A stretch of 64,000 nt of DNA from Beroe forskalii (lineage: Eukaryota > Ctenophora > Nuda > Beroida > Beroidae), in contig WFMF01000007.1 of NCBI GenBank assembly GCA_011033025.1, positions 186,001-250,000 of the forward strand, read 5' to 3'. Below the pieces are notes generated by a model. That model saw only the letters and a program-made list of their open reading frames with translations. It was not told where the DNA came from and made no database searches. The position numbers and the translations under genes are program-made. Shown here one piece after another: positions 1-64,000 of the stretch (within the stretch, counting starts at the first letter, position 1; the number at the start of each line of letters is the position of its first letter).

Positions 1-65
1 CTAAGACTAATCTATGATGCCGTCACTGAGTCCCACACACGCCAACACAAATTCCATACACTCAA

Positions 66-71
66 TTTATT
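66..71 (-). promoter_or_regulatory. Polyadenylation signal AATAAA
   Basis: A canonical AATAAA on the minus strand lies about 48 bases downstream of the TGA at 119-121. It supports reading the exon at 119-362 as a 3' terminal exon. Confidence 0.5.
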
Positions 72-118
72 TTATATTAAAGATATTAACAATTAAAGAA
101 CGAATCCTTTAAAACACA

Positions 119-362
119 TCAATCTGCAAGACTTTTCTCCACCTCTGGACTTGGACTTGAGCATGATTCCTTGAGAAATACTAAGCAAGAACAGCTAAAT
201 CCAAGTGAGTCACACCAAGATGAGTGGTGTGCAGTCATCATCATTTCAATATCTACCTCAGCTTTTTGGTGTTTAAATTTCGAGAGCTTTTCACAAGGTA
301 GGCCCCCAGCAGTCACCCCCTGGTACCAGGGTATAGCACCATCAAGAGCTGTGACCACCTGC
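119..362 (-). CDS. Terminal coding exon of an unidentified gene
   Basis: On the minus strand a CAG acceptor precedes an open frame of about 80 codons ending in TGA at 119-121. The peptide contains LDGAIPWYQGV and EKLSKFKHQKAEVD and has no low-complexity or repeat character. An AATAAA signal lies about 50 bases past the stop, which fits a last exon. A second possible acceptor four bases further in (exon start 358) would change the phase from one leading base to phase 0. I do not recognise the family. It may belong to the same gene as the exon at 1304-1479, but the phases do not join directly, so an intervening exon would be needed. Confidence 0.5.
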
Positions 363-1303
363 CTGAATGACACTAAAAATTGCTTTTTGTCTTTACTCAG
401 ATTAGAATTGATTCTAAGACAACTTATCTACTTACTTTCTAAAAAGTTTTATTGGTGGAACCTACTCAACACCAACACAACACACTACTACAAGTATTAT
501 TAAGATCAGACAAGTTTAAGTATTATGTTATCAATATCTGCTTGCTATTATTGAACATTTAAATTCCAAGATTGGTTGGAACTGGGGAAGTATATTTTAT
601 TTAATATGGGAGGAGAAGTGTGGCATAGGAATTGCAATACAAAACAAAAGTTTTGGAAACTTACCAACACAATTCTGACATAAAATTCTGACATAAAAGC
701 TTGACTACAAAGATGACTGTATTTGTTCTACAAAGAAGACATAAAAGTATTCAAACATTCTTCTCATCAATATGTTTCACTACTTTGTAGCTCAAACAAA
801 GATAGTTAAATCAAACTACTGTACCCTGCAGCAATTCACTCTTTCTCTTTCTCATTTTTTTTGGTTTCATGATTTTTTTTGGTTTCATGATCGTAATCAG
901 GGATGGGAAACATTGCATTTGACACAATAGCTGTTCTGACTGAACGCAACCTCTCAGCTTTATTTCCTTAAAGTAAAGTAAAGTAAAGTAAGTATAATGG
1001 TATTAAACCATCTCTAATCGCATACCCAATTGATCAATAACAAATATTAACAATTATTTTGCACCATTTCACTCCGGTGCCCATTCCATAGTAACATTAA
1101 AAAGCAATTTTACAGTAAACAAATAAGAAGTTATTCAATGTGATAAAATCAAATTTAACTTCCACAATGACAAAATACCAAAAATGATAAAAACACTGAA
1201 AAGCCAGTAAAATAGTTAGTCAAATAAACATGGTCAAATATTACCACAAGGTAGAGTAAATAGAAAATATGCAATTTAATTTATCAAGTATAAATATTGA
1301 TAC
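363..1303. other. Non-coding stretch, probably intron or intergenic
   Basis: AT-rich sequence with a direct repeat of TTTTTTTTGGTTTCATGAT near 856-890 and a short AAAGT pentanucleotide run near 971-991. I see no convincing exon. If 119-362 and 1304-1479 belong to one gene, at least one small exon should be here. Confidence 0.3.
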
Positions 1304-1479
1304 CTTTCTTCTTGGCTACAAAAGGATTATTTCTTAAGAATTCATTGAACTTTAATTTGTTAGTTAAATAGTTAACGCCTTCAATTTTATCAAGCACAAC
1401 TGATGATATATACCAGAACTTACTAGGAGAGTGCATTTCAGTATTGTTCTTATAGTGATCTAATGAAACCTTAAACATG
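1304..1479 (-). CDS. Internal exon of an unidentified gene
   Basis: An acceptor (TTTGAACAG) and a donor (AAG|GTATCA) bound 176 bases that read as one base, 58 codons and one base. The peptide includes KVSLDHYKNNTEMHS, FWYISSVVLDKIEGV and FNEFLRNNPFVAKKK, a composition typical of a folded protein. I do not recognise the family. Together with the exon at 119-362 it suggests a further minus-strand gene downstream of RasGRF. Confidence 0.5.
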
Positions 1480-1772
1480 CTGTTCAAATAAATAAATAAA
1501 TAAAAGAATTTTGCCAATTGGGCAACACAGTTCAATGCATATCATTCTTCAAAACACTTAATCATTTGATTATGTACCTTAACATGGTACTCAGAATTAA
1601 CAAATTCGATCAACTGTCATCATTGAAAATATAGTCTACAGGGTAATACATAACATGCTATCACCATCAGCTTAGATAACGACTTCCACTGAGCTCACCT
1701 GAATCTAAAATTATAATCCAACCTGACTCATAATATTTGCTAAACACGTATATCCCTGTGTGGCTCGCGCGG

Positions 1773-1799
1773 CGCGCTTCCCGTAGGGAAGCGCGCGGC
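1773..1799. repeat. GC-rich perfect hairpin
   Basis: GCGCGCTTCCC-GTA-GGGAAGCGCGC forms an 11-bp stem with a three-base loop, inside AT-rich surroundings. It is probably part of a dispersed foldback repeat. Confidence 0.5.
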
Positions 1800-2074
1800 G
1801 CGTACACACACCTATGCGGGTTTAGGAATCATAATATTAGACCGGGATTTTTGATGAAATTCACTGATTCAAACTTCAAAGTGTAATTTCGTTTTCGTGG
1901 CTATTTTTGAGTCAAAATTAAAGTTTTCTTGGTTTGGCAATGGCTTAAATTTTTTTGTTAAAATGGTTCATTGGCTCAAAAATGGTTCAATTTTTGTCCA
2001 CAAGGCTGGTTTTAAATAGGACAACCTTTGCAGGCTTATAGGACAACCTATGCGGGCTTATAGGATCTGGGTAT

Positions 2075-2301
2075 GTCTCCCATGTAAACGGGGCTGAGTG
2101 ACGTCACAGATCTAAACGTCAATTTTTCTGTATCCTAAACCTAACCATAGTCCTAACCAAAACCCTAACCTTAATCCTTACCCTAAACCTAACAAATCCT
2201 GACCCTAACCTTAATGGTTAAAGCGCTAGATGCGCTTAATTATATTTTTCTGAGTGACGTCATTGTCATAGATAATGAAGGCTCCCGTTTACATGGGAGA
2301 C
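2075..2301. mobile_element. MITE-like element with 18-bp terminal inverted repeats
   Basis: GTCTCCCATGTAAACGGG at the left end is exactly the reverse complement of the right end. TA lies next to each end, which could be a TA target duplication. The interior has a degenerate CCCTAA-like tract (about 2135-2215) and two copies of GAGTGACGTCA. No coding capacity is visible. Confidence 0.6.
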
Positions 2302-2352
2302 TAGTCAGGATCTGGTTAGAGCAAATTAATAATATTAATATTTTATTATAAT

Positions 2353-2399
2353 AAAAATTTGCCAGCCTATATTTATTTAATATAGGCTGGCAAATTTTT
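2353..2399. repeat. Perfect 20-21 bp hairpin
   Basis: AAAAATTTGCCAGCCTATAT pairs with its exact complement at 2380-2399 across a loop of about seven bases. It looks like the palindromic core of a small foldback transposon; nothing suggests a gene. Confidence 0.6.
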
Positions 2400-3054
2400 T
2401 CCTTGCAGTTGATGGATTTCTCCCATCCCTGCGCGCAACACTCGGAGGTTTGGAGGGTCGTGTTGCATACTAGGAAAACCTTGCGTGCGCGGCGGAGGGT
2501 AGGGTAACATCCTACAATACTGCAAGATAAATTTTGGCGGCCCATATTGATATATTACTGCCATGCGACGCGTTGTCCGACTGGCCCCCTTTGTCAGACG
2601 TCGTCTGACCCCTACGCCTTCGGCGGGTGCGCGCGTCCGCCGACAACGTCTGACAAGGCCCCCTCGCCTTCGGCCGGCGGGCGCGCGCGCAAATGGTCAG
2701 AAAACAATAAAACATTTGACATGCACGCGCGTATCACGATTTTGGCGTCGCGCGTTCCGTATTTAGTATGATTTCGTGATCAGATCTTGAACAGTTTCAG
2801 AGGACAGCCATTTGCCAACCAACATAGAAGGATGAAAACAAAGAAACCACAACAAGCTATTTGTAAACAATCTGTGAATGTTTTACAATTATAATGGCAG
2901 GGTTTTCAATCATTGTACTAAATAATCATCGATCATTCGGGCAGAGGTGTGGAGAGATGAAATTAAAACCATGATATTCAAACACAAAACTAGATACACA
3001 AATTGATTAAAAGTAAAACATATGAAGCGATAAATTAATGGTTTTAGGGCTAGA

Positions 3055-3570
3055 AACTCGGTGGACTTAATAAGTCAGCGGCAAGTCCGCTGCGGACTCA
3101 ACTAAAGTCCACCATAAAAAATTTGGTGGACTCCCAGCGGACTTTTTAAAACTTCTGTATATTATAACTTATCATCTTGTTTCAGGAACTCATTTTAATC
3201 ACACAGTACAGAGTAGCAGTGATTCGATCAACACTATGTCTCAGTGCGGCAACTCTAGTGGTCTCTGCCGGTGGACCAAAGTCCGATGATGGAGTTCACT
3301 GCCGGACTTTTCTAATGAAATTTCCCCAGTGTGCGGCAGACCAACGAGCGTATCTACCACTTGCCAGGCTTTGCCTGGCCCCCTGCGCGTTGCCTTGAAA
3401 CTTTGGGACAGACAACGTCTGGCAATCCACCACTTCACGGTGGACTTTCAAAAAGTCCGCTGGGAGTCCGTCGAATTTTTTTGGCGGACTTTAGTGGAGT
3501 CCGCAGCGGAGTCCGCAGCGGACTGTCGCACACTGCGGGTCCGCCGTGGGGGCGTGAACTAAAGTCCCCA
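3055..3570. mobile_element. Foldback element rich in AGTCCGC motifs
   Basis: The segment GTGGACTCCCAGCGGACTTTTT near 3123 is the near-exact reverse complement of AAAAAGTCCGCTGGGAGTCC near 3450. Many shorter AGTCCGC/GCGGACT motifs lie in both orientations. The arms enclose a GC-rich centre. Short open frames here are by-products of base composition. Confidence 0.45.
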
Positions 3571-4725
3571 CCTAAATTTTAAATTTAATTTTAATATAAT
3601 ACTGTGTTGAACATAATAATATATCTATTCCACATGGTAAGAAATGCTGTCATTGAAAACGTTACTTGAAAACGTTACTCACGTTTTTGCCCAATTTATG
3701 CTGACAATAATCACTACATTCATTTATCCACATTGGGCAACATAATATGATGTTTCCGCAAAATCGGAACAAAATTAGGACAAATGTTTACAAATTGAAA
3801 TGGCAACCATTTACCTACAAACATTCAAATTGTAACTAAGTAAGATGCTTATTTATTAACCAATCTGAGTGATAATTTCGTCGATACTTAACGTTTAATG
3901 GCCCGGGACATATTATGTCAACATTTGTCCAAAAATTTGTTCCACTTTTGTTCCAAAAGCTCGAAAACATTGACTCTTGGGCAAAATGGTACCACAAAAA
4001 TATGCCCAAAATTAGCTTCCATGGAGGCTGAGTGGAGGCTAAATTGGGGCTAATTTCAAAATTTAGCAGCAGTAGGCTAATTTTTGAGGCTAATGGAGGC
4101 TAATTCTTCAGTGGAGGCTAATGGAGGCTAATATTTGGCATGTACTTTCAGTGGTACCATTTTGCCTCTATTTGATGCGTGCTGGCAAACAAACACGCAT
4201 TAAGACAGTCCCATAGGCCGATTGTGATTCGGCAAAATTGCGACAAAAATTTCAAATACTCAAATAGCTTAAATATTCGAACTTTCAGCTGAGAAATGCC
4301 AGGAACCGTACATAAAATTTGATCACACAACATTTGATCTCAAGACACTAAACCTCGTAATATTTCAACTCCGAGCAAAGGTTAGAGTCTGGGTTAGGGT
4401 TAGGTTCAGAGTTAGGCTAAAGAAATCAGTACACTTTAGTCTGCGGCAGACCTACCGGTTTCACTGCGGACTGCACTTTAGTCCACCGCGAAACTTTTGA
4501 TAAAAATAACTCCTGGAGTGGCCTGGTGTAAAATATAATAGAAGGTATGAACCCAACCCAAACTCAGACTTGCGCGCGATGAACCAATGAGATGATGCGA
4601 TTCATAATACTTTCTATTAACGTTGTGGATACTAAATGTTCAATACTTCAATGTTGCTTTTGCAACGGATATAAAATTCTTGCTAAGCAACATAGTTCAC
4701 AAGCAACATTGTACGCTGATGTAAC
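3571..4725. other. Intergenic sequence with a small inverted repeat
   Basis: No exon is visible. GCAAAATGGTACCAC near 3980 and GTGGTACCATTTTGC near 4152 form a 15-bp perfect inverted repeat around a block of GGAGGCTAAT repeats (4020-4135). A possible AATAAA for the RasGRF transcript lies on the minus strand at 3852-3857, almost 1 kb from its stop, so its use is uncertain. Confidence 0.35.
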
Positions 4726-4860
4726 TTGCTAAGCAACAGATATGGAATACTTGGTTGCTAAGCAACATAAACTGAGTGCAGGGTTGCTAAGCAACATAAA
4801 CTGAATGCAGGGTTGCTAAGCAACATAAACTGAATGCAGGGTTGCTAAGCAACAGACACT
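4726..4860. repeat. 29-bp minisatellite overlapping the RasGRF stop codon
   Basis: Four to five units built on the palindromic core GTTGCTAAGCAAC, separated by ATAAACTGAATGCAG-like spacers. The unit nearest the gene supplies the last codons and the TAG stop (4845-4847) of the RasGRF reading frame. Confidence 0.8.
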
Positions 4861-4994
4861 GAGTGTTCAATGTTTGGAGCCACTGGGGATCTCTGGTTGC
4901 GAGGTTCTAAAGTGTAGCTTCTTTCGAATATCTTGTCCTCTGAGAGGGCGTTGCTGCAGTTCACTAGAATTTGCTTGATAACATCTGGGAGTAC
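4845..4994 (-). CDS. RASGRF: RasGRF last exon (CDC25 C-terminus, stop)
   Basis: Acceptor TTGTCCAG, then 49 codons and TAG at 4845-4847. The peptide has ALSEDKIFERSYTLEPR, matching the end of RASGRF proteins (DEESLYE..LRIEPK). It joins the exon at 6688-6744 in phase 0. The last five codons lie in a minisatellite unit. Confidence 0.88.
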   Translation of the reverse strand, partial: VLPDVIKQILVNCSNALSEDKIFERSYTLEPRNQRSPVAPNIEHSVSVA

Positions 4995-7900
4995 CTGGAC
5001 AATGTAATCGTTAGATACCAACATTTAATAGGGAGGTTCAAAAAATAATTTTTACTCGAATTAATTTCAGACAGTGATTATATGTTGACCAAGGGGCTCA
5101 ATAGCCACCAAAAGAAATTTCGGTCGAAAGTCGAAAATTTGACCCCTGCACATGGCCACGCCCTGTTTTTTGACTTTCTTATACAGGTAAAAATACGAAA
5201 AATCGATTTTTGGTCCAAGAAAGTTGGACCCACTGCCGACAGACTCGGGCTCTCCAACAACCAGCTGACTGTCATGACTGCTGTCATCACCAACCACGGA
5301 GGAGGGGACATCGACAACCTTGCCCTATCGAAGTCATCCGACCCGGAGGTCACGGAAGAGAGCGGCAGGAGCAGAGGAGATCAGAGAGAGCCTTCAGTGT
5401 GAAGTGGGGCAGGTCAGATGGGAAGCTTCTCAAGGAACTTGGAGGGATGGAGAAGGTGAACAGGCTGTGGTCCTGGTGCAGGAGGAGGAGATGCTGGGGC
5501 TGGTGCAGACAGAGGATTCAACTGGGAAGGTGGAAGCTGAGAAGGCAACCCTGGACTCTTGGTCAATTGCAGAGAAGATTGTTGCCTGTGGGTTCGACAC
5601 GACAGCATCGAACACTGGTGTGCACAAGGGAGCCTGCACGATCCTACAGTCCTTCTTCAAGTTCCTGAAGCCTCAATGGCAATCCTTGGACCTCTCAACA
5701 TCACCCTGCCGAAGATCTGAAGTTCCTGAGGTCCTTCATCCAAAGCTGTCTCCTTCCTGACAAGAGCGTCCGAGAGAAGATTACAGAGAGTTTCTGGAGC
5801 TGGGAAAGTTGGGGGAGATGTGGAAGAGAGGCACCTACACCCTACACCGGCCGGGAGCAGATCACCCTACACCGGCCGGGAGCAGATCACCACGCCCGCT
5901 GGATGAGCAAGGCCCTCCACACCCTAAAAGTCACCCTCCTCCTCCCTCACCACTCTCCCTTGGTACAGGAAGAAACAGCCGGAGAAGATGTCCCTCTCCA
6001 TCGTGTTCGTGTGCCTCAAGTCCTGGTTCACGGCTCCACTCCTCCTCAGTGCTGCCGCCTCTGACCTGGAACTCTTCACCAGAATCAGAAAGTTCTCCAA
6101 GGTCCACAAGAAGATGGCTGGGGTTGCAGAAGACGTCTTGCAGAAGAACTCATCCCCTTGTCTCTCTTCAACGCCAACCTACTAGAGGACACCCTCAACG
6201 AGCTTTCACAGAGGACCAGCCTCCCATCCAGAAGCCTACCCTTCCTAAGGTCGCTACAGGCTCCACCATCCCAGACTTCGTTGGTCCAGGGACGACAGTC
6301 TTCTTCAACATCCTTGGGGTACCTCACACCTTCCTGACGCGCCCTGACTGGAGAACCTCATCCGAGTTCCACCAGAACCTTCCTCGGCGCCGATCGGTGA
6401 TTTTGCTTGCAGTGCCCACTTGCAGACTCTAGATTGTTGGTATTTAACGATTACATTGGGCACCGCAAGAAAAATCACCGATCGGCGCCGAGTCGAGGAT
6501 TTTGCAGTGTCCATTTGCCCTACAATCTATAAACCACAACATAAAAAGCCACGATCTAAGATCGGTACAAGCAAAAAAAAAACAAGTGAAGTAGGTAGGA
6601 TCCTCTAAATTCTAAAATCACATGGTCTGAAAGTAAACTTGAAGATTTGAAGAGTGTGATTAAAACAGGACTCCGGCAACTGCTTACCTCAATATCGTAA
6701 TAAGTCTGCTGGTAAAGTCTTATCTCCAAAATGGTGTGAGCCAGCTGAAATAATACAGAGTTTTTAACATTCTACTGTTTCACCTTATGCGAGATATATT
6801 GCACGCGTTACACGCTCTTTTAGTCATTATAATTGCATTATTGCATTATGGGATTATTGCATTTGATAAGTAAAACTTCTGAAAGTTGTCGTTTTGATGA
6901 AATTAACAAGCATTAGAGGTGTTGCTAATTAGTCATGAGTGTGGCAATGATGCTGACGGGTGTGGAGAGGTTATTATTTTGGTTCTAGGTCATTTGGCCT
7001 AACTGGACATTTGGCCTAACGCATTAAACTCAAGAAATACTCAAGAAATTTTGAATTTATCTCTCTCCCCTGACCCTAACCAGTGTTAGGCCAGATGTCC
7101 AGTTAGGCCAAATGACCGAATACCTATTATTTTGTAGCAACGGTATTTTCTATACGTGTCCACTTCATACGACTAACTACATGGAGGTGGTGAGAACTAT
7201 AATATCTTAACGTTTTTAAATGAAATAAATATGGGCACTTTTACTATTTATTTTGCAGCATCTATGATTATCATACAAATATGATTTGATTGGTATAATT
7301 TAAGGGGAACACTGCTATTATGGCTAAGCTGTGTTGTGTTCCCTAAGTTATATGTACATTTTATATTATTACAATAATATATTTAAAGTTTCGACATAAA
7401 TATACCATTCTCATCTTAGCGAAGTTGATGAGTCCGTTGGAGTTGAGGTTCTGAACTCCCTCCTCTATGGAGATGAGGTCAGCGAGGTAGACTCCTACGT
7501 AGGGGACACATGGGGGGTCACACCTGGAGAGAAATTATAGGGGGTCACAGAACTGAGAGGGACACATGGGGGGTAACACCTGGAGAGAAATTATAGGGGG
7601 TCACAGAACTGAGAGGGACACATGGGGGTCACACCTGGAGAGAAATTATAGGGGTCACAAAACTGAGAGGGACACATGGGGGTCACACCTGGAGAGAAAT
7701 TATAGGGGTCACAGAACTGAGAGGGACACATGGGGGGTAACACCTGGAGAGAAATTATAGGGGTCACAGAACTGAGAGGGACACATGGGGGTCACACCTG
7801 GAGAGAAATTATAGGGGTCACAGAACTGAGAGGGACACATGGGGGTCACACCTGGAGAGAAATTATAGGGGTCACAGAACTGAGAGGGACACAGAGGGTC

Positions 7901-10900
7901 ACACCTGGAGAGATATTATAGGGGTCACAGAACTGAGAGGGACACATGGGGGTCACACCTGGAGAGAAATTATAGGGGGTCACAGAACTGAGAGGGACAC
8001 ATGGGGGGTCACACACGGAGAGAAATTATAGGGGGTCACAGAACTGAGAGGGACACATGGGGGGTCACACCTGGAGAGAAATTATAGGGGGTCACAGAAC
8101 TGAGAGGGACACATGGGGGGTCACACGGAGAGAAATTATAGGGGTCACAGAACTGAGAGGGACACATGGGGGTCACACCTGGAGAGAAATTATAGGGGTC
8201 ACAGAACTGAGAGGGACACATGGGGGGTCACACCTGGAGAGAAATTATAGGGGGTCACAGAACTGAGAGGGACACATGGGGGGTCACACCTGGAGATATA
8301 TAGGGGGGTCACAAAACTGAGAGGGACACATGGGGGGTCACACCTGGAGAGAAATTATAGGGGGTCACAGAACTGAGAGGGACACATGGGGGGTCACACC
8401 TGGAGAGAAATTATAGAGGGTCACAGAACTGAGAGGGACACATGGGGGGTCACACCTGGAGAGAAATTATAGAGGGTCACAGAACTGAGAGGGACACATG
8501 GGGGGTCACACCTGGAGAGAAATTATAGGGGGTCACAGAACTGAGAGGGACACATGGGGGGTAACACCTGGAGAGAAATTATAGGGGGTCACAGAACTGA
8601 GAGGGACACATGGGGGTCACACCTGGAGAGAAATTATAGGGGGTCACAGAACTGAGAGGGACACATGGGGGGTCACACCTGGAGAGAAATTATAGGGGGT
8701 CACAGAACTGAGAGGGACACAGAGGGTCACACCTGGAGAGATATTATAGGGGGTCACAGAACTGAGAGGGACACATGGGGGGTCACACCTGGAGAGAAAT
8801 TATAGGGGGTCACAGAACTGAGAGGGACACATGGGGGGTCACACACGGAGAGAAATTATAGGGGGTCACAGAACTGAGAGGGACACATGGGGGGTCACAC
8901 CTGGAGAGAAATTATAGGGGGTCACAGAACTGAGAGGGACACATGGGGGGTCACACACGGAGAGAAATTATAGGGGGGTCACAGAACTGAGAGGGACACA
9001 TGGGGGTCACACCTGGAGAGAAATTATAGGGGGTCACAGAACTGAGAGGGACACATGGGGGGTCACACCTGGAGAGAAATTATAGGGGTCACAGAACTGA
9101 GAGGGACACATGGGGGGTCACACCTGGAGATATATAGGGGGTCACAAAACTGAGAGGGACACATGGGGGTCACACCTGGAGAGAAATTATAGGGGGTCAC
9201 AGAACTGAGAGGGACACATGGGGGGTCACACCTGGAGAGAAATTATAGAGGGTCACAGAACTGAGAGGGACACATGGGGGGTCACACCTGGAGAGAAATT
9301 ATAGAGGGTCACAGAACTGAGAGGGACACATGGGGGGTCACACCTGGAGAGAAATTATAGGGGTCACAAAACTGAGAGGGACACATGGGGGTCACACCTG
9401 GAGAGAAATTATAGGGGGTCACAGAACTGAGAGGGACACATGGGGGTCACACCTGGAGAGAAATTATAGAGGGTCACAGAACTGAGAGGGACACATGGGG
9501 GTCACACCTGGAGAGAAATTATAGGGGGTCACAGAACTGAGAGGGACACATGGGGGTCACACCTGGAGAGAGAAATTATAGGGGTCACAGAACTGAGAGA
9601 GGGACACATGGGGGGTCACACCTGGAGAGAAATTAGGGGTCACAGAACTGAGAGGGACACATGGGGGTCACACCTGGAGAGAAATTATAGGGGTCAACAA
9701 ACTGAGAGGGACACATGGGGGGTCACACCTGGAGAGAAATTATAGGGGTCACAAAACTGAGAGGGACACATGGGGGTCACACCTGGAGAGAAATTATAGG
9801 GGTCAACAAACTGAGAGGGACACATGGGGGGTCACACCTGGAGAGAAATTATAGGGGTCACAAAACTGAGAGGGACACATGGGGGGTCACACCTGGAGAG
9901 AAATTATAGGGGGTCAACAAACTGAGAGGGACACATGGGGGTCACACCTGGAGAAATTATAGGGGGTCACAGAACTGAGAGGGACACATGGGGTCACACC
10001 TGGAGCGAAATTATAGGGGGTCACAGAACTGAGAGGGACACATGGGGGGTCACACCTGGAGAGATATTATAGGGGGTCACAGAACTGAGAGGGACACATG
10101 GGGGTCACACCTGGAGAGAAATTATAGGGGGTCACAGAACTGAGAGGGACACATGGGGGTCACACCTGGAGCGAAATTATAGGGGGTCACAGAACTGAGA
10201 GGGACACATGGGGGGTCACACCTGGAGAGATATTATAGGGGGTCACAGAACTGAGAGGGACACATGGGGGTCACACCTGTAGAGAAATTATAGGGGGTCA
10301 CAGAACTGAGAGGGACACATGGGGGTCACACCTGGAGCGAAATTATAGGGGGTCACAGAACTGAGAGGGACACATGGGGGGTCACACCTGGAGAGATATT
10401 ATAGGGGGTCACAGAACTGAGAGGGACACATGGGGGTCACACCTGTAGAGAAATATAGGGGGTCACAGAACTGAGAGGGACACATGGGGGGTCACACCTG
10501 GAGAGAAATTATAGGGGTCACAGAACTGAGAGGGACACATGGGGGGTCACACCTGGAGATATTATAGGGGGTCACAGAACTGAGAGGGACACATGGGGGG
10601 TCACACCTGGAGAGATATAGGGGGTCACAGAACTGAGAGGGACACATGGGGGGTCACACCTGGAGAGAAATTATAGGGGTCACAAAACTGAGAGGGACAC
10701 ATGGGGGGTCACACCTGGAGAGAAATTATAGGGGGTCAACAAACTGAGAGGGACACATGGGGGGTCACACCTGGAGAGAAATTATAGGGGGTCACAGAAC
10801 TGAGAGGGACACATGGGGGTCACACCTGGAGCGAAATTATAGGGGGTCACAGAACTGAGAGGGACATGGGGGTCACACACCTGGAGAGATATTATAGGGG

Positions 10901-13900
10901 TCACAGAACTGAGAGGGACACATGGGGGGTCACACCTGGAGAGAAATTATAGGGGTCACAGAACTGAGAGGGACACATGGGGGTCACACCTGGAGAGAAA
11001 TTATAGGGGTCACAGAACTGAGAGGGACATGGGGGGTCACACCTGGAGATATTATAGGGGGTCACAGAACTGAGAGGACACATGGGGGTCACACCTGGAG
11101 AGATATAGGGGGGTCACAAAACCGAGAGGGACACATGGGGGGTCACACCTGGAGAGAAATTATAGGGGGTCACAGAACTGAGAGGGACACATGGGGGTCA
11201 CACCTGGAGCGAAATTATAGGGGGTCACAGAACTGAGAGGGACACATGGGGGGTCACACCTGGAGAGAAATTATAGGGGTCACAGAACTGAGAGGGACAC
11301 ATGGGGGTCACACCTGGAGAGAAATTATAGGGGTCACAGAACTGAGAGGGACACATGGGGGTCACACCTGTAGAGAAATTATAGGGGGTCACAGAACTGA
11401 GAGGGACACATGGGGGGGTCACACCTGGAGAGAAATTATAGGGGGTCACAGAACTGAGAGGGACACATGGGGGGTCACACCTGGAGATATTATAGGGGGT
11501 CACAGAACTGAGAGGGACACATGGGGGGTCACACCTGGAGAGATATAGGGGGGTCACAAAACCGAGAGGGACACAGAGGGTCACACCTGGAGAGAAATTA
11601 TAGGGGGTCACAGAACTGAGAGGGACACACGGGGGGTCACACCTGGAGAGAAATTACAGGGGTCACAGAACTGAGAGGGACACATGGGGGTCACACCTGG
11701 AGAGAAATTATAGGGGGGTCACAGAACTGAGAGGGACACATGGGGGTCACACCTGGAGAGAAATTATAGGGGGTCACAGAACTGAGAGGGACACATGGGG
11801 GGTCACACCTGGAGAGAAATTATAGGGGGGTCACAAAACTGAGAGGGACACAGAGGGTCACACACGGAGAGATATAGGGGGGTCACAAAACCGAGAGGGA
11901 CTATAAAAATTCCATAAAACAAAACCATCTCTTATCAGTGCTTAGTTATAAGGACCATACGGACCAAGGACCATAAGGATCACACCAAGTGCAATTTTCA
12001 TTTTGGTCCAAGGGGCTAAGAGACCATTAGATTAAAGGCGTGTTAAGAAAAGCCGGTTAGAGAAGCCCTAGTAAAAAGGCCGCTTGGAAAAGGGCTGGTA
12101 AGATATGATAGGGTATGATATGGTATGATAGGGTTAGGGTTAGTATGTAGTTACTATGATAGTATGTAGCTACGAAAAAGAGAAAGCAATTTGTGCCCCA
12201 CCGTTTGATCTCTGCTTTCATGTTTTTGAATCTGTTGCTGACAGATGCTACTTCCTTCAGGGCGTTCAGTTCGTTCTTCATCTGCAGGAATTAGTAATGA
12301 GTAACCAATTGTAAGGAATGCAGCAAACATGGGAGTGAATTAATTGGTCAGGGATAACTAATAGAGAGATAAAACCGTGTTCATTCGTTTAAACCAGCAA
12401 ATGAAACATATGCCTGCCGTTGCTCCTGAACTTCTACAGCCATTTCTTCAAGAGTTATAAAAAAGGTGTGAATACTGAATAGGGCCTGGCCGAGTCAAAA
12501 TGTAGAGACTTGAAACCCAGAATAAACAAAAACATTTCTACGGTTTGTATTAAAAGAGAATGCTTACCTCTTGAGGGACAATACACCAGGTGTACTTGAG
12601 TCTCTGTATGGCACTGAACGTCAAACCAGCGATCACCTGGGAGGGACAGTGGTTAGCTGCACCAAACTGAAATACTGCATACTGGTATAGTGTACTGGTA
12701 TCTAGTCTATAGACTGTAAAGTATAGGTACTGGTATAGTATAGCGGGCGCGCGTAGCCCAGCGAAACATTTGACACTAAATTTGCTATCCCCTCCGGATG
12801 TAGCCCGGCCCGCGAGACAGGTCAATTTCGGTTGCTATATAGCCCGTCCTCTTGGAAGAAAATATGTTGCGATGCCAAACTGGCTGAGAGCATTGAATGT
12901 TTATTTTATGTGTATATTTTATGCGTATAAACACATAAAAACACATACATACACATGCACATGTACATAATACCCATACCCATACAATACACAGTACTAC
13001 AGTACACACACACAATACACATGCAGTGAGACAGTAGGATCTACACACAATTAACAGCACCTCATTATACCGCATAAGGCGTGAAGCTGTTCAGGTAATG
13101 ATTCACACTTTATATCTCTCCGAGAGCGCTCTGCTCTGTGCTGCTATGACTCAAACACACGACTATTAGGTGAAGTTATCAGAGCCTCATTTTCTAGCTG
13201 TCACATGTGTGACATGTCACAATATGTTAAATGTGGCATGTGACATGTCATTGTCATGCCGCAGGTGGTTTGTGGGGAGTTTAAAGACTCAGTAACTCGG
13301 TACCAGCTCAGCAAAACCTAAACCTCACGGGCTTCCAAATAAGCGTACTTTTGTGTGGCGAACTTGGGTATACCTACTGGGTTGTACCTACTCTGGTGTA
13401 GGTACTGGGTCAGTAGGCACTGGGGTGTGCTGGATTTCAAACTATTCCATGTAAGCGGGGGGATTGCAAATAAGCAGGGAGTAGAGGGGCTGAAGGTTTG
13501 GTCGTATGTCCATGTAATTGTTTGTAAGAAAAAACCATGCATAATCCCACGCTATGAAGTAACAGTGATTCTTAGCGTTGTTGAGGGTGATCTGGAGTTC
13601 AAAGGTGCATCATTGCCCAAGTGAAACAATTTGAGGGTTCAACATCGGATCAAAACTGGATCCAGCCATAATGAAAAATCTAGACCAAAAAATATAGAGC
13701 TAATATTTCTATTCTAGGCATTCGACTGGCATTCAAACTTGTTTAGCCATCATTTATATCGGTTGATGGGCAACCGATTCATTAATTTATATGTGAATAT
13801 CAGACCCAATAAAAACAAACATCGTCCATGAATCGAAAAAAATTTCTATTGGAGTATTCTATTGGATTCTAGACCAGTCTTTCACGGCAGACACGATGGA

Positions 13901-16900
13901 AATAAAATTAGAGCTATAAATCAATGAAAAATTGCCGATAATTACGTTCTTTATTCTTAGTCCATTTTACGAATAAATATCGTATGTCGACGAAAAAAAT
14001 GTCTGAATAGCAATAATATAGATTTTTATTTTTTTATTTTTGTTTTAAACTTATAACACTACTATTTACTCTCAAATTTGAGGTAACTCAATGAATTTTG
14101 CACTGATGATGATTTGAAAGTACTTTGCATTAAAAGGTCAGCTCGTTGTGGTTATTCGTGTTGTGGAACTTGGCAAATACAGTGTTTTATTTTTTTGTTC
14201 AACGATTTGTTTGTATGTTCGCATGTTTGTATATTAGTATTTTTGTATGTTCGTATGTTTGTATGTTCGTATGTCGGTATGTTTGTACGTCGGTATGTTT
14301 GTATGTTGTTTGTTTGTATGTCTGTTTGTTCGTATTCCTGCCTCTCACCTGGAGCAGGCTGGCGAAGTTGTTGTATTTGCGGCACAGGTTCGCTACGTTG
14401 ATCCACCGGTTGATGGTTTTAGCTCGGGTGCTCGCCGTTTCCCCTGAGAGGACTTCGCTCGCCACCATGTTGGACATCTTGTCACAGCGCTGCATTATTG
14501 AGCAGATGTGCGGCGCTCGATCCTTGTCTTTCACCCACGACTTATCCAGGAACTCACTGTGAAGTTACAGATTAGAAGGAACAACTGTGGGATAAGAGAT
14601 TGGAGGGAGCGACTGTGGGATTAGAGACTGGAGGGAGCAACTGTGGCATTAGAGATTGGAGGGAGCAACTGTGGGATTAGAGATTGGAGGGAGCAACTGT
14701 GGGATTAGAGATTGGAGGGAGCAACTGTGGGATTAGAGATTGGAGGGAGCAACTGTGGGATTAGAGACTGGAGGGAGCAACTGTGGGATTAGAGATTGGA
14801 GGGAGCAACTGTGGGATAAGAGCTTAGAGAATAGAGGGAGCAACTGTGGGATTAGAGATTGGAGGGAGCAACTGTGGGATTAGAGATTGGAGGGAGCAAC
14901 TGTGGGATTAGAGATTAGAGGGAGCAACTGTGGGATTAGAGCTTAGAGGGAGCAACTGTGGGATTAGAGATTAGAGGGAGCAACTGTGGGATTAGAGATT
15001 GGAGGGAGCAACTGTGGGATAAGAGCTTAGAGAATAGAGGGAGCAGCTGTGGGATTAGGGATTGGAGGGAGCAACTGTGGGATTAGAGCTTAGAGGGAGC
15101 AACTGTGGGATTAGAGATTGGAGGGAGCGACTGTGGGATTAGAGATTAGAGGGAGCAACTGTGGGATTAGAGACTGGAGGGAGCAACTGTGGGATTAAAG
15201 ATTAGAGGGAGCAACTGTGGGATTAGAGACTGGAGGGAGCAACTGTGGGATTAAAGATTAGAGGGAGCAACTGTGGGATTAGAGATTGGAGGGAGCAACT
15301 GTGGGATAAGAGCTTAGAGAATAGAGGGAGCAGCTGTGGGATTAGGGATTGGAGGGAGCAACTGTGGGATTAGAGCTTAGAGGGAGCAACTGTGGGATTA
15401 GAGATTGGAGGGAGCGACTGTGGGATTAGAGATTAGAGGGAGCAACTGTGGGATTAGAGACTGGAGGGAGCAACTGTGGGATTAAAGATTAGAGGGAGCA
15501 ACTGTGGGATTAGAGATTGGAGGGAGCAACTGTGGGATTAGAGATTAGAGGGAGCAACTGTGGGATTAGAGCTTAGAGGGAGCAACTGTGGGATTAGAGA
15601 TTAGAGGGAGCAACTGTGGGATTAGAGATTAGAGGGAGCAACTGTGGGATTAGAGATTGGAGGGAGCAACTGTGGGATTAGAGATTAGAGGGAGCAACTG
15701 TGGGATTAGAGATTGGAGGGAGCAACTGTGGGATTAAAACGCTCAAATGTTAATATGTACAGTAAGTGGAATATGCCTGTACAATTAAAGCAGTAACCAA
15801 ACACTCCTCAACATGTTAGACCTACTTGGGGGCTATTTCAGTGAGTGCCCAATGCTCCAGGATGGTGAGTTGCTGGGCCATGACATCACACTCCACCTGG
15901 ACAGACAGGCCGGACAGACAGCTGTATTCCCCACTCTTGTTAAAGTACTGGTTGTAGATCTCTCCGATGGGGTACGCCGCACTGGAGCCTTCTTGCAGGG
16001 CCAGCGACCTGGGTAATGGCTTTACAATGCTGGGGTAAAGGGGGGGGGGGGAGTGGTGAAGTTTCAAATTATAGAACAACGACAGAAATGATGTATCATT
16101 TGATAGAATCTACGATCTCATTGAAGTCACAGTATTTTGAGATCTAAGGAAGAGGAATGTATCTGAGAGTGACTTGCTGCTCCTAGGAAAATGAACCTGT
16201 GAATGATGTTCACAGCCTTGCGACCGCACTGTGTCATGTTGGAGTCGTTAGAAGCTACCTGCTCCAAAAACACCATGAGTCTCTGGTGCAAGGAGGGGTC
16301 CGATACAAAATCCTGAGGGATGTCAATTAGTCCGATACGAAGTCCTGAAGGATGTCATTTAGTCGCTGGTGTGGCGGATAGCGTTCTTACCCGAACCCTT
16401 ATCCCCAACCAAAACCATCTGAACCCACACCGAAACCCCGAACATGATTATACTTAGGGTGAGTTCGGATGGTTCCAAGTTTTTTGGGTGGGTTCGGGTG
16501 AAATACAGGGTGTTTTGAGCAATACCTGATAGTATTTAGAGATCCAGCTCTTAATCACGTTGAAAACTCTCATTGCTACCTCGCTGTAGTATTTGCCTGC
16601 CATGAACACGGGATCAGACCTGGGAGTTTGGGAGTTAGAAGTGCACTGCTTTTTATACTTTTATACATGCAATAAACCCTCCTGCCTGATGAAATAAACC
16701 CACCCGACTGATGTAACAAACCCACCCGACTGATGTAATAAACCCACCCGACTGATGTAATAAAACCCATCTGACTGATGTAATAAACCAACCCGACTGA
16801 TGTGATAAAACCCATCTGACTGATGTAATAAAACCCACCCGTGTGATGTTATAAAACCCATCTGACTGATGCAAATAAAACCCACCCGACTGATGTAATA

Positions 16901-19900
16901 AATCTACCCGACTGATGTAATAAACCCACCCGACTGATGTGATGAAACCCAACCAACTGATGTAACAAACCCACCCGACTGATGTAACAAACCCACCCGA
17001 CTGAAGTAATAAACCCACCCGACTGATGTGATAAACCCACCCGACTGATGTAACAAACCCACCCGACTGAAGTAATAAACCCACCCGACTGATGTAACAA
17101 ACCCACCCGACTGATGTGATAAACCCACCCGACTGATGTAACAAACCCACCCGACTGAAGTAATAAACCCACCCGACTGATGTGATAAACCCACCCGACT
17201 GATGTTATAAAACCCACCCGACTGATGTGATAAAACCCACCTGACTGATGTAATAAAACCCACCCGACTGATGTAATGAACCCACCCGACTGATGTAACA
17301 AACCCACCCGACTGATGTTATAAAACCCACCCGACTGATGTGATGAAACCCACCTGACTGATGTAATAAAACCCACCCGACTGATGTAATGAACCCACCC
17401 GACTGATGTAACCAACATACCCGACTGATGCAATAAACCCACCTGACTGATGTAATAAAACCCACTCGACTGATGTAATAAACCCACCCGACTGATGTAA
17501 TAAACCCACCCGACTGATGTGATAAAACCCACCCAACTGATGTAATAAAACCCACCCGGCTGATGTAATAAAACCCACCCGACTGATGTAATAAAACCCA
17601 CCCGGCTGATGTAATAAAACCCACCCGACTGATGTAATAAAAACCCACCCGGCTGATGTAATAAAACCCACCCGACTGATGTGATAAAACCCACCCGACT
17701 GATGTGATAAAACCCACCCGACTGATGTAATAAAACCCACCCGACTGATGTAACAAACCCACCCGACTGATGTAATAAACCCACCCGACTGATTTAATAA
17801 ACCCACCCGACTGATTTAATAAACCCACCCGACTGATGTGATAAAACCCACCCGACTGATGTAATAAACCCACCCGACTGATGTAATAAAAACCCACCCG
17901 ACTGATGTAATAAACCCACCCGACTGATGTAATAAAACCCACCCGACTGAAGTAGTAAAACCCATCTGACTGATGCAATAAAACCCACCCGACTGATGCA
18001 ATAAACCCACCCGACTGATGTAATAAAACCCACCCGACTGAAGTAATAAAACCCATCTGACTGATGCAATAAAACCCACCCGACTGATGTAATAAACCCA
18101 CCCGACTGATGTAATAAAACCCACCCGACTGATGTAATAAACCCACCCGACTGATGTAATAAAACCCATCTGACTGATGTAATAAACCAACCCGACTGAT
18201 GTGATAAAACCCATCTGACTGATGTAATAAAACCCACCCGTGTGATGTTATAAAACCCATCTGACTGATGCAAATAAAACCCACCCGACTGATGTAATAA
18301 ATCTACCCGACTGATGTAATAAACCCACCCGACTGATGTGATGAAACCCAACCAACTGATGTAACAAACCCACCCGACTGATGTAACAAACCCACCCGAC
18401 TGAAGTAATAAACCCACCCGACTGATGTGATAAACCCACCCGACTGATGTAACAAACCCACCCGACTGAAGTAATAAACCCACCCGACTGATGTAACAAA
18501 CCCACCCGACTGATGTGATAAACCCACCCGACTGATGTAACAAACCCACCCGACTGAAGTAATAAACCCACCCGACTGATGTGATAAACCCACCCGACTG
18601 ATGTTATAAAACCCACCCGACTGATGTGATAAAACCCACCTGACTGATGTAATAAAACCCACCCGACTGATGTAATGAACCCACCCGACTGATGTAACAA
18701 ACCCACCCGACTGATGTTATAAAACCCACCCGACTGATGTGATAAAACCCACCTGACTGATGTAATAAAACCCACCCGACTGATGTAATGAACCCACCCG
18801 ACTGATGTAACCAACATACCCGACTGATGCAATAAACCCACCTGACTGATGTAATAAAACCCACTCGACTGATGTAATAAACCCACCCGACTGATGTAAT
18901 AAACCCACCCGACTGATGTGATAAAACCCACCCAACTGATGTAATAAAACCCACCCGGCTGATGTAATAAAACCCACCCGACTGATGTAATAAAACCCAC
19001 CCGGCTGATGTAATAAAACCCACCCGACTGATGTAATAAAACCCACCCGGCTGATGTAATAAAACCCACCCGACTGATGTGATAAAACCCACCCGACTGA
19101 TGTGATAAAACCCACCCGACTGATGTAATAAAACCCACCCGACTGATGTAACAAACCCACCCGACTGATGTAATAAACCCACCCGACTGATTTAATAAAC
19201 CCACCCGACTGATTTAATAAACCCACCCGACTGATGTGATAAAACCCACCCGACTGATGTAATAAACCCACCCGACTGATGTAATAAAACCCACCCGACT
19301 GATGTAATAAACCCACCCGACTGATGTAATAAAACCCACCCGACTGAAGTAGTAAAACCCATCTGACTGATGCAATAAAACCCACCCGACTGATGCAATA
19401 AACCCACCCGACTGATGTAATAAAACCCACCCGACTGAAGTAATAAAACCCATCTGACTGATGCAATAAAACCCACCCGACTGATGTAATAAACCCACCC
19501 GACTGATGTAATAAAACCCACCCGACTGAAGTAATAAAACCCATCTGACTGATGCAATAAAACCCACCCGACTGATGTGATAAAACCCACCCGACTGATG
19601 CAATAAAACCCACCCGACTGATGCAATAAAACCCATCTGACTGATGTGATAAAACCCATCTGACTGATGCAATAAAACCCACCCGACTGATGTGATAAAA
19701 CCCACCCGACTGATGTGATAAAACCCACCCGACTGATGTGAGGGAGTGGCGGGGAGGAGGGGATTGCTTCTCGAAGATGTTGTTTTTGGGAAGGTAGGAT
19801 GGACTCTCTGGCACACCGTTGTCTGGCAGCTGACAAAAAGGGAATTTATGCCAAGAAGTGGTGTTTTGGACTATTTATGGCATGATGCCAAGTCCACAAA

Positions 19901-22900
19901 AACCAGTAAATCATTCGGCTGAGAGAAGGTGTAGCAGCCTTGATTGCATTGTGATGGTAATGCAGTGGCGATTTGCTTGATAACAAATATCTCTAACAAC
20001 TTAACAAATACTCAAATAATCATCAGCTATTCATACAAACATACAAAAACGGCCATCTGGCCACTTCCAATTTCGGCTAAATCGCCGTTGGAACCCCCCA
20101 CTAAAGTACAATTTTCCAATGGCTTTGACAGATAAGAAAGACCCACGCGAGCTTACGACCTACCTTAGCTAGTGCATCGTAGTAGGTGTTGATTATGTAG
20201 CCCAGGACTGTGTGACCGTCAGTGAAGCACCGGTACGTCAGTAGGAACGTGTTGAGGTACTCCACCCCCAGAAACCTGGCGTCCATGAGGCGTTCCAACA
20301 ACTTGTCCAGGCTGGCATACCTCACCTGAGGGGAGTCGTGATGGGTTGAGGTGGATAAGGTTTTCTTAAATTCTTACACCTTTCAGAACTTCACGAAGGT
20401 CGGTTCCAGAAAAGGGAAAAAGAAAAACGTGTTGCCGATTAAATATAATGCCGGTTAAAATAGGTCAAATGAAACCTGTATTGGATTTTGCAGTGTTGAA
20501 TCCACTTGGATGTAATTATTAAGGATAAATGATGTCCTGAACGATGATTAAAAAACCGAATTTGGGTAATGTGATGCAATCTATTGTTTTTCAGTGGTCA
20601 TTTTAGGATAAAAATTCTCGATCTGGCAATAGCTTGATTTTTTGTCCAAAGGGCCGGTCAATAAGGCCAGCCAAAAAATTCCGGCTAAATAAAGGCCAAA
20701 AAGGAGTGTTTTTGTGAATTAAGTGGCCTGTGAACAATCACACCTAAGGGCTTTTCCTTTTGAAGACCTTAGTGGTTCCCAAAGTGGGTTTCCAATGAAC
20801 CAGTGACCTGTGTCAGGTGTGAAAACCTTAAGAAAAAGCCTACCGGCAAGGAACTCTGAGAGACTGGGAGCGAGTAATCCCCCTCCACGTGTTCCTCATA
20901 ACAAATACTTGCAAAGCGGACCGGTCGCAGCGCCGCCTCGTAGCATTCGCTACGGTCTTTAGGGATACGGGCGATGTACTTAACATTCGCACCACAGTTT
21001 GTAAAGATGATCTGGTAGTAATAATGCATCAAGTCATGCTGCACAAGACGTTAGTTAGAAGAGTGAAGAAGTTAGTTAGAAGAGTGAAGAAGTTAGTTAG
21101 AAGAGTGAAGAAGTTAGTTAGAAGAGTGAAGAAGTTAGTTAGAAGAGTGAAGAAGTTAGTTAGAAGAGTTAAGCAGTTAGTTAGAAGGGCAATGAAATCA
21201 AAACAGCATTAAACAGAAATAAAAGCGCGCGCAATCCATCTGCACGTGCACTGTGCAGCTATAGCAACGCGCGCACGTGGGCGCCTCAAAATAATTCTAC
21301 AAAAGGACAAAAGACGTTATGACTCACAAAAAACTTACAGAGAATGGGAAATTATAATAGAGATAAGTGATTATATTCTAATAAGTGAAAAGGTTCTAAA
21401 GAGAATGCAAGCGACAGAGTAACAGGAAATATTGAGTAATGGTCACCTTATCGAATAACACATTGTGTCAATCACACAAGGAGCTTCCAACACTGACGAA
21501 GTGGAGAGCTGACTTAGCTCCCATTATTAAGTACGACGTTTCAATTCTGCTGCAAATGATACGCCATTAAGGACTCGAGGAAGTTTGAAATGCCGCAAAT
21601 ATTGAAGAGGTGTGAGATCCCATTGTGCGCTGCAGCGACGTCCCATCTCCTACCACAACATCTGCAGAATCAGGAGAAACAAATTGCTTTTATTTTTGAG
21701 TGTGAGCAAAGAAGAGCTGCTCAAAGAGTCGGAACCATTATACCATATTAATAACTTCCATTTAAATCTTCGTTTTTCTGTTACTAGTCGCGAGGTTACC
21801 ATCACAAAGTTAAATTTAATGGCTTGCCGAGAGTACTTAGAAATCAAGGTGTCTACAGAATCAGATGAATTCACAGGTAGCACCATCATCTAATCGTACA
21901 TCATGGTGCTCTCAGAGTAATAAGGTGATTGCTCGATAAATTCATGATTTAAGGTTCTGTAACTTTGTAACGGCGAATAAGTGCATAGAGTGATATTGTG
22001 TCTCGAGCTTCAATTATCGAACAAACGGAAGCAGAAGTTAGTGCAGGTTTTTACTTTCGTTTGAGCTATACATAAAGTCTGTCGACCTTCCTTACCCTAG
22101 GCCGAGATACAAGAGTTCGACCATGCATATACTCAAATAGTGCCAAAAATGGTGATGCCGATTTTGGCCCAAACAACATCAGGGCCAAATTTTATCTAGA
22201 TGTTATGAATAATTGAAATCAGTCCGGGGGAAAACGCTTTTCTCACAAATTAGATACTAACGACTCAGCTGATCTGAACCTTTGGTCTTGAACTATTTTC
22301 CGTTTCCGAGTAACAATACTGAAAATTTCAGCTACCGAATATCTGGTGACTTCTTGAAACTTGAAATTCAATCTTTGACGAAAATCAAACAGAAGACAAT
22401 ATATTGAATCGTCTTTAAATCCGTTGATATAAAAGCAGGAACAACCCGAACCAACCAAACCAACCCAGCCTGAAACAAAGTGAAATCTCGCTAAAATTTG
22501 GAATCACCCGGACATACAAGTGAAAGTCGCTGACAAAGCTGCGACATACCTGTGTTGCAGGTGTGTCGGCGACATCCAGTCGTGCGACGAACCAACCGAA
22601 GCCACCTAACTCTAACAATAACCTCAACTTAACCCGGTCCAAACCCTAAACCACCTCGGAACCACCCGAAAGCTATAGTTTGGGTGGGGTGAGGGTTCGA
22701 ATGGTTCCACTTTTTGGATGGTTTCGGAGTGGGTTTGGTGGTTTCAAGGTGGGCTTGGTGGTTTTGGGTGGTTCCTGCTTTTAGAAGGTATCGAATCTTT
22801 TAATCAGAGTTTGCTAACATAGCGATAGCACTGCACTGTTACCTAAGCATGGACATGGCTGGGACATGAGGTCATAAAAATCATTATGAAAAGCAGAGAA

Positions 22901-25900
22901 ATCTTAGTTTGACTTATACAGTACAACAGTGCTGTAACTAGCATTACAGTTTGCACTATTACAACTCTAAAGCAACAGAGAATTAAAGGACTTTTCCATC
23001 AATACTTTCATTCGAGGGCCGGGGGGGGGGTGCAAAAAAGTGGGTGAACCTATATGAATCGAATTTACGCCTGCACATTGAAAATTGCAATCGTCTCCCC
23101 TCCCCCTATCAGTATCGACATAGTTGGTAGTGTCTATCACTTATGCCTAGGACTAGTGTCTACGACTATTCGTCATCGTATCATTGTCCCAAGTAAACAG
23201 GAGACAGATGCCACATCTGACCTATATAAAAACATCCAACTAAGCAACTAAAACGTAGCATTAACATTTAACTCATCTGCATGATTAAAATGTTCCTATT
23301 AAAGCAGAATGTCAGAATCCGAGACATCTGACATCTCGAACGGTCCTCAACTCCAATAATCATCAACTTTCTACTTTCTTAGGATGAAATTTTCAAATAA
23401 TCACGGTGCCTCGACCAATAAAGCTGTCTCGATATTACTGAAATGGGCATAATTTAGGCATGAAAGCTACCATAAAGTACAAATTAGAACTAAAAGTGAT
23501 ACATGGATCGCTGAGTCCTGAGAAGAAAGAATTTTCATTCCTTATTTAACGTTATTTAACGTTTTCACGACGAGAGTTTTTGTTTAATACTTTAAATGGC
23601 ATTTAATTTCTGAGGACATGTTATGTCCGAGGAAATTGAATTATGATTTTTATAGGACGTGTATTTAACATTTTTGAAAAAAATGCTTTAATGCTAAAAG
23701 TATAATTAAACTGACTACCTACACGTCATGTAAAAGTCACAAAGAAGCAGTAAAAACCTTCCATGAGTGGGCACTGGACATTTAACGCGCCTGATATGAA
23801 ACATGACGAATCAACTCAAGGTCCATTGTCCTATCTATTTATCAGTGTGATTGAGATGAACTATTGTCTATTGTGTACGGTAGGTATAATATCCAATTTA
23901 CAAAGCGTGAAAAGTAAACTGAATGATAGAATAAAATAAAGATGTATTATCGTGAAGATTACTAAGTTAAACTGAATGCTAGAATAGAAATGATTACTAA
24001 GTTAAACTGAATGTTAAACTGAATGCTAGAAGCGATGCAGGTATTATCGTAAGAGAGATTACTAAGTTAAACTGAATGCTAGAATAGAAATGCTTGATGC
24101 AGGTATTATCGTAAGAGAGGATTACTAAGTTAAACTGAATGCTAGAATAGAAATGCTTGATGCAGGTATTATCGTAAGATTAATAAGTTAAACTGAATGC
24201 TAGAATAGAAATGCTTGATGCAGGTATTATCGTAAGAGAGGATTACTAAGTTAAACTGAATGCTAGAATAGAAATGCTTGATGCAGGTATTATCGTAAGA
24301 GAGGATTACTAAGTTAAACTGAATGCTAGAATAGAAATGCTTGATGCAGGTATTATCGTAAGAGAGGATTACTAAGTTAAACTGAATGCTAGAATAGAAA
24401 TGCTTGATGCAGGTATTATCGTAAGAGAGGATTACTAAGTTAAACTGAATGCTAGAATAGAAATGCTTAAGATTACTAAGTTAAACTGAATGCTAGAATA
24501 GAAATGCTTGATGCAGGTATTATCGTAAGAGAGGATTACTAAGTTAAACTGAATGCTAGAATAGAAATGCTTGATGCAGGTATTATCGTAAGAGGATTAC
24601 TAAGTTAAACTGAATGCTAGAATAGAAATGCTTGATGCAGGTATTATCGTAAGAGGATTACTAAGTTAAACTGAATGCTAGAATAGAAATGCTTGATGCA
24701 GGTATTATCGTAAGAGAGGATTACTAAGTTAAACTGAATGCTAGAATAGAAATGCTTGATGCAGGTATTATCGTAAGAGAGGATTACTAAGTTAAACTGA
24801 ATGCTAGAATAGAAATGCTTGATGCAGGTATTATCAAGAGAGAAGATTACTAAGTTAAACTGAATGCTAGAATAGAAATGCTTGATGCAGGTATTATAAG
24901 AGGATTACTAAGTTAAACTGAATGCTAGAATAGAAATGCTTGATGCAGGTATTATCGTAAGAGAGGATTACTAAGTTAAACTGAATGCTAGAATAGAAAT
25001 GCTTGATGCAGGTATTATCGTAAGAGAGGATTACTAAGTTAAACTGAATGCTAGAATAGAAATGCTTGATGCAGGTATTATCGTAAGAGAGGATTACTAA
25101 GTTAAACTGAATGCTAGAATAGAAATGCTTGATGCAGGTATTATCGTAAGATTACTAAGTTAAACTGAATGCTAGAATAGAAATGCTTGATGCAGGTATT
25201 ATCGTAAGAGAGGATTACTAAGTTAAACTGAATGCTAGAATAGAAATGCTTGATGCAGGTATTATCGTAAGAGAGGATTACTAAGTTAAACTGAATGCTA
25301 GAATAGAAATGCTTGATGCAGGTATTATCGTAAGAGATTACTAAGTTCAAGTTAAACTGAATGCTAGAATAGCTAGAAATGCTTGATGCAGGTATTATCG
25401 TAAGAGAGGATTACTAAGTTAAACTGAATGCTAGAATAGAAATGCTTGATGAAATGCAGGTATTATCGTAAGAGAGGATTACTAAGTTAAACTGAATGCT
25501 AGAATAGAAATGCTTGATGCAGGTATTATCGTAAGAGAGGATTAATTACTAAGTTAAACTGAATGCTAGAATAGAAATGCTTGATGCAGGTATTACTAAT
25601 TATCGTAAGAAGGATCGTAAGAGAGGACTAAGTTAAACTGAATGCTAGAATAGAAATGCTTGATGCAGGTATTATCGTAAAGAGGATTACTAAGTTAAAC
25701 TGAATGCTAGAATAGAAATGCTTGATGCAGGTATTATCGTAAGAGAGGATTACTAAGTTAAACTGAATGCTAGAATAGAAATGCTTGATGCAGGTATTAT
25801 CGTAAGAGAGGATTACTAAGTTAAACTGAATGCTAGAATAGAAATGCTTGATGCAGGTATTATCGTAAGATTACTAAGTTAAACTGAATGCTAGAATAGA

Positions 25901-28900
25901 AATGCTTGATGCAGGTATTATCGTAAGAGAGGATTACTAAGTTAAACTGAATGCTAGAATAGAAATGCTTGATAGGTATCGTAGAGGATTACTAAGTTAA
26001 ACTGAATGCTAGAATAGAAATGCTTGATGCAGGTATTATCGTAAGATTACTAAGTTAAACTGAATGCTAGAATAGAAATGCTTGATGCAGGTATTATCGT
26101 AAGATTACTAAGTTAAACTGAATGCTAGAATAGAAATGCTTGATGCAGGTATTATCGTAAGAGAGGATTACTAAGTTAAACTGAATGCTAGAATAGAAAT
26201 GCTTGATGCAGGTATTATCGTAAGAGAGGATTACTAAGTTAAACTGAATGCTAGAATAGAAATGCTTGATGCAGGTATAAGAGAGGATTCTAAGTTAAAC
26301 TGAATGCTAAGAGGATTACTAAGTTAAACTGAATGCTAGAATAGAAATGCTTGATGCAGGTATTATCGTAAGAGAGGATTACTAAGTTAAACTGAATGCT
26401 AGAATAGAAATGTGATGATGCAGGTTAAACTGAATTATCGTAATCGTAAGAGAGGATTACTAAGTTAAACTGAATGCTAGAATAGAAATGCTTGATGCAG
26501 GTATTATCGTAGAGGGATTACTAAGTTAAACTGAATGCTAGAATAGAAATGCTTGATGCAGGTATTATCGTAAGAGAGGATTACTAAGTTAAACTGAATG
26601 CTAGAATAGAAATGCTTGATGCAGGTATTATCGTAAGAGAGGATTACTAAGTTAAACTGAATGCTAGAATAGAAATGCTTGATGCAGGTATTATCGTAAG
26701 AGAGGATTACTAAGTTAAACTGAATGCTAGAATAGAAATGCTTGATGCAGGTATTATCGTAAGAGAGGATTACTAAGTTAAACTGAATGCTAGAATAGAA
26801 ATGCTTGATGCTTGATGCAGGTATTATCGTAAGAGATTAAAGAATTTAGTTAAATGCTAGAATAGAAATGCTTGAATATCGTAAGAGTAGATTACTAAGT
26901 TAAACTGAATGCTAGAATAGAAATGCTTGATGCAGGTATTATCGTAAGATTACTAAGTTAAACTGAATGCTAGAATAGAAATGCTTGATGCAGGTATTAT
27001 CGTAAGAGAAGATTACTAAGTTAAACTGAATGCTAGAATAGAAATGCTTGATGCAGGTATTATCGTAAGAGAGGATTACTAAGTTAAACTGAATGCTAGA
27101 ATAGAAATGCTTGATGCAGGTATTATCGTAAGAGAGGATTACTAAGTTAAACTGAATGCTAGAATAGAAATGCTTGATGCAGGTATTATCGTAAGAGAGG
27201 ATTACTAAGTTAAACTGAATGCTAGAATAGAAATGCTTGATGCAGGTATTATCGTAAGATTACTAAGTTAAACTGAATGCTAGAATAGAAATACTAAGTT
27301 AAACTGAATGCTAGAATAGAAATGCTTGATGCAGGTATTATCGTAAGAGAGGATTACTAAGTTAAACTGAATGCTAGAATAGAAATGCTTGATGCAGGTA
27401 TTATCGTAAGAGAGGATTACTAAGTTAAACTGAATGCTAGAATAGAAATGCTTGATGCAGGTATTATCGTAAGAGGATTACTAAGTTAAACTGAATGCTA
27501 GAATAGAAATGCTTGATGCAGGTATTATCGTAAGAGAGGATTACTAAGTTAAACTGAATGCTAGAATAGAAATGCTTGATGCAGGTATTATCGTAAGAGA
27601 GGATTACTAAGTTAAACTGAATGCTAGAATAGAAATGCTTGATGCAGGTATGAGATTACTAAGTTAAACTGAATGCTAGAATAGAAATGCTTGATGCAGG
27701 TATTATCGTAAGAGAGGATTACCGTTAAACTGAATGCTAGAATAGAAATGCTTGATGCAGGTATTATCGTAAGAGAGATTACTAAGTTAAACTGAATGCT
27801 AGAATAGAAATGCTTGATGCAGGTATTATCGTAAGAGAGGATTACTAAGTTAAACTGAATAGAATAGAAATGCTTGATGGAAATGCTGGATTACTAAGTT
27901 AAACTGAATGCTAGAATAGAAATGCTTGATGCAGGTATTATCAAGAGAGGATTACTAAGTTAAACTTTGAAACTGAATGCTAGAATAGTTAAATGCATTG
28001 AATGCAAGATTACTAAGTTAAACTGAATGCTAGAATAGAAATGCTTGATGCAGGTATTATCGATTACTAAGTTAAACTGAATGCTAGAATAGAAATGCTT
28101 GATGCAGGTATTATCGTAAGAGAAGATTACTAAGTTAAACTGAATGCTAGAATAGAAATGCTTGATGCAGGTATTATCGTAAGATTACTAAGTTAAACTG
28201 AATGCTAGAATAGAAATGCTTGATGCAGGTATTATCGTAAGAGAGGATTACTAAGTTAAACTGAATGCTAGAATAGAAATGCTTGATGCAGGTATTATCG
28301 TAAGAGAAGATTACTAAGTTAAACTGAATGCTAGAATAGAAATGCTTGATGCAGGTATTATCGTAAGAGAGATTAAGTTAAACTGAATGCTAGAATAGAA
28401 ATGCTTGATGCAGGTATTATCGTAAGAGGATTACTAAGTTAAACTGAATGCTAGAATAGAAATGCTTGATGCAGGTATTATCGTAAGAGAAGATTACTAA
28501 GTTAAATACTAAGAAAACTGAATGCTAGAATAAGTTAAACTGAATATCGAGAGGATTACTAAGTTAAATGAAATAGAATAGAAATGCTTGATGCAGGTAT
28601 TATCGTAAGAGAGATTACTAAGTTAAACTGAATGCTAGAATAGAAATGCTTGATGCAGGTATTATCGTAAGAGAAGATTACTAAGTTAAACTGAATGCTA
28701 GAATAGAAATGCTTGATGCAGGTATTATCGTGAGAGATTACTAAGTTAAACTGAATGCTAGAATAGAAATGCTTGATGCAGGTATTATCGTAAGAGAAGA
28801 TTACTAAGTTAAACTGAATGCTAGAATAGAAATGCTTGATGCAGGTATTATCGAGAAGATTACTAAGTTAAACTGAATGCTAGAATAGAAATGCTTGATG

Positions 28901-31900
28901 CAGGTATTATCGTAGAGGATTACTAAGTTAAACTGAATGCTAGAATAGAAATGCTTGATGCAGGTATTATCGTAAGAGAAGGATTACTAAGTTAAACTGA
29001 ATGCTAGAATAGAAATGCTTGATGCAGGTATTATCGTAAGAGAAGATTACTAAGTTAAACTGAAATGAATAGATGCTAGAATAGAAATGCTTGATGCAGG
29101 TATTATCCTAAGAGAGGATTAATAAGTTAAACTGAATGCTAGAATAGAAATGCTTGATGCAGGTATTATCCTAAGAGAGGATTAATAAGTTAAACTGAAT
29201 GCTAGAATAGAAATGCTTGATGCAGGTATTATCGTAAGAGAAGATTACTAAGTTAAACTGAATGCTAGAATAGAAATGCTTGATGCAGGTATTATCGTAA
29301 GAGAAGATTACTAAGTTAAACTGAATGCTAGAATAGAAATGCTTGATGCAGGTATTATCGTAAGAGAGAAGATTACTAAGTTAAACTGAATGCTAGAATA
29401 GAAATGCTTGATGCAGGTATTATCGTAAGAGAGGATTACTAAGTTAAACTGAATGCTAGAATAGAAATGCTTGATGCAGGTATTATCGTAAGAGAGGATT
29501 ACTAAGTGCCGGGAGGCGTGAGACCACGCAAGATTGAACGGTGCGGAGTCAATAGTATTATACATTTAATATACTGGCAGGCATTTGTAAAGTTTATATT
29601 ATTCATTAACTACCAGCTTCCCCGGCTCATTATCCCCTACAAAGCAGCCCTATACATGTCGAAATAGCCAATTTCATGAAACCTGGGCAGTATTTCACGA
29701 ACATACAGACCAATCAATTCAGCAATCAATTCACTCAGCAAATCCTTTCACTCAGCTATCAATTCACTCAGCTATCAATTCACTCAGCTATCAATTCACT
29801 CAGCTATCAATTCACTCAGCTATCAATTCACTCAGCTATTAATTCACTCAGCTATCAATTCACTCAGCTATCAATTCACTCAGCTATCAATTCACTCAGC
29901 TATCAATTCACTCAGCTATCAATTCATTCAGCTATCAATTCACTCAGCTATCAATTCACTCAGCTATCAATTCATTCAGCTATCAATTCACTCAGCTATC
30001 AATTCACTCAGCTATCAATTCACTCAGCTATCAATTCACTCAGCTATCAATTCACTCAGCTATCAATTCCTTCAGCTATCAATTCACTCATCTATCAATT
30101 CACTCAACTATCAATTCACTCAGCTATCAATTCACTCAGCTATCAATTCACTCAACTATCAATTCACTCAGCTTTCAATTCACTCACCTATCAATTCACT
30201 CACCTATAAATTCACTCAACTATCAATTCACTCACCTATCAATTCACTCAGCTATCAATTCATTCATCTATCAATTCACTCACCCATCAATTAACTTTCA
30301 ATTATAAACCCCCCCCATAAACCCCAAAAAAATTTAACCCCATTTGCCTTTTCGATATCCACTTGGGGGTTTATGGGGGGTTTAATTTTCCAGGTACCAT
30401 TTCCAAAATGATCAAAATTTCAGACAAAAAATGGCTCCATTGCGGTGAAAATGTGTAATTTCTTGTGATCCTTGCTCAATTTTAAAGGCGTATTTAAACT
30501 AAGAAGCGAAGAAAGGAAGAAAAGTTAAGCCAAAAAATCTCTAAAAAGGGTACCATTCTAGAAAAAAGGTCGAAAATCATCAACAAAAAATGGTACCATT
30601 TCAGAAAAGGGCCAAAAAATGGTACCATTTCAGAAAGGGGTCGAAAATCGTCAACAGAAAATGGTACCATTTCAGAAAAGTGCCAAAAATCTTCAACAAA
30701 AAATGGTACCATTTCAGAAAAGGGTTGAAATTTGTCAACAAAAAGTGGTACCATTTCAGAAAAGGGTCGAAAATCATCAATCGAAATGGTACCATTTCAA
30801 AGAAGGGCCAAAAATCGTCAACAAAAATGGTACCAATTTAGAAAAGGGCGAAAAATGTCCAACAAAAAAATGGTACCATTTCAGAAAAGGTCGAAAATCA
30901 TCAACGAAAAATGGTACCATTTCAGAAAAGGGCCAAAAATGGTACCATTTCAGGAAAGGTTTGCAAATCGTCAACAGAAAATGGTACCATTTCAGAAAAG
31001 TGCAAAAAATCTTCAACAAAAAATGGTACCATTTCAGAAAAGGGTTGAAATTTGTCAACAAAAAGTGGTACCATTTCAGAAAAGGGTCGAAAATCATCAA
31101 TCGAAAATGGTACCATTTCAAAGAAGGGCCAAAAATCGTCAACAAAAAATGGTACCAATTTAGAAAAGGGCGAAAAATGTCCAACAAAAAATGGTACCAT
31201 TCTAGAAAAGGGTCGAAAATCAGCAACAAAAAATGGTACCATTTCAGAACAGGGCCAAAAAATGGTACCATTTCAAAAAAGGTTCGAAAATCCACAACAA
31301 AAATGGTACCATTTCAAAGAAGGGCCAAAAGTCCTCAACAAAAAAATGGTACCATTTCAGAAAGGGTCGAAAATCAATAACGAAAAATGCCATTTTGAAA
31401 GAGGACAAAAATGGTATTTCAGGAAAGGGTTAAAAATCGCCAACAAAAAAATGGTACCATTTCAGAAAAGGGTCGAAAATCCTCAACAAAAATGGTACCA
31501 TTCCGTTAAAAAGCCAAAAATCGTGCAAAAATTAATCATAAAACAGCCAAATTTAACTTAATTAAGCCCCCATAAACCCCCATAAACCCCCAAAAATTAA
31601 ACCCCCATTTGCCATTTTTCGATATCCACCGGGGGTTTATGGGGGTTGGCCCCCCCCCCCTATCAATTCACTCACCTATCAATTCACTTAGCTATCAATT
31701 CACTCACCTATCAATTCACTCAACTATCAATTCACTCAACTATCAATTCACTCAACTATTAATTCACTCAGCTATCAATTCACTCACCTATCAATTCACG
31801 CAGCTATCAACTTATCAATTCATTCACCTATCAATTCATTCACCTATCAATTCACTCAGCTATCAATTCACTCACCTATCAATTCACTCAGCTATCAATT

Positions 31901-34900
31901 CACTCACGTATCAATTCACTCAACTATTAATTCACTCAGCTATCAATTCACTCACCTATCAATTCACGCAGCTATCAACTTATCAATTCATTCACCTATC
32001 AATTCATTCACCTATCAGCTATCAATTCCTACTATCAATTCACTCAACTATCAATTCACTCAGCTATCAATTCACTCAGCTATCAATTCACTCACCTATC
32101 AATTCACTCACCTATCAATTCACTCAGCTATCAATTCACTCAGCTATCAATTCACTCACCTATCAATTCATTCACCTATCAATTCACTCACCTATCAATT
32201 CACTCACCTATCAATTCACTCACCTCTCAATTCACTCACCTATCAATTCACTCACCTATCAATTCACTCACCTATCAATTCACTCACCTATCAATTCACT
32301 CACCTATCAATTCACTCAACTATCAGTTCACTCACCTATCAATTCACTCAACTATCAGTTCACTCAGCATTCAACATAACCAAAGGTAGTTTGGTTTTGG
32401 GAAGTACAACATAAACAACTATCGAATACTAGCAGGGCCCATTAATTTATTCTATTACTACCTATTTATTTTCAGGAAGTGGAACTGCGTTTAACCGCAA
32501 TTGCAAGAGAACCTCCATGAGAAAGGAATTGCAACGCTCAACATTCTATTAAATCTGGATTTGAGTTGAGAAGTAGATTAATTAATGCGATCCTCGAAAG
32601 GAAAGCTTTGACTGGAAAACTATTAGACAACGTATTATACCCATTATACTACAAGCTGTATTCTTGACTGTTATAGCTCTTACTAGCAAAATGACAATTA
32701 TGAAATTTCTGATATCACAATTTAAAGTAATAAAGTAATTCTTGACCTGACAAGCCCACGAGCAATAAAGCAATATTAACAATGTAAAATGTAAGGGAAT
32801 CCGGCGGAAAGAAATAGAGAGTAGCAAGCGTAACGTAGAATTTAATATAGTCTTTGAAGAGCGCTGCGTGGCGGTTAAATACCGTGGCAGGTAACATTAC
32901 GCGGGCTCCAACCACACGCGCATCCTTTTAAAGTGAGAGACGGTGACAGTTAGCGTTTAACTGCGTGGGGGAGTGAAGACTGAAGGGAACACAGTCGGTG
33001 GGGGAGTGAAGGGAGGGGGAACACAGTCGGGGGAGGGGGGGTTTGGTGGTGGTGAGATTAGAGGGAACAGACTCGCGTGGGGGGGGGGGGCAGTGCACGA
33101 AGGGGGAACAGACTCGGGAGGGGGAGTGGGGGTGAGAGAAGTGCTATAAAAACGTCGCGTATTTGAAATTTGCGGATCAAATAGAACATCTGCGCCGGCT
33201 AGTAGTATTTGGGGGCGTGTAAATACTAGTTTTTGAATACCGATTTGAGCATGAGTTCAAATTTTGAGGATTTAATCGCAACAAAATACTCAGGCTAGTA
33301 ATAACTTAGTTTTATGAATAGCAAACGTCTACTAGTACTTAGAAAATATGTAAGATAATCTCGCAATTTGAGCATGAGTTTAGTGTTTAAGTTTATGAGT
33401 TTATGGTTGACCCCTATAATCTCACAATTTGAGTATAAGTTTAGGTTCATGTTTGAGCTCGTTTTCAAAGCGCAAATGTTCACATTGGGTTTAATATAAG
33501 GTTAAAACCTTACCTTGGGCGTTTGTCCGGAGTTCATGCGCAGACTGTACTTTATGTAGACACTGTCCGCAAACAGACGAGGGTCACTCCTGGGGAGGTG
33601 GAAGTGAGGGAATGAGGGCGACTTCCTAGTCGTCAGTTGGTGTATTGGTATCTAGTCTGAATCGTGATCGAAAGATCCCGGGTTCGATTCCCTGCCATTC
33701 CCACTGAGCTAAGGGTGAAAGATACCTATTCATCCAAACGGCTCACTCAACCGAGCACACAGGAAACAATGCGGGATGGTTAAATGAGGAGCTGCACATT
33801 GCACCGAAGACTTGAGGCGAATAAAATGTTACACTTCCTAAATAACCGTCACTGGCTAGATAACTTGTTTACTTGGATCCTTCGATTCCTGTCATTGGCT
33901 GTACAGCTGTTGGAATAGAAGTAAAGCTTTCAAGATAAAAAGGGGTGCCAGGAAGAAGGAAAATTGTAAAATGGTGAATTCAAGTATTCAAGTACCCTGG
34001 TGGTATAACCGATGGGGTATTGAGCCAAGAGGGGGGGGGGGGTGGTGGGCCAAGGACCAAGGTAACAAGTAACATAGTTACAGACAATAATATGTGTGCT
34101 TGTAACGTACCTGGGATCATTAGAAAGAGAACATCTTTGGTAGCAACTATGACTCGACTGCTCCGACTGTAAGTTCTCGATGCACTGAAAATAAAGAAAT
34201 CTCACAAAACTGTAGGTGTGATATCCTAAAGGACTAAAGGAGGATAACGACTTTGACACCCAGCGTAAAATTGTATCATCAAGTCCGACCGAGGTCAGGA
34301 ACGTTCGGAAAGGAGAAAGCTTTTCTCATGGAGCTGTATGCGGGGTAAGAAAACAATGGAATTCTTCTTGACAGAACATTGCTTCCATTGCTCTCAATGG
34401 AAGAGTACCAACGTACTCTTCAACACTTCAAGCATGGTTCTCATTGCTCGGCTAAGAAATTAAGTCATTGCACGTTAGGCAGAGCCGAGTGCAATCATTC
34501 CGCGAGGATGAGCTGCACCCAAATAAAATAATTACGATTATCTTCAGAGCCTATCAGTAGTAAACGACCGGTTTCCATTTCTGAAAAAGAACGGTTTCGG
34601 CTTCGGTTGGCTAAAAACGCCCGGTTAACCGGTATTTCGGTTATTAACCGATTGTTTCCTGCCAAACAGTGAGGCTATGTCTATGAGGGCTAAGACCGCT
34701 AAAAGGTGAGTGGGAATTGCTAAAGCAACTACATAGAGGGAGCAGTTATTCAGAGACCCTCAGACCCTCAGAGATACCCTCAGAGATACCCTCAGAGAGA
34801 CTCTCAGAGAGACCCTCAGAGAGACCCTCAGAGAGACCCTCAGAGAGACCCTCAGAGAGACTCTCAGAGAGACCCTCAGAGAGACCCTCAGAGAGACCCT

Positions 34901-37900
34901 CAGAGAGACTTTCAGAGAGACCCTCAGAGATACCCTCAGAGAGGCCCTCAGAGAGACTCTCAGAGAGACTCTCAGAGAGGCCCTCAGAGAGACCCTCAGA
35001 GAGGCCCTCAGAGAGACCCTCAGAGAGACCCTCAGAGAGACTCCCAGAGAGACCCTCAGAGAGACCCTCAGAGAGACCCTCAGAGAGACCCTCAGAGAGG
35101 CCCTCAGAGAGACCCTCAGAGAGGCCCTCAGAGAGGTCCTCAGAGAGACCCTCAGAGAGGCCCTCAGAGAGACCCTCAGAGAGACCCTCAGAGAGACCCT
35201 CAGAGAGACCCTCAGAGAGACCCTCAGAGAGACCCTCAGAGAGGCCCTCAGAGAGGCCCTCAGAGAGACTCTCAGAGAGACCCTCAGAGAGACTCCCAGA
35301 GAGACCCTCAGAGAGACCCTCAGAGAGACCCTCAGAGAGGCCCTCAGAGAGACTCTCAGAGAGGCCCTCAGAGAGACCCTCAGAGAGGCCCTCAGAGAGA
35401 CCCTCAGAGAGACCCTCAGAGAGACCCTCAGAGAGGCCCTCAGAGAGACCATCAGAGAGAGCCTCAGAAAGGCCCTCAGAGAGGCCCTCAGAGAGACCCT
35501 CAGAGAGACCCTCAGAGAGACCCTCAGAGAGGCCCTCAGAGAGACCCTCAGAGAGACTCTCAGAGAGACCCTCAGAGAGACCCTCAGAGAGACCCTCAGA
35601 GAGACCCTCAGAGAGACTTTCAGAGAGACCCTCAGAGACGCCCTCAGAGAGACCCTCAGAGAGGCCCTCAGAGAGACCCTCAGAGAGACTTTCAGAGAGA
35701 CCCTCAGAGAGACCCTCAGAGAGACCCTCAGAGAGACTCTCAGAGAGACCCTCAGAGAGACCCTCAGAGAGACCCTCAGAGAGACTCTCAGAGAGACTCT
35801 CAGAGAGACTCTCAGAGAGACCCTCAGAGAGACTCTCAGAGAGGCCCACAGAGAAGCTCCATTACCTCTGCAGAATGAGAGTCTTGTAAGGACCTGACCC
35901 TCTTCACAAGGACTTTAGGAGTAGCCGGCAGCTCACAAATAGAAATGTTCACAAAGTAAGCAAAATTCTGATAGAAAAGCTCTGGCACCCGTGCGTGTGG
36001 GCTGAAAGAATGACACTAAAATGAAGATATGACTTTATTCAGTCTGCTCGGTGCATACTACTGCTACAGAGCGAAGTTCAGATTCTTGGAGAACAAAACA
36101 TATGCTGATTATACTTTTATAGCCAGAAAGGGAGATTTGCGCCCCTTCGCAGGTCACAGCTTGAATACGTTACATCAGAAGGACACCTTCCGAATTCTAA
36201 CACTTTCCTTACACTGCAACTACTCCCTAACTTAGGGTAGCTAAATACGCGCAAAAATCGGAAAAAGAACGGCGTGGTGGCTTCTGGAGAGAAATACGCG
36301 TATTTTGTTTAAAAAATGCGACAAGAAATGTCAGCACCAGGTCTGAATAGGGGTTGTTAATTAAATGTGCGAAAACTACGCGCGCAGCGAACTACCAATA
36401 AAATTTAATATCGTCAACATTTAGGGTACGCACGACGTTAACGCACATATAGATTATAGCTATACAAATTAAATAATTAAATTTGAACGATGCATTTTGA
36501 CTGATTATAATATTATTAAACACTTCCATGAAATACGGAATTTTCCAGAAAAAATACGTATCGTATTTTTTGCCTATTTAACAACCTTGACCCTACCACC
36601 GGAGTTACGCCGCAACTTCACCCTAGTCCCCAACAATCTTCACACTCTAAAAGTCAAAAACGAATTATTAGACGGACCACCGTTTTGAGAGGTGAGAATA
36701 GGGTTCTTTGGATTTAACAGGGAAACCAGCAAGAAGTGGCGAGTATCATCGCTCCACAGTTATCAGGCACAAAATATATGACCAGATTCACCATTATTTG
36801 GCCACCCATCTATCCATGAGACCTCTGGCGAATTAATAAGGGTCAAAAAGGGCCGCTTTAAGGTAAACGCGACTCTTCTCCCTCATAAAAGACGAAAAAT
36901 GGGTGATTTCGGAAATTCTGACGTCACTTATGTCTTACTTAGGTTTTCAGCTCAACCGACCAAACTTAAATTTTCAGCTCTCAAAAAGGAATTAATAGAC
37001 GGACCACTGTATTATCACTTCGGGAGGGTATTTACCTGTCCTACGTCCACGGTCCAGGAGGCCTTGTCGCGGGGAGACTCAGCCAGGAGGGTGATAGTGC
37101 GGGGGTCGGGGGAGGAGTCGAGGAGGGTCAGTTTGAAGCCCTCCTCCTGGTGAGACTTGTCATCCTCTTCTGACAACTCCTCAACCAGGATGCAGTGGTT
37201 TAGTGTCACTAGCCCGTACTCCTGAGAGACATCATTAGGAGACAAGCCATTGAGACATCATGTCATTAGGAGACAAGCCATTGAGACATCATGTCTAACA
37301 TTAGGAGACAAGCCATTGAGACATCATGTCTAACATTAGGAGACAAGCCATTGAGACATCATGTCTTACATTTAACATTTTATTAGGAGACAAGCCATTG
37401 AGGCATCATATTTTCTAACATAACATTTAAGAGACAAGCCATTGAACTATCATGCCTAACATCTAACATTCAATTTAGGAGACAAGCTATTGAGGCATCA
37501 TTTCTAACGTCTAACAACATTTAGAATCATTGAACCATCAAGCCATTGAGGCATCATTTCTAACGTCTAACAACTAATCTAGCATCTGACAACTTATTTC
37601 ATTAAATGGAAGCAATACAAGTCATTCAAATCTCATTAATTTCAGAGTAACTGAATATTCTTTGTATTGAAATATTATGATGAGTGGGTGTCCCTGTGAA
37701 GGAACAGACCTTGTTGACACTGAGCTGCTCGCCAATTCTCTCAGTGATGAGCATGTGGTTAGTGAAGAGGAAGCAGTGCTTGGCCCCGCTCTTCATGTCT
37801 CTCCGGACTTGGTTCTTGGTCTGCACTCCCACCAGTCTCAGCATGCCTTGTCTCACGAAGTGCTGGTTGGTGTCAAAGAGCACGTGACATCCCCCACTGA

Positions 37901-40900
37901 TCATCTTCTCAATACTCAGCGTCTTGTACATACTCTCACTGTCCGAGGTCTGCTCGTATATCACCTGCAGTTAGTTGTATGGGGTTAGGGGTCTGCTCGT
38001 ATATTACATGGCCATATTATTTCAGTGAATTATTTAGGAAATGAGGGTTAGGAAATCCAGGGTCTTCCAACTTTTTCTACTTAAATAGGACAAGGCAAGG
38101 AAGTACACTATACCAAACTATTATCAACCTGCAAAAATCCGTTCAAATAATAAAGTAATAAGGTTCCGCCCTTTATTAGTTCCACCTTGATTAATTTCAC
38201 CTTTTAGACAAGGAAAAAACAGGATTCAACACTCACAACAGATAGCTCTTGGAGTTTGGAGCGGGCCTCCTCGAACTTTACTCTTTCTACATGATCAGGA
38301 GGGGTGAAGGCTAACAGTTGGTGAGGGAAATATACCCTAGAATCTGAAATAGAGGTAGGGGTCAGAGGGGATGAAATTCAGAGGGGGATGAGAGTGACAT
38401 ATCCTGGAATCTGAAATAGAGGTAGGAGTGAGAGGGGATGAACTTCAGGGGGGATGAGAGTGACAAACCCTGGAATCTGAAATAGAGGTAGGGGTCAGAG
38501 GGGATGAAATTCAGAGAGGGAGGAGAGTGACATACCCTGGAATCTGAAATAGAGGTAGGAGTGAGAGGGGATGAAATTCAGAGGGGAATGAGAGGGTAAC
38601 ATAGCCTGGAATCTGAAATAGAGGTAGGGGTGAGAGGGGATGAAATTCAGAGGGGGATGAGAGTGACATACCCTAGAATCTGAAATAGAGGTAGGAGTGA
38701 GAGGGGATGAAATTCAGAGAGGGAGGAGAGGGTAACATATCCTGGAATCTGAAATAGAGGTAGGAGTAAGGGGCGATGAAATTCAGAGAGGGAGGAGAGT
38801 GTCACACCCTGGAATCTGAAATAGAGATAGGGGTGAGGGGGGATGAAATTCAGAGAGGGATGAGAGGATAACATACCCTGGAATCTGAAATAGAGGTAGG
38901 AGTGAGAGGGGATGAAATTCAGAGGGGGATGAGAGGGTAACATACACTGGAATCTGAAATAGAGATAGGGGTGAGAGGGGATGAAATTCAGAGGGGGATG
39001 AGAGGGTAACATATCCTGGAATCTGAAATAGAGGTAGGGATGAGGGGGGGATGAAATTCAGAGGGGGATGAGAGGATAACATACCCTGGAATCTGAAATA
39101 GAGGTAGGAGTCAGGGGGGATGAAATTCAGAGGGGAATGAGAGGGTAACATAGCCTGGAATCTGAAATAGAGGTAGGAGTCAGGGGGGATGAAATTCAGA
39201 GGGGAATGAGAGGATAACATACCCTGGAATCTGAAATAGAGGTAGGGATGAGGGGGGGATGAAATTCAGAGGGGGAGAGGATAACATCACTGAATCTGAA
39301 ATAGAGGAGGATCTGGGGATGAAATTCAGAGGGGATGAGGGGGATGAAATTGAAATAGAGGGGATGAGGGGATGAAATCAGAGGGAATCTGAAATAGAAT
39401 CTGAAATAGAGTGAGGGGGATGAAATTCAGAGGGGATGAGAGGTGACATACCCTGGAATCTGAAATAGAGGTAGGAGTGAGAGGGGATGAAATTCAGAGG
39501 GGGATTAGAGTGACATATCCTGGAATCTGAAATAGAGGTAGGAGTGAGAGGGGATGAAATTCAGAGAGGGAGGAGAGGGTTACATACCCTGGAATCTGAA
39601 ATAGAGGTAGGAGTGAGGGGGGATGAAATTCAGAGGGGGAGGAGAGTGACATATCCTGGAATCTGAAATAGAGGTAGGAGTGAGGGGGGATGAACTTCAG
39701 AGGGGGATGAGAGTGACATACCCAGGAATCTGAAATAGAGGTAGGAGTGAGGGGGGATGAAATTCAGAGGGGGAGGAGAGTGACATGCCCTGGAATCTGA
39801 AATAGAGGTAGGAGTGAGAGGGGATGAAATTCAGAGAGGGATGAGAGTGACATACCCTAGAATCTGAAATAGAGATAGGGGTGAGGGGCGGGAAATTCAG
39901 ATTAATTCGTATGAAATTCAGGAATTAAGAGGGGGTCTTAGTATTTATTTACCCGTTGTATAGGGAAGGTGAGGTACATCTCTAAGCTGTAGCCACATGC
40001 TGCAGGTTTGTTCTCATGCTTCTCCAGCAACGTGTAGAAGTTTTGGTTGTGTTTGCATTGAGTTAGCACCTGTTCGAGAGTGCAGATAAAGTGAAATATT
40101 TCAACGAAAGTTTAGCCCAGGTTAAGTCAGTATGCAACATTCGAGTGAATAAGTTTTTGTAACTTCCGACTGTGGTTTGTAGAGAAAAATTAACTGCCTT
40201 TCCATGAATCGACGTGATGGGTGTTGCCAGGGCCACGCCCATGAAGGGTGTTGCTAGGGCCCATATTCACCTCTAAGCTGGATGCGTGGTTCCTCACAAA
40301 GTCCTGGTACACGACCAGCAGGGGAAGCAGCATGTCAAACAAATCCCCTGGGAAATAGAGCACATGATCTTACGTATATAATGTTACGAAATACAGCCTG
40401 GTACTTAATTACTTGGATGGGCTTTGATAGGCCTGTGGGTTTTATGTCACGTTTAGAGTCTGCACAATTCTAAAGCAGCGTAGAACAGATTCTGATGAAG
40501 CAGTGATATTGTTGTGATAAAGGTGACTTTACCTAGGACGAGCACAGGCCACTTCTCCATCCTGACTTGGAGCCCTTGCAGAAAGATCTGATGAATGTAG
40601 TAAAGTGTCTCACTGAAATAATAACCAGTCATCCTCACAACTATAGGTATGTGGACTGTAGTTCTAGTAATTACAATGTTGCTAGGTGGCTAACAGTGTT
40701 GCTACACACCTAAAACTGTTGCTAGGTGACTAACAGTGCTGCTACACACCTAAAACTGTTGCTAGGTGACTAACAGTGTTGCTAAACACCTAAAACTGTT
40801 GCTAGGTGACTAACAGTGCTGCTAAACACCTGAAACTGTTGCTAGGTGACTAACAGTGTTGCTAAACACCTGAAACTGTTGCTAGGTGACTAATAGTACT

Positions 40901-41459
40901 GCCACACACCTAAAACTGTTGCTACACAGCTAACAGTGTTGCTAGACAACTAAGAGTGTTGGTACACAGCTAAGGGTGTTTCTACACAGCTAACAGTGTT
41001 GCTACACAACTACACAGTGTTGCTAAGTGACAACGCACCAGTTTCTGAAGATGAGGTTGAGTTGGGCGTGTGATAGGGGAGGGTGGGAGGAGCTAGCAGC
41101 CATTTTGAGAGGTTTGAAGAAGCACATGACCAGAGTTCCTAGTTGGGATACATACTCCTCCTCAGACTTCATTAGCTGCCAGAGAACCTGGAGGACAAGT
41201 GTAACTGCACGGGGGGGGGGGGACAAGTGCACACTGTGTCACTGCCCGGGGGGGGGGGGGAGGGGTACAGCCATCTCTCTTATAATCCCAATTCTCTATC
41301 TGGTAATCGTTAAGTGACCTAAACAGAACGATTTAGTTCAGACTACCATAACTTACCAGGCCATGGTAAGAAATGATATGGCCGCCCTGAGATGAGTGAT
41401 TTGTAGGGCTCTTATTAGGTAATAAAATGTAGTGCCCGTACCCTGTTTCTCTCCTCGAT
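4845..41459 (-). CDS. RASGRF: RasGRF-type Ras/Rac guanine-nucleotide exchange factor, spliced gene (span of exons)
   Basis: About 21 or 22 exons read in order on the minus strand as DH, PH, linker, REM and CDC25 domains, the order of vertebrate RASGRF1/2. In that family DH-PH acts on Rac/Rho GTPases and REM-CDC25 on Ras at membranes; nucleotide exchange is the expected role here. Nearly all neighbouring exons join in consistent intron phase. The product from the first visible exon is roughly 890 residues. It is shorter than human RASGRF1 because the REM-to-CDC25 linker is only about 35 residues and because the N-terminal PH, coiled-coil and IQ regions were not found. Those 5' exons should lie upstream of 41.5 kb, where a duplicated block sits instead. 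The introns carry most of the window's minisatellites. The family assignment is secure; individual small exons are less so. Confidence 0.9.
5070..6370 (+). pseudogene. Decayed hAT-like transposase relic
   Basis: On the plus strand, fragments of one protein appear in order but in changing frames: ADRLGLSNNQLT near 5237, ACGFDTTASNTGVHKGAC near 5585, HHARWMSKALHTLK near 5888, KSWFTAPLLLSAAASDLELF near 6018, AEELIPLSLFNANLL near 6140 and DFVGPGTTVFF near 6274. The DTTASNTG and HHARWM motifs recall a hAT-like, RNase H-fold transposon-derived family common in invertebrate genomes. The successive fragments need at least four frame changes, so it is non-functional. A 25-bp tandem duplication (ACCCTACACCGGCC...) lies near 5837-5887. 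It sits antisense in the last RasGRF intron. The family name is from memory and moderately sure. Confidence 0.6.
6383..6492. mobile_element. Short foldback element (110 bp)
   Basis: CTCGGCGCCGATCGGTGATTTT at the left end has its exact reverse complement at the right end. Further pairing inside (TTGCAGTGCCCA against TGGGCACCGCAAG) makes an almost complete hairpin. It abuts the transposase relic and lies in the last RasGRF intron. Confidence 0.65.
6688..6744 (-). CDS. RASGRF: RasGRF CDC25 exon (HTILEIRLYQQTYYDIE)
   Basis: Nineteen codons between TTTCAG and GAG|GTAAGC, phase 0 on both sides. The peptide LAHTILEIRLYQQTYYDIE aligns with the family segment SHIIREIRQFQQTAYKIE. Confidence 0.88.
6987..7117. 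mobile_element. Foldback element with about 33-bp arms
   Basis: GGTCATTTGGCCTAACTGGACAT... at the left end is matched, with about one mismatch, by its reverse complement ending ...GGCCAAATGACC. The centre is about 65 bp. It lies in the intron between the exons at 7406 and 6744. Confidence 0.65.
7406..7523 (-). CDS. RASGRF: RasGRF CDC25 exon with the CDPPCVP motif
   Basis: The acceptor CTCTCCAG is followed by one base and 39 codons. The peptide [20 protein letters not shown] is the highly conserved catalytic-domain motif ([20 protein letters not shown] in vertebrates), continuing to LINFAKMRM. The phase joins exon 12202-12281 (AAA CG | G TGT GAC). The acceptor and the first exon bases lie inside the adjacent minisatellite, so the start was chosen by phase and homology. 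Confidence 0.9.
7502..11900. repeat. ~56-bp minisatellite carrying the acceptor of the CDPPCVP exon
   Basis: About 80 units of GGGGGTCACAGAACTGAGAGGGACACATGG... run for 4.4 kb with many 1-bp and small indels. Read on the minus strand each unit contains ATTTCTCTCCAG|GTGTGACCCCCCATGTGTCCC, which is the splice acceptor and first 20 or so coding bases of exon 7406-7523. The array therefore grew from the 3' splice junction into the intron. Open frames inside it are artefacts of the repeat. Confidence 0.92.
12202..12281 (-). CDS. RASGRF: RasGRF CDC25 exon
   Basis: The peptide MKNELNALKEVASVSNRFKN continues to MKAEIKR and matches the family segment TKALIDKLQKLVSSEGRFKN. Acceptor CCTGCAG, donor CG|GTGGGG; it starts in phase 0 and ends after two bases of a codon. 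Confidence 0.9.
12568..12636 (-). CDS. RASGRF: RasGRF CDC25 exon
   Basis: Twenty-three codons, VIAGLTFSAIQRLKYTWCIV and PQE, between CCTCCCAG and GAG|GTAAGC, phase 0 on both sides. It matches the family segment SSMNRSAIFRLKKTWLKV. Confidence 0.9.
12637..14212. other. RasGRF intron with an ACAC/ATAC microsatellite
   Basis: No exon seen. A microsatellite of ACAT, ACAC and CCATA steps runs from about 12931 to 13025, and a palindromic ACATGT-rich stretch lies near 13200-13255. The left limit of the large duplicated block is near 13846. Confidence 0.4.
14213..14335. repeat. TGTA/TTCG tetranucleotide microsatellite
   Basis: Steps of TGTT, TGTA and CGTA lie just past the donor of exon 14349-14556. 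In block B the equivalent array (42140-42372) is roughly twice as long. Confidence 0.75.
14349..14556 (-). CDS. RASGRF: RasGRF CDC25 exon (block A, intact)
   Basis: One base plus 69 codons between CTTCACAG and CAG|GTGAGA. The peptide runs EFLDKSWVKDKDRAPHICS ... CDKMSNMVASEVL ... INRWINVANLCRKYNNFASL, matching EEFFGQGWMK ... FNDISNLIASEII ... [20 protein letters not shown] of the family. The block B counterpart carries a 4-base deletion. Confidence 0.93.
14560..15745. repeat. 28-bp minisatellite at the acceptor of exon 14349-14556
   Basis: About 42 units of GGAGGGAGCAACTGTGGGATTAGAGATT. On the minus strand the unit reads CTCTAATCCCACAG|TTGCTCC, resembling the real acceptor CTGTAACTTCACAG|TGAG that ends the array. 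The block B equivalent has about 28 units. Confidence 0.88.
15826..16008 (-). CDS. RASGRF: RasGRF CDC25 exon
   Basis: One base, 60 codons and two bases between TTACCCAG and AA|GTAGGT. It contains SLALQEGSSAAYPIGEI and VMAQQLTILEHWALTEIAP, matching the LEIAEQLTLLDHLVFKKIPY start of RASGRF CDC25 domains. Phases fit both neighbours. Confidence 0.9.
16197..16312 (-). CDS. RASGRF: RasGRF REM/CDC25 junction exon
   Basis: Thirty-eight codons plus two bases between CCCTCAG and CACAG|GTTCAT. SDPSLHQRLMVFLEQVASND and GRKAVNIIHR match the family segment FLEEVMHDPELLTQERKAAANIIR. Confidence 0.9.
16526..16619 (-). CDS. RASGRF: RasGRF REM exon 3
   Basis: One base plus 31 codons. AMRVFNVIKSWISKYYQ matches TNRVLNVLRHWVSKHSQD in RASGRF. 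Acceptor CTCCCAG, donor CAG|GTATTG. The nucleotide sequence is identical to the block B copy. Confidence 0.92.
16670..19740. repeat. 22-bp minisatellite carrying the donor of exon 19729-19829, with a 1.4-kb higher-order repeat
   Basis: About 138 units of AAACCCACCCGACTGATGTAAT. On the minus strand each reads CATCAGTCGG|GTGGGTTTTAT, the end of exon 19729-19829 with its 5' splice site, so the array begins at the donor and grows into the intron. A higher-order duplication of about 1,399 bp is superimposed: unusual unit orders near 16764-17300 recur near 18165-18700. Block B has only about 30 units. Long open frames in it are artefacts. Confidence 0.92.
19729..19829 (-). CDS. RASGRF: RasGRF linker exon between REM halves
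   Basis: Thirty-three codons plus two bases between TTGTCAG and GG|GTGGGT. The peptide LPDNGVPESPSYLPKNNIFE then KQSPPPRHSLTSV is proline- and serine-rich, like the variable linker here in RASGRF. The phase fits exon 16526-16619. The donor is the first unit of the 22-bp array. Confidence 0.82.
20164..20325 (-). CDS. RASGRF: RasGRF REM (RasGEF-N) exon
   Basis: Fifty-four codons, phase 0 both sides. RYASLDKLLERLMDARFLGV then EYLNTFLLTYRCFTDGHTVL is a clear RasGEF N-terminal domain ([20 protein letters not shown] in RASGRF). The acceptor is CCCCTCAG|GTGAGGTATG, an AG|GTRAG-like site present once here and about 75 times in block B. Confidence 0.95.
20844..21038 (-). CDS. 65-codon exon of unknown family, probable RasGRF linker exon
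   Basis: GTGCAG acceptor and CCG|GTAGGC donor bound exactly 65 codons, phase 0 on both sides, so it can be included or skipped without frame change between exons 33514-33589 and 20164-20325. The peptide contains HDLMHYYYQIIFTNCGANVK and YIARIPKDRSECYEAALR and is not found in RASGRF as I know it. The block B copy (48147-48341) differs at three bases, all synonymous, which supports coding. Alternatively it belongs to another transcript. Confidence 0.6.
21040..21190. repeat. 21-bp repeat of branch-point/pyrimidine sequence
   Basis: Six or seven units of AAGAGTGAAGAAGTTAGTTAG; on the minus strand TTCTTCACTCTTCTAACTAAC, which combines a pyrimidine tract with CTAAC-type branch-point sequence directly upstream of the acceptor of exon 20844-21038. 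Block B has about three units. Confidence 0.85.
21200..23914. other. RasGRF intron; contains a foldback element
   Basis: No convincing exon. A plus-strand frame at 21612-21893 is similar in both blocks but lacks an ATG. A C-rich arm near 22437-22475 and a G-rich arm near 22735-22777 (ACCCGAACCAACC... against ...GGTTTTGGGTGGTTCCT) form a foldback of about 340 bp. A G10 run lies near 23022. Confidence 0.4.
23915..29508. repeat. 63-bp minisatellite, 5.6 kb (block A)
   Basis: About 85-90 units of TTACTAAGTTAAACTGAATGCTAG..., many truncated or rearranged, especially near 25340-25650, 26270-26450, 26810-26900, 27840-28030 and 28500-28600. It lies inside a RasGRF intron. On the minus strand the unit contains TTTCTATTCTAG, an acceptor-like string, but no exon adjoins it. 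The matching array in block B (51205-52410) has about 19 units. Confidence 0.93.
29703..30296. repeat. 16-bp minisatellite, left part
   Basis: About 36 units of CTATCAATTCACTCAG with drift to CACC and CAAC endings at its right. The same unit resumes at 31658, so the array looks interrupted by the segment at 30300-31650. Confidence 0.9.
30300..31650. mobile_element. Insertion bounded by two similar hairpins, filled with a ~42-bp repeat
   Basis: The ends (about 30305-30385 and 31563-31645) are two direct copies of a hairpin-forming sequence: CCCATAAACCCC ... TTTCGATATCCAC ... GGGGGTTTATGGGG. Between them lie about 22 units containing AAATGGTACCATTTCAGAAAAGGG, each with the 14-bp palindrome AAATGGTACCATTT. 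A 320-bp higher-order period is visible (30717 and 31037). Its placement inside the 16-bp array suggests insertion. No protein-coding capacity beyond repeat frames. Confidence 0.5.
31658..32370. repeat. 16-bp minisatellite, right part
   Basis: About 44 units of CTATCAATTCACTCAC, the same family as 29703-30296 but dominated by the CACC variant. Confidence 0.9.
32380..33513. other. RasGRF intron with a G-rich imperfect repeat
   Basis: No exon seen. From 32960 to 33135 there are four or five imperfect units of GGGGGAGTGAAGGGGGAACACAGTCG with G runs of up to 10. Confidence 0.4.
33514..33589 (-). CDS. RASGRF: RasGRF linker exon before REM
   Basis: Seventy-six bases between CTCCCCAG and AAG|GTAAGG. 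SDPRLFADSVYIKYSLRMNS continuing GQTPK matches SDASLYCDDVDIRFSKTMNS of RASGRF. With exon 34111-34184 it totals 150 bases and ends in phase 0. Confidence 0.85.
33608..33702 (+). tRNA. tRNA-like sequence, possibly a SINE head
   Basis: GGTTCGATTCC at about 33681-33691 is a perfect RNA polymerase III B box. GTTGGTGTATTGGTATC resembles a D-arm/A box, and GGGAATG at 33608 can pair with CATTCCC at 33696. At 95 bp it is long for a tRNA and I cannot assign an anticodon, so a tRNA-derived SINE or tRNA pseudogene is more likely. It lies in an intron, antisense to RasGRF. Confidence 0.45.
34111..34184 (-). CDS. RASGRF: RasGRF exon after PH domain
   Basis: TTTTCAG|TGC ... CCC AG|GTACGT. CIENLQSEQSSHSCYQRCSL corresponds to the CVDNIRCNG segment that follows the RASGRF PH domain. 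It ends after two bases, completed by exon 33514-33589. Confidence 0.82.
34455..34500. repeat. Dispersed palindromic repeat (GCAC..GCCGAGTGCAAT)
   Basis: CATTGCACGTTAGGCAGAGC then CGAGTGCAATC forms a stem-loop related to the one at 56236-56350, indicating a dispersed foldback family. Confidence 0.45.
34745..35865. repeat. 12-bp minisatellite (GAGACCCTCAGA)
   Basis: About 93 units in a RasGRF intron. Because 12 is divisible by three, frames stay open on both strands for more than 360 codons (SERP repeats on plus, SEGL repeats on minus). Nothing else supports a protein. Unlike most arrays here it does not touch an exon I can identify. Confidence 0.93.
35880..37035. other. RasGRF intron, no features seen
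   Basis: AT-rich sequence with short spurious frames. A few related stretches (AAAACGAATTATTAGACGGACCACC near 36657 and AAAAGGAATTAATAGACGGACCAC near 36983) suggest an old local duplication. Confidence 0.3.
37036..37221 (-). CDS. RASGRF: RasGRF PH domain, second exon
   Basis: Sixty-two codons, phase 0 both sides, between TCTCTCAG and CAG|GTAAAT. EYGLVTLNHCILVEELSEED and ITLLAESPRDKASWTVDVGQ match the C-terminal half of the RASGRF PH domain, including the conserved Trp of its last helix. Confidence 0.92.
37222..37590. repeat. ~35-bp repeat next to the PH exon acceptor
   Basis: About nine degenerating units of ATTAGGAGACAAGCCATTGAGACATCATG. They begin at the acceptor of exon 37036-37221; on the minus strand they give CTCCTAATG-type branch-point sequence. 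The repeats are clean near the exon and decay away from it. Confidence 0.8.
37710..37964 (-). CDS. RASGRF: RasGRF DH end / PH start exon
   Basis: Eighty-five codons, phase 0 both sides. VIYEQTSDSESMYKTLSIEK, GGCHVLFDTNQHFVRQGMLR and KSGAKHCFLFTNHMLITERI match the DH-PH junction of RASGRF (GCEILLDTSQTFVRQGSLI). The donor GTCTGT is weak. Confidence 0.93.
38237..38336 (-). CDS. RASGRF: RasGRF DH exon
   Basis: VYFPHQLLAFTPPDHVERVK and FEEARSKLQELS match LTLHELLAHTPHEHVERNSL and YAKSKLEELS. It joins exon 37710-37964 in phase 0. Its 5' side requires a preceding exon ending after two bases of a codon, but exon 39953-40069 ends in phase 0, so a micro-exon or an error is likely between them. Confidence 0.85.
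38337..39905. repeat. ~67-bp minisatellite carrying the acceptor of DH exon 38237-38336
   Basis: About 24 units of CCTGGAATCTGAAATAGAGG.... On the minus strand each contains CCTCTATTTCAGATTCCAGGGTATGTCA, equivalent to the real junction CTATTTCAGATTCTAG|GGTATATTT. The array starts at the acceptor and extends into the intron. A stretch near 39270-39420 is heavily scrambled. Confidence 0.9.
39953..40069 (-). CDS. RASGRF: RasGRF DH exon
   Basis: Thirty-nine codons. VLTQCKHNQNFYTLLEKHEN and SLEMYLTFPIQR match ILAHCKQNRDFDKLLKHYEA and LETFLTYPMFQ of RASGRF. Acceptor CGAACAG, donor CGG|GTAAAT. It joins exon 40271-40347 in phase 0. Confidence 0.9.
40271..40347 (-). CDS. RASGRF: RasGRF DH exon
   Basis: DLFDMLLPLLVVYQDFVRNH continuing ASSLE matches [20 protein letters not shown] of RASGRF. 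TTTCCCAG acceptor, GAG|GTGAAT donor; phases fit both neighbours. Confidence 0.93.
40533..40612 (-). CDS. RASGRF: RasGRF DH exon
   Basis: CETLYYIHQIFLQGLQVRME continuing KWPVLVLG matches SETIMFLHQIFYQGLKARIS. TATTTCAG acceptor, TAG|GTAAAG donor; 80 bases with consistent phase. Confidence 0.93.
40670..41034. repeat. ~40-bp repeat with GTTGCTAGGTGACTAACAGTG units next to a DH exon donor
   Basis: Nine or ten units of GTTGCTAGGTGACTAACAGTGCTGCTACACACCTAAAACT with decay towards the exon. It starts within five bases of the donor of exon 41039-41187. Confidence 0.85.
41039..41187 (-). CDS. RASGRF: RasGRF DH exon (start of DH domain)
   Basis: VLWQLMKSEEEYVSQLGTLV, MCFFKPLKMAASSSHPPLSH and AQLNLIFRN match VVFSMLEAEAEYVQQLHILV and NNFLRPLRMAASSKKPPITH. 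Acceptor TCCTCCAG, donor CTG|GTGCGT; phase 0 in, two bases out. Confidence 0.94.
41208..41261. repeat. Two poly-G runs
   Basis: G12 and G12 runs about 30 bp apart in an intron. Comparable runs occur near 16038, 23022, 33080, 34031, 43679 (about 21 G) and 50257. Confidence 0.8.
41442..41459 (-). CDS. RASGRF: RasGRF exon end IEERNR, upstream extent uncertain
   Basis: Minus-strand TTATTCCCCAG|ATCGAGGAGAGAAACAGG|GTACGG gives IEERNR, matching the MRKRNQ that precedes VVFSMLE in RASGRF, and joins the next exon in phase 0. The acceptor lies inside a 56-bp array, so the exon may be an 18-base micro-exon or read further through the repeat. Confidence 0.55.
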
Positions 41460-41786
41460 CTGGGGAATAACGAGGTGAAAGGAGAGGGGAACTTCTCCTG
41501 CTTCAACTCCTCGATCTGGGGAATAACGAGGTGAAAGGAGAGGGGAACTTCTCCTGCTTCAACTCCTCGATCTGGGGAATAACGAGGTGAAAGGAGAGGG
41601 GAACTTCTCCTGCTTCAACTCCTCGATCTGGGGAATAACGAGGTGGGGAATAACGAGGTGAAAGGAGAGGGAACTTCTCCTGCTTCAACTCCCGATCTGG
41701 GGAATAACGAGGTGAAAGGAGAGGGGAACTTCTCCTGCTTCAACTCCTCGATCTGGGGAATAACGAGGTGAAAGGAGAGGGAATAA
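41446..41786. repeat. 56-bp minisatellite carrying the acceptor of exon 41442-41459
   Basis: Six units of CTCCTCGATCTGGGGAATAACG.... On the minus strand each contains CACCTCGTTATTCCCCAG|ATCGAGGAG, the acceptor and first nine bases of the exon. The array stops where block B of the segmental duplication begins. Confidence 0.9.
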
Positions 41787-42139
41787 TTTATATTGGAGTA
41801 TTGGCGATTCTAGACCAGTTTTCGGGCAGACACGATGGAAATAAAATTAGAGCTATAAATCAATGAAAAATTGTCGATAATTACGATCTTAGTCCATTTT
41901 ACGAATAAATATCGTATGTCGACGCAAAAAATGTCTGAATAGCAATAATATAGATTTTTATTTTTCTATTTTTGTTTTAAACTGAACAACACTACTATTT
42001 ACTCTCAAATGTGAGGTAACTCAATGACTTTTGCACTGATGATTTGAATGTATTTGCATTAAAAAGTCAGCTCGTTGTGGTTATTCGTGTTGTGGAACTT
42101 GGCAAATACAGTGTTTTATTATTTTTGTTCAACAATTTG

Positions 42140-42372
42140 TTTGTATGTTCGCATGTTTGTATGTTCGTATGTTTGTATGTTTGTATGTTCGTATGTTCGT
42201 ATGTTTGTATGTATGTTTGTATGTTCGTATGTTTGTATGTTCGTATGTCGGTATGTTTGTATGTTTGTATGTTTGTATGAATGTCTGTTTGTATATTAGT
42301 ATGTTTGTATGTATGTCTGTTTGTATGTTTGTATGTTTGTATGAATGTCTGTTTGTATGTATGTTTGTTCGT
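42140..42372. repeat. TGTA/TTCG tetranucleotide microsatellite (block B)
   Basis: About twice as long as its block A partner at 14213-14335. It lies next to the donor at 42388. Confidence 0.85.
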
Positions 42373-42591
42373 ATTCCTGCCTCTCACCTGGAGCAGGCTG
42401 GCGAAGTTGTTGTATTTGCGGCACAGGTTCGCTACGTTGATCCACCGGTTTATGGTCTTAGCTCGGGTACTGGCCGTTTTGGAGAGAGGACTGTCGCCAC
42501 CATGTTGGACATCTTGTCACAGCGCTGCATTATTGAGCAGATGTGCGGCGCTCGATCCTTGTCTTTCACCCACGACTTATCCAGGAACTCA

Positions 42592-43385
42592 CTGTGAAGT
42601 TAGAGATTAGAGGGAGCAACTGTGGGATTAGAGATTAGAGGGAGCAACTGTGGGATTAGAGATTGGAGGGAGCAGCCGTGGGATTAGGGATTGGAGGGAG
42701 CAACTGTGGGATTATAGATTAGAGGGAGCAACTGTGGGATTAGAGACTGGAGGGAGCAACTGTGAAGTTAGAGATTAGAGGGAGCAACTGTGGGATTAGA
42801 GATTGGAGGGAGCAACTGTGGGATTATAGATTAGAGGGAGCAACTGTGGGATTAGAGATTGGAGGGAGCAACTGTGGGATTAGAGATTAGAGGGAGCAAC
42901 TGTGGGATTAGAGATTGGAGGGAGCAACTGTGGGATTAAAGATTAGAGGGAGCAACTGTGGGATTAGAGATTGGAGGGAGCAACTGTGGGATTAGAGATT
43001 AGAGGGAGCAACTGTGGGATTAGAGATTGGAGGGAGCAACTGTGGGATTAAAGATTAGAGGGAGCAACTGTAGGATTATAGATTAGAGGGAGCAACAGTG
43101 AAGTTAGAGATTAGAGGGGGCAACTGTGGGATTAGAAATTGGAGGGAGCAACAGTGGAATTAGAGATTGGAGGGAGCAACTGTGGGATTAGAGCTTAGAG
43201 GGAGCAGCTGTGAGATTGGAGATAAGAGGGAGCAGCTGTGGGATTAAGGATTAGAGGGAGCAACTGTGGGATTAGAGATTGGAGGGAGCAACTGCGGGAT
43301 TAGAGATTAGAGGGAGCAAATGCGGAATAAGAGATTGGAGGGAGCAACTGTGGGATTAGAGATTGGAGGGAGCAACTGTGGGATT
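42592..43385. repeat. 28-bp minisatellite (block B) at the CDC25 exon acceptor
   Basis: About 28 units of the GGAGGGAGCAACTGTGGGATTAGAGATT family, ending at the acceptor of exon 42388-42591. Confidence 0.88.
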
Positions 43386-44295
43386 AATATATGTACAGTA
43401 AGAGGAATATGCATATACAATTAAAGCAGTAACAAAACACCCCTCAACATGTTAGACCTACTTGGGGGCTATTTCAGTGAGTGCCCAATGCTCCAGGATG
43501 GTGAGTTGCTGGGCCATGACATCACACTCCACCTGGACAGACAGGCCGGACAGACAGCTGTATTCCCCACTCTTGTTAAAGTACTGGTTGTAGATCTCTC
43601 CTATGGGGTACGCCGCACTCGAGCCCTCTTGCAGTGCCAGCGACCTGGGTAATGGCTTTAAAACGCTGGGGGTAACGGGGGGGGGGGGGGGGGGGGGGGT
43701 GAAGTTTCAAATATAATAACAAACAATATGGTGTATCATGTGATAGAATCTACGATCTCATTGAAGTCACAGTATTTTGAGATCTAAGGAAGAGGAATGT
43801 ATCTGAGAGTGACTTGCTGCTCCTAGGAAAATGAACCTGTGAATGATGTTCACAGCCTTGCGACCGCACTGTGTCATGTTGGAGTCGTTAGAAGCTACCT
43901 GCTCCAAAAACACCATGAGTCGCTGGTGCAAGGAGGGGTCAGATACGAAGTCCTGAGGGATTTCAATTAGTCCAATACGAAGTCCTGAAGGATGTCATTT
44001 AGTCGCTGGTGTGGCAGATAGCTTTCTAACCCGAACCCTTAACCGACCCCACCCAAAACCATCTGAACCCACCCCGAAACCACGGACAGGATTATACTTT
44101 GGGTGAGTTTGGATGGTTCCAAGTTTTCCAGACAAATAGAGGGTGTTTTGAGCAATACCTGATAGTATTTAGAGATCCAGCTCTTAATCACGTTGAAAAC
44201 TCTCATTGCTACCTCGCTGTAGTATTTGCCTGCCATGAACACGGGATCAGACCTGGGAGTTTGGGAGTTAGAAGTGCACAGCGTTTTATACATGC

Positions 44296-44960
44296 AATAA
44301 ACCCTCCTGCCTGATGAAATAAACCCACCCGACTGATGCAATAAACCCACCCGACTGATGTTATAAAACCTAACTGATGTAATGAAACCCACCCGACAAA
44401 TGTAACAAACCCACCCGACTGATGTAATAAAACCCACCCGACTGATGTGATGAAACCCACCCGACTGATGTAACAAACCCACCCGACTGATGTAATAAAA
44501 CCCACCCGACTGATGTGATGAAACCCACCCGACTGATGCAATAAAACCCACCCGACTGATGCAATAAAACCCACCCGACTGATGCAATAAAACCCATCTG
44601 ACTGATGTAATAAAACCCACCCGACTGATGTAATAAACCCCACCCGACTGATGTAATAAAACCCACCCGACTGATGCAATATAACCCACCTGACTGATGT
44701 AATAAAACCCATCTGACTGATGTAATAAAACCCACCCAACTGATGTAATAAAACCCACCCGACTGATGTAACAACCCACCCGAGTGATGTAATGAAACCC
44801 ACCCGAGTGATGTAATAAAACCCACCCGACTGATGTTATAAAACCCGACTGATGTAACAAACCCACCCGACTGATGTTATAAAACCCACCCGACTGATGT
44901 AATAAAACCCACCTGACTGATGTAACAAACCCACCCGAGTGATGTAATGAAACCCACCCG
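44296..44960. repeat. 22-bp minisatellite (block B) at the linker-exon donor
   Basis: About 30 units of AAACCCACCCGACTGATGTAAT against about 138 in block A, and without the 1.4-kb higher-order repeat. It starts at the donor of exon 44958-45058. Confidence 0.9.
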
Positions 44961-45517
44961 ACTGATGTGAGGGAGTGGCGGGGAGGAGGGGATTGCTTCT
45001 CGAAGATGTTGTTTTTGGGAAGGTAGGATGGACTCTCTGGCACACCGTTGTCTGGCAGCTGACAATAAGGAAATGTATGCCTATAAAGTGGCGTTTTGGA
45101 CTATTTATTATTATTATAATGGCATGATGCCAAGTCCACTAGAACCAATAAATCATTCAGCTGAGGTGTAGCAGCCATGATTGCATTGTGATGGTGATGC
45201 AGCGGTTATTTGCTTGATATATCTCTAACAAGTAATCATCTAATCATACAAAAACGGCCATCTGGCCACTTCCAATTTCGGCTATATGGCCGTTGAAACC
45301 CCCCACTAAAGTACAATTTTCCAATGCCTTTGACAGATAAGAAAGACACACGCGACAACCTACCTTAGCTAGTGCATCGTAGTAGGTATTGATGATGTAG
45401 CCCAGGACTGTGTGACCGTCAGTGAAGCACCGGTACGTCAGTAAGAACGTGTTGAGGTACTCCACTCCCAGAAACCTGGCGTCCATGAGGCGTTCCAACA
45501 ACTTGTCCAGGCTGGCA

Positions 45518-47745
45518 TACCTCACCTGTGGGGAGTGATGCTGACATACCTCACCTGTGGGGAGTGATGCTGACATACCTCACCTGTGGGGAGTGATGCT
45601 GCATACCTCACCTGTGGGGAGTGATGCTGACATACCTCACCTGTGTCCTGTGGGGAGTGATGCTGCATACCTCACCTGTGGGGAGTGATGCTGCATACCT
45701 CACCTGTGGGGAGTGATGCTGCATACCTCACCTGTGGGGAGTGATGCTGACATACCTCACCTGTGGGGAGTGATGCTGCATACCTCACCTTTGGGGAGTG
45801 ATGCTAACATACCTCACCTGTGGGGAGTGATGCTGCATACCTCACCTTTGGGGAGTGATGCTAACATACCTCACCTTTGGGGAGTGATGCTAACATACCT
45901 CACCTGTGGGGAGTGATGCTGACATACCTCACCTGTGGGGAGTGATGCTGCATACCTCACCTGTGGGGAGTGATGCTGGCATACCTCACCTGTGTCCTGT
46001 GGGGAGTGATGCTGCATACCTCACCTTTGGGGAGTGATGCTAACATACCTCACCTGTGGGGAGTGATGCTGCATACCTCACCTGTGGGGAGTGATGCTGA
46101 CATACCTCACCTGTGGGGAGTGATGCTGCATACCTCACCTGTGGGGAGTGATGCTGACATACCTCACCTGTGGGGAGTGATGCTGCATACCTCACCTGTG
46201 GGGAGTGATGCTGCATACCTCACCTGTGGGGAGTGATGCTGCATACCTCACCTGTGGGGAGTGATGCTGACATACCTCACCTGTGGGGAGTGATGCTGCA
46301 TACCTCACCTTTGGGGAGTGATGCTAACATACCTCACCTGTGGGGAGTGATGCTGCATACCTCACCTGTGGGGAGTGATGCTAACATACCTCACCTGTGG
46401 GGAGTGATGCTAACATACCTCACCTGTGGGGAGTGATGCTGACATACCTCACCTGTGGGGAGTGATGCTGACATACCTCACCTGTGGGGAGTGATGCTGC
46501 ATACCTCACCTGTGGGGAGTGATGCTGCATACCTCACCTGTGGGGAGTGATGCTGACATACCTCACCTGTGGGGTGATGCTGCATACCTCACCTGTGGAG
46601 GAGTGTCTTGACATACTCACCTGTGGGGAGTGATGCTGCATACCTCACCTGTGGGGTGATGCTTTGACATACCTCACCTGTGGGGAGTGCACATACCTCA
46701 CCTGTGGGGAGTGATGCTGCATACCTACACAGAAAGTCACTGCATACCTCTCACCTGTGGGGAGTGACATACACCTCACCTGTGAGTGATGACATACCTC
46801 ACCTGTGGGGAGTGATGCTGCATACCTCACCTGTGGGGAGTGTGCTGCATACCTCACCTGTGGGGTGATGCTGACATACCTCACCTGTGGGGAGTGATGC
46901 ACATACCTCACCTGTGGGGAGATGCTGACATACCTCACCTGTGGGGAGTGATGCTGCATACCTCACCTGTGAGATGCTGACATACCTCACCTGTGGGAGT
47001 GATGCTGACATACTCACCTGTGGGGGATGCTGATCACCTTTGACATACCTCACCTGTGGGTGCTGACACCTCACCTGTGGGGGTGATTTGACATACCTCA
47101 CCTGTGGGGGTACTTTGGCATACCTCACCTGTGGGATGAGGTGATGCTGCATACTCATCACCTGTGGGGAGTGATGCTGCATACCTCACCTGTGGGGAGT
47201 GATGCTGACATACCTCACCTGTGGGGAGTGATGCTGCATACCTCACCTGTGGGGAGTGATGCTGCATACCTCACCTGTGGGGAGTGATGCTGACATACCT
47301 CACCTGTGGGGAGTGATGCATACCTCACCTGGGGAGTGATGCTGACTGCATACCTCACCTGTGGGGAGTGATGCTGCATACCTCACCTGTGGGGAGTGAT
47401 GCTGCATACCTCACCTGTGGGGAGTGATGCTGACATACCTCACCTGTGGGGAGTGATGCTGACATACCTCACCTGTGGGGAGTGATGCTGACATACCTCA
47501 CCTGTGGGGAGTGATGCTGACATACCTCACCTGTGGGGAGTGATGCTGCATACCTCACCTGTGGGGAGTGATGCTACATAACTCACCTGTGGGGAGTGAT
47601 GCTGCATACCTCACCTGTGGGGAGTGATGCTGACATACCTCACCTGTGGGGAGTGATGCTGACATACCTCACCTGTGGGGAGTGATGCTGACATACCTCA
47701 CCTGTGGGGAGTGATGCTACATACCTCACCTGTGGGGAGTGATGC
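45518..47745. repeat. 28/29-bp minisatellite carrying the REM exon acceptor (block B only)
   Basis: About 75 units of CACCTGTGGGGAGTGATGCTG(A)CATACCT. On the minus strand each reads TCACTCCCCACAG|GTGAGGTATG(T/C)CAGCA, the acceptor and first bases of the REM exon. Block A has this sequence only once (20315-20335). Units between about 46560 and 47160 are scrambled. Confidence 0.93.
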
Positions 47746-48341
47746 TGAGGAGAGGTGGCTGTTGGAAATGGTTTCTTACACCTTTCAGAACTTCACGGAG
47801 GTTGGCGTGTCGGTTCCAGAAAAGAGTCAAAAGGTAAAAGGATTAAATCAAATGCCGTTTAAAATAGTTAACATTTAACTTTCATTAATTGGATCATGCA
47901 GTGTTTTAGTAATTATTTTAGGATAAAAAATCTCGATCTGGCAACAGCTTGATTTTTTGGTTCAAAGGGCCGGTCAAAAAAGGCTGGCTAAATAAAGGCC
48001 AAAAAGGAATGTTTTTGTGATTTTAGTATCCTTTGAACAATCACACCTAAGGGCTTTTCCTTTTGAAGCCCTTAGTGGTTCCCAAAGTGGGTTTCCAATG
48101 AACCAGTGACCTGTGTCAGGTGTGAAAACCTTAAGAAAAAGCCTACCGGCAGAGAACTCTGAGAGACTGGGAGCGAGTAATCCCCCTCCACGTGTTCCTC
48201 ATAACAAATACTTGCAAAGCGGACCGGCCGCAGCGCCGCCTCGTAGCATTCGCTACGGTCTTTAGGGATACGGGCGATGTACTTAACATTCGCACCACAG
48301 TTTGTAAAGATGATCTGGTAGTAATAATGCATCAAGTCATG

Positions 48342-48415
48342 CTGCACAAGAGTGAAGAAGTTAGTTAGAAGAGTAAAGAAGTTAGTTGGAAGAGTGAAGA
48401 AGTTAGTTAGAAGGG
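48342..48415. repeat. 21-bp branch-point repeat (block B)
   Basis: About three units of the AAGAGTGAAGAAGTTAGTTAG family upstream of exon 48147-48341, against six or seven in block A. Confidence 0.8.
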
Positions 48416-48419
48416 CAAT

Positions 48420-51200
48420 GAAATCAAAACAGCATTAAACAGAAATAAAAGCGCGCGCAATCCATCTACACGTGCACTGTGCAGCTACAGCAACGCGCGC
48501 ACGTGGGCGCCTCAAAATAATTCTACAAAAGACAAAAGACGTTATGACTCACAAAAAAACTTACAGAGAATGGGAAATTATAATAGAGATAAGTGAGTAT
48601 ATTCTATTAAGTGAAAAGGTTCTAAAGAGAATGCAAGCGACAGAGTAACAGGAAATATTGAGTAATGGTCACCTTATCGAATAACACATTGCGTCAATCA
48701 CACAAGGAGCTTCCAACACTGACGAAGTGGTGAGCTGACTTAGCTCCCATTATTAAGTACGGTGTTTCAATTCTGCTGCAAATGATACGCCATTAAGGAC
48801 TCGAGGAAGTTTGAAATGCCGCAAATAGTGAGGAGGTGTGAGATCCCATTGTGCACTGCAGCGACGTCCCATCTCCTACCACAACATCTGCAGAATCAGG
48901 AGAAACAAATTGCTTTTATTTTTGAGTGTGAGCAAAGAAGAGCTGCTCAAAGAGTCGGAACCATTATACCATATTAATAACTTCCATTTAAATCTTCGTT
49001 TTTCTGTTACTAGTCGCGAGGTTACCATCACAAAGTTAAATTTAATGGCTCGCCGAGAGTACTTAGAAATCAAGGTGTCTATAGAATCAGATGAATTCAC
49101 AGGTAGCACCATCATCTAATCGTACATCATGGTGCTCTCAGAGTAATAAGGTGATTGCTCGATAAATTCATAATTCAAGGTTCTGTAACTTTGTAACGGC
49201 GAATAAGTGTAAAGAGTGATATTGTGTCTCGCACTTCAATTATCGAACAAACGGAAGCAGGAGTCAGTGCAGGTTTTTACTTTCGTTTGAGCTATACATA
49301 AAGTCTGTCGACCTTCCTTATCCTAGGCCGAGATACAAGAGTTCGACCATGCATATACTCATATAGTGCCAAAAAGGGCGTTGCCGATTTTGGCCCAAAC
49401 AACATCAGGGCCAATTTTTATCTAGATGTTGTGAATAATTGAAATCAGTCCGAGAGAAAACGCTTATCACACAAATAAAATAACTAACGACTAAGCTGAT
49501 CTGAACCTTTGGTCGTGAACTATTTTCCGTTTCCGAGTAACAATACTGAAAATTTCAGCGACCGAATTTCTTTTGACTTCTTGAAACTTGAAATTCAATC
49601 TTTGACGAAAATCAAACAGAAGACAATATATTGAATCGTCTTTGATATAAAAGCAGGAACCACCAGAACCAAACCAACCAACCCAGCCTGAAACAAAGTA
49701 AAATCTCGCTAAAATTTGGAATCACTCGGTCATACGAGTGAAAGTCGCTGACAAACCTGCGACATACCTGTGTTGCAGGTGTGTCGGCGAGATCCAGTCG
49801 TGCGACGAACCAACCGAAGCCACCTAACTCTAACACTAACCTTAACTTAACCCGGTCCAAACCCTAAACCACCTCAGAACCACCCAAAAGCTATAGTTTG
49901 GGTGGGGTGAGGGTTCGAATGGTTCCACTTTTTGGATGGTTTCGGGGTGGGTTTGGTGGTTTCAAGGTGGGCTTGGTGGTTTGGGGTGGTTCCTGCTTTT
50001 AGAAGGTATCGAATCTTTTAATCAGAGTTTGCTAACATAGCGAAAGCACTGCACTGTTACCTAAGCATGGCCAAGTTTGGGACATGAGGTCATAAAAATC
50101 ATTATGAAAAGCAGAGAAATCTTAGTTTGGCTTCTACAGTACAACAGTGCTGTAACTATAGCATTACAGTTTATAGCATTACAGTTTGCACTATTACAAC
50201 TCTAAAGCAGCAGAGAATTAAAGGACTTTTCCATCAATACTTTCATTCGAGGGCCGGGGGGGGGGGGGTGCCAAAAAAGTGGGTGGACCTATATGAATCG
50301 AATTTACGCCTGCACATTGAAAATTGCAATCGTCTCCCCTCCCCCTATCAGTATCGACATATCAGTAGTGTCTATCACTTATGCCTAGGACTAGTGTCTA
50401 CGACTATTCGTCATCGTATCATTGTCCCAAGTAAACAGGAGACAGGTGCCACATCTGACGTATATTAAAACACCCAACTAAGCAACTTAAACGTAGCATT
50501 AACATTTAACTCATCTGCATGATTAAAATGCTCCTATTAAAGCAGGATGTCAGAATCCGAGACATCTGACATCTCGAACGGTCCATCAACCCCAATAATC
50601 ATCAACTTTCTACTTTCTTAGGATGAAATTTTCAAATAATCACGGCGCCTAGACCAATAAAGCTGTCTCGATATTACTGAAATGGGCATAATTTAGGCAT
50701 GAAAGCTACCATAAAGTACAAATTAGAACTAAAAGTGATACATGGATCGCTGAGTCCTGAGAAGAAAGAATTTTCATTCCTTATTTAACGTTATTTAACG
50801 TTTTCACGACGAGAGTTTTTGTTTAATAAATGGCATTTAATTTCTGAGGACATGTTATGTCCGAGGAAATTTAATTATGATTTTTATAGGACGTGTATTT
50901 AACATTTTTGAAAAAAAAATGCTTTAATGTTAAAAGTATAATTAAACTGTATACCTACACGTCATGTAAAATTCACAAAGAAGCAGTAAAAACCTTCCAC
51001 GAGTGGGCACTGGACATTTAACGCGCCTGATATGAAACATGACGAATCAACTCAAGGTCCATTGTCCCATTCATTTATCAGTGTGATTGAGCTGATGTTC
51101 TATTGTCTATTGTGTTCGGTAGGTATAATATCCACCATGGACCTCAAATTAAAATTAAAGATGAAATTTGAAATAATTTACCACAAAGCGTGAAAAGTAA
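48420..51200. other. Intronic part of block B
   Basis: Parallels 21200-23914 of block A, including the foldback near 49656-50000 and the poly-G run near 50257. I see no capping-enzyme exon here, although the RNGTT gene just upstream should continue in this direction. Confidence 0.45.
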
Positions 51201-51204
51201 ACTG

Positions 51205-52410
51205 AATGCTAGAATAGAAATGCTTGATGCAGGTATTATCTTAAGAGAGGATTACTAAGTTAAACTGAATGCTAGAATAGAAATGCTTGATGCAGGTATT
51301 ATCGTAAGAGAAGATTAATAAGTTAAACTGAATGATAGAATAGAAATGCTTGATGCAGGTATTATCGTAAGAGAGAATTACTAAGTTAAACTGAATGCTA
51401 GAATAGAAATGCTTGATGCAGGTATTATCGTAAGAGAGTATTACTAAGTTAAACTGAATGCTAGAATAGAAATGCTTGATGTAGGTATTATCGTAAGAGA
51501 ATATTACTAAGTTAAACTGAATGCTAGAATAGAAATGCTTGATGCAGGTATTATCGTAAGAGATTACATAAGTTAAACTGAATGCTAGAATAGAAATGCT
51601 TGATGCAGGTATTATCGTAAGAGAGGATTACTAAGTTAAACTGAATGCTAGAATAGAAATGCTTGATGCAGGTATTATCGTAAGAGAGGATTACTAAGTT
51701 AAACTGAATGCTAGAATAGAAATGCTTGATGGTATTATCGTAAGAGAGGATTACTAAGTTAAACTGAATGCTAGAATAGAAATGCTTGATGCAGGTATTA
51801 TCGTAAGAGAAGATTACTAAGTTAAACTGAATGCTAGAATAGAAATGCTTGATGGTATTATCGTAAGAGAGGATTACTGTTAAACTGAATGCTAGAATAG
51901 AAATGCTTGATGCAGGTATTATCGTAAGAGAAGATAAGTTAAACTGAATGCTAGAATAGAAATGCTTGATGCAGGTATTATCAAGAGGATTACTAAGTTA
52001 AACTGAATGCTAGAATAGAAATGCTTGATGCAGGTATTATCGTAAGATTACTAAGTTAAACTGAATGCTAGAATAGAAATGCTTGATGCAGGTATTATCG
52101 TAAGAGAGATTACTAAGTTAAACTGAATGCTAGAATAGAAATGCTTGATGCAGGTATTATCGTAAGAGAGGATTACTAAGTTAATAAACTGAATGATAGA
52201 ATAGAAATGCTTGATGGTATTATCGTAAGATTACTAAGTTAAACTGAATGCTAGAATAGAAATGCTTGATGCAGGTATTATCGTAAGAGAGGATTAAGTT
52301 AAACTGAATGCTAGAATAGAAATGCTTGAGCAGGTATTATCGTAAGAGAGGATTACTAAGTTAAACTGAATGCTAGAATAGAAATGCTTGATGCAGGTAT
52401 CGTAAGAGAA
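51205..52410. repeat. 63-bp minisatellite (block B)
   Basis: About 19 units of the family seen at 23915-29508. The right limit of the segmental duplication lies in this array, about 90 bp from the donor of RNGTT exon 3. Confidence 0.92.
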
Positions 52411-52502
52411 AATCACCATGTTCTAAAGTAGGAAACTCATTAAAATTTACCCCAACAGTCGAGCCCTCTCTTCATGATTCATTGCGTGCACTGTCTACTG
52501 AC

Positions 52503-52589
52503 CTGGTTGTCTGTTTTCTTTGAAGAGTTGGAAAGCAGCCTCCACACTGGTACTACACTCCCGAACCAGGTACGATATTATCATGTACC
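52503..52589 (-). CDS. RNGTT: RNGTT exon 3
   Basis: GYMIISYLVRECSTSVEAAF continuing QLFKENRQPG matches [20 protein letters not shown] and FAQARPPG. Acceptor CCCACAG, donor CCAG|GTCAGT; ends one base into a codon. No later exon with matching phase and family was found. Confidence 0.92.
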
Positions 52590-53490
52590 CTGTGGGTAAT
52601 AGATAATCAGACTCTAGAATTTAACAAACAAAAAGCAAACTTAAAGTTTATTGATTTCAGCGATCAGCACAGTCATAGCGGTCATTCATATTATCAAAGA
52701 ATCAAACAATAAATACTGTAAAAAAAGTCTATCTACGCATAACACATTTTGATTGCATTACAAGCGTCCATATCGAATCAGATCCCCTGACAATAGCGCA
52801 CCTGTCCTATTGAAGCCATGAGTACAGTGCACGCCGATCACTTTCCCAGGGTTCTTGCTCCAGAAGATGTTGCAGATACTGATGAACTTGTTAACTTGTT
52901 CATTGTTAGGCACTGCTCCGAACCCAGCACACTTTATCTTAACGTACTCAACTCCGTCCTCTTCGAATAGGGTCTTGTCGTAAAACCTGCAGAACCCCGA
53001 GAGTGTTATTATTTGTTACAGGACCAATTTTCATTTTGGCTGGAATTGTGTATTTCAATTTCAATCTAATTTATTTTCAAGATTGCAGATTTTCAAGATT
53101 GCAGATAAATTGCAGATTCTCACCTATCAGTTTTGGAAAGATCTATGATAAGTCGCAGATTCTCACCTATCAGTTTTAGACAAATCTATGATAAGTCCCA
53201 GATTCTCACCTATCAGTTTTGTAAAGGTCTATTCGAAAAGTCTCAGATTCTCACCTATCAGTTTTAGAGAGATCTATGATAAGTCCCAGATTCTCCACGC
53301 CGTCAACCAACATCCCCGGACTAAACCGACACTCTTCTGGTACGTTGTCATTGAACTTCTTATCTAGGGGGGTTTTGAGGGCCAGAAACCGGGGTCCTGG
53401 CATGACGGAACCTTTCCGGGGGCAGTGGAGCCATCGCGGGGGCACTTCTGTAGAGGAACCGCCTGACTTCCTCTTACCACTGAGGTTCAT
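52503..53490 (-). CDS. RNGTT: mRNA capping enzyme, 5' part (triphosphatase domain), truncated
   Basis: Three exons (53255-53490, 52802-52986, 52503-52589) join in phase and encode about 169 residues matching the N-terminal RNA 5'-triphosphatase domain of metazoan capping enzymes, a cysteine-phosphatase fold that removes the gamma phosphate of nascent mRNA in the nucleus. The signature HCTHGFNRTG fits the HCx5R(T/S)G active site. The guanylyltransferase domain (KADGTR motif) that should follow is absent; downstream are a 63-bp array and block B. The ATG at 53488-53490 opens MNLSGKRKSGG before the conserved PPRWLHCPRKG. NUP107 ends about 990 bp upstream. Either the gene is broken here or the assembly skips its 3' half. 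Confidence 0.9.
52802..52986 (-). CDS. RNGTT: RNGTT exon 2 with phosphatase active site
   Basis: RFYDKTLFEEDGVEYVKIKC and GKVIGVHCTHGFNRTG match capping enzymes ([20 protein letters not shown] ... LIGVHCTHGFNRTG). The catalytic Cys and Arg are present. TTCTGCAG acceptor, ACAG|GTGCGC donor. Confidence 0.95.
53105..53293. repeat. ~43-bp repeat of RNGTT exon-1 end and donor
   Basis: Four units, each on the minus strand giving GACTTATCATAGATCTTTCC then AAAACTGATAG|GTGAGAATCTG: about 30 coding bases for LIIDLSKTDR plus the 5' splice site. The first unit is the true exon end; the other three lie in the intron with few changes. Confidence 0.9.
53255..53490 (-). CDS. RNGTT: RNGTT exon 1
   Basis: ATG plus 77 codons and two bases. 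VPPRWLHCPRKG, FLALKTPLDKKFNDNVPEE and LGLIIDLSKTDR match the capping-enzyme N-terminus (PPRWLNCPRRG ... FLPLKTMLGPRYD ... LVDLTNTSR). Donor TAG|GTGAGA. The exon end is repeated downstream. Confidence 0.92.
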
Positions 53491-54476
53491 GCTAGGAAAT
53501 AGGTTTAATGTAGGATAACTTCATTAGACTTCCTCTAACCTCAGCTCTTAGGTAGGCCGTAGGAAATGTGTTTAACTTGGTTAAAATTACGATTTATTAC
53601 TCTATTAACTTAAGTTCATGCTAGGAAAATAGAAAATAGTCAAACTTTAAAAGTAAAAAAGTAAAAAGGATAAATATAACGTGTATTTACGCAGCGTAAG
53701 ATTGTGAAACGGCGTGATTGCAATTCAATTTTGATAGCCAATGCACAGTAGCCAGTGCTATTGGCTACTACACCAACATTGCAGTTGTCTATTATGATTA
53801 AGAATGCGAATAATTTGATACAATTTATATAATGTTTACATCAAAATATTATTATATTTAAAGCAATCAAATCATATAATTTAACAGTTTAAAAATGGTT
53901 GATCTAACTAGGATCCAAAACGCAACGTCAAAGTGCAGAAAACAGTCAGCACAGGCCAAATTACAGATTTGAAATTTATTAAAAATCTTGCCTTCAACCA
54001 CCATTATCACTACAAACTTGAGTGTAAAAAGTGCACTTTGCACTTAAAACCTTCATAAAAACCTTATCAAAAATAAAATTTGAGACCTTTAAATGAAACG
54101 AGTACTCTGGTGGACAAGATTATGAAACCATTATTTATTGATTTAACCGCAGTACCAAAAATTCAGTCAAAATATCCAGGTGTAGTAAACCTCATGTAAA
54201 TAACTCCAAATCAAGTCAAACATGGACAGATCAGAAGTTCATTGCATACAGTGCATCTTTAAACTTGGATGTTTGGCTTACAAAAACTCCACTTTGAACG
54301 AGCATTCACATTCCACATGAGATATTAATGTCACGCACAAGAAGTTAGTAGTTAAGAGTGAAGCTTGAATCACAATTTCAGATGAAGGTTTGAAGACACC
54401 CCCTCTCATGATCCAGTTTTGGTGGGTTAGGCTGGATCCCATGATCCATGCTGTTGCATATTCCAATGTTGTTGGG
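53491..54476. other. NUP107-RNGTT intergenic region
   Basis: AT-rich, no exon seen. It should hold the 3' end of NUP107 (AATAAA on the minus strand at 54134-54139, about 340 bases past the stop) and the RNGTT promoter, for which I see no named element. Confidence 0.45.
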
Positions 54477-54578
54477 TCAGGCTGGGGTGTCTGAGTTCTT
54501 GTCAGCGTTATACCCCAGAGGGTCACACTCGCATCGGATAGACGCGTCGTAGATAAGGTCGAGCAGTTGCTTCAACTC
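54477..54578 (-). CDS. NUP107: NUP107 last exon
   Basis: [20 protein letters not shown] continuing [13 protein letters not shown] and TGA; matches ELRKLLQKLRESS...DPLGYEIQL. Acceptor ACCTCCAG, phase 0. Confidence 0.93.
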   Translation of the reverse strand, partial: ELKQLLDLIYDASIRCECDPLGYNADKNSDTPA

Positions 54579-57500
54579 CTGGAGGTGATGATAATGATTT
54601 ATACGATCGTTTAGGTTGATTTGCTAATAGCAATGTTCGTTAAAAAGCAAAGATTCACTCTGCGTTCAATTATTTTACCACTGGACTATCACATGCTAGT
54701 TGCCATGTTCAATGTACAATGCACACGGTACATTATACACTATACACTATACAAGTTTACCTGTTGAGAGAAGAGTTTGTATAGCTGGTGCTCCTCACTG
54801 ACAATGTACTCAGAGAGTTCCACTACAGCTTCGTTCTGTCCTGACTCTACCAACACGTTAACTAGAAAATGTTCAGATACAGTGAGGGGTGAACAAGAGA
54901 TTAGGACAATGGGGTGAAAGTGAGATTAGGACAGGGGTCAAAGTGAAATTAGGATAAAGGGGTGAGTAAAATAATATAAGGACGGTTGTGTGCAAAACAT
55001 TCCCAAGTAATCAACATGAAACACCAAATTCCGCATCACATTCTCACCTAGGAGGAAGGTAGTAGCGGGGATGCACTGTGCACGCAGGGCGTGTAGCTGC
55101 TCAGCTCTGTCAGGGTCAGTTCCCTCTACCTCATCTACCAGCCATCCTCCGTCAATAAACAGTAGCACATTCAACATCTTGTCTCGAGTTAGCTGAAACA
55201 AGTTGTCATTCGACATCCAAAGTCTTGTCTCTATTTGGAAGGGGAGTAAATTCAATATTGAATGGTTGGCCTTAAGTGCCTCTAAGTTCAGCTTAGTTGC
55301 GCTTCAGCTAATTCCACTTCAAATTTTACATTTGTACGATGAACGTAAAAATATCATTTAAGAAACTAGTTAGCTGCGTTTGTATGATGAGGTTTTGTTC
55401 CCATCTCTGGACAGCCATATCATGCGCCTTCTTCCTCTCCTCCTCAGCCACCTGCTCACTGAATGTGGCTGTTTTACTGGTTGTACCTGGGATAGTGTGT
55501 ACTGGTTTACTGGTTGTAAAAACTGGTAATAAGTTAGTGTTAGCGCTCGAAGAAATATTGTCAAATCCGTCCCTTATTCCGTGGTGATTCCCTGCTTATT
55601 CAAGGGTGATTGGTAATATTCAATTAGTTCAAACATTCGAAATTACGTAAAGAAGCGATAGTCACTACTTTATCAAAATCGTGAGAATATGCAAGACTCA
55701 CAAGCTGGGCTGGGTGGTCTGTTAGCCGAGTGGGAACACCAGTCATTGTACGCCTGATGGGTGTCCAGGTACGCTTGTAGACAGAGGTACTCTCGCACTG
55801 CGTTGGTGTCATCAGGCGGCAGAGGCGTGTTCGGGTATTCTCTGGTCCACTCCCTGGGCAAGATCACTGGTGTCAGAGTGGAGGAGTGGTGTCAGAATGG
55901 AGTGGTGTCAGAGTGGAGTGGTGTCAGAGTGGAGTGGTGTCAGAGTGTTGGTTCAGAGTGAGCTGGTGTCAGAGTGGTGTCAGAGTGGACTGGTGTTAGA
56001 GTGGTGTCAGTGTGGTGTAGTGGTTTCAGAGTGGTGTCAGAGTAAGCTGGTGTCAGAGTGGTGTCAGAGTGGTGTCAGAGTGGTGTAGTGGTGTCAGAGT
56101 GGTGTAGTGGTGTCACAGTGAACTGGTGTCAGATTGGTCAAGTGGTGTCAGAGTGGACTTGTTTCAGAGTAGTAGAGAGGTGTCAGAGTGGCAAACGAAA
56201 TGGTACGTAAGAGCGGACTGGTGTCAGAGTGAGATAATATACGCTTAGAGCATGGCTGGGAATGCGCTAATAGAAATTATTGCACGAGGCGTAGCCGAGT
56301 GCAATAATTTTATTAGCGTCATGACCATTTGCCATGCTCTTAGTGTATTAGCCAATGTGAGGAGTGCAATATTACTTATTATTGCACGCCTACAAGTACC
56401 CTCAAAATTGGCTAGTGTCAAAAGGAGAGGTGTCAGAATGAAATGGTGTTAACAGTCAGAGTGAAGCGGTATCAGAGTGAAAACTGAAGGTATGAAGAAA
56501 TGCGGTAGTAACAGGGTGAACTGCTGAGTCGTAGAAAAGTGAAAAAGTGCGCTAAAAGCCCCACCTCTGTATTACATCAATAGAGTCGGGCGGGATCATT
56601 TCAAACACGGCGCACGCCGGTGCATGCTTCCTGGCGCCCAGAAAGCGGCGTATGAGTCTGTTAGCCTCCTTCAGCGCCGCACTGCGCTGCGTGTCGGCAA
56701 GGAGCAGCCAGGCGACAGCCGACACAACCTTAGCGTCGGTGTCGGAGATGTTCGCCACACTGATGACGTCACTGTTAGAGGGGGAGTGGTCCGAGACCAG
56801 GTTGTGGTATATCGTCATGGTAACGGACTCTATCTGCGGAGGAGATAACAGTGACGAATTGTATTTATAATGAGGTAATTATCTTGTTTTGAGCATGCAA
56901 CCAACACACTTCCCGACAGCACCAGACGGGGTAAAAGCAGAGGCAGCAACCTTCCACAGACGCTTACTCACGGAAGTTGGAAGGAAGTCATGAACAAATC
57001 ATTGTTTGATCTGTGCTTGCAGTGACCAAGCAATGAAGCAATGATATAAAGTCTGGCACGCTGCCAAGGCAACTTACAGTAATGTTGAACAAGGCAACTT
57101 ACAGTAATGTTGAACAAGGCAACTTACAGTAATGTTGAACAAGGCAACTTACAGGAATGTTGAACAAGGTAACTTACAGGAATGTTGAACAAGGTAAGTA
57201 GGTAACTTACAGTAATGTTGAACAAGGTAACTTACAGGAATGTTGAACAAGGCAACTTACAGTAATGTTGAACAAGGCAACTTACAGTAATGTTGAACAA
57301 GGTAACTTACAGGAATGTTGAACTGCAAGGCAAACTCGACACAAGGAGGCCGGTCCTCCTGCTCCACATTAGCCAGCACCTCACTCAGCAGTGAGATCTG
57401 AACTTCAGGGGAGAGTTGGGAGGTGTAGAAGAGGAGCTCCTCTATGCACTCCTCCTCTCTCAGCGACTGAGGGGTGTAAGAGTGGGTAAGAGAAGGAGTG

Positions 57501-60500
57501 GTAGAGAAGGGTTAGAGAAGGGGCGTTAGAGAGGGTTAGAGGAGGAGTGTTAGAGAAGGGTCGTTAGAGGGTGTGTTAGAGAGGGGGTGTTGGATAGGGG
57601 TGTTAGAGAGGGTTAGAGTAAGGTGTTAGAGATGTGTGTTAGAGAGGGTGTTAGAGATGGGACGTTAGATAGGGTTAGAGAAGGGGTGTTAGAGTGGGTT
57701 AGAGGAGGAGTGTTAGAGAAGGGTCGTTAGAGGGTGTGTTAGAGAGGGGGTGTTGGATAGGGGTGTTAGAGAGGGTTAGAGTAAGGTGTTAGAGATGTGT
57801 GTTAGAGAGGGTGTTAGAGATGGGACGTTAGATAGGGTTAGAGAAGGGGTGTTAGAGTGGGTTAGAGAAGGGGCGATAGAGAGGGTTAGAGATATGGTTA
57901 AATAAGGTGTGTTATAGAGGTGTGCTAGAGGAGGCGTTAGAGCGGGGAGGTTAAATTTGAAAAGGATTGTGGAATAGAAGAATGAAGTTGGACATTTATT
58001 TGAAAGGTGGTTTGGGAATTAAGCGGGAACTTAAGTACCTAAAGAATACTTCCTATAATGAAATCCTTACCCTGACGTATTTGGAGACAGTATCAGACAT
58101 AACGCCACTAGCCACGCCGGGATGCAGCAACTCCAGGACCAGGAGGAGGTGGCACAGGAAGCGTCGTTCACTGACACTAGCAGTGCCCATGTGGTGGGAT
58201 ACCGTGCCCAGGACACCCGGTATGTCACCGGCTATCAGCTGCAGTTGCAGCGTGTTGTACAGGTTGTCACTCTGCTTCAACTTTCCTGGGGGGTGGGGGT
58301 GAAGGGTTATGTTTAGAGGTTGTCACTCTGCTTCAACTTTCCTGGGGAGTGGTCGTGAGGAGTTATGAGAAGGATTGCTCCCGGAATAGTCTAGGCTAAT
58401 ATTGCCAATGACCCGAGACTACCACCTAGCAAGCTAAAAATTGGGAGTTATGTCCCTTATGGTGTCCTTGTTCCCCAAGAAAAAGTCTACCAACCGATCT
58501 TTGTCGGAAGTGGTCAAAACGGGCCACGCCCTTTTTTGACCGTGGGAATTTCTGGGAATAATTGAAATTTCAAGATTTTGAGGTCTACAAACAAGATTAT
58601 ACACTAAACACACTTATTTTGGTACGAGAAAAACGATGTGTGTCCGTTTTTGGATATGGCCATCATGGAAGCCGATAATGGGCCACGCCCTTATTGACCG
58701 TGGGAATTTTAGTGAAAATTTGGAATTTTAAGATTTTGAGTTCTACAAACAAGATTATACACTAAACCCACTTATTTTTGTATGAGAAAAACGCTGCAGG
58801 TGTCCATTTTTCGATATGGGCATCATGGAAGCCGATAATGGGCCACGCCCTTTTTGACCGTGGGAATTTTGGCGAAAAAATGAATCGTAAGACGATGATC
58901 TTTACAAGCAAGATTATACACTAAACCCATTTATTTTGGCACGAGAAAAACAAAGCAAGTGTCAATTTTTGTCTATGACCATCATGGAAGACGATAATGG
59001 GCCACGCCCTTTTTGACCGTGGAATTTCACCAAAAATTTTGAGCTTTTAATTCAAGATTATATACTAAAACCACTTATTGTTGGACGAGATGAACGATTC
59101 AAGTATTTATTATTTGAGCCATGACCATACTGAAAGCTGATATAATAGGTTGCGCACTTTTATGTATCCTTGCAAACTCTACTACAGGCTGACAGCTGAA
59201 AATTCTTCAAATTCAAAACACCAGTTTGTCACTCTTGTACTAGTACTACCAACTTGTCACTCGAATATGTGGTGAACAACTATACGATATAATAGGTTAG
59301 TTTACCTGCACTATGTCCACTCTTCTGCTGATTAACAGTCATGGAAAGTGGAAGAGAAATTTATGGTCGGGCAAAAGAGATTTCGTTCATATTGCCAAAA
59401 CAACCAGTACAACACTTGCGAAATCAACAGCCCGAAACTAGCAAGACGGCCATCCACCATTGGGACAATATATCAGTCCATTGCCTGATCTATTGATAGA
59501 GTGGGGGGTAGAGTGATCTTCATATTCATCACAACTGAAAGTTGGGGGTCAAGATACATGTTGGGTAATAAAATGTTGGAGTGCCTATTGCCTATACTGC
59601 TGGTGCAAGAAAGAAGGAGAGTGTATCCATCTATCAAAGAATCAATGCCGACTCAACCTCATGAACCTGGTATTGATGTATTGGGCATAAGGCGTTGTGA
59701 GGTCCAGTGAGGTCATCTTATCTGCTTTAAGCTCAGTAAATTGGCCAAGGTCACATCAACTGGCCGGTTTGATTAATGTGATTAATGTGGCAAATGACGA
59801 CCATACCACTTTAGTAGACTTAAGGTTCGCCGACTTCCCTTTGAAAGTTTCAAGAAGACCACGCTAGAAGACACGAGAGATAACACTAGAGGATCAACAT
59901 TAGAGGAACAATGTCGAAGGACCTGTTTCGTGGTGTCAACAAGAACAGCTTCCATTCAAGACCTTCCTGCGACTTGTCTTCTACTTCAGTGCACAATCCA
60001 TGACGAACCTGGAAGTTGTTGCCCTCACTGGACTCAGTGACAAGTGTGTGAGAGAGTGGAATCTCCACCCTATATCTCCTTCTTCACTTATCCATCTATG
60101 ATGGCAAAGTTCAGATCCAGACCTGCCCCTCCCGCATCTGCTTCACCTCCACCCACCACCCTCCTTCCATTAGACAGAGGGTATAAAGCCAACTTTCGTC
60201 GTAGTACCAATGGGTGTCTATATGCCTAACCATGGTGAACTCAGTGTAGATCCTTGCTGTACGGCATGTTAAACAAGGAATCGAAACTGAGGGGCTCCGT
60301 ACAGGACATTGCTATTGCGACCAATGTGATTATACAGATAAGATTTAGACTCTTTCATCAGTCTTCACATCCGCTAACACTGCTCCTAACATAGACCCTG
60401 CTTTTACAGACCCTGCTATCCCTGCTCCAACTGATCCTAAACTTGCTGCTGTACAACTCTCTCTCATACAGTATACACGGATCGGATGATTAAGGCTTTG

Positions 60501-63500
60501 CGGACTATGTATAATGTCTCAAGTAGCCAAGTAAACCACTTTGATTGCTATGATGACCCACTATTGGCTGAGAGGTGAAAAATTGGAAGGCAGTATAGTA
60601 ACAGACTTCACGGGCACAGAGATCCAGAACTCAGTACTTCGCTCCAATTCCGAAAAGCGTCAAAAACATTATGACGTAGAGAAGTATGTAATAACATGCT
60701 TGCTTGATATTAGTCAGATATGATTCGGAGAACCACAGATGGATTACCATCAATTTCCTTCGGTGCAGGTCTGACCCTTTGGCTTTCCCCCTGTAGAGCT
60801 GTGATGTCAAAGTTGCCATTGATCGGCTCATTTTTGGCTTTCACGATGTTTATGGCTTAAATATTAAACACTTGAATCGTTCATCTCGTCCAATGATAAG
60901 TGGGTCTTGTGTATAATTTTGATAATAAAATCTTGAAATTTCAATTTTTGCTGAAATTCCCACCGTCAAATGGAGAGCAGTACAGTTAATTATCGGCTTC
61001 CATCATCGTCCTACTTCATTGCCAAAAATGGACACTTGCATCGTTTTTCTCGTGCCAAAGTAAATGGGTTTAGTGTATAATCTTGCTTGTAAAGATCATG
61101 GTCTTACAATTCAATTTTTTGCCAAAATTCCCACGGTCAAAAAGGGCGCGGCCCATAATCGGCCTCCATGATGGTCATAGACAAAAATGGACACTTGCTT
61201 CGTTTTTCTCGTGCCAAAATAAATGGGTTTAGTGTATAGTCTTGCTTGTTAAAATCATGGTCTTACGATTCAATTTTTCGCCAAAATTCCCACGGTCAAA
61301 AAGGGCGTGGCCCATTATCGGCTTCCATGATGCCCATATCGAAAAATGGACACCTGCAGCGTTTTTCTCATACAAAAATAAGTGGGTTAAGTGTATAATC
61401 TTGTTTGTAGAGCTCAAAATCTTGAAATTTCAATTTTTCCCAGAAATTCCCACGGTCATAAAAGGGCGTGGCCCGTTTTGACCACTTCCGACAAAGATCG
61501 GTTGGTAGACTTTATCTGGGTGAATAAGGACACCATAAGGGACATAACCCCCAATTTTCAGCTTGCTAGGTGGTAGTCTCGGGTCAAGCCCTATTTTGGC
61601 AATATTAGCCTAGACTAGAATGAAGGGGAAGGTTTCAGCTTTTCAATCTAAGTAAGTAAGTATTTAAGTTGAAATACGGAACAGGGATCATGATGAGGGT
61701 TCAATAAACGGCAGTCATTCAGGTGTGTCATCAGAGTGATTCTTGATGGAATAAAAGGAGCAACAAGTAAAATGGGACCTAATTTAATTAGCATAAGCAA
61801 AATATCATACTCATAGATTCGATGATTGAGTCCAGTGAGAGTCTTATGTTCCAGTAGTCTTGAGGGAGGAGGGAGTCACAGAGTTCATCCTCAACTTGCT
61901 GGTCAATGAGGGTTTTAATGTGAGCCCAAAGAATGTCAGCGAAAGAGGAACACACCGGCATCATAGCTGAAATATTAGCAGAAATAGAAAGAATAAGTCA
62001 ATGGCACAAGCAACTTGAATCACAGATAGTGATTTGGACAGTAAACCTCTTGAACACTGAACCTCTTGACTTCCTTGTGTTCACTGGCTGACTGGCTCAA
62101 TGGCTCATGCAGTTATAATGGCGGTGTTAACGGATTTGATATCATTCAACCTTCAAATTAAAGCATCACAAGCTAGCCACTGCTGCAGGCTGTCACCTGA
62201 TTTACCCACCTTTAAGGTTTCCTGACAAGGCCCCATATAAGGCCCGTTCTTCAGTTGAAATACCATCACTGTTACAGTAGTCCCAACAACAGCTCTTCCA
62301 TAAGGCTCGGTGAAGGTTGCCCTCAACTGCCTCACTGAATGAGAGGTGGTGTGTTGAATGTCGTGTTCGGGAGCACAGTTTGAACTCTTAATAATAAAGT
62401 GCTTGATTGATAACGATCGAAGAAAGAGCGTTAGAACATGAAAGTTATCCAGGATTCAATGATATACACTATATCCCAACTTTTAATCTTAAAGTTGGGA
62501 CCGTTTGTTCAAGAACTTTGAAGTTTCAAAGTTTGAAGGGTTCAGTTAGAAGTAGTTAGAAGAGCGCATCTAAGATGCACCATAGAACATGGGTACTAGA
62601 GAACACACCGTTGAGTGGAGGTCTCGCTGTAGTTAGGATCATTGTACAGTCTCCAGCCGTCAATAACAGCAGCCCTCCAACACTGTCCAGCACTGATGCA
62701 CAGTTTCTGAGCCTCGTCACTTTGACCAGCCCGCACCAGACAAAACAGGTGCTTTATCAGCCGGGACTGATCCTCAACATCCAGTTCAGCTAGGGGTTTA
62801 CCTGCAAGGAAAACAAATCAGTTTAGGGATAGATATGCAGGCATAGCAAGGATCAATACCTTTTTCTAGACATTAATAACTGCGATTATTTTCATGATTG
62901 TTGGGACTTGTGCTTCAGCCCATCTCCGACCTTCATGTGTCTTTTATAATATTGTCAGAATCAGAATCTGAGATAATAAGAAGCACACACACCTTCCCTT
63001 GAAGGAGCGTCAGGGTCCATGGAAGAGACGGTCTTCTTCATTTTCTGGTTACACAGCGTGTGGAAAGTGTTCTCCCACGTCACTTTACCGGAGAAATAAC
63101 CAACCTAGATCAAAGAAAAGTAGGGCATGGCGAGAAACAAATTAATAATTTAGGGTATTTGACATTTGTCAAAATAAGGAGCACAATTCATAAATCCATA
63201 AGCTGGTATTGTGAAAACAAGAAGCTAGAAAGCGGCAGTTCTTACTTTGGTGGGTAGTTCAGGCACAAGTTCCGCCGCATTGCTCTCCAGCCAATCCAGG
63301 ACCACCTGACAATGTCTTATGACGTCATCCTTCAGATAGAGCTTGTTGACGGAGTGCAGGGCGCTGTCTGTGTCGTTGTCTGCATCCTCCTCCAGTAGCG
63401 AGGTGTTCAGTTTGTTCTGGTAGATGGCTCCCAGCAGCTTCCACGTGTACCTAGCAGACGAGGAATCAACAGACAGTCGACACAAGTCATTATAAGGGTG

Positions 63501-63854
63501 TTCGCAGTGTTTTAGAGGCCAGAGCTCTTAACTCAAAATCAATAAAAAGCTCCAAAAGCTAGAAAGATGATTCATGACTCATGTTTAAGTGTTCCTATAA
63601 TAGGATGCCGGGCGTGAACCATTTCATAATTGGGGCTAAAAGTGGTAAATTACTGGAGTAGCCTTTTCCGTGAACTCAACGAACTTTACCTTTCGTTGGT
63701 GATGTCAGCACACACGTTCCTAATCTGGAGTGAGAGTTTCTTGCTGTACTTTACGGAGGGTAGCATGTTCTTTGAGTTGTTGTAAAGGTCCTCGCACTGT
63801 AGAGTGAAGGAGCTTACGATGGAGAGGATATCACCTCCTAACAGGTCACGATAT
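54477..63854 (-). CDS. NUP107: Nucleoporin NUP107, spliced gene, 5' end outside the window
   Basis: Fourteen exons encode about 738 residues corresponding to roughly the last four fifths of NUP107, a largely alpha-helical scaffold protein of the Y-complex (Nup107-160) in the nuclear pore. Conserved landmarks in order: [18 protein letters not shown]...[116 protein letters not shown] and the C-terminal DPLGYNAD before TGA at 54477-54479. Exon phases agree throughout except for one doubtful junction between 55367 and 55192. One intron holds a 3.2-kb transposon and several introns have repeats on the splice sites. Confidence 0.95.
54761..54861 (-). CDS. NUP107: NUP107 exon
   Basis: [20 protein letters not shown] and [14 protein letters not shown] match the end of NUP107 (ADMVSSERHKLYLVFSKE). 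TTTTCTAG acceptor, CAG|GTAAAC donor. Confidence 0.92.
55048..55192 (-). CDS. NUP107: NUP107 exon
   Basis: [20 protein letters not shown] and [20 protein letters not shown] match [20 protein letters not shown] and the following Y-complex helices. The donor TAG|GTGAGA is clear. The acceptor is either TTTCAG (55192) or the internal CTCGAG (55182); only the latter keeps phase with the exon end chosen at 55367. Confidence 0.85.
55367..55486 (-). CDS. NUP107: NUP107 exon, 3' limit uncertain
   Basis: [20 protein letters not shown] and [13 protein letters not shown] match [20 protein letters not shown]. Acceptor ATCCCAG. No strong GT donor follows; GTTTCT after CTAACTA is the best candidate, and the CTAACT just before it resembles the start of the next exon. 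Confidence 0.7.
55702..55853 (-). CDS. NUP107: NUP107 exon
   Basis: [20 protein letters not shown] and [18 protein letters not shown] match [33 protein letters not shown] acceptor, CTT|GTGAGT donor, phases fit. Confidence 0.94.
55856..56220. repeat. GTGTCAGAGTG minisatellite at a NUP107 acceptor
   Basis: Units of 11-22 bp built on GGTGTCAGAGTGGAGTGGTGTCAGAGTG begin about 15 bp upstream of the acceptor of exon 55702-55853. On the minus strand they supply repeated CACTCTGACACC, a CTGAC branch-point-like string. Confidence 0.85.
56236..56350. mobile_element. Nested foldback element with GCACGAGG..CCGAGTGC core
   Basis: Outer arms (ACGCTTAGAGCATGGC against GCCATGCTCTTAGTGT) and inner arms (GCTAATAGAAATTATTGCAC against GTGCAATAATTTTATTAGC) pair around GAGGCGTAGCCGA. 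It is related to the hairpin at 34455. Confidence 0.6.
56565..56833 (-). CDS. NUP107: NUP107 exon
   Basis: Eighty-nine codons plus two bases. [40 protein letters not shown] and [14 protein letters not shown] match [40 protein letters not shown] and FVKIPQDSI. Confidence 0.95.
57060..57325. repeat. 25-bp minisatellite carrying the donor of exon 57311-57466
   Basis: About ten units of AACTTACAGTAATGTTGAACAAGGC. On the minus strand each contains GTTCAACATT(A/C)CT|GTAAGTT, the exon end (FNIP) and its 5' splice site. Confidence 0.9.
57311..57466 (-). CDS. NUP107: NUP107 exon
   Basis: Fifty-two codons, phase 0 on both sides. [33 protein letters not shown] and [11 protein letters not shown] match the NUP107 segment [20 protein letters not shown] and CLELAKEADLD. 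Confidence 0.9.
57475..57950. repeat. GGGTTAGAGAAGGGGTGTTAGAG minisatellite at a NUP107 acceptor
   Basis: About 25 degenerate units; a block of about 177 bp is itself duplicated (57525 and 57703 onwards). On the minus strand they give CTCTAACACCCC, i.e. CTAAC branch-point plus pyrimidines, directly upstream of the acceptor CACCCCTCAG of exon 57311-57466. Confidence 0.87.
58071..58285 (-). CDS. NUP107: NUP107 exon
   Basis: Two bases plus 71 codons. [31 protein letters not shown] and [20 protein letters not shown] match the [20 protein letters not shown] ... HLLRFMTHLILFFRTLG region. Confidence 0.9.
58262..58346. repeat. Tandem duplication of a NUP107 acceptor and exon start
   Basis: GTTGTCACTCTGCTTCAACT with TTCCTGGGG occurs at 58263 and again at 58319. 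It contains the acceptor CCCCAG|GAAAG and about 25 coding bases, so two equivalent 3' splice sites lie 56 bp apart. Confidence 0.85.
58387..61617. mobile_element. 3.2-kb transposon with long terminal inverted repeats
   Basis: The left end TAGTCTAGGCTAATATTGCC is mirrored by GGCAATATTAGCCTAGACTA at the right end, and pairing continues for roughly 700-750 bp per arm. Each arm holds about four tandem units of about 150 bp with GGGCCACGCCCTTTTTGACC and AAGATTATACACTAAACCCA. GAA flanks both ends (58384-58386 and 61618-61620), a possible 3-bp target duplication. The interior (59200-60850) has only short frames with no transposase I recognise, so it is probably non-autonomous. It sits in a NUP107 intron. 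Confidence 0.75.
61811..61966 (-). CDS. NUP107: NUP107 exon
   Basis: [20 protein letters not shown] and [20 protein letters not shown] match [20 protein letters not shown] and DSLVEQEI. TTTCAG acceptor; donor ATGA|GTATGA. Confidence 0.92.
62210..62334 (-). CDS. NUP107: NUP107 exon
   Basis: [20 protein letters not shown] and [14 protein letters not shown] match [20 protein letters not shown] and YERAIYAALSGNLKQ. ATTCAG acceptor, AAAG|GTGGGT donor. Confidence 0.95.
62609..62801 (-). CDS. NUP107: NUP107 exon
   Basis: [32 protein letters not shown] and [17 protein letters not shown] match [20 protein letters not shown] and AWRAATLEGWKLYHDPN. TTGCAG acceptor, CG|GTGTGT donor. Confidence 0.95.
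62993..63104 (-). CDS. NUP107: NUP107 exon
   Basis: [20 protein letters not shown] and [11 protein letters not shown] match SVYWENTLHTLKQRQL and TELDPDAPIRQ. ATCTAG acceptor, AAG|GTGTGT donor. Confidence 0.94.
63246..63450 (-). CDS. NUP107: NUP107 exon
   Basis: [20 protein letters not shown] and [20 protein letters not shown] match TWRLVTLLYRDRI and RQSQLVVDWLESIAKDE. CTGCTAG acceptor, AAA|GTAAGA donor. Confidence 0.94.
63690..63854 (-). CDS. NUP107: NUP107 exon, most 5' one in the window
   Basis: [20 protein letters not shown] and [20 protein letters not shown] lie between TCCTCCAG and AAG|GTAAAG with phases that fit the next exon. Sequence similarity to NUP107 is weaker here; the assignment rests on position and phase. 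Earlier exons lie beyond 64000. Confidence 0.75.
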
Positions 63855-64000
63855 CTGGAGGAGTAAGGGGTTAGAGGAGTGTGGGAAGTGGTAACAAGGA
63901 AGGATCAGAGGGAACAAAAAAAAGTTTCATCAGCGTTTCAGTGATGGAGAGACAGACAGGCCCGCCTTGGTGAATTAAAATAATTAACGTAAAGAATTGT

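Follow-up and report, generated by a model that had tools for sequence, protein, structure and literature searches.

In the ctenophore Beroe forskalii, minisatellite arrays whose repeat units contain a predicted exon-intron boundary occur in several unrelated genes, and the excess of arrays at exon edges over random placement is about two-fold. This excess is not proof of targeting. The arrays are probably ordinary minisatellites growing in the short introns of a repeat-rich ctenophore genome, a fraction of which straddles splice junctions, and a filter of tolerance would give the excess its leaning towards acceptors.

The stretch analysed (the window) comprises 64 kb of the 216 Mb assembly. 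Over the full query, the mitochondrial COX1 of this assembly shows 100% identity to the Beroe forskalii record, which points to this ctenophore or to a very near relative. Family matches identified three genes in it, NUP107, RasGRF and RNGTT, all of them on the minus strand. RhoGEF, PH-like and RasGEF parts of RasGRF were recognised by Pfam matches. RNGTT (52,400-53,520) was recognised by its phosphatase-domain exons alone, and a RasGRF duplicate follows downstream. According to TRF, approximately 45% of the window lies within tandem arrays, as compared to 12% in 205 kb sampled elsewhere in this assembly, next to kinesin, myosin and RasGEF exons. Thus, the window is unusually array-rich. In another ctenophore, Hormiphora, an excerpt of the genome report gives 13% of the genome as marked by Tandem Repeats Finder (PMC8527503).

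Exon cores were picked by eye from open reading frames (ORFs) and were supported by gene-family matches. Donors and acceptors were chosen by a script, blind to array positions, from generic GT/AG splice weights and from phase; for three introns, with ends at 16596, 16312 and 38336, the limits were read off the sequence manually. TRF confirmed that the arrays sit where the preliminary description of this DNA had placed them. They are the following:

7503..11901, minus strand: 56 bp unit in ~80 copies (TRF), which takes up the greater part of a RasGRF intron of 4.7 kb; the unit spans acceptor 7523 and includes 21 bp of the exon CDPPCVPYVG; within the intron, the array contains 71 occurrences of CTCCAGGTGT.
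14565..15736, minus strand: 28 bp unit in 41 copies, ending 8 bp from acceptor 14556; the units bear an acceptor-like CCACAG, which was counted 41 times.
16298..16364, minus strand: 32 bp duplication (2.1 copies) spanning acceptor 16312 of the RasGEF-region exon DFVSDPSL; the junction was set by hand, with phase 0 on both sides, and the duplication is also present in the other segmental copy (43943-44004).
16667..19739, minus strand: 23 bp unit in 136 copies, intronic and not junction-spanning, the closest junction (set by hand) being ~70 bp away.
37226..37524, minus strand: degenerate array of ~35 bp units, ending 4 bp from acceptor 37221 of the PH exon.
38323..39901, minus strand: 69 bp unit in ~23 copies, extending 14 bp beyond 38336 at the DH exon.
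40677..41025, minus strand: 40 bp unit in 8.7 copies, 13 bp from donor 41039 of a DH exon.
45511..47748, minus strand: 28-29 bp unit in ~79 copies, covering approximately -18 to +10 of the RasGEF_N acceptor in duplicate B.
53113..53295, minus strand: 43 bp unit in 4.2 copies, made of donor 53255 and the 41 bp of RNGTT exon that precede it; there are four donor copies, the true donor included.
55868..56191, minus strand: array of ~16 bp units of the CTGACACCACTC type, 14 bp from NUP107 acceptor 55853.
57065..57323, minus strand: 25 bp unit in 10 copies, spanning NUP107 donor 57311.
57469..57892, minus strand: array of 12-13 bp units with CTAAC and pyrimidines, 2 bp from NUP107 acceptor 57466.
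58253..58367, minus strand: 56 bp duplication (2 copies) spanning NUP107 acceptor 58285 with 33 bp of the exon; the donor of the intron ending here is weakly supported.

Eight splice sites had been named as lying inside repeat units. Five of them are backed by exon homology, namely acceptors 7523, 58285 and 45525, where the duplicated RasGEF_N exon starts after AG, and donors 53255 and 57311; the other three were not established. The exon at 38336 is real, as it is located within the RhoGEF match and is preceded by AG, but it is out of phase with the donor CGG/GTAAAT upstream (here and below, the slash marks the junction). The putative exon at 41459 had no Pfam match and, lacking a family, was rejected as a proven exon. 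Position 19729 was also rejected as a donor: it is the edge of an array in the intron that separates the RasGEF_N exon from the exon MRVFNV, and there is no exon at this site. The junction-spanning duplication at 16298-16364 was absent from the list. Among six further sites said to lie close to arrays, 14556, 37221, 55853 and 57466 were the top-scoring choice of the script, the PH match around 37221 being slightly under the Pfam cut-off. The remaining two are weaker. Position 41039 is a fair donor with a weak partner acceptor, and the ORF at 21038, common to both RasGRF duplicates, had no family match above the cut-off in the Pfam search; its sole match, a viral family far below the cut-off (E=0.09), was put down to chance.

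The claim that junction-spanning units occur in unrelated genes was extended by DNA from outside the window, and such units are now found across genes and contigs in kinesin, myosin, dynein, NUP107, RNGTT and RasGRF. In a dynein heavy chain gene on contig C441, the unit consists of the last 79 bp of an exon followed by GTAAGTT; the donor is present 8 times in one stretch and 3 times in its paralogue. This array was found because a Pfam search matched the same exon piece repeatedly, at a spacing of ~86 bp. Kinesin C897 harbours a 30 bp unit in 15 copies which spans an acceptor, and a unit of 112-168 bp in 16 copies which also spans an acceptor and carries the coding piece LSLVDLAGSER.

Two side observations concern the same gene families. 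At C291:170,900-175,000, pieces of kinesin exons (profile 221-264 and 266-300) turn up again every ~0.8-1.2 kb, as if an exon-bearing unit of ~800 bp were tandemly repeated. The short myosin exon matches on C847, C580 and C173 are surrounded by open frames of 881-1254 aa; it looks as though some of the intronic arrays nearby keep a frame open.

An independent sample was drawn from kinesin and myosin genes (75 of 138 kinesin and 60 of 83 myosin rows listed); the dynein DNA considered above, 1.8 kb, is separate from it. The 93 exon pairs of the sample gave 91 introns, 76 of which were retained on splice score and phase; these contain 36 arrays, and their median length is 242 bp. Since the introns are short, random placement was calculated in collapsed introns: each array, with its TRF basic period, was reduced to a single copy and treated as one random segment within its intron. 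An array was counted as spanning if its unit crosses the junction by at least 4 bp, and as near if it lies at most 15 bp off. In the sample, 12 of the 36 arrays were spanning or near, with 6.9 expected (P=0.011), and 7 were spanning, with 3.9 expected (P=0.066). Thus, comparison with random positions in this sample yielded an excess for both classes taken together, but not a significant one for spanning arrays alone.

The window test covered 13 introns with 18 arrays. Regions in which the exons are not settled were left out, namely 20.3k-37.0k, where large arrays lie at 24-32k and at 34.8k, duplicate B (41.8k-52.4k), several NUP107 introns (one of them contains the array 54885-54965) and everything below 7.4k; as a consequence, acceptor 45525 lies outside the counts. 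Because the idea originated in the window, its figures are post hoc: 6 arrays were spanning (2.9 expected) and 12 were spanning or near (4.9 expected). In a strict set of 16 arrays, from which the introns of 38336 and 41039 were removed and which still includes two weak introns (ending at 58285, with a poor donor, and at 16596, set by hand), the numbers were 5 (1.9 expected) and 10 (3.5 expected). When the sample and the strict window set were combined, 12 of 52 arrays were spanning with 5.9 expected (P=0.005), and 22 of 52 were spanning or near with 10.4 expected (P=2e-5).

The simplest view would be that random starts put arrays at exon edges and that no excess has to be explained. With a median intron of ~240 bp the chance expectation is indeed far above zero, amounting without any targeting to 6.9 of the 36 sample arrays and to 3.5-4.9 arrays in the window, and the spanning class of the sample is not significant. 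The earlier statement that random expansion would not land on junctions this often, and thus that chance could not explain the pattern, was not upheld in this wording: the expectation is substantial, the excess only about two-fold, and the coverage by arrays has no junction peak (see below). However, the P values for spanning or near arrays, both in the sample and together with the window, and the frequency of a branch-point-like motif above that in shuffled units (see below) make pure chance an improbable explanation. Without the filter on splice score and phase, 7 of 52 sample arrays were spanning, with 4.9 expected (TRF best-scoring periods). Among sample introns shorter than 1500 bp, 4 of 21 arrays were spanning with 3.5 expected, and in the four introns of at least 1500 bp there were 3 of 15 with 0.45 expected.

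The figure for the long introns favours an alternative in which duplications are born at junctions, seeded for example by co-transcriptional R-loops or by slipping pyrimidine tracts, so that the arrays would be truly anchored there. The excess of junction-associated arrays as such also agrees with this alternative, and so does the array in duplicate B, which lies exactly on the acceptor. However, junction-anchored birth predicts a density maximum at the junction, and this was not found in the coverage profile of 96 introns (76 from the sample and 20 from the window). Instead, array coverage climbs from the junction into the intron, where the deepest bins represent longer introns only, and decays over the exon edge to ~1% at 20-40 bp inside exons. 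On the acceptor side it is some 1.5-3 times greater than on the donor side. Both types of site are spanned, with 10 acceptors and 3 donors among 54 arrays when the uncertain 38336 is counted (P=0.09, not significant), and 32 arrays are nearer to the acceptor as compared to 21 nearer to the donor (P=0.17).

Copy number bears on the same alternative. Among arrays with at least three copies, 17 of 33 were spanning or near with 6.9 expected, whereas arrays with fewer than three copies showed no clear excess (5 of 19 with 3.5 expected, P=0.24). This hints at retention or growth more than at birth at junctions. When spanning is considered alone, the young arrays (4 of 19 with 1.9 expected, P=0.10) are as enriched as the expanded ones (8 of 33 with 3.95 expected). 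A retention filter does not predict this equal ratio, which would agree with birth at junctions. Taking all this together, we regard birth at junctions as rather unlikely, though it deserves attention.

A segmental duplication of part of RasGRF provides a natural comparison. Copies A (~13,900-25,200) and B (~41,800-52,400) differ by 3.3-5.1% mismatches in their unique aligned pieces. In copy A, the RasGEF_N acceptor (~20325) is plain, with CCCCTCAG joined at the junction to GTGAGGTATGCC and no array, while the corresponding acceptor in copy B is accompanied by ~79 copies of the 28-29 bp junction unit. In the simpler reading of these sequences, the array would have been gained in B after the duplication; alternatively, it may have been lost in A. 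An exact-match search found only four of the seven cores of the catalytic part in copy B, which may therefore be incomplete as a gene and less constrained. Minisatellites shared by the duplicates also differ in copy number (136 and 30 copies of a 23 bp unit, 41 and 28 of a 28 bp unit, ~87 and ~20 of a 63 bp unit).

Next to their position, the content of the units is informative. The metazoan branch-point consensus is CTRAY. We found this motif, which may not be that of Beroe, in the sense direction in 10 of 19 hand-chosen acceptor-side units (21038, 45525 and C664 among them), as compared to a mean of 3.0 in shuffled units and to 3 in the antisense direction. The looser motif YTNAY gave a smaller excess (15 of 19 with 10.7 expected, P=0.025). 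In the last 45 nt of array-free acceptors, CTRAY was present in 14 of 67 cases; before array-bearing acceptors, it was present in 5 of 9 cases in the sense and in 4 of 9 in the antisense direction.

The splice dinucleotides of the arrays are passengers, neither clearly shielded nor purged. AG or GT is intact in 93-100% of the copies of the six arrays scored (out of eight considered), which is approximately as intact as the other unit columns, and there is thus no sign that the copies are maintained for use as sites. This bears on the idea that the arrays are functional, the repeated sites being kept as splicing aids that provide site redundancy or allow stepwise (recursive) removal of long introns. 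The units at 7523, at 45525 and in kinesin C897 read AG/GT and could in principle serve as acceptor and donor. However, 6 of the 12 array-free acceptors in the window have AG/GT as well, the dinucleotides do not clearly exceed the other unit columns in conservation, and copy number is very different between duplicates. Recursive splicing is therefore a weak rival, and a function of the arrays seems very improbable to us.

We prefer minisatellite growth that is tolerated to a birth of arrays directed by splicing, and propose that such growth could proceed as follows. A segment, mostly of 15-90 bp, would be tandemly duplicated at a random position via slippage or microhomology; arrays of two copies are indeed observed. 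If the segment covers a junction, an intact splice site would persist next to the true exon, so that the message could stay normal and the array could persist. The array would expand, contract and be homogenised like any minisatellite, in line with the copy-number instability seen between paralogues, both in the RasGRF duplicates and in the C441 dynein stretches. At acceptors, arrays would be more readily retained if branch point, pyrimidine tract and AG are all supplied by each unit; otherwise, growth near the acceptor would separate the branch point from the AG. Judging from the correlations described above, such a tolerance filter at acceptors would yield an approximately two-fold, acceptor-leaning excess.

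It is tempting to go further and to speculate that splice-module minisatellites are a continuing, genome-wide mode of intron lengthening in ctenophores, with selection permitting growth at acceptors mainly when a unit suffices by itself as a 3' splice site. Introns would then bloat from their ends and stay removable, and amphioxus would have arrived at the same independently. We consider this a possible but doubtful extension.

The ctenophore arrays, in which predicted junctions lie inside tandem units, belong to the kind described as mirages in amphioxus (lancelet). In excerpts of two reports (PMC3087553, PMC3902484), amphioxus mirages are minisatellite-like duplications over exon-intron boundaries, affecting 5' or 3' splice sites, with units of 10 to 160 bp, variable copy number and AG/GT in many units. 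They were described in Adh3, the globins BflGb6 and BflGb9, troponin C and PGBD5. RT-PCR data for Adh3 and the globins suggest regular splicing according to the authors, and the authors of the globin study proposed mirage repeats as a source of new introns (PMC3087553, PMC3902484). As an intron-gain model was thus published for amphioxus (PMC3087553, in the part considered here), the suggestion in the preliminary description that added units bring their own splice site and let introns grow has a precedent. The ctenophore arrays resemble the mirages in that units contain the exon-intron boundary (7523, 58285, 53255, 57311, the hand-set 16312 and 7 of the 36 sample arrays), acceptors and donors are both affected, AG/GT is retained and copy number is unstable between paralogues. 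Unlike the mirages, they are found in a ctenophore, in several unrelated genes and in up to ~80 copies, and they were tested against random placement.

Related cases are known from human. The gene IFI6 (6-16) contains a minisatellite that provides several splice donors (Turri et al. 1995, as cited in an excerpt of PMC4526556); it shares with the ctenophore arrays repeat units that double as splice donors and differs in being a single locus. In human segmental duplications, according to an excerpt of PMC2812944, internal tandem repeats at exon-intron boundaries are accompanied by transcripts which back exon changes and novel introns; as in the ctenophore, minisatellites at exon-intron boundaries differ between paralogues. 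These systems are backed by RNA, by RT-PCR in amphioxus, by units used as donors in IFI6 and by transcripts of the novel introns in the segmental duplications, whereas the ctenophore arrays are known from DNA, from which the use of their splice sites is predicted.

In the model of Rogers, intron gain reportedly occurs via tandem duplication of AG/GT segments, as in a listed report on the RdRp gene of potato (PMC4974935). Tandem duplication carrying splice signals is common to this model and to our arrays, but in the ctenophore it is existing introns that are lengthening. Among the literature matches listed, titles and the beginnings of abstracts contained no ctenophore report of junction-spanning arrays. 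In the Beroe ovata genome paper, words that start with intron, tandem or satellite do not occur in the main text considered. With mirage-like arrays present outside chordates, either they evolved convergently or they arise generally as a by-product where a genome rich in minisatellites has short introns.

The arrays are of interest for several reasons. Where dozens of near-identical splice sites lie beside an exon, the choice made by the spliceosome is put to a natural test, and ready-made pairs exist for it, such as paralogues with and without an array (20.3k and 45.5k) or with few and many copies (the two dynein stretches of C441). Further, the tandem-duplication model of intron growth becomes countable.

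Two minor observations concern NUP107. The 16 bp units at 55,868-56,191 and those in a myosin gene (C225:1030929-1031943, TGACACCACTC and so on), both on the acceptor side, look nearly alike by eye, which may reflect convergence or spread. Another intron of NUP107 contains an element of ~3.2 kb (58,409-61,586) with long inverted arms of 355 and 230 nt, which are 91-94% complementary and contain 159 bp subrepeats; by its shape, it is a putative foldback or TIR-like mobile element.
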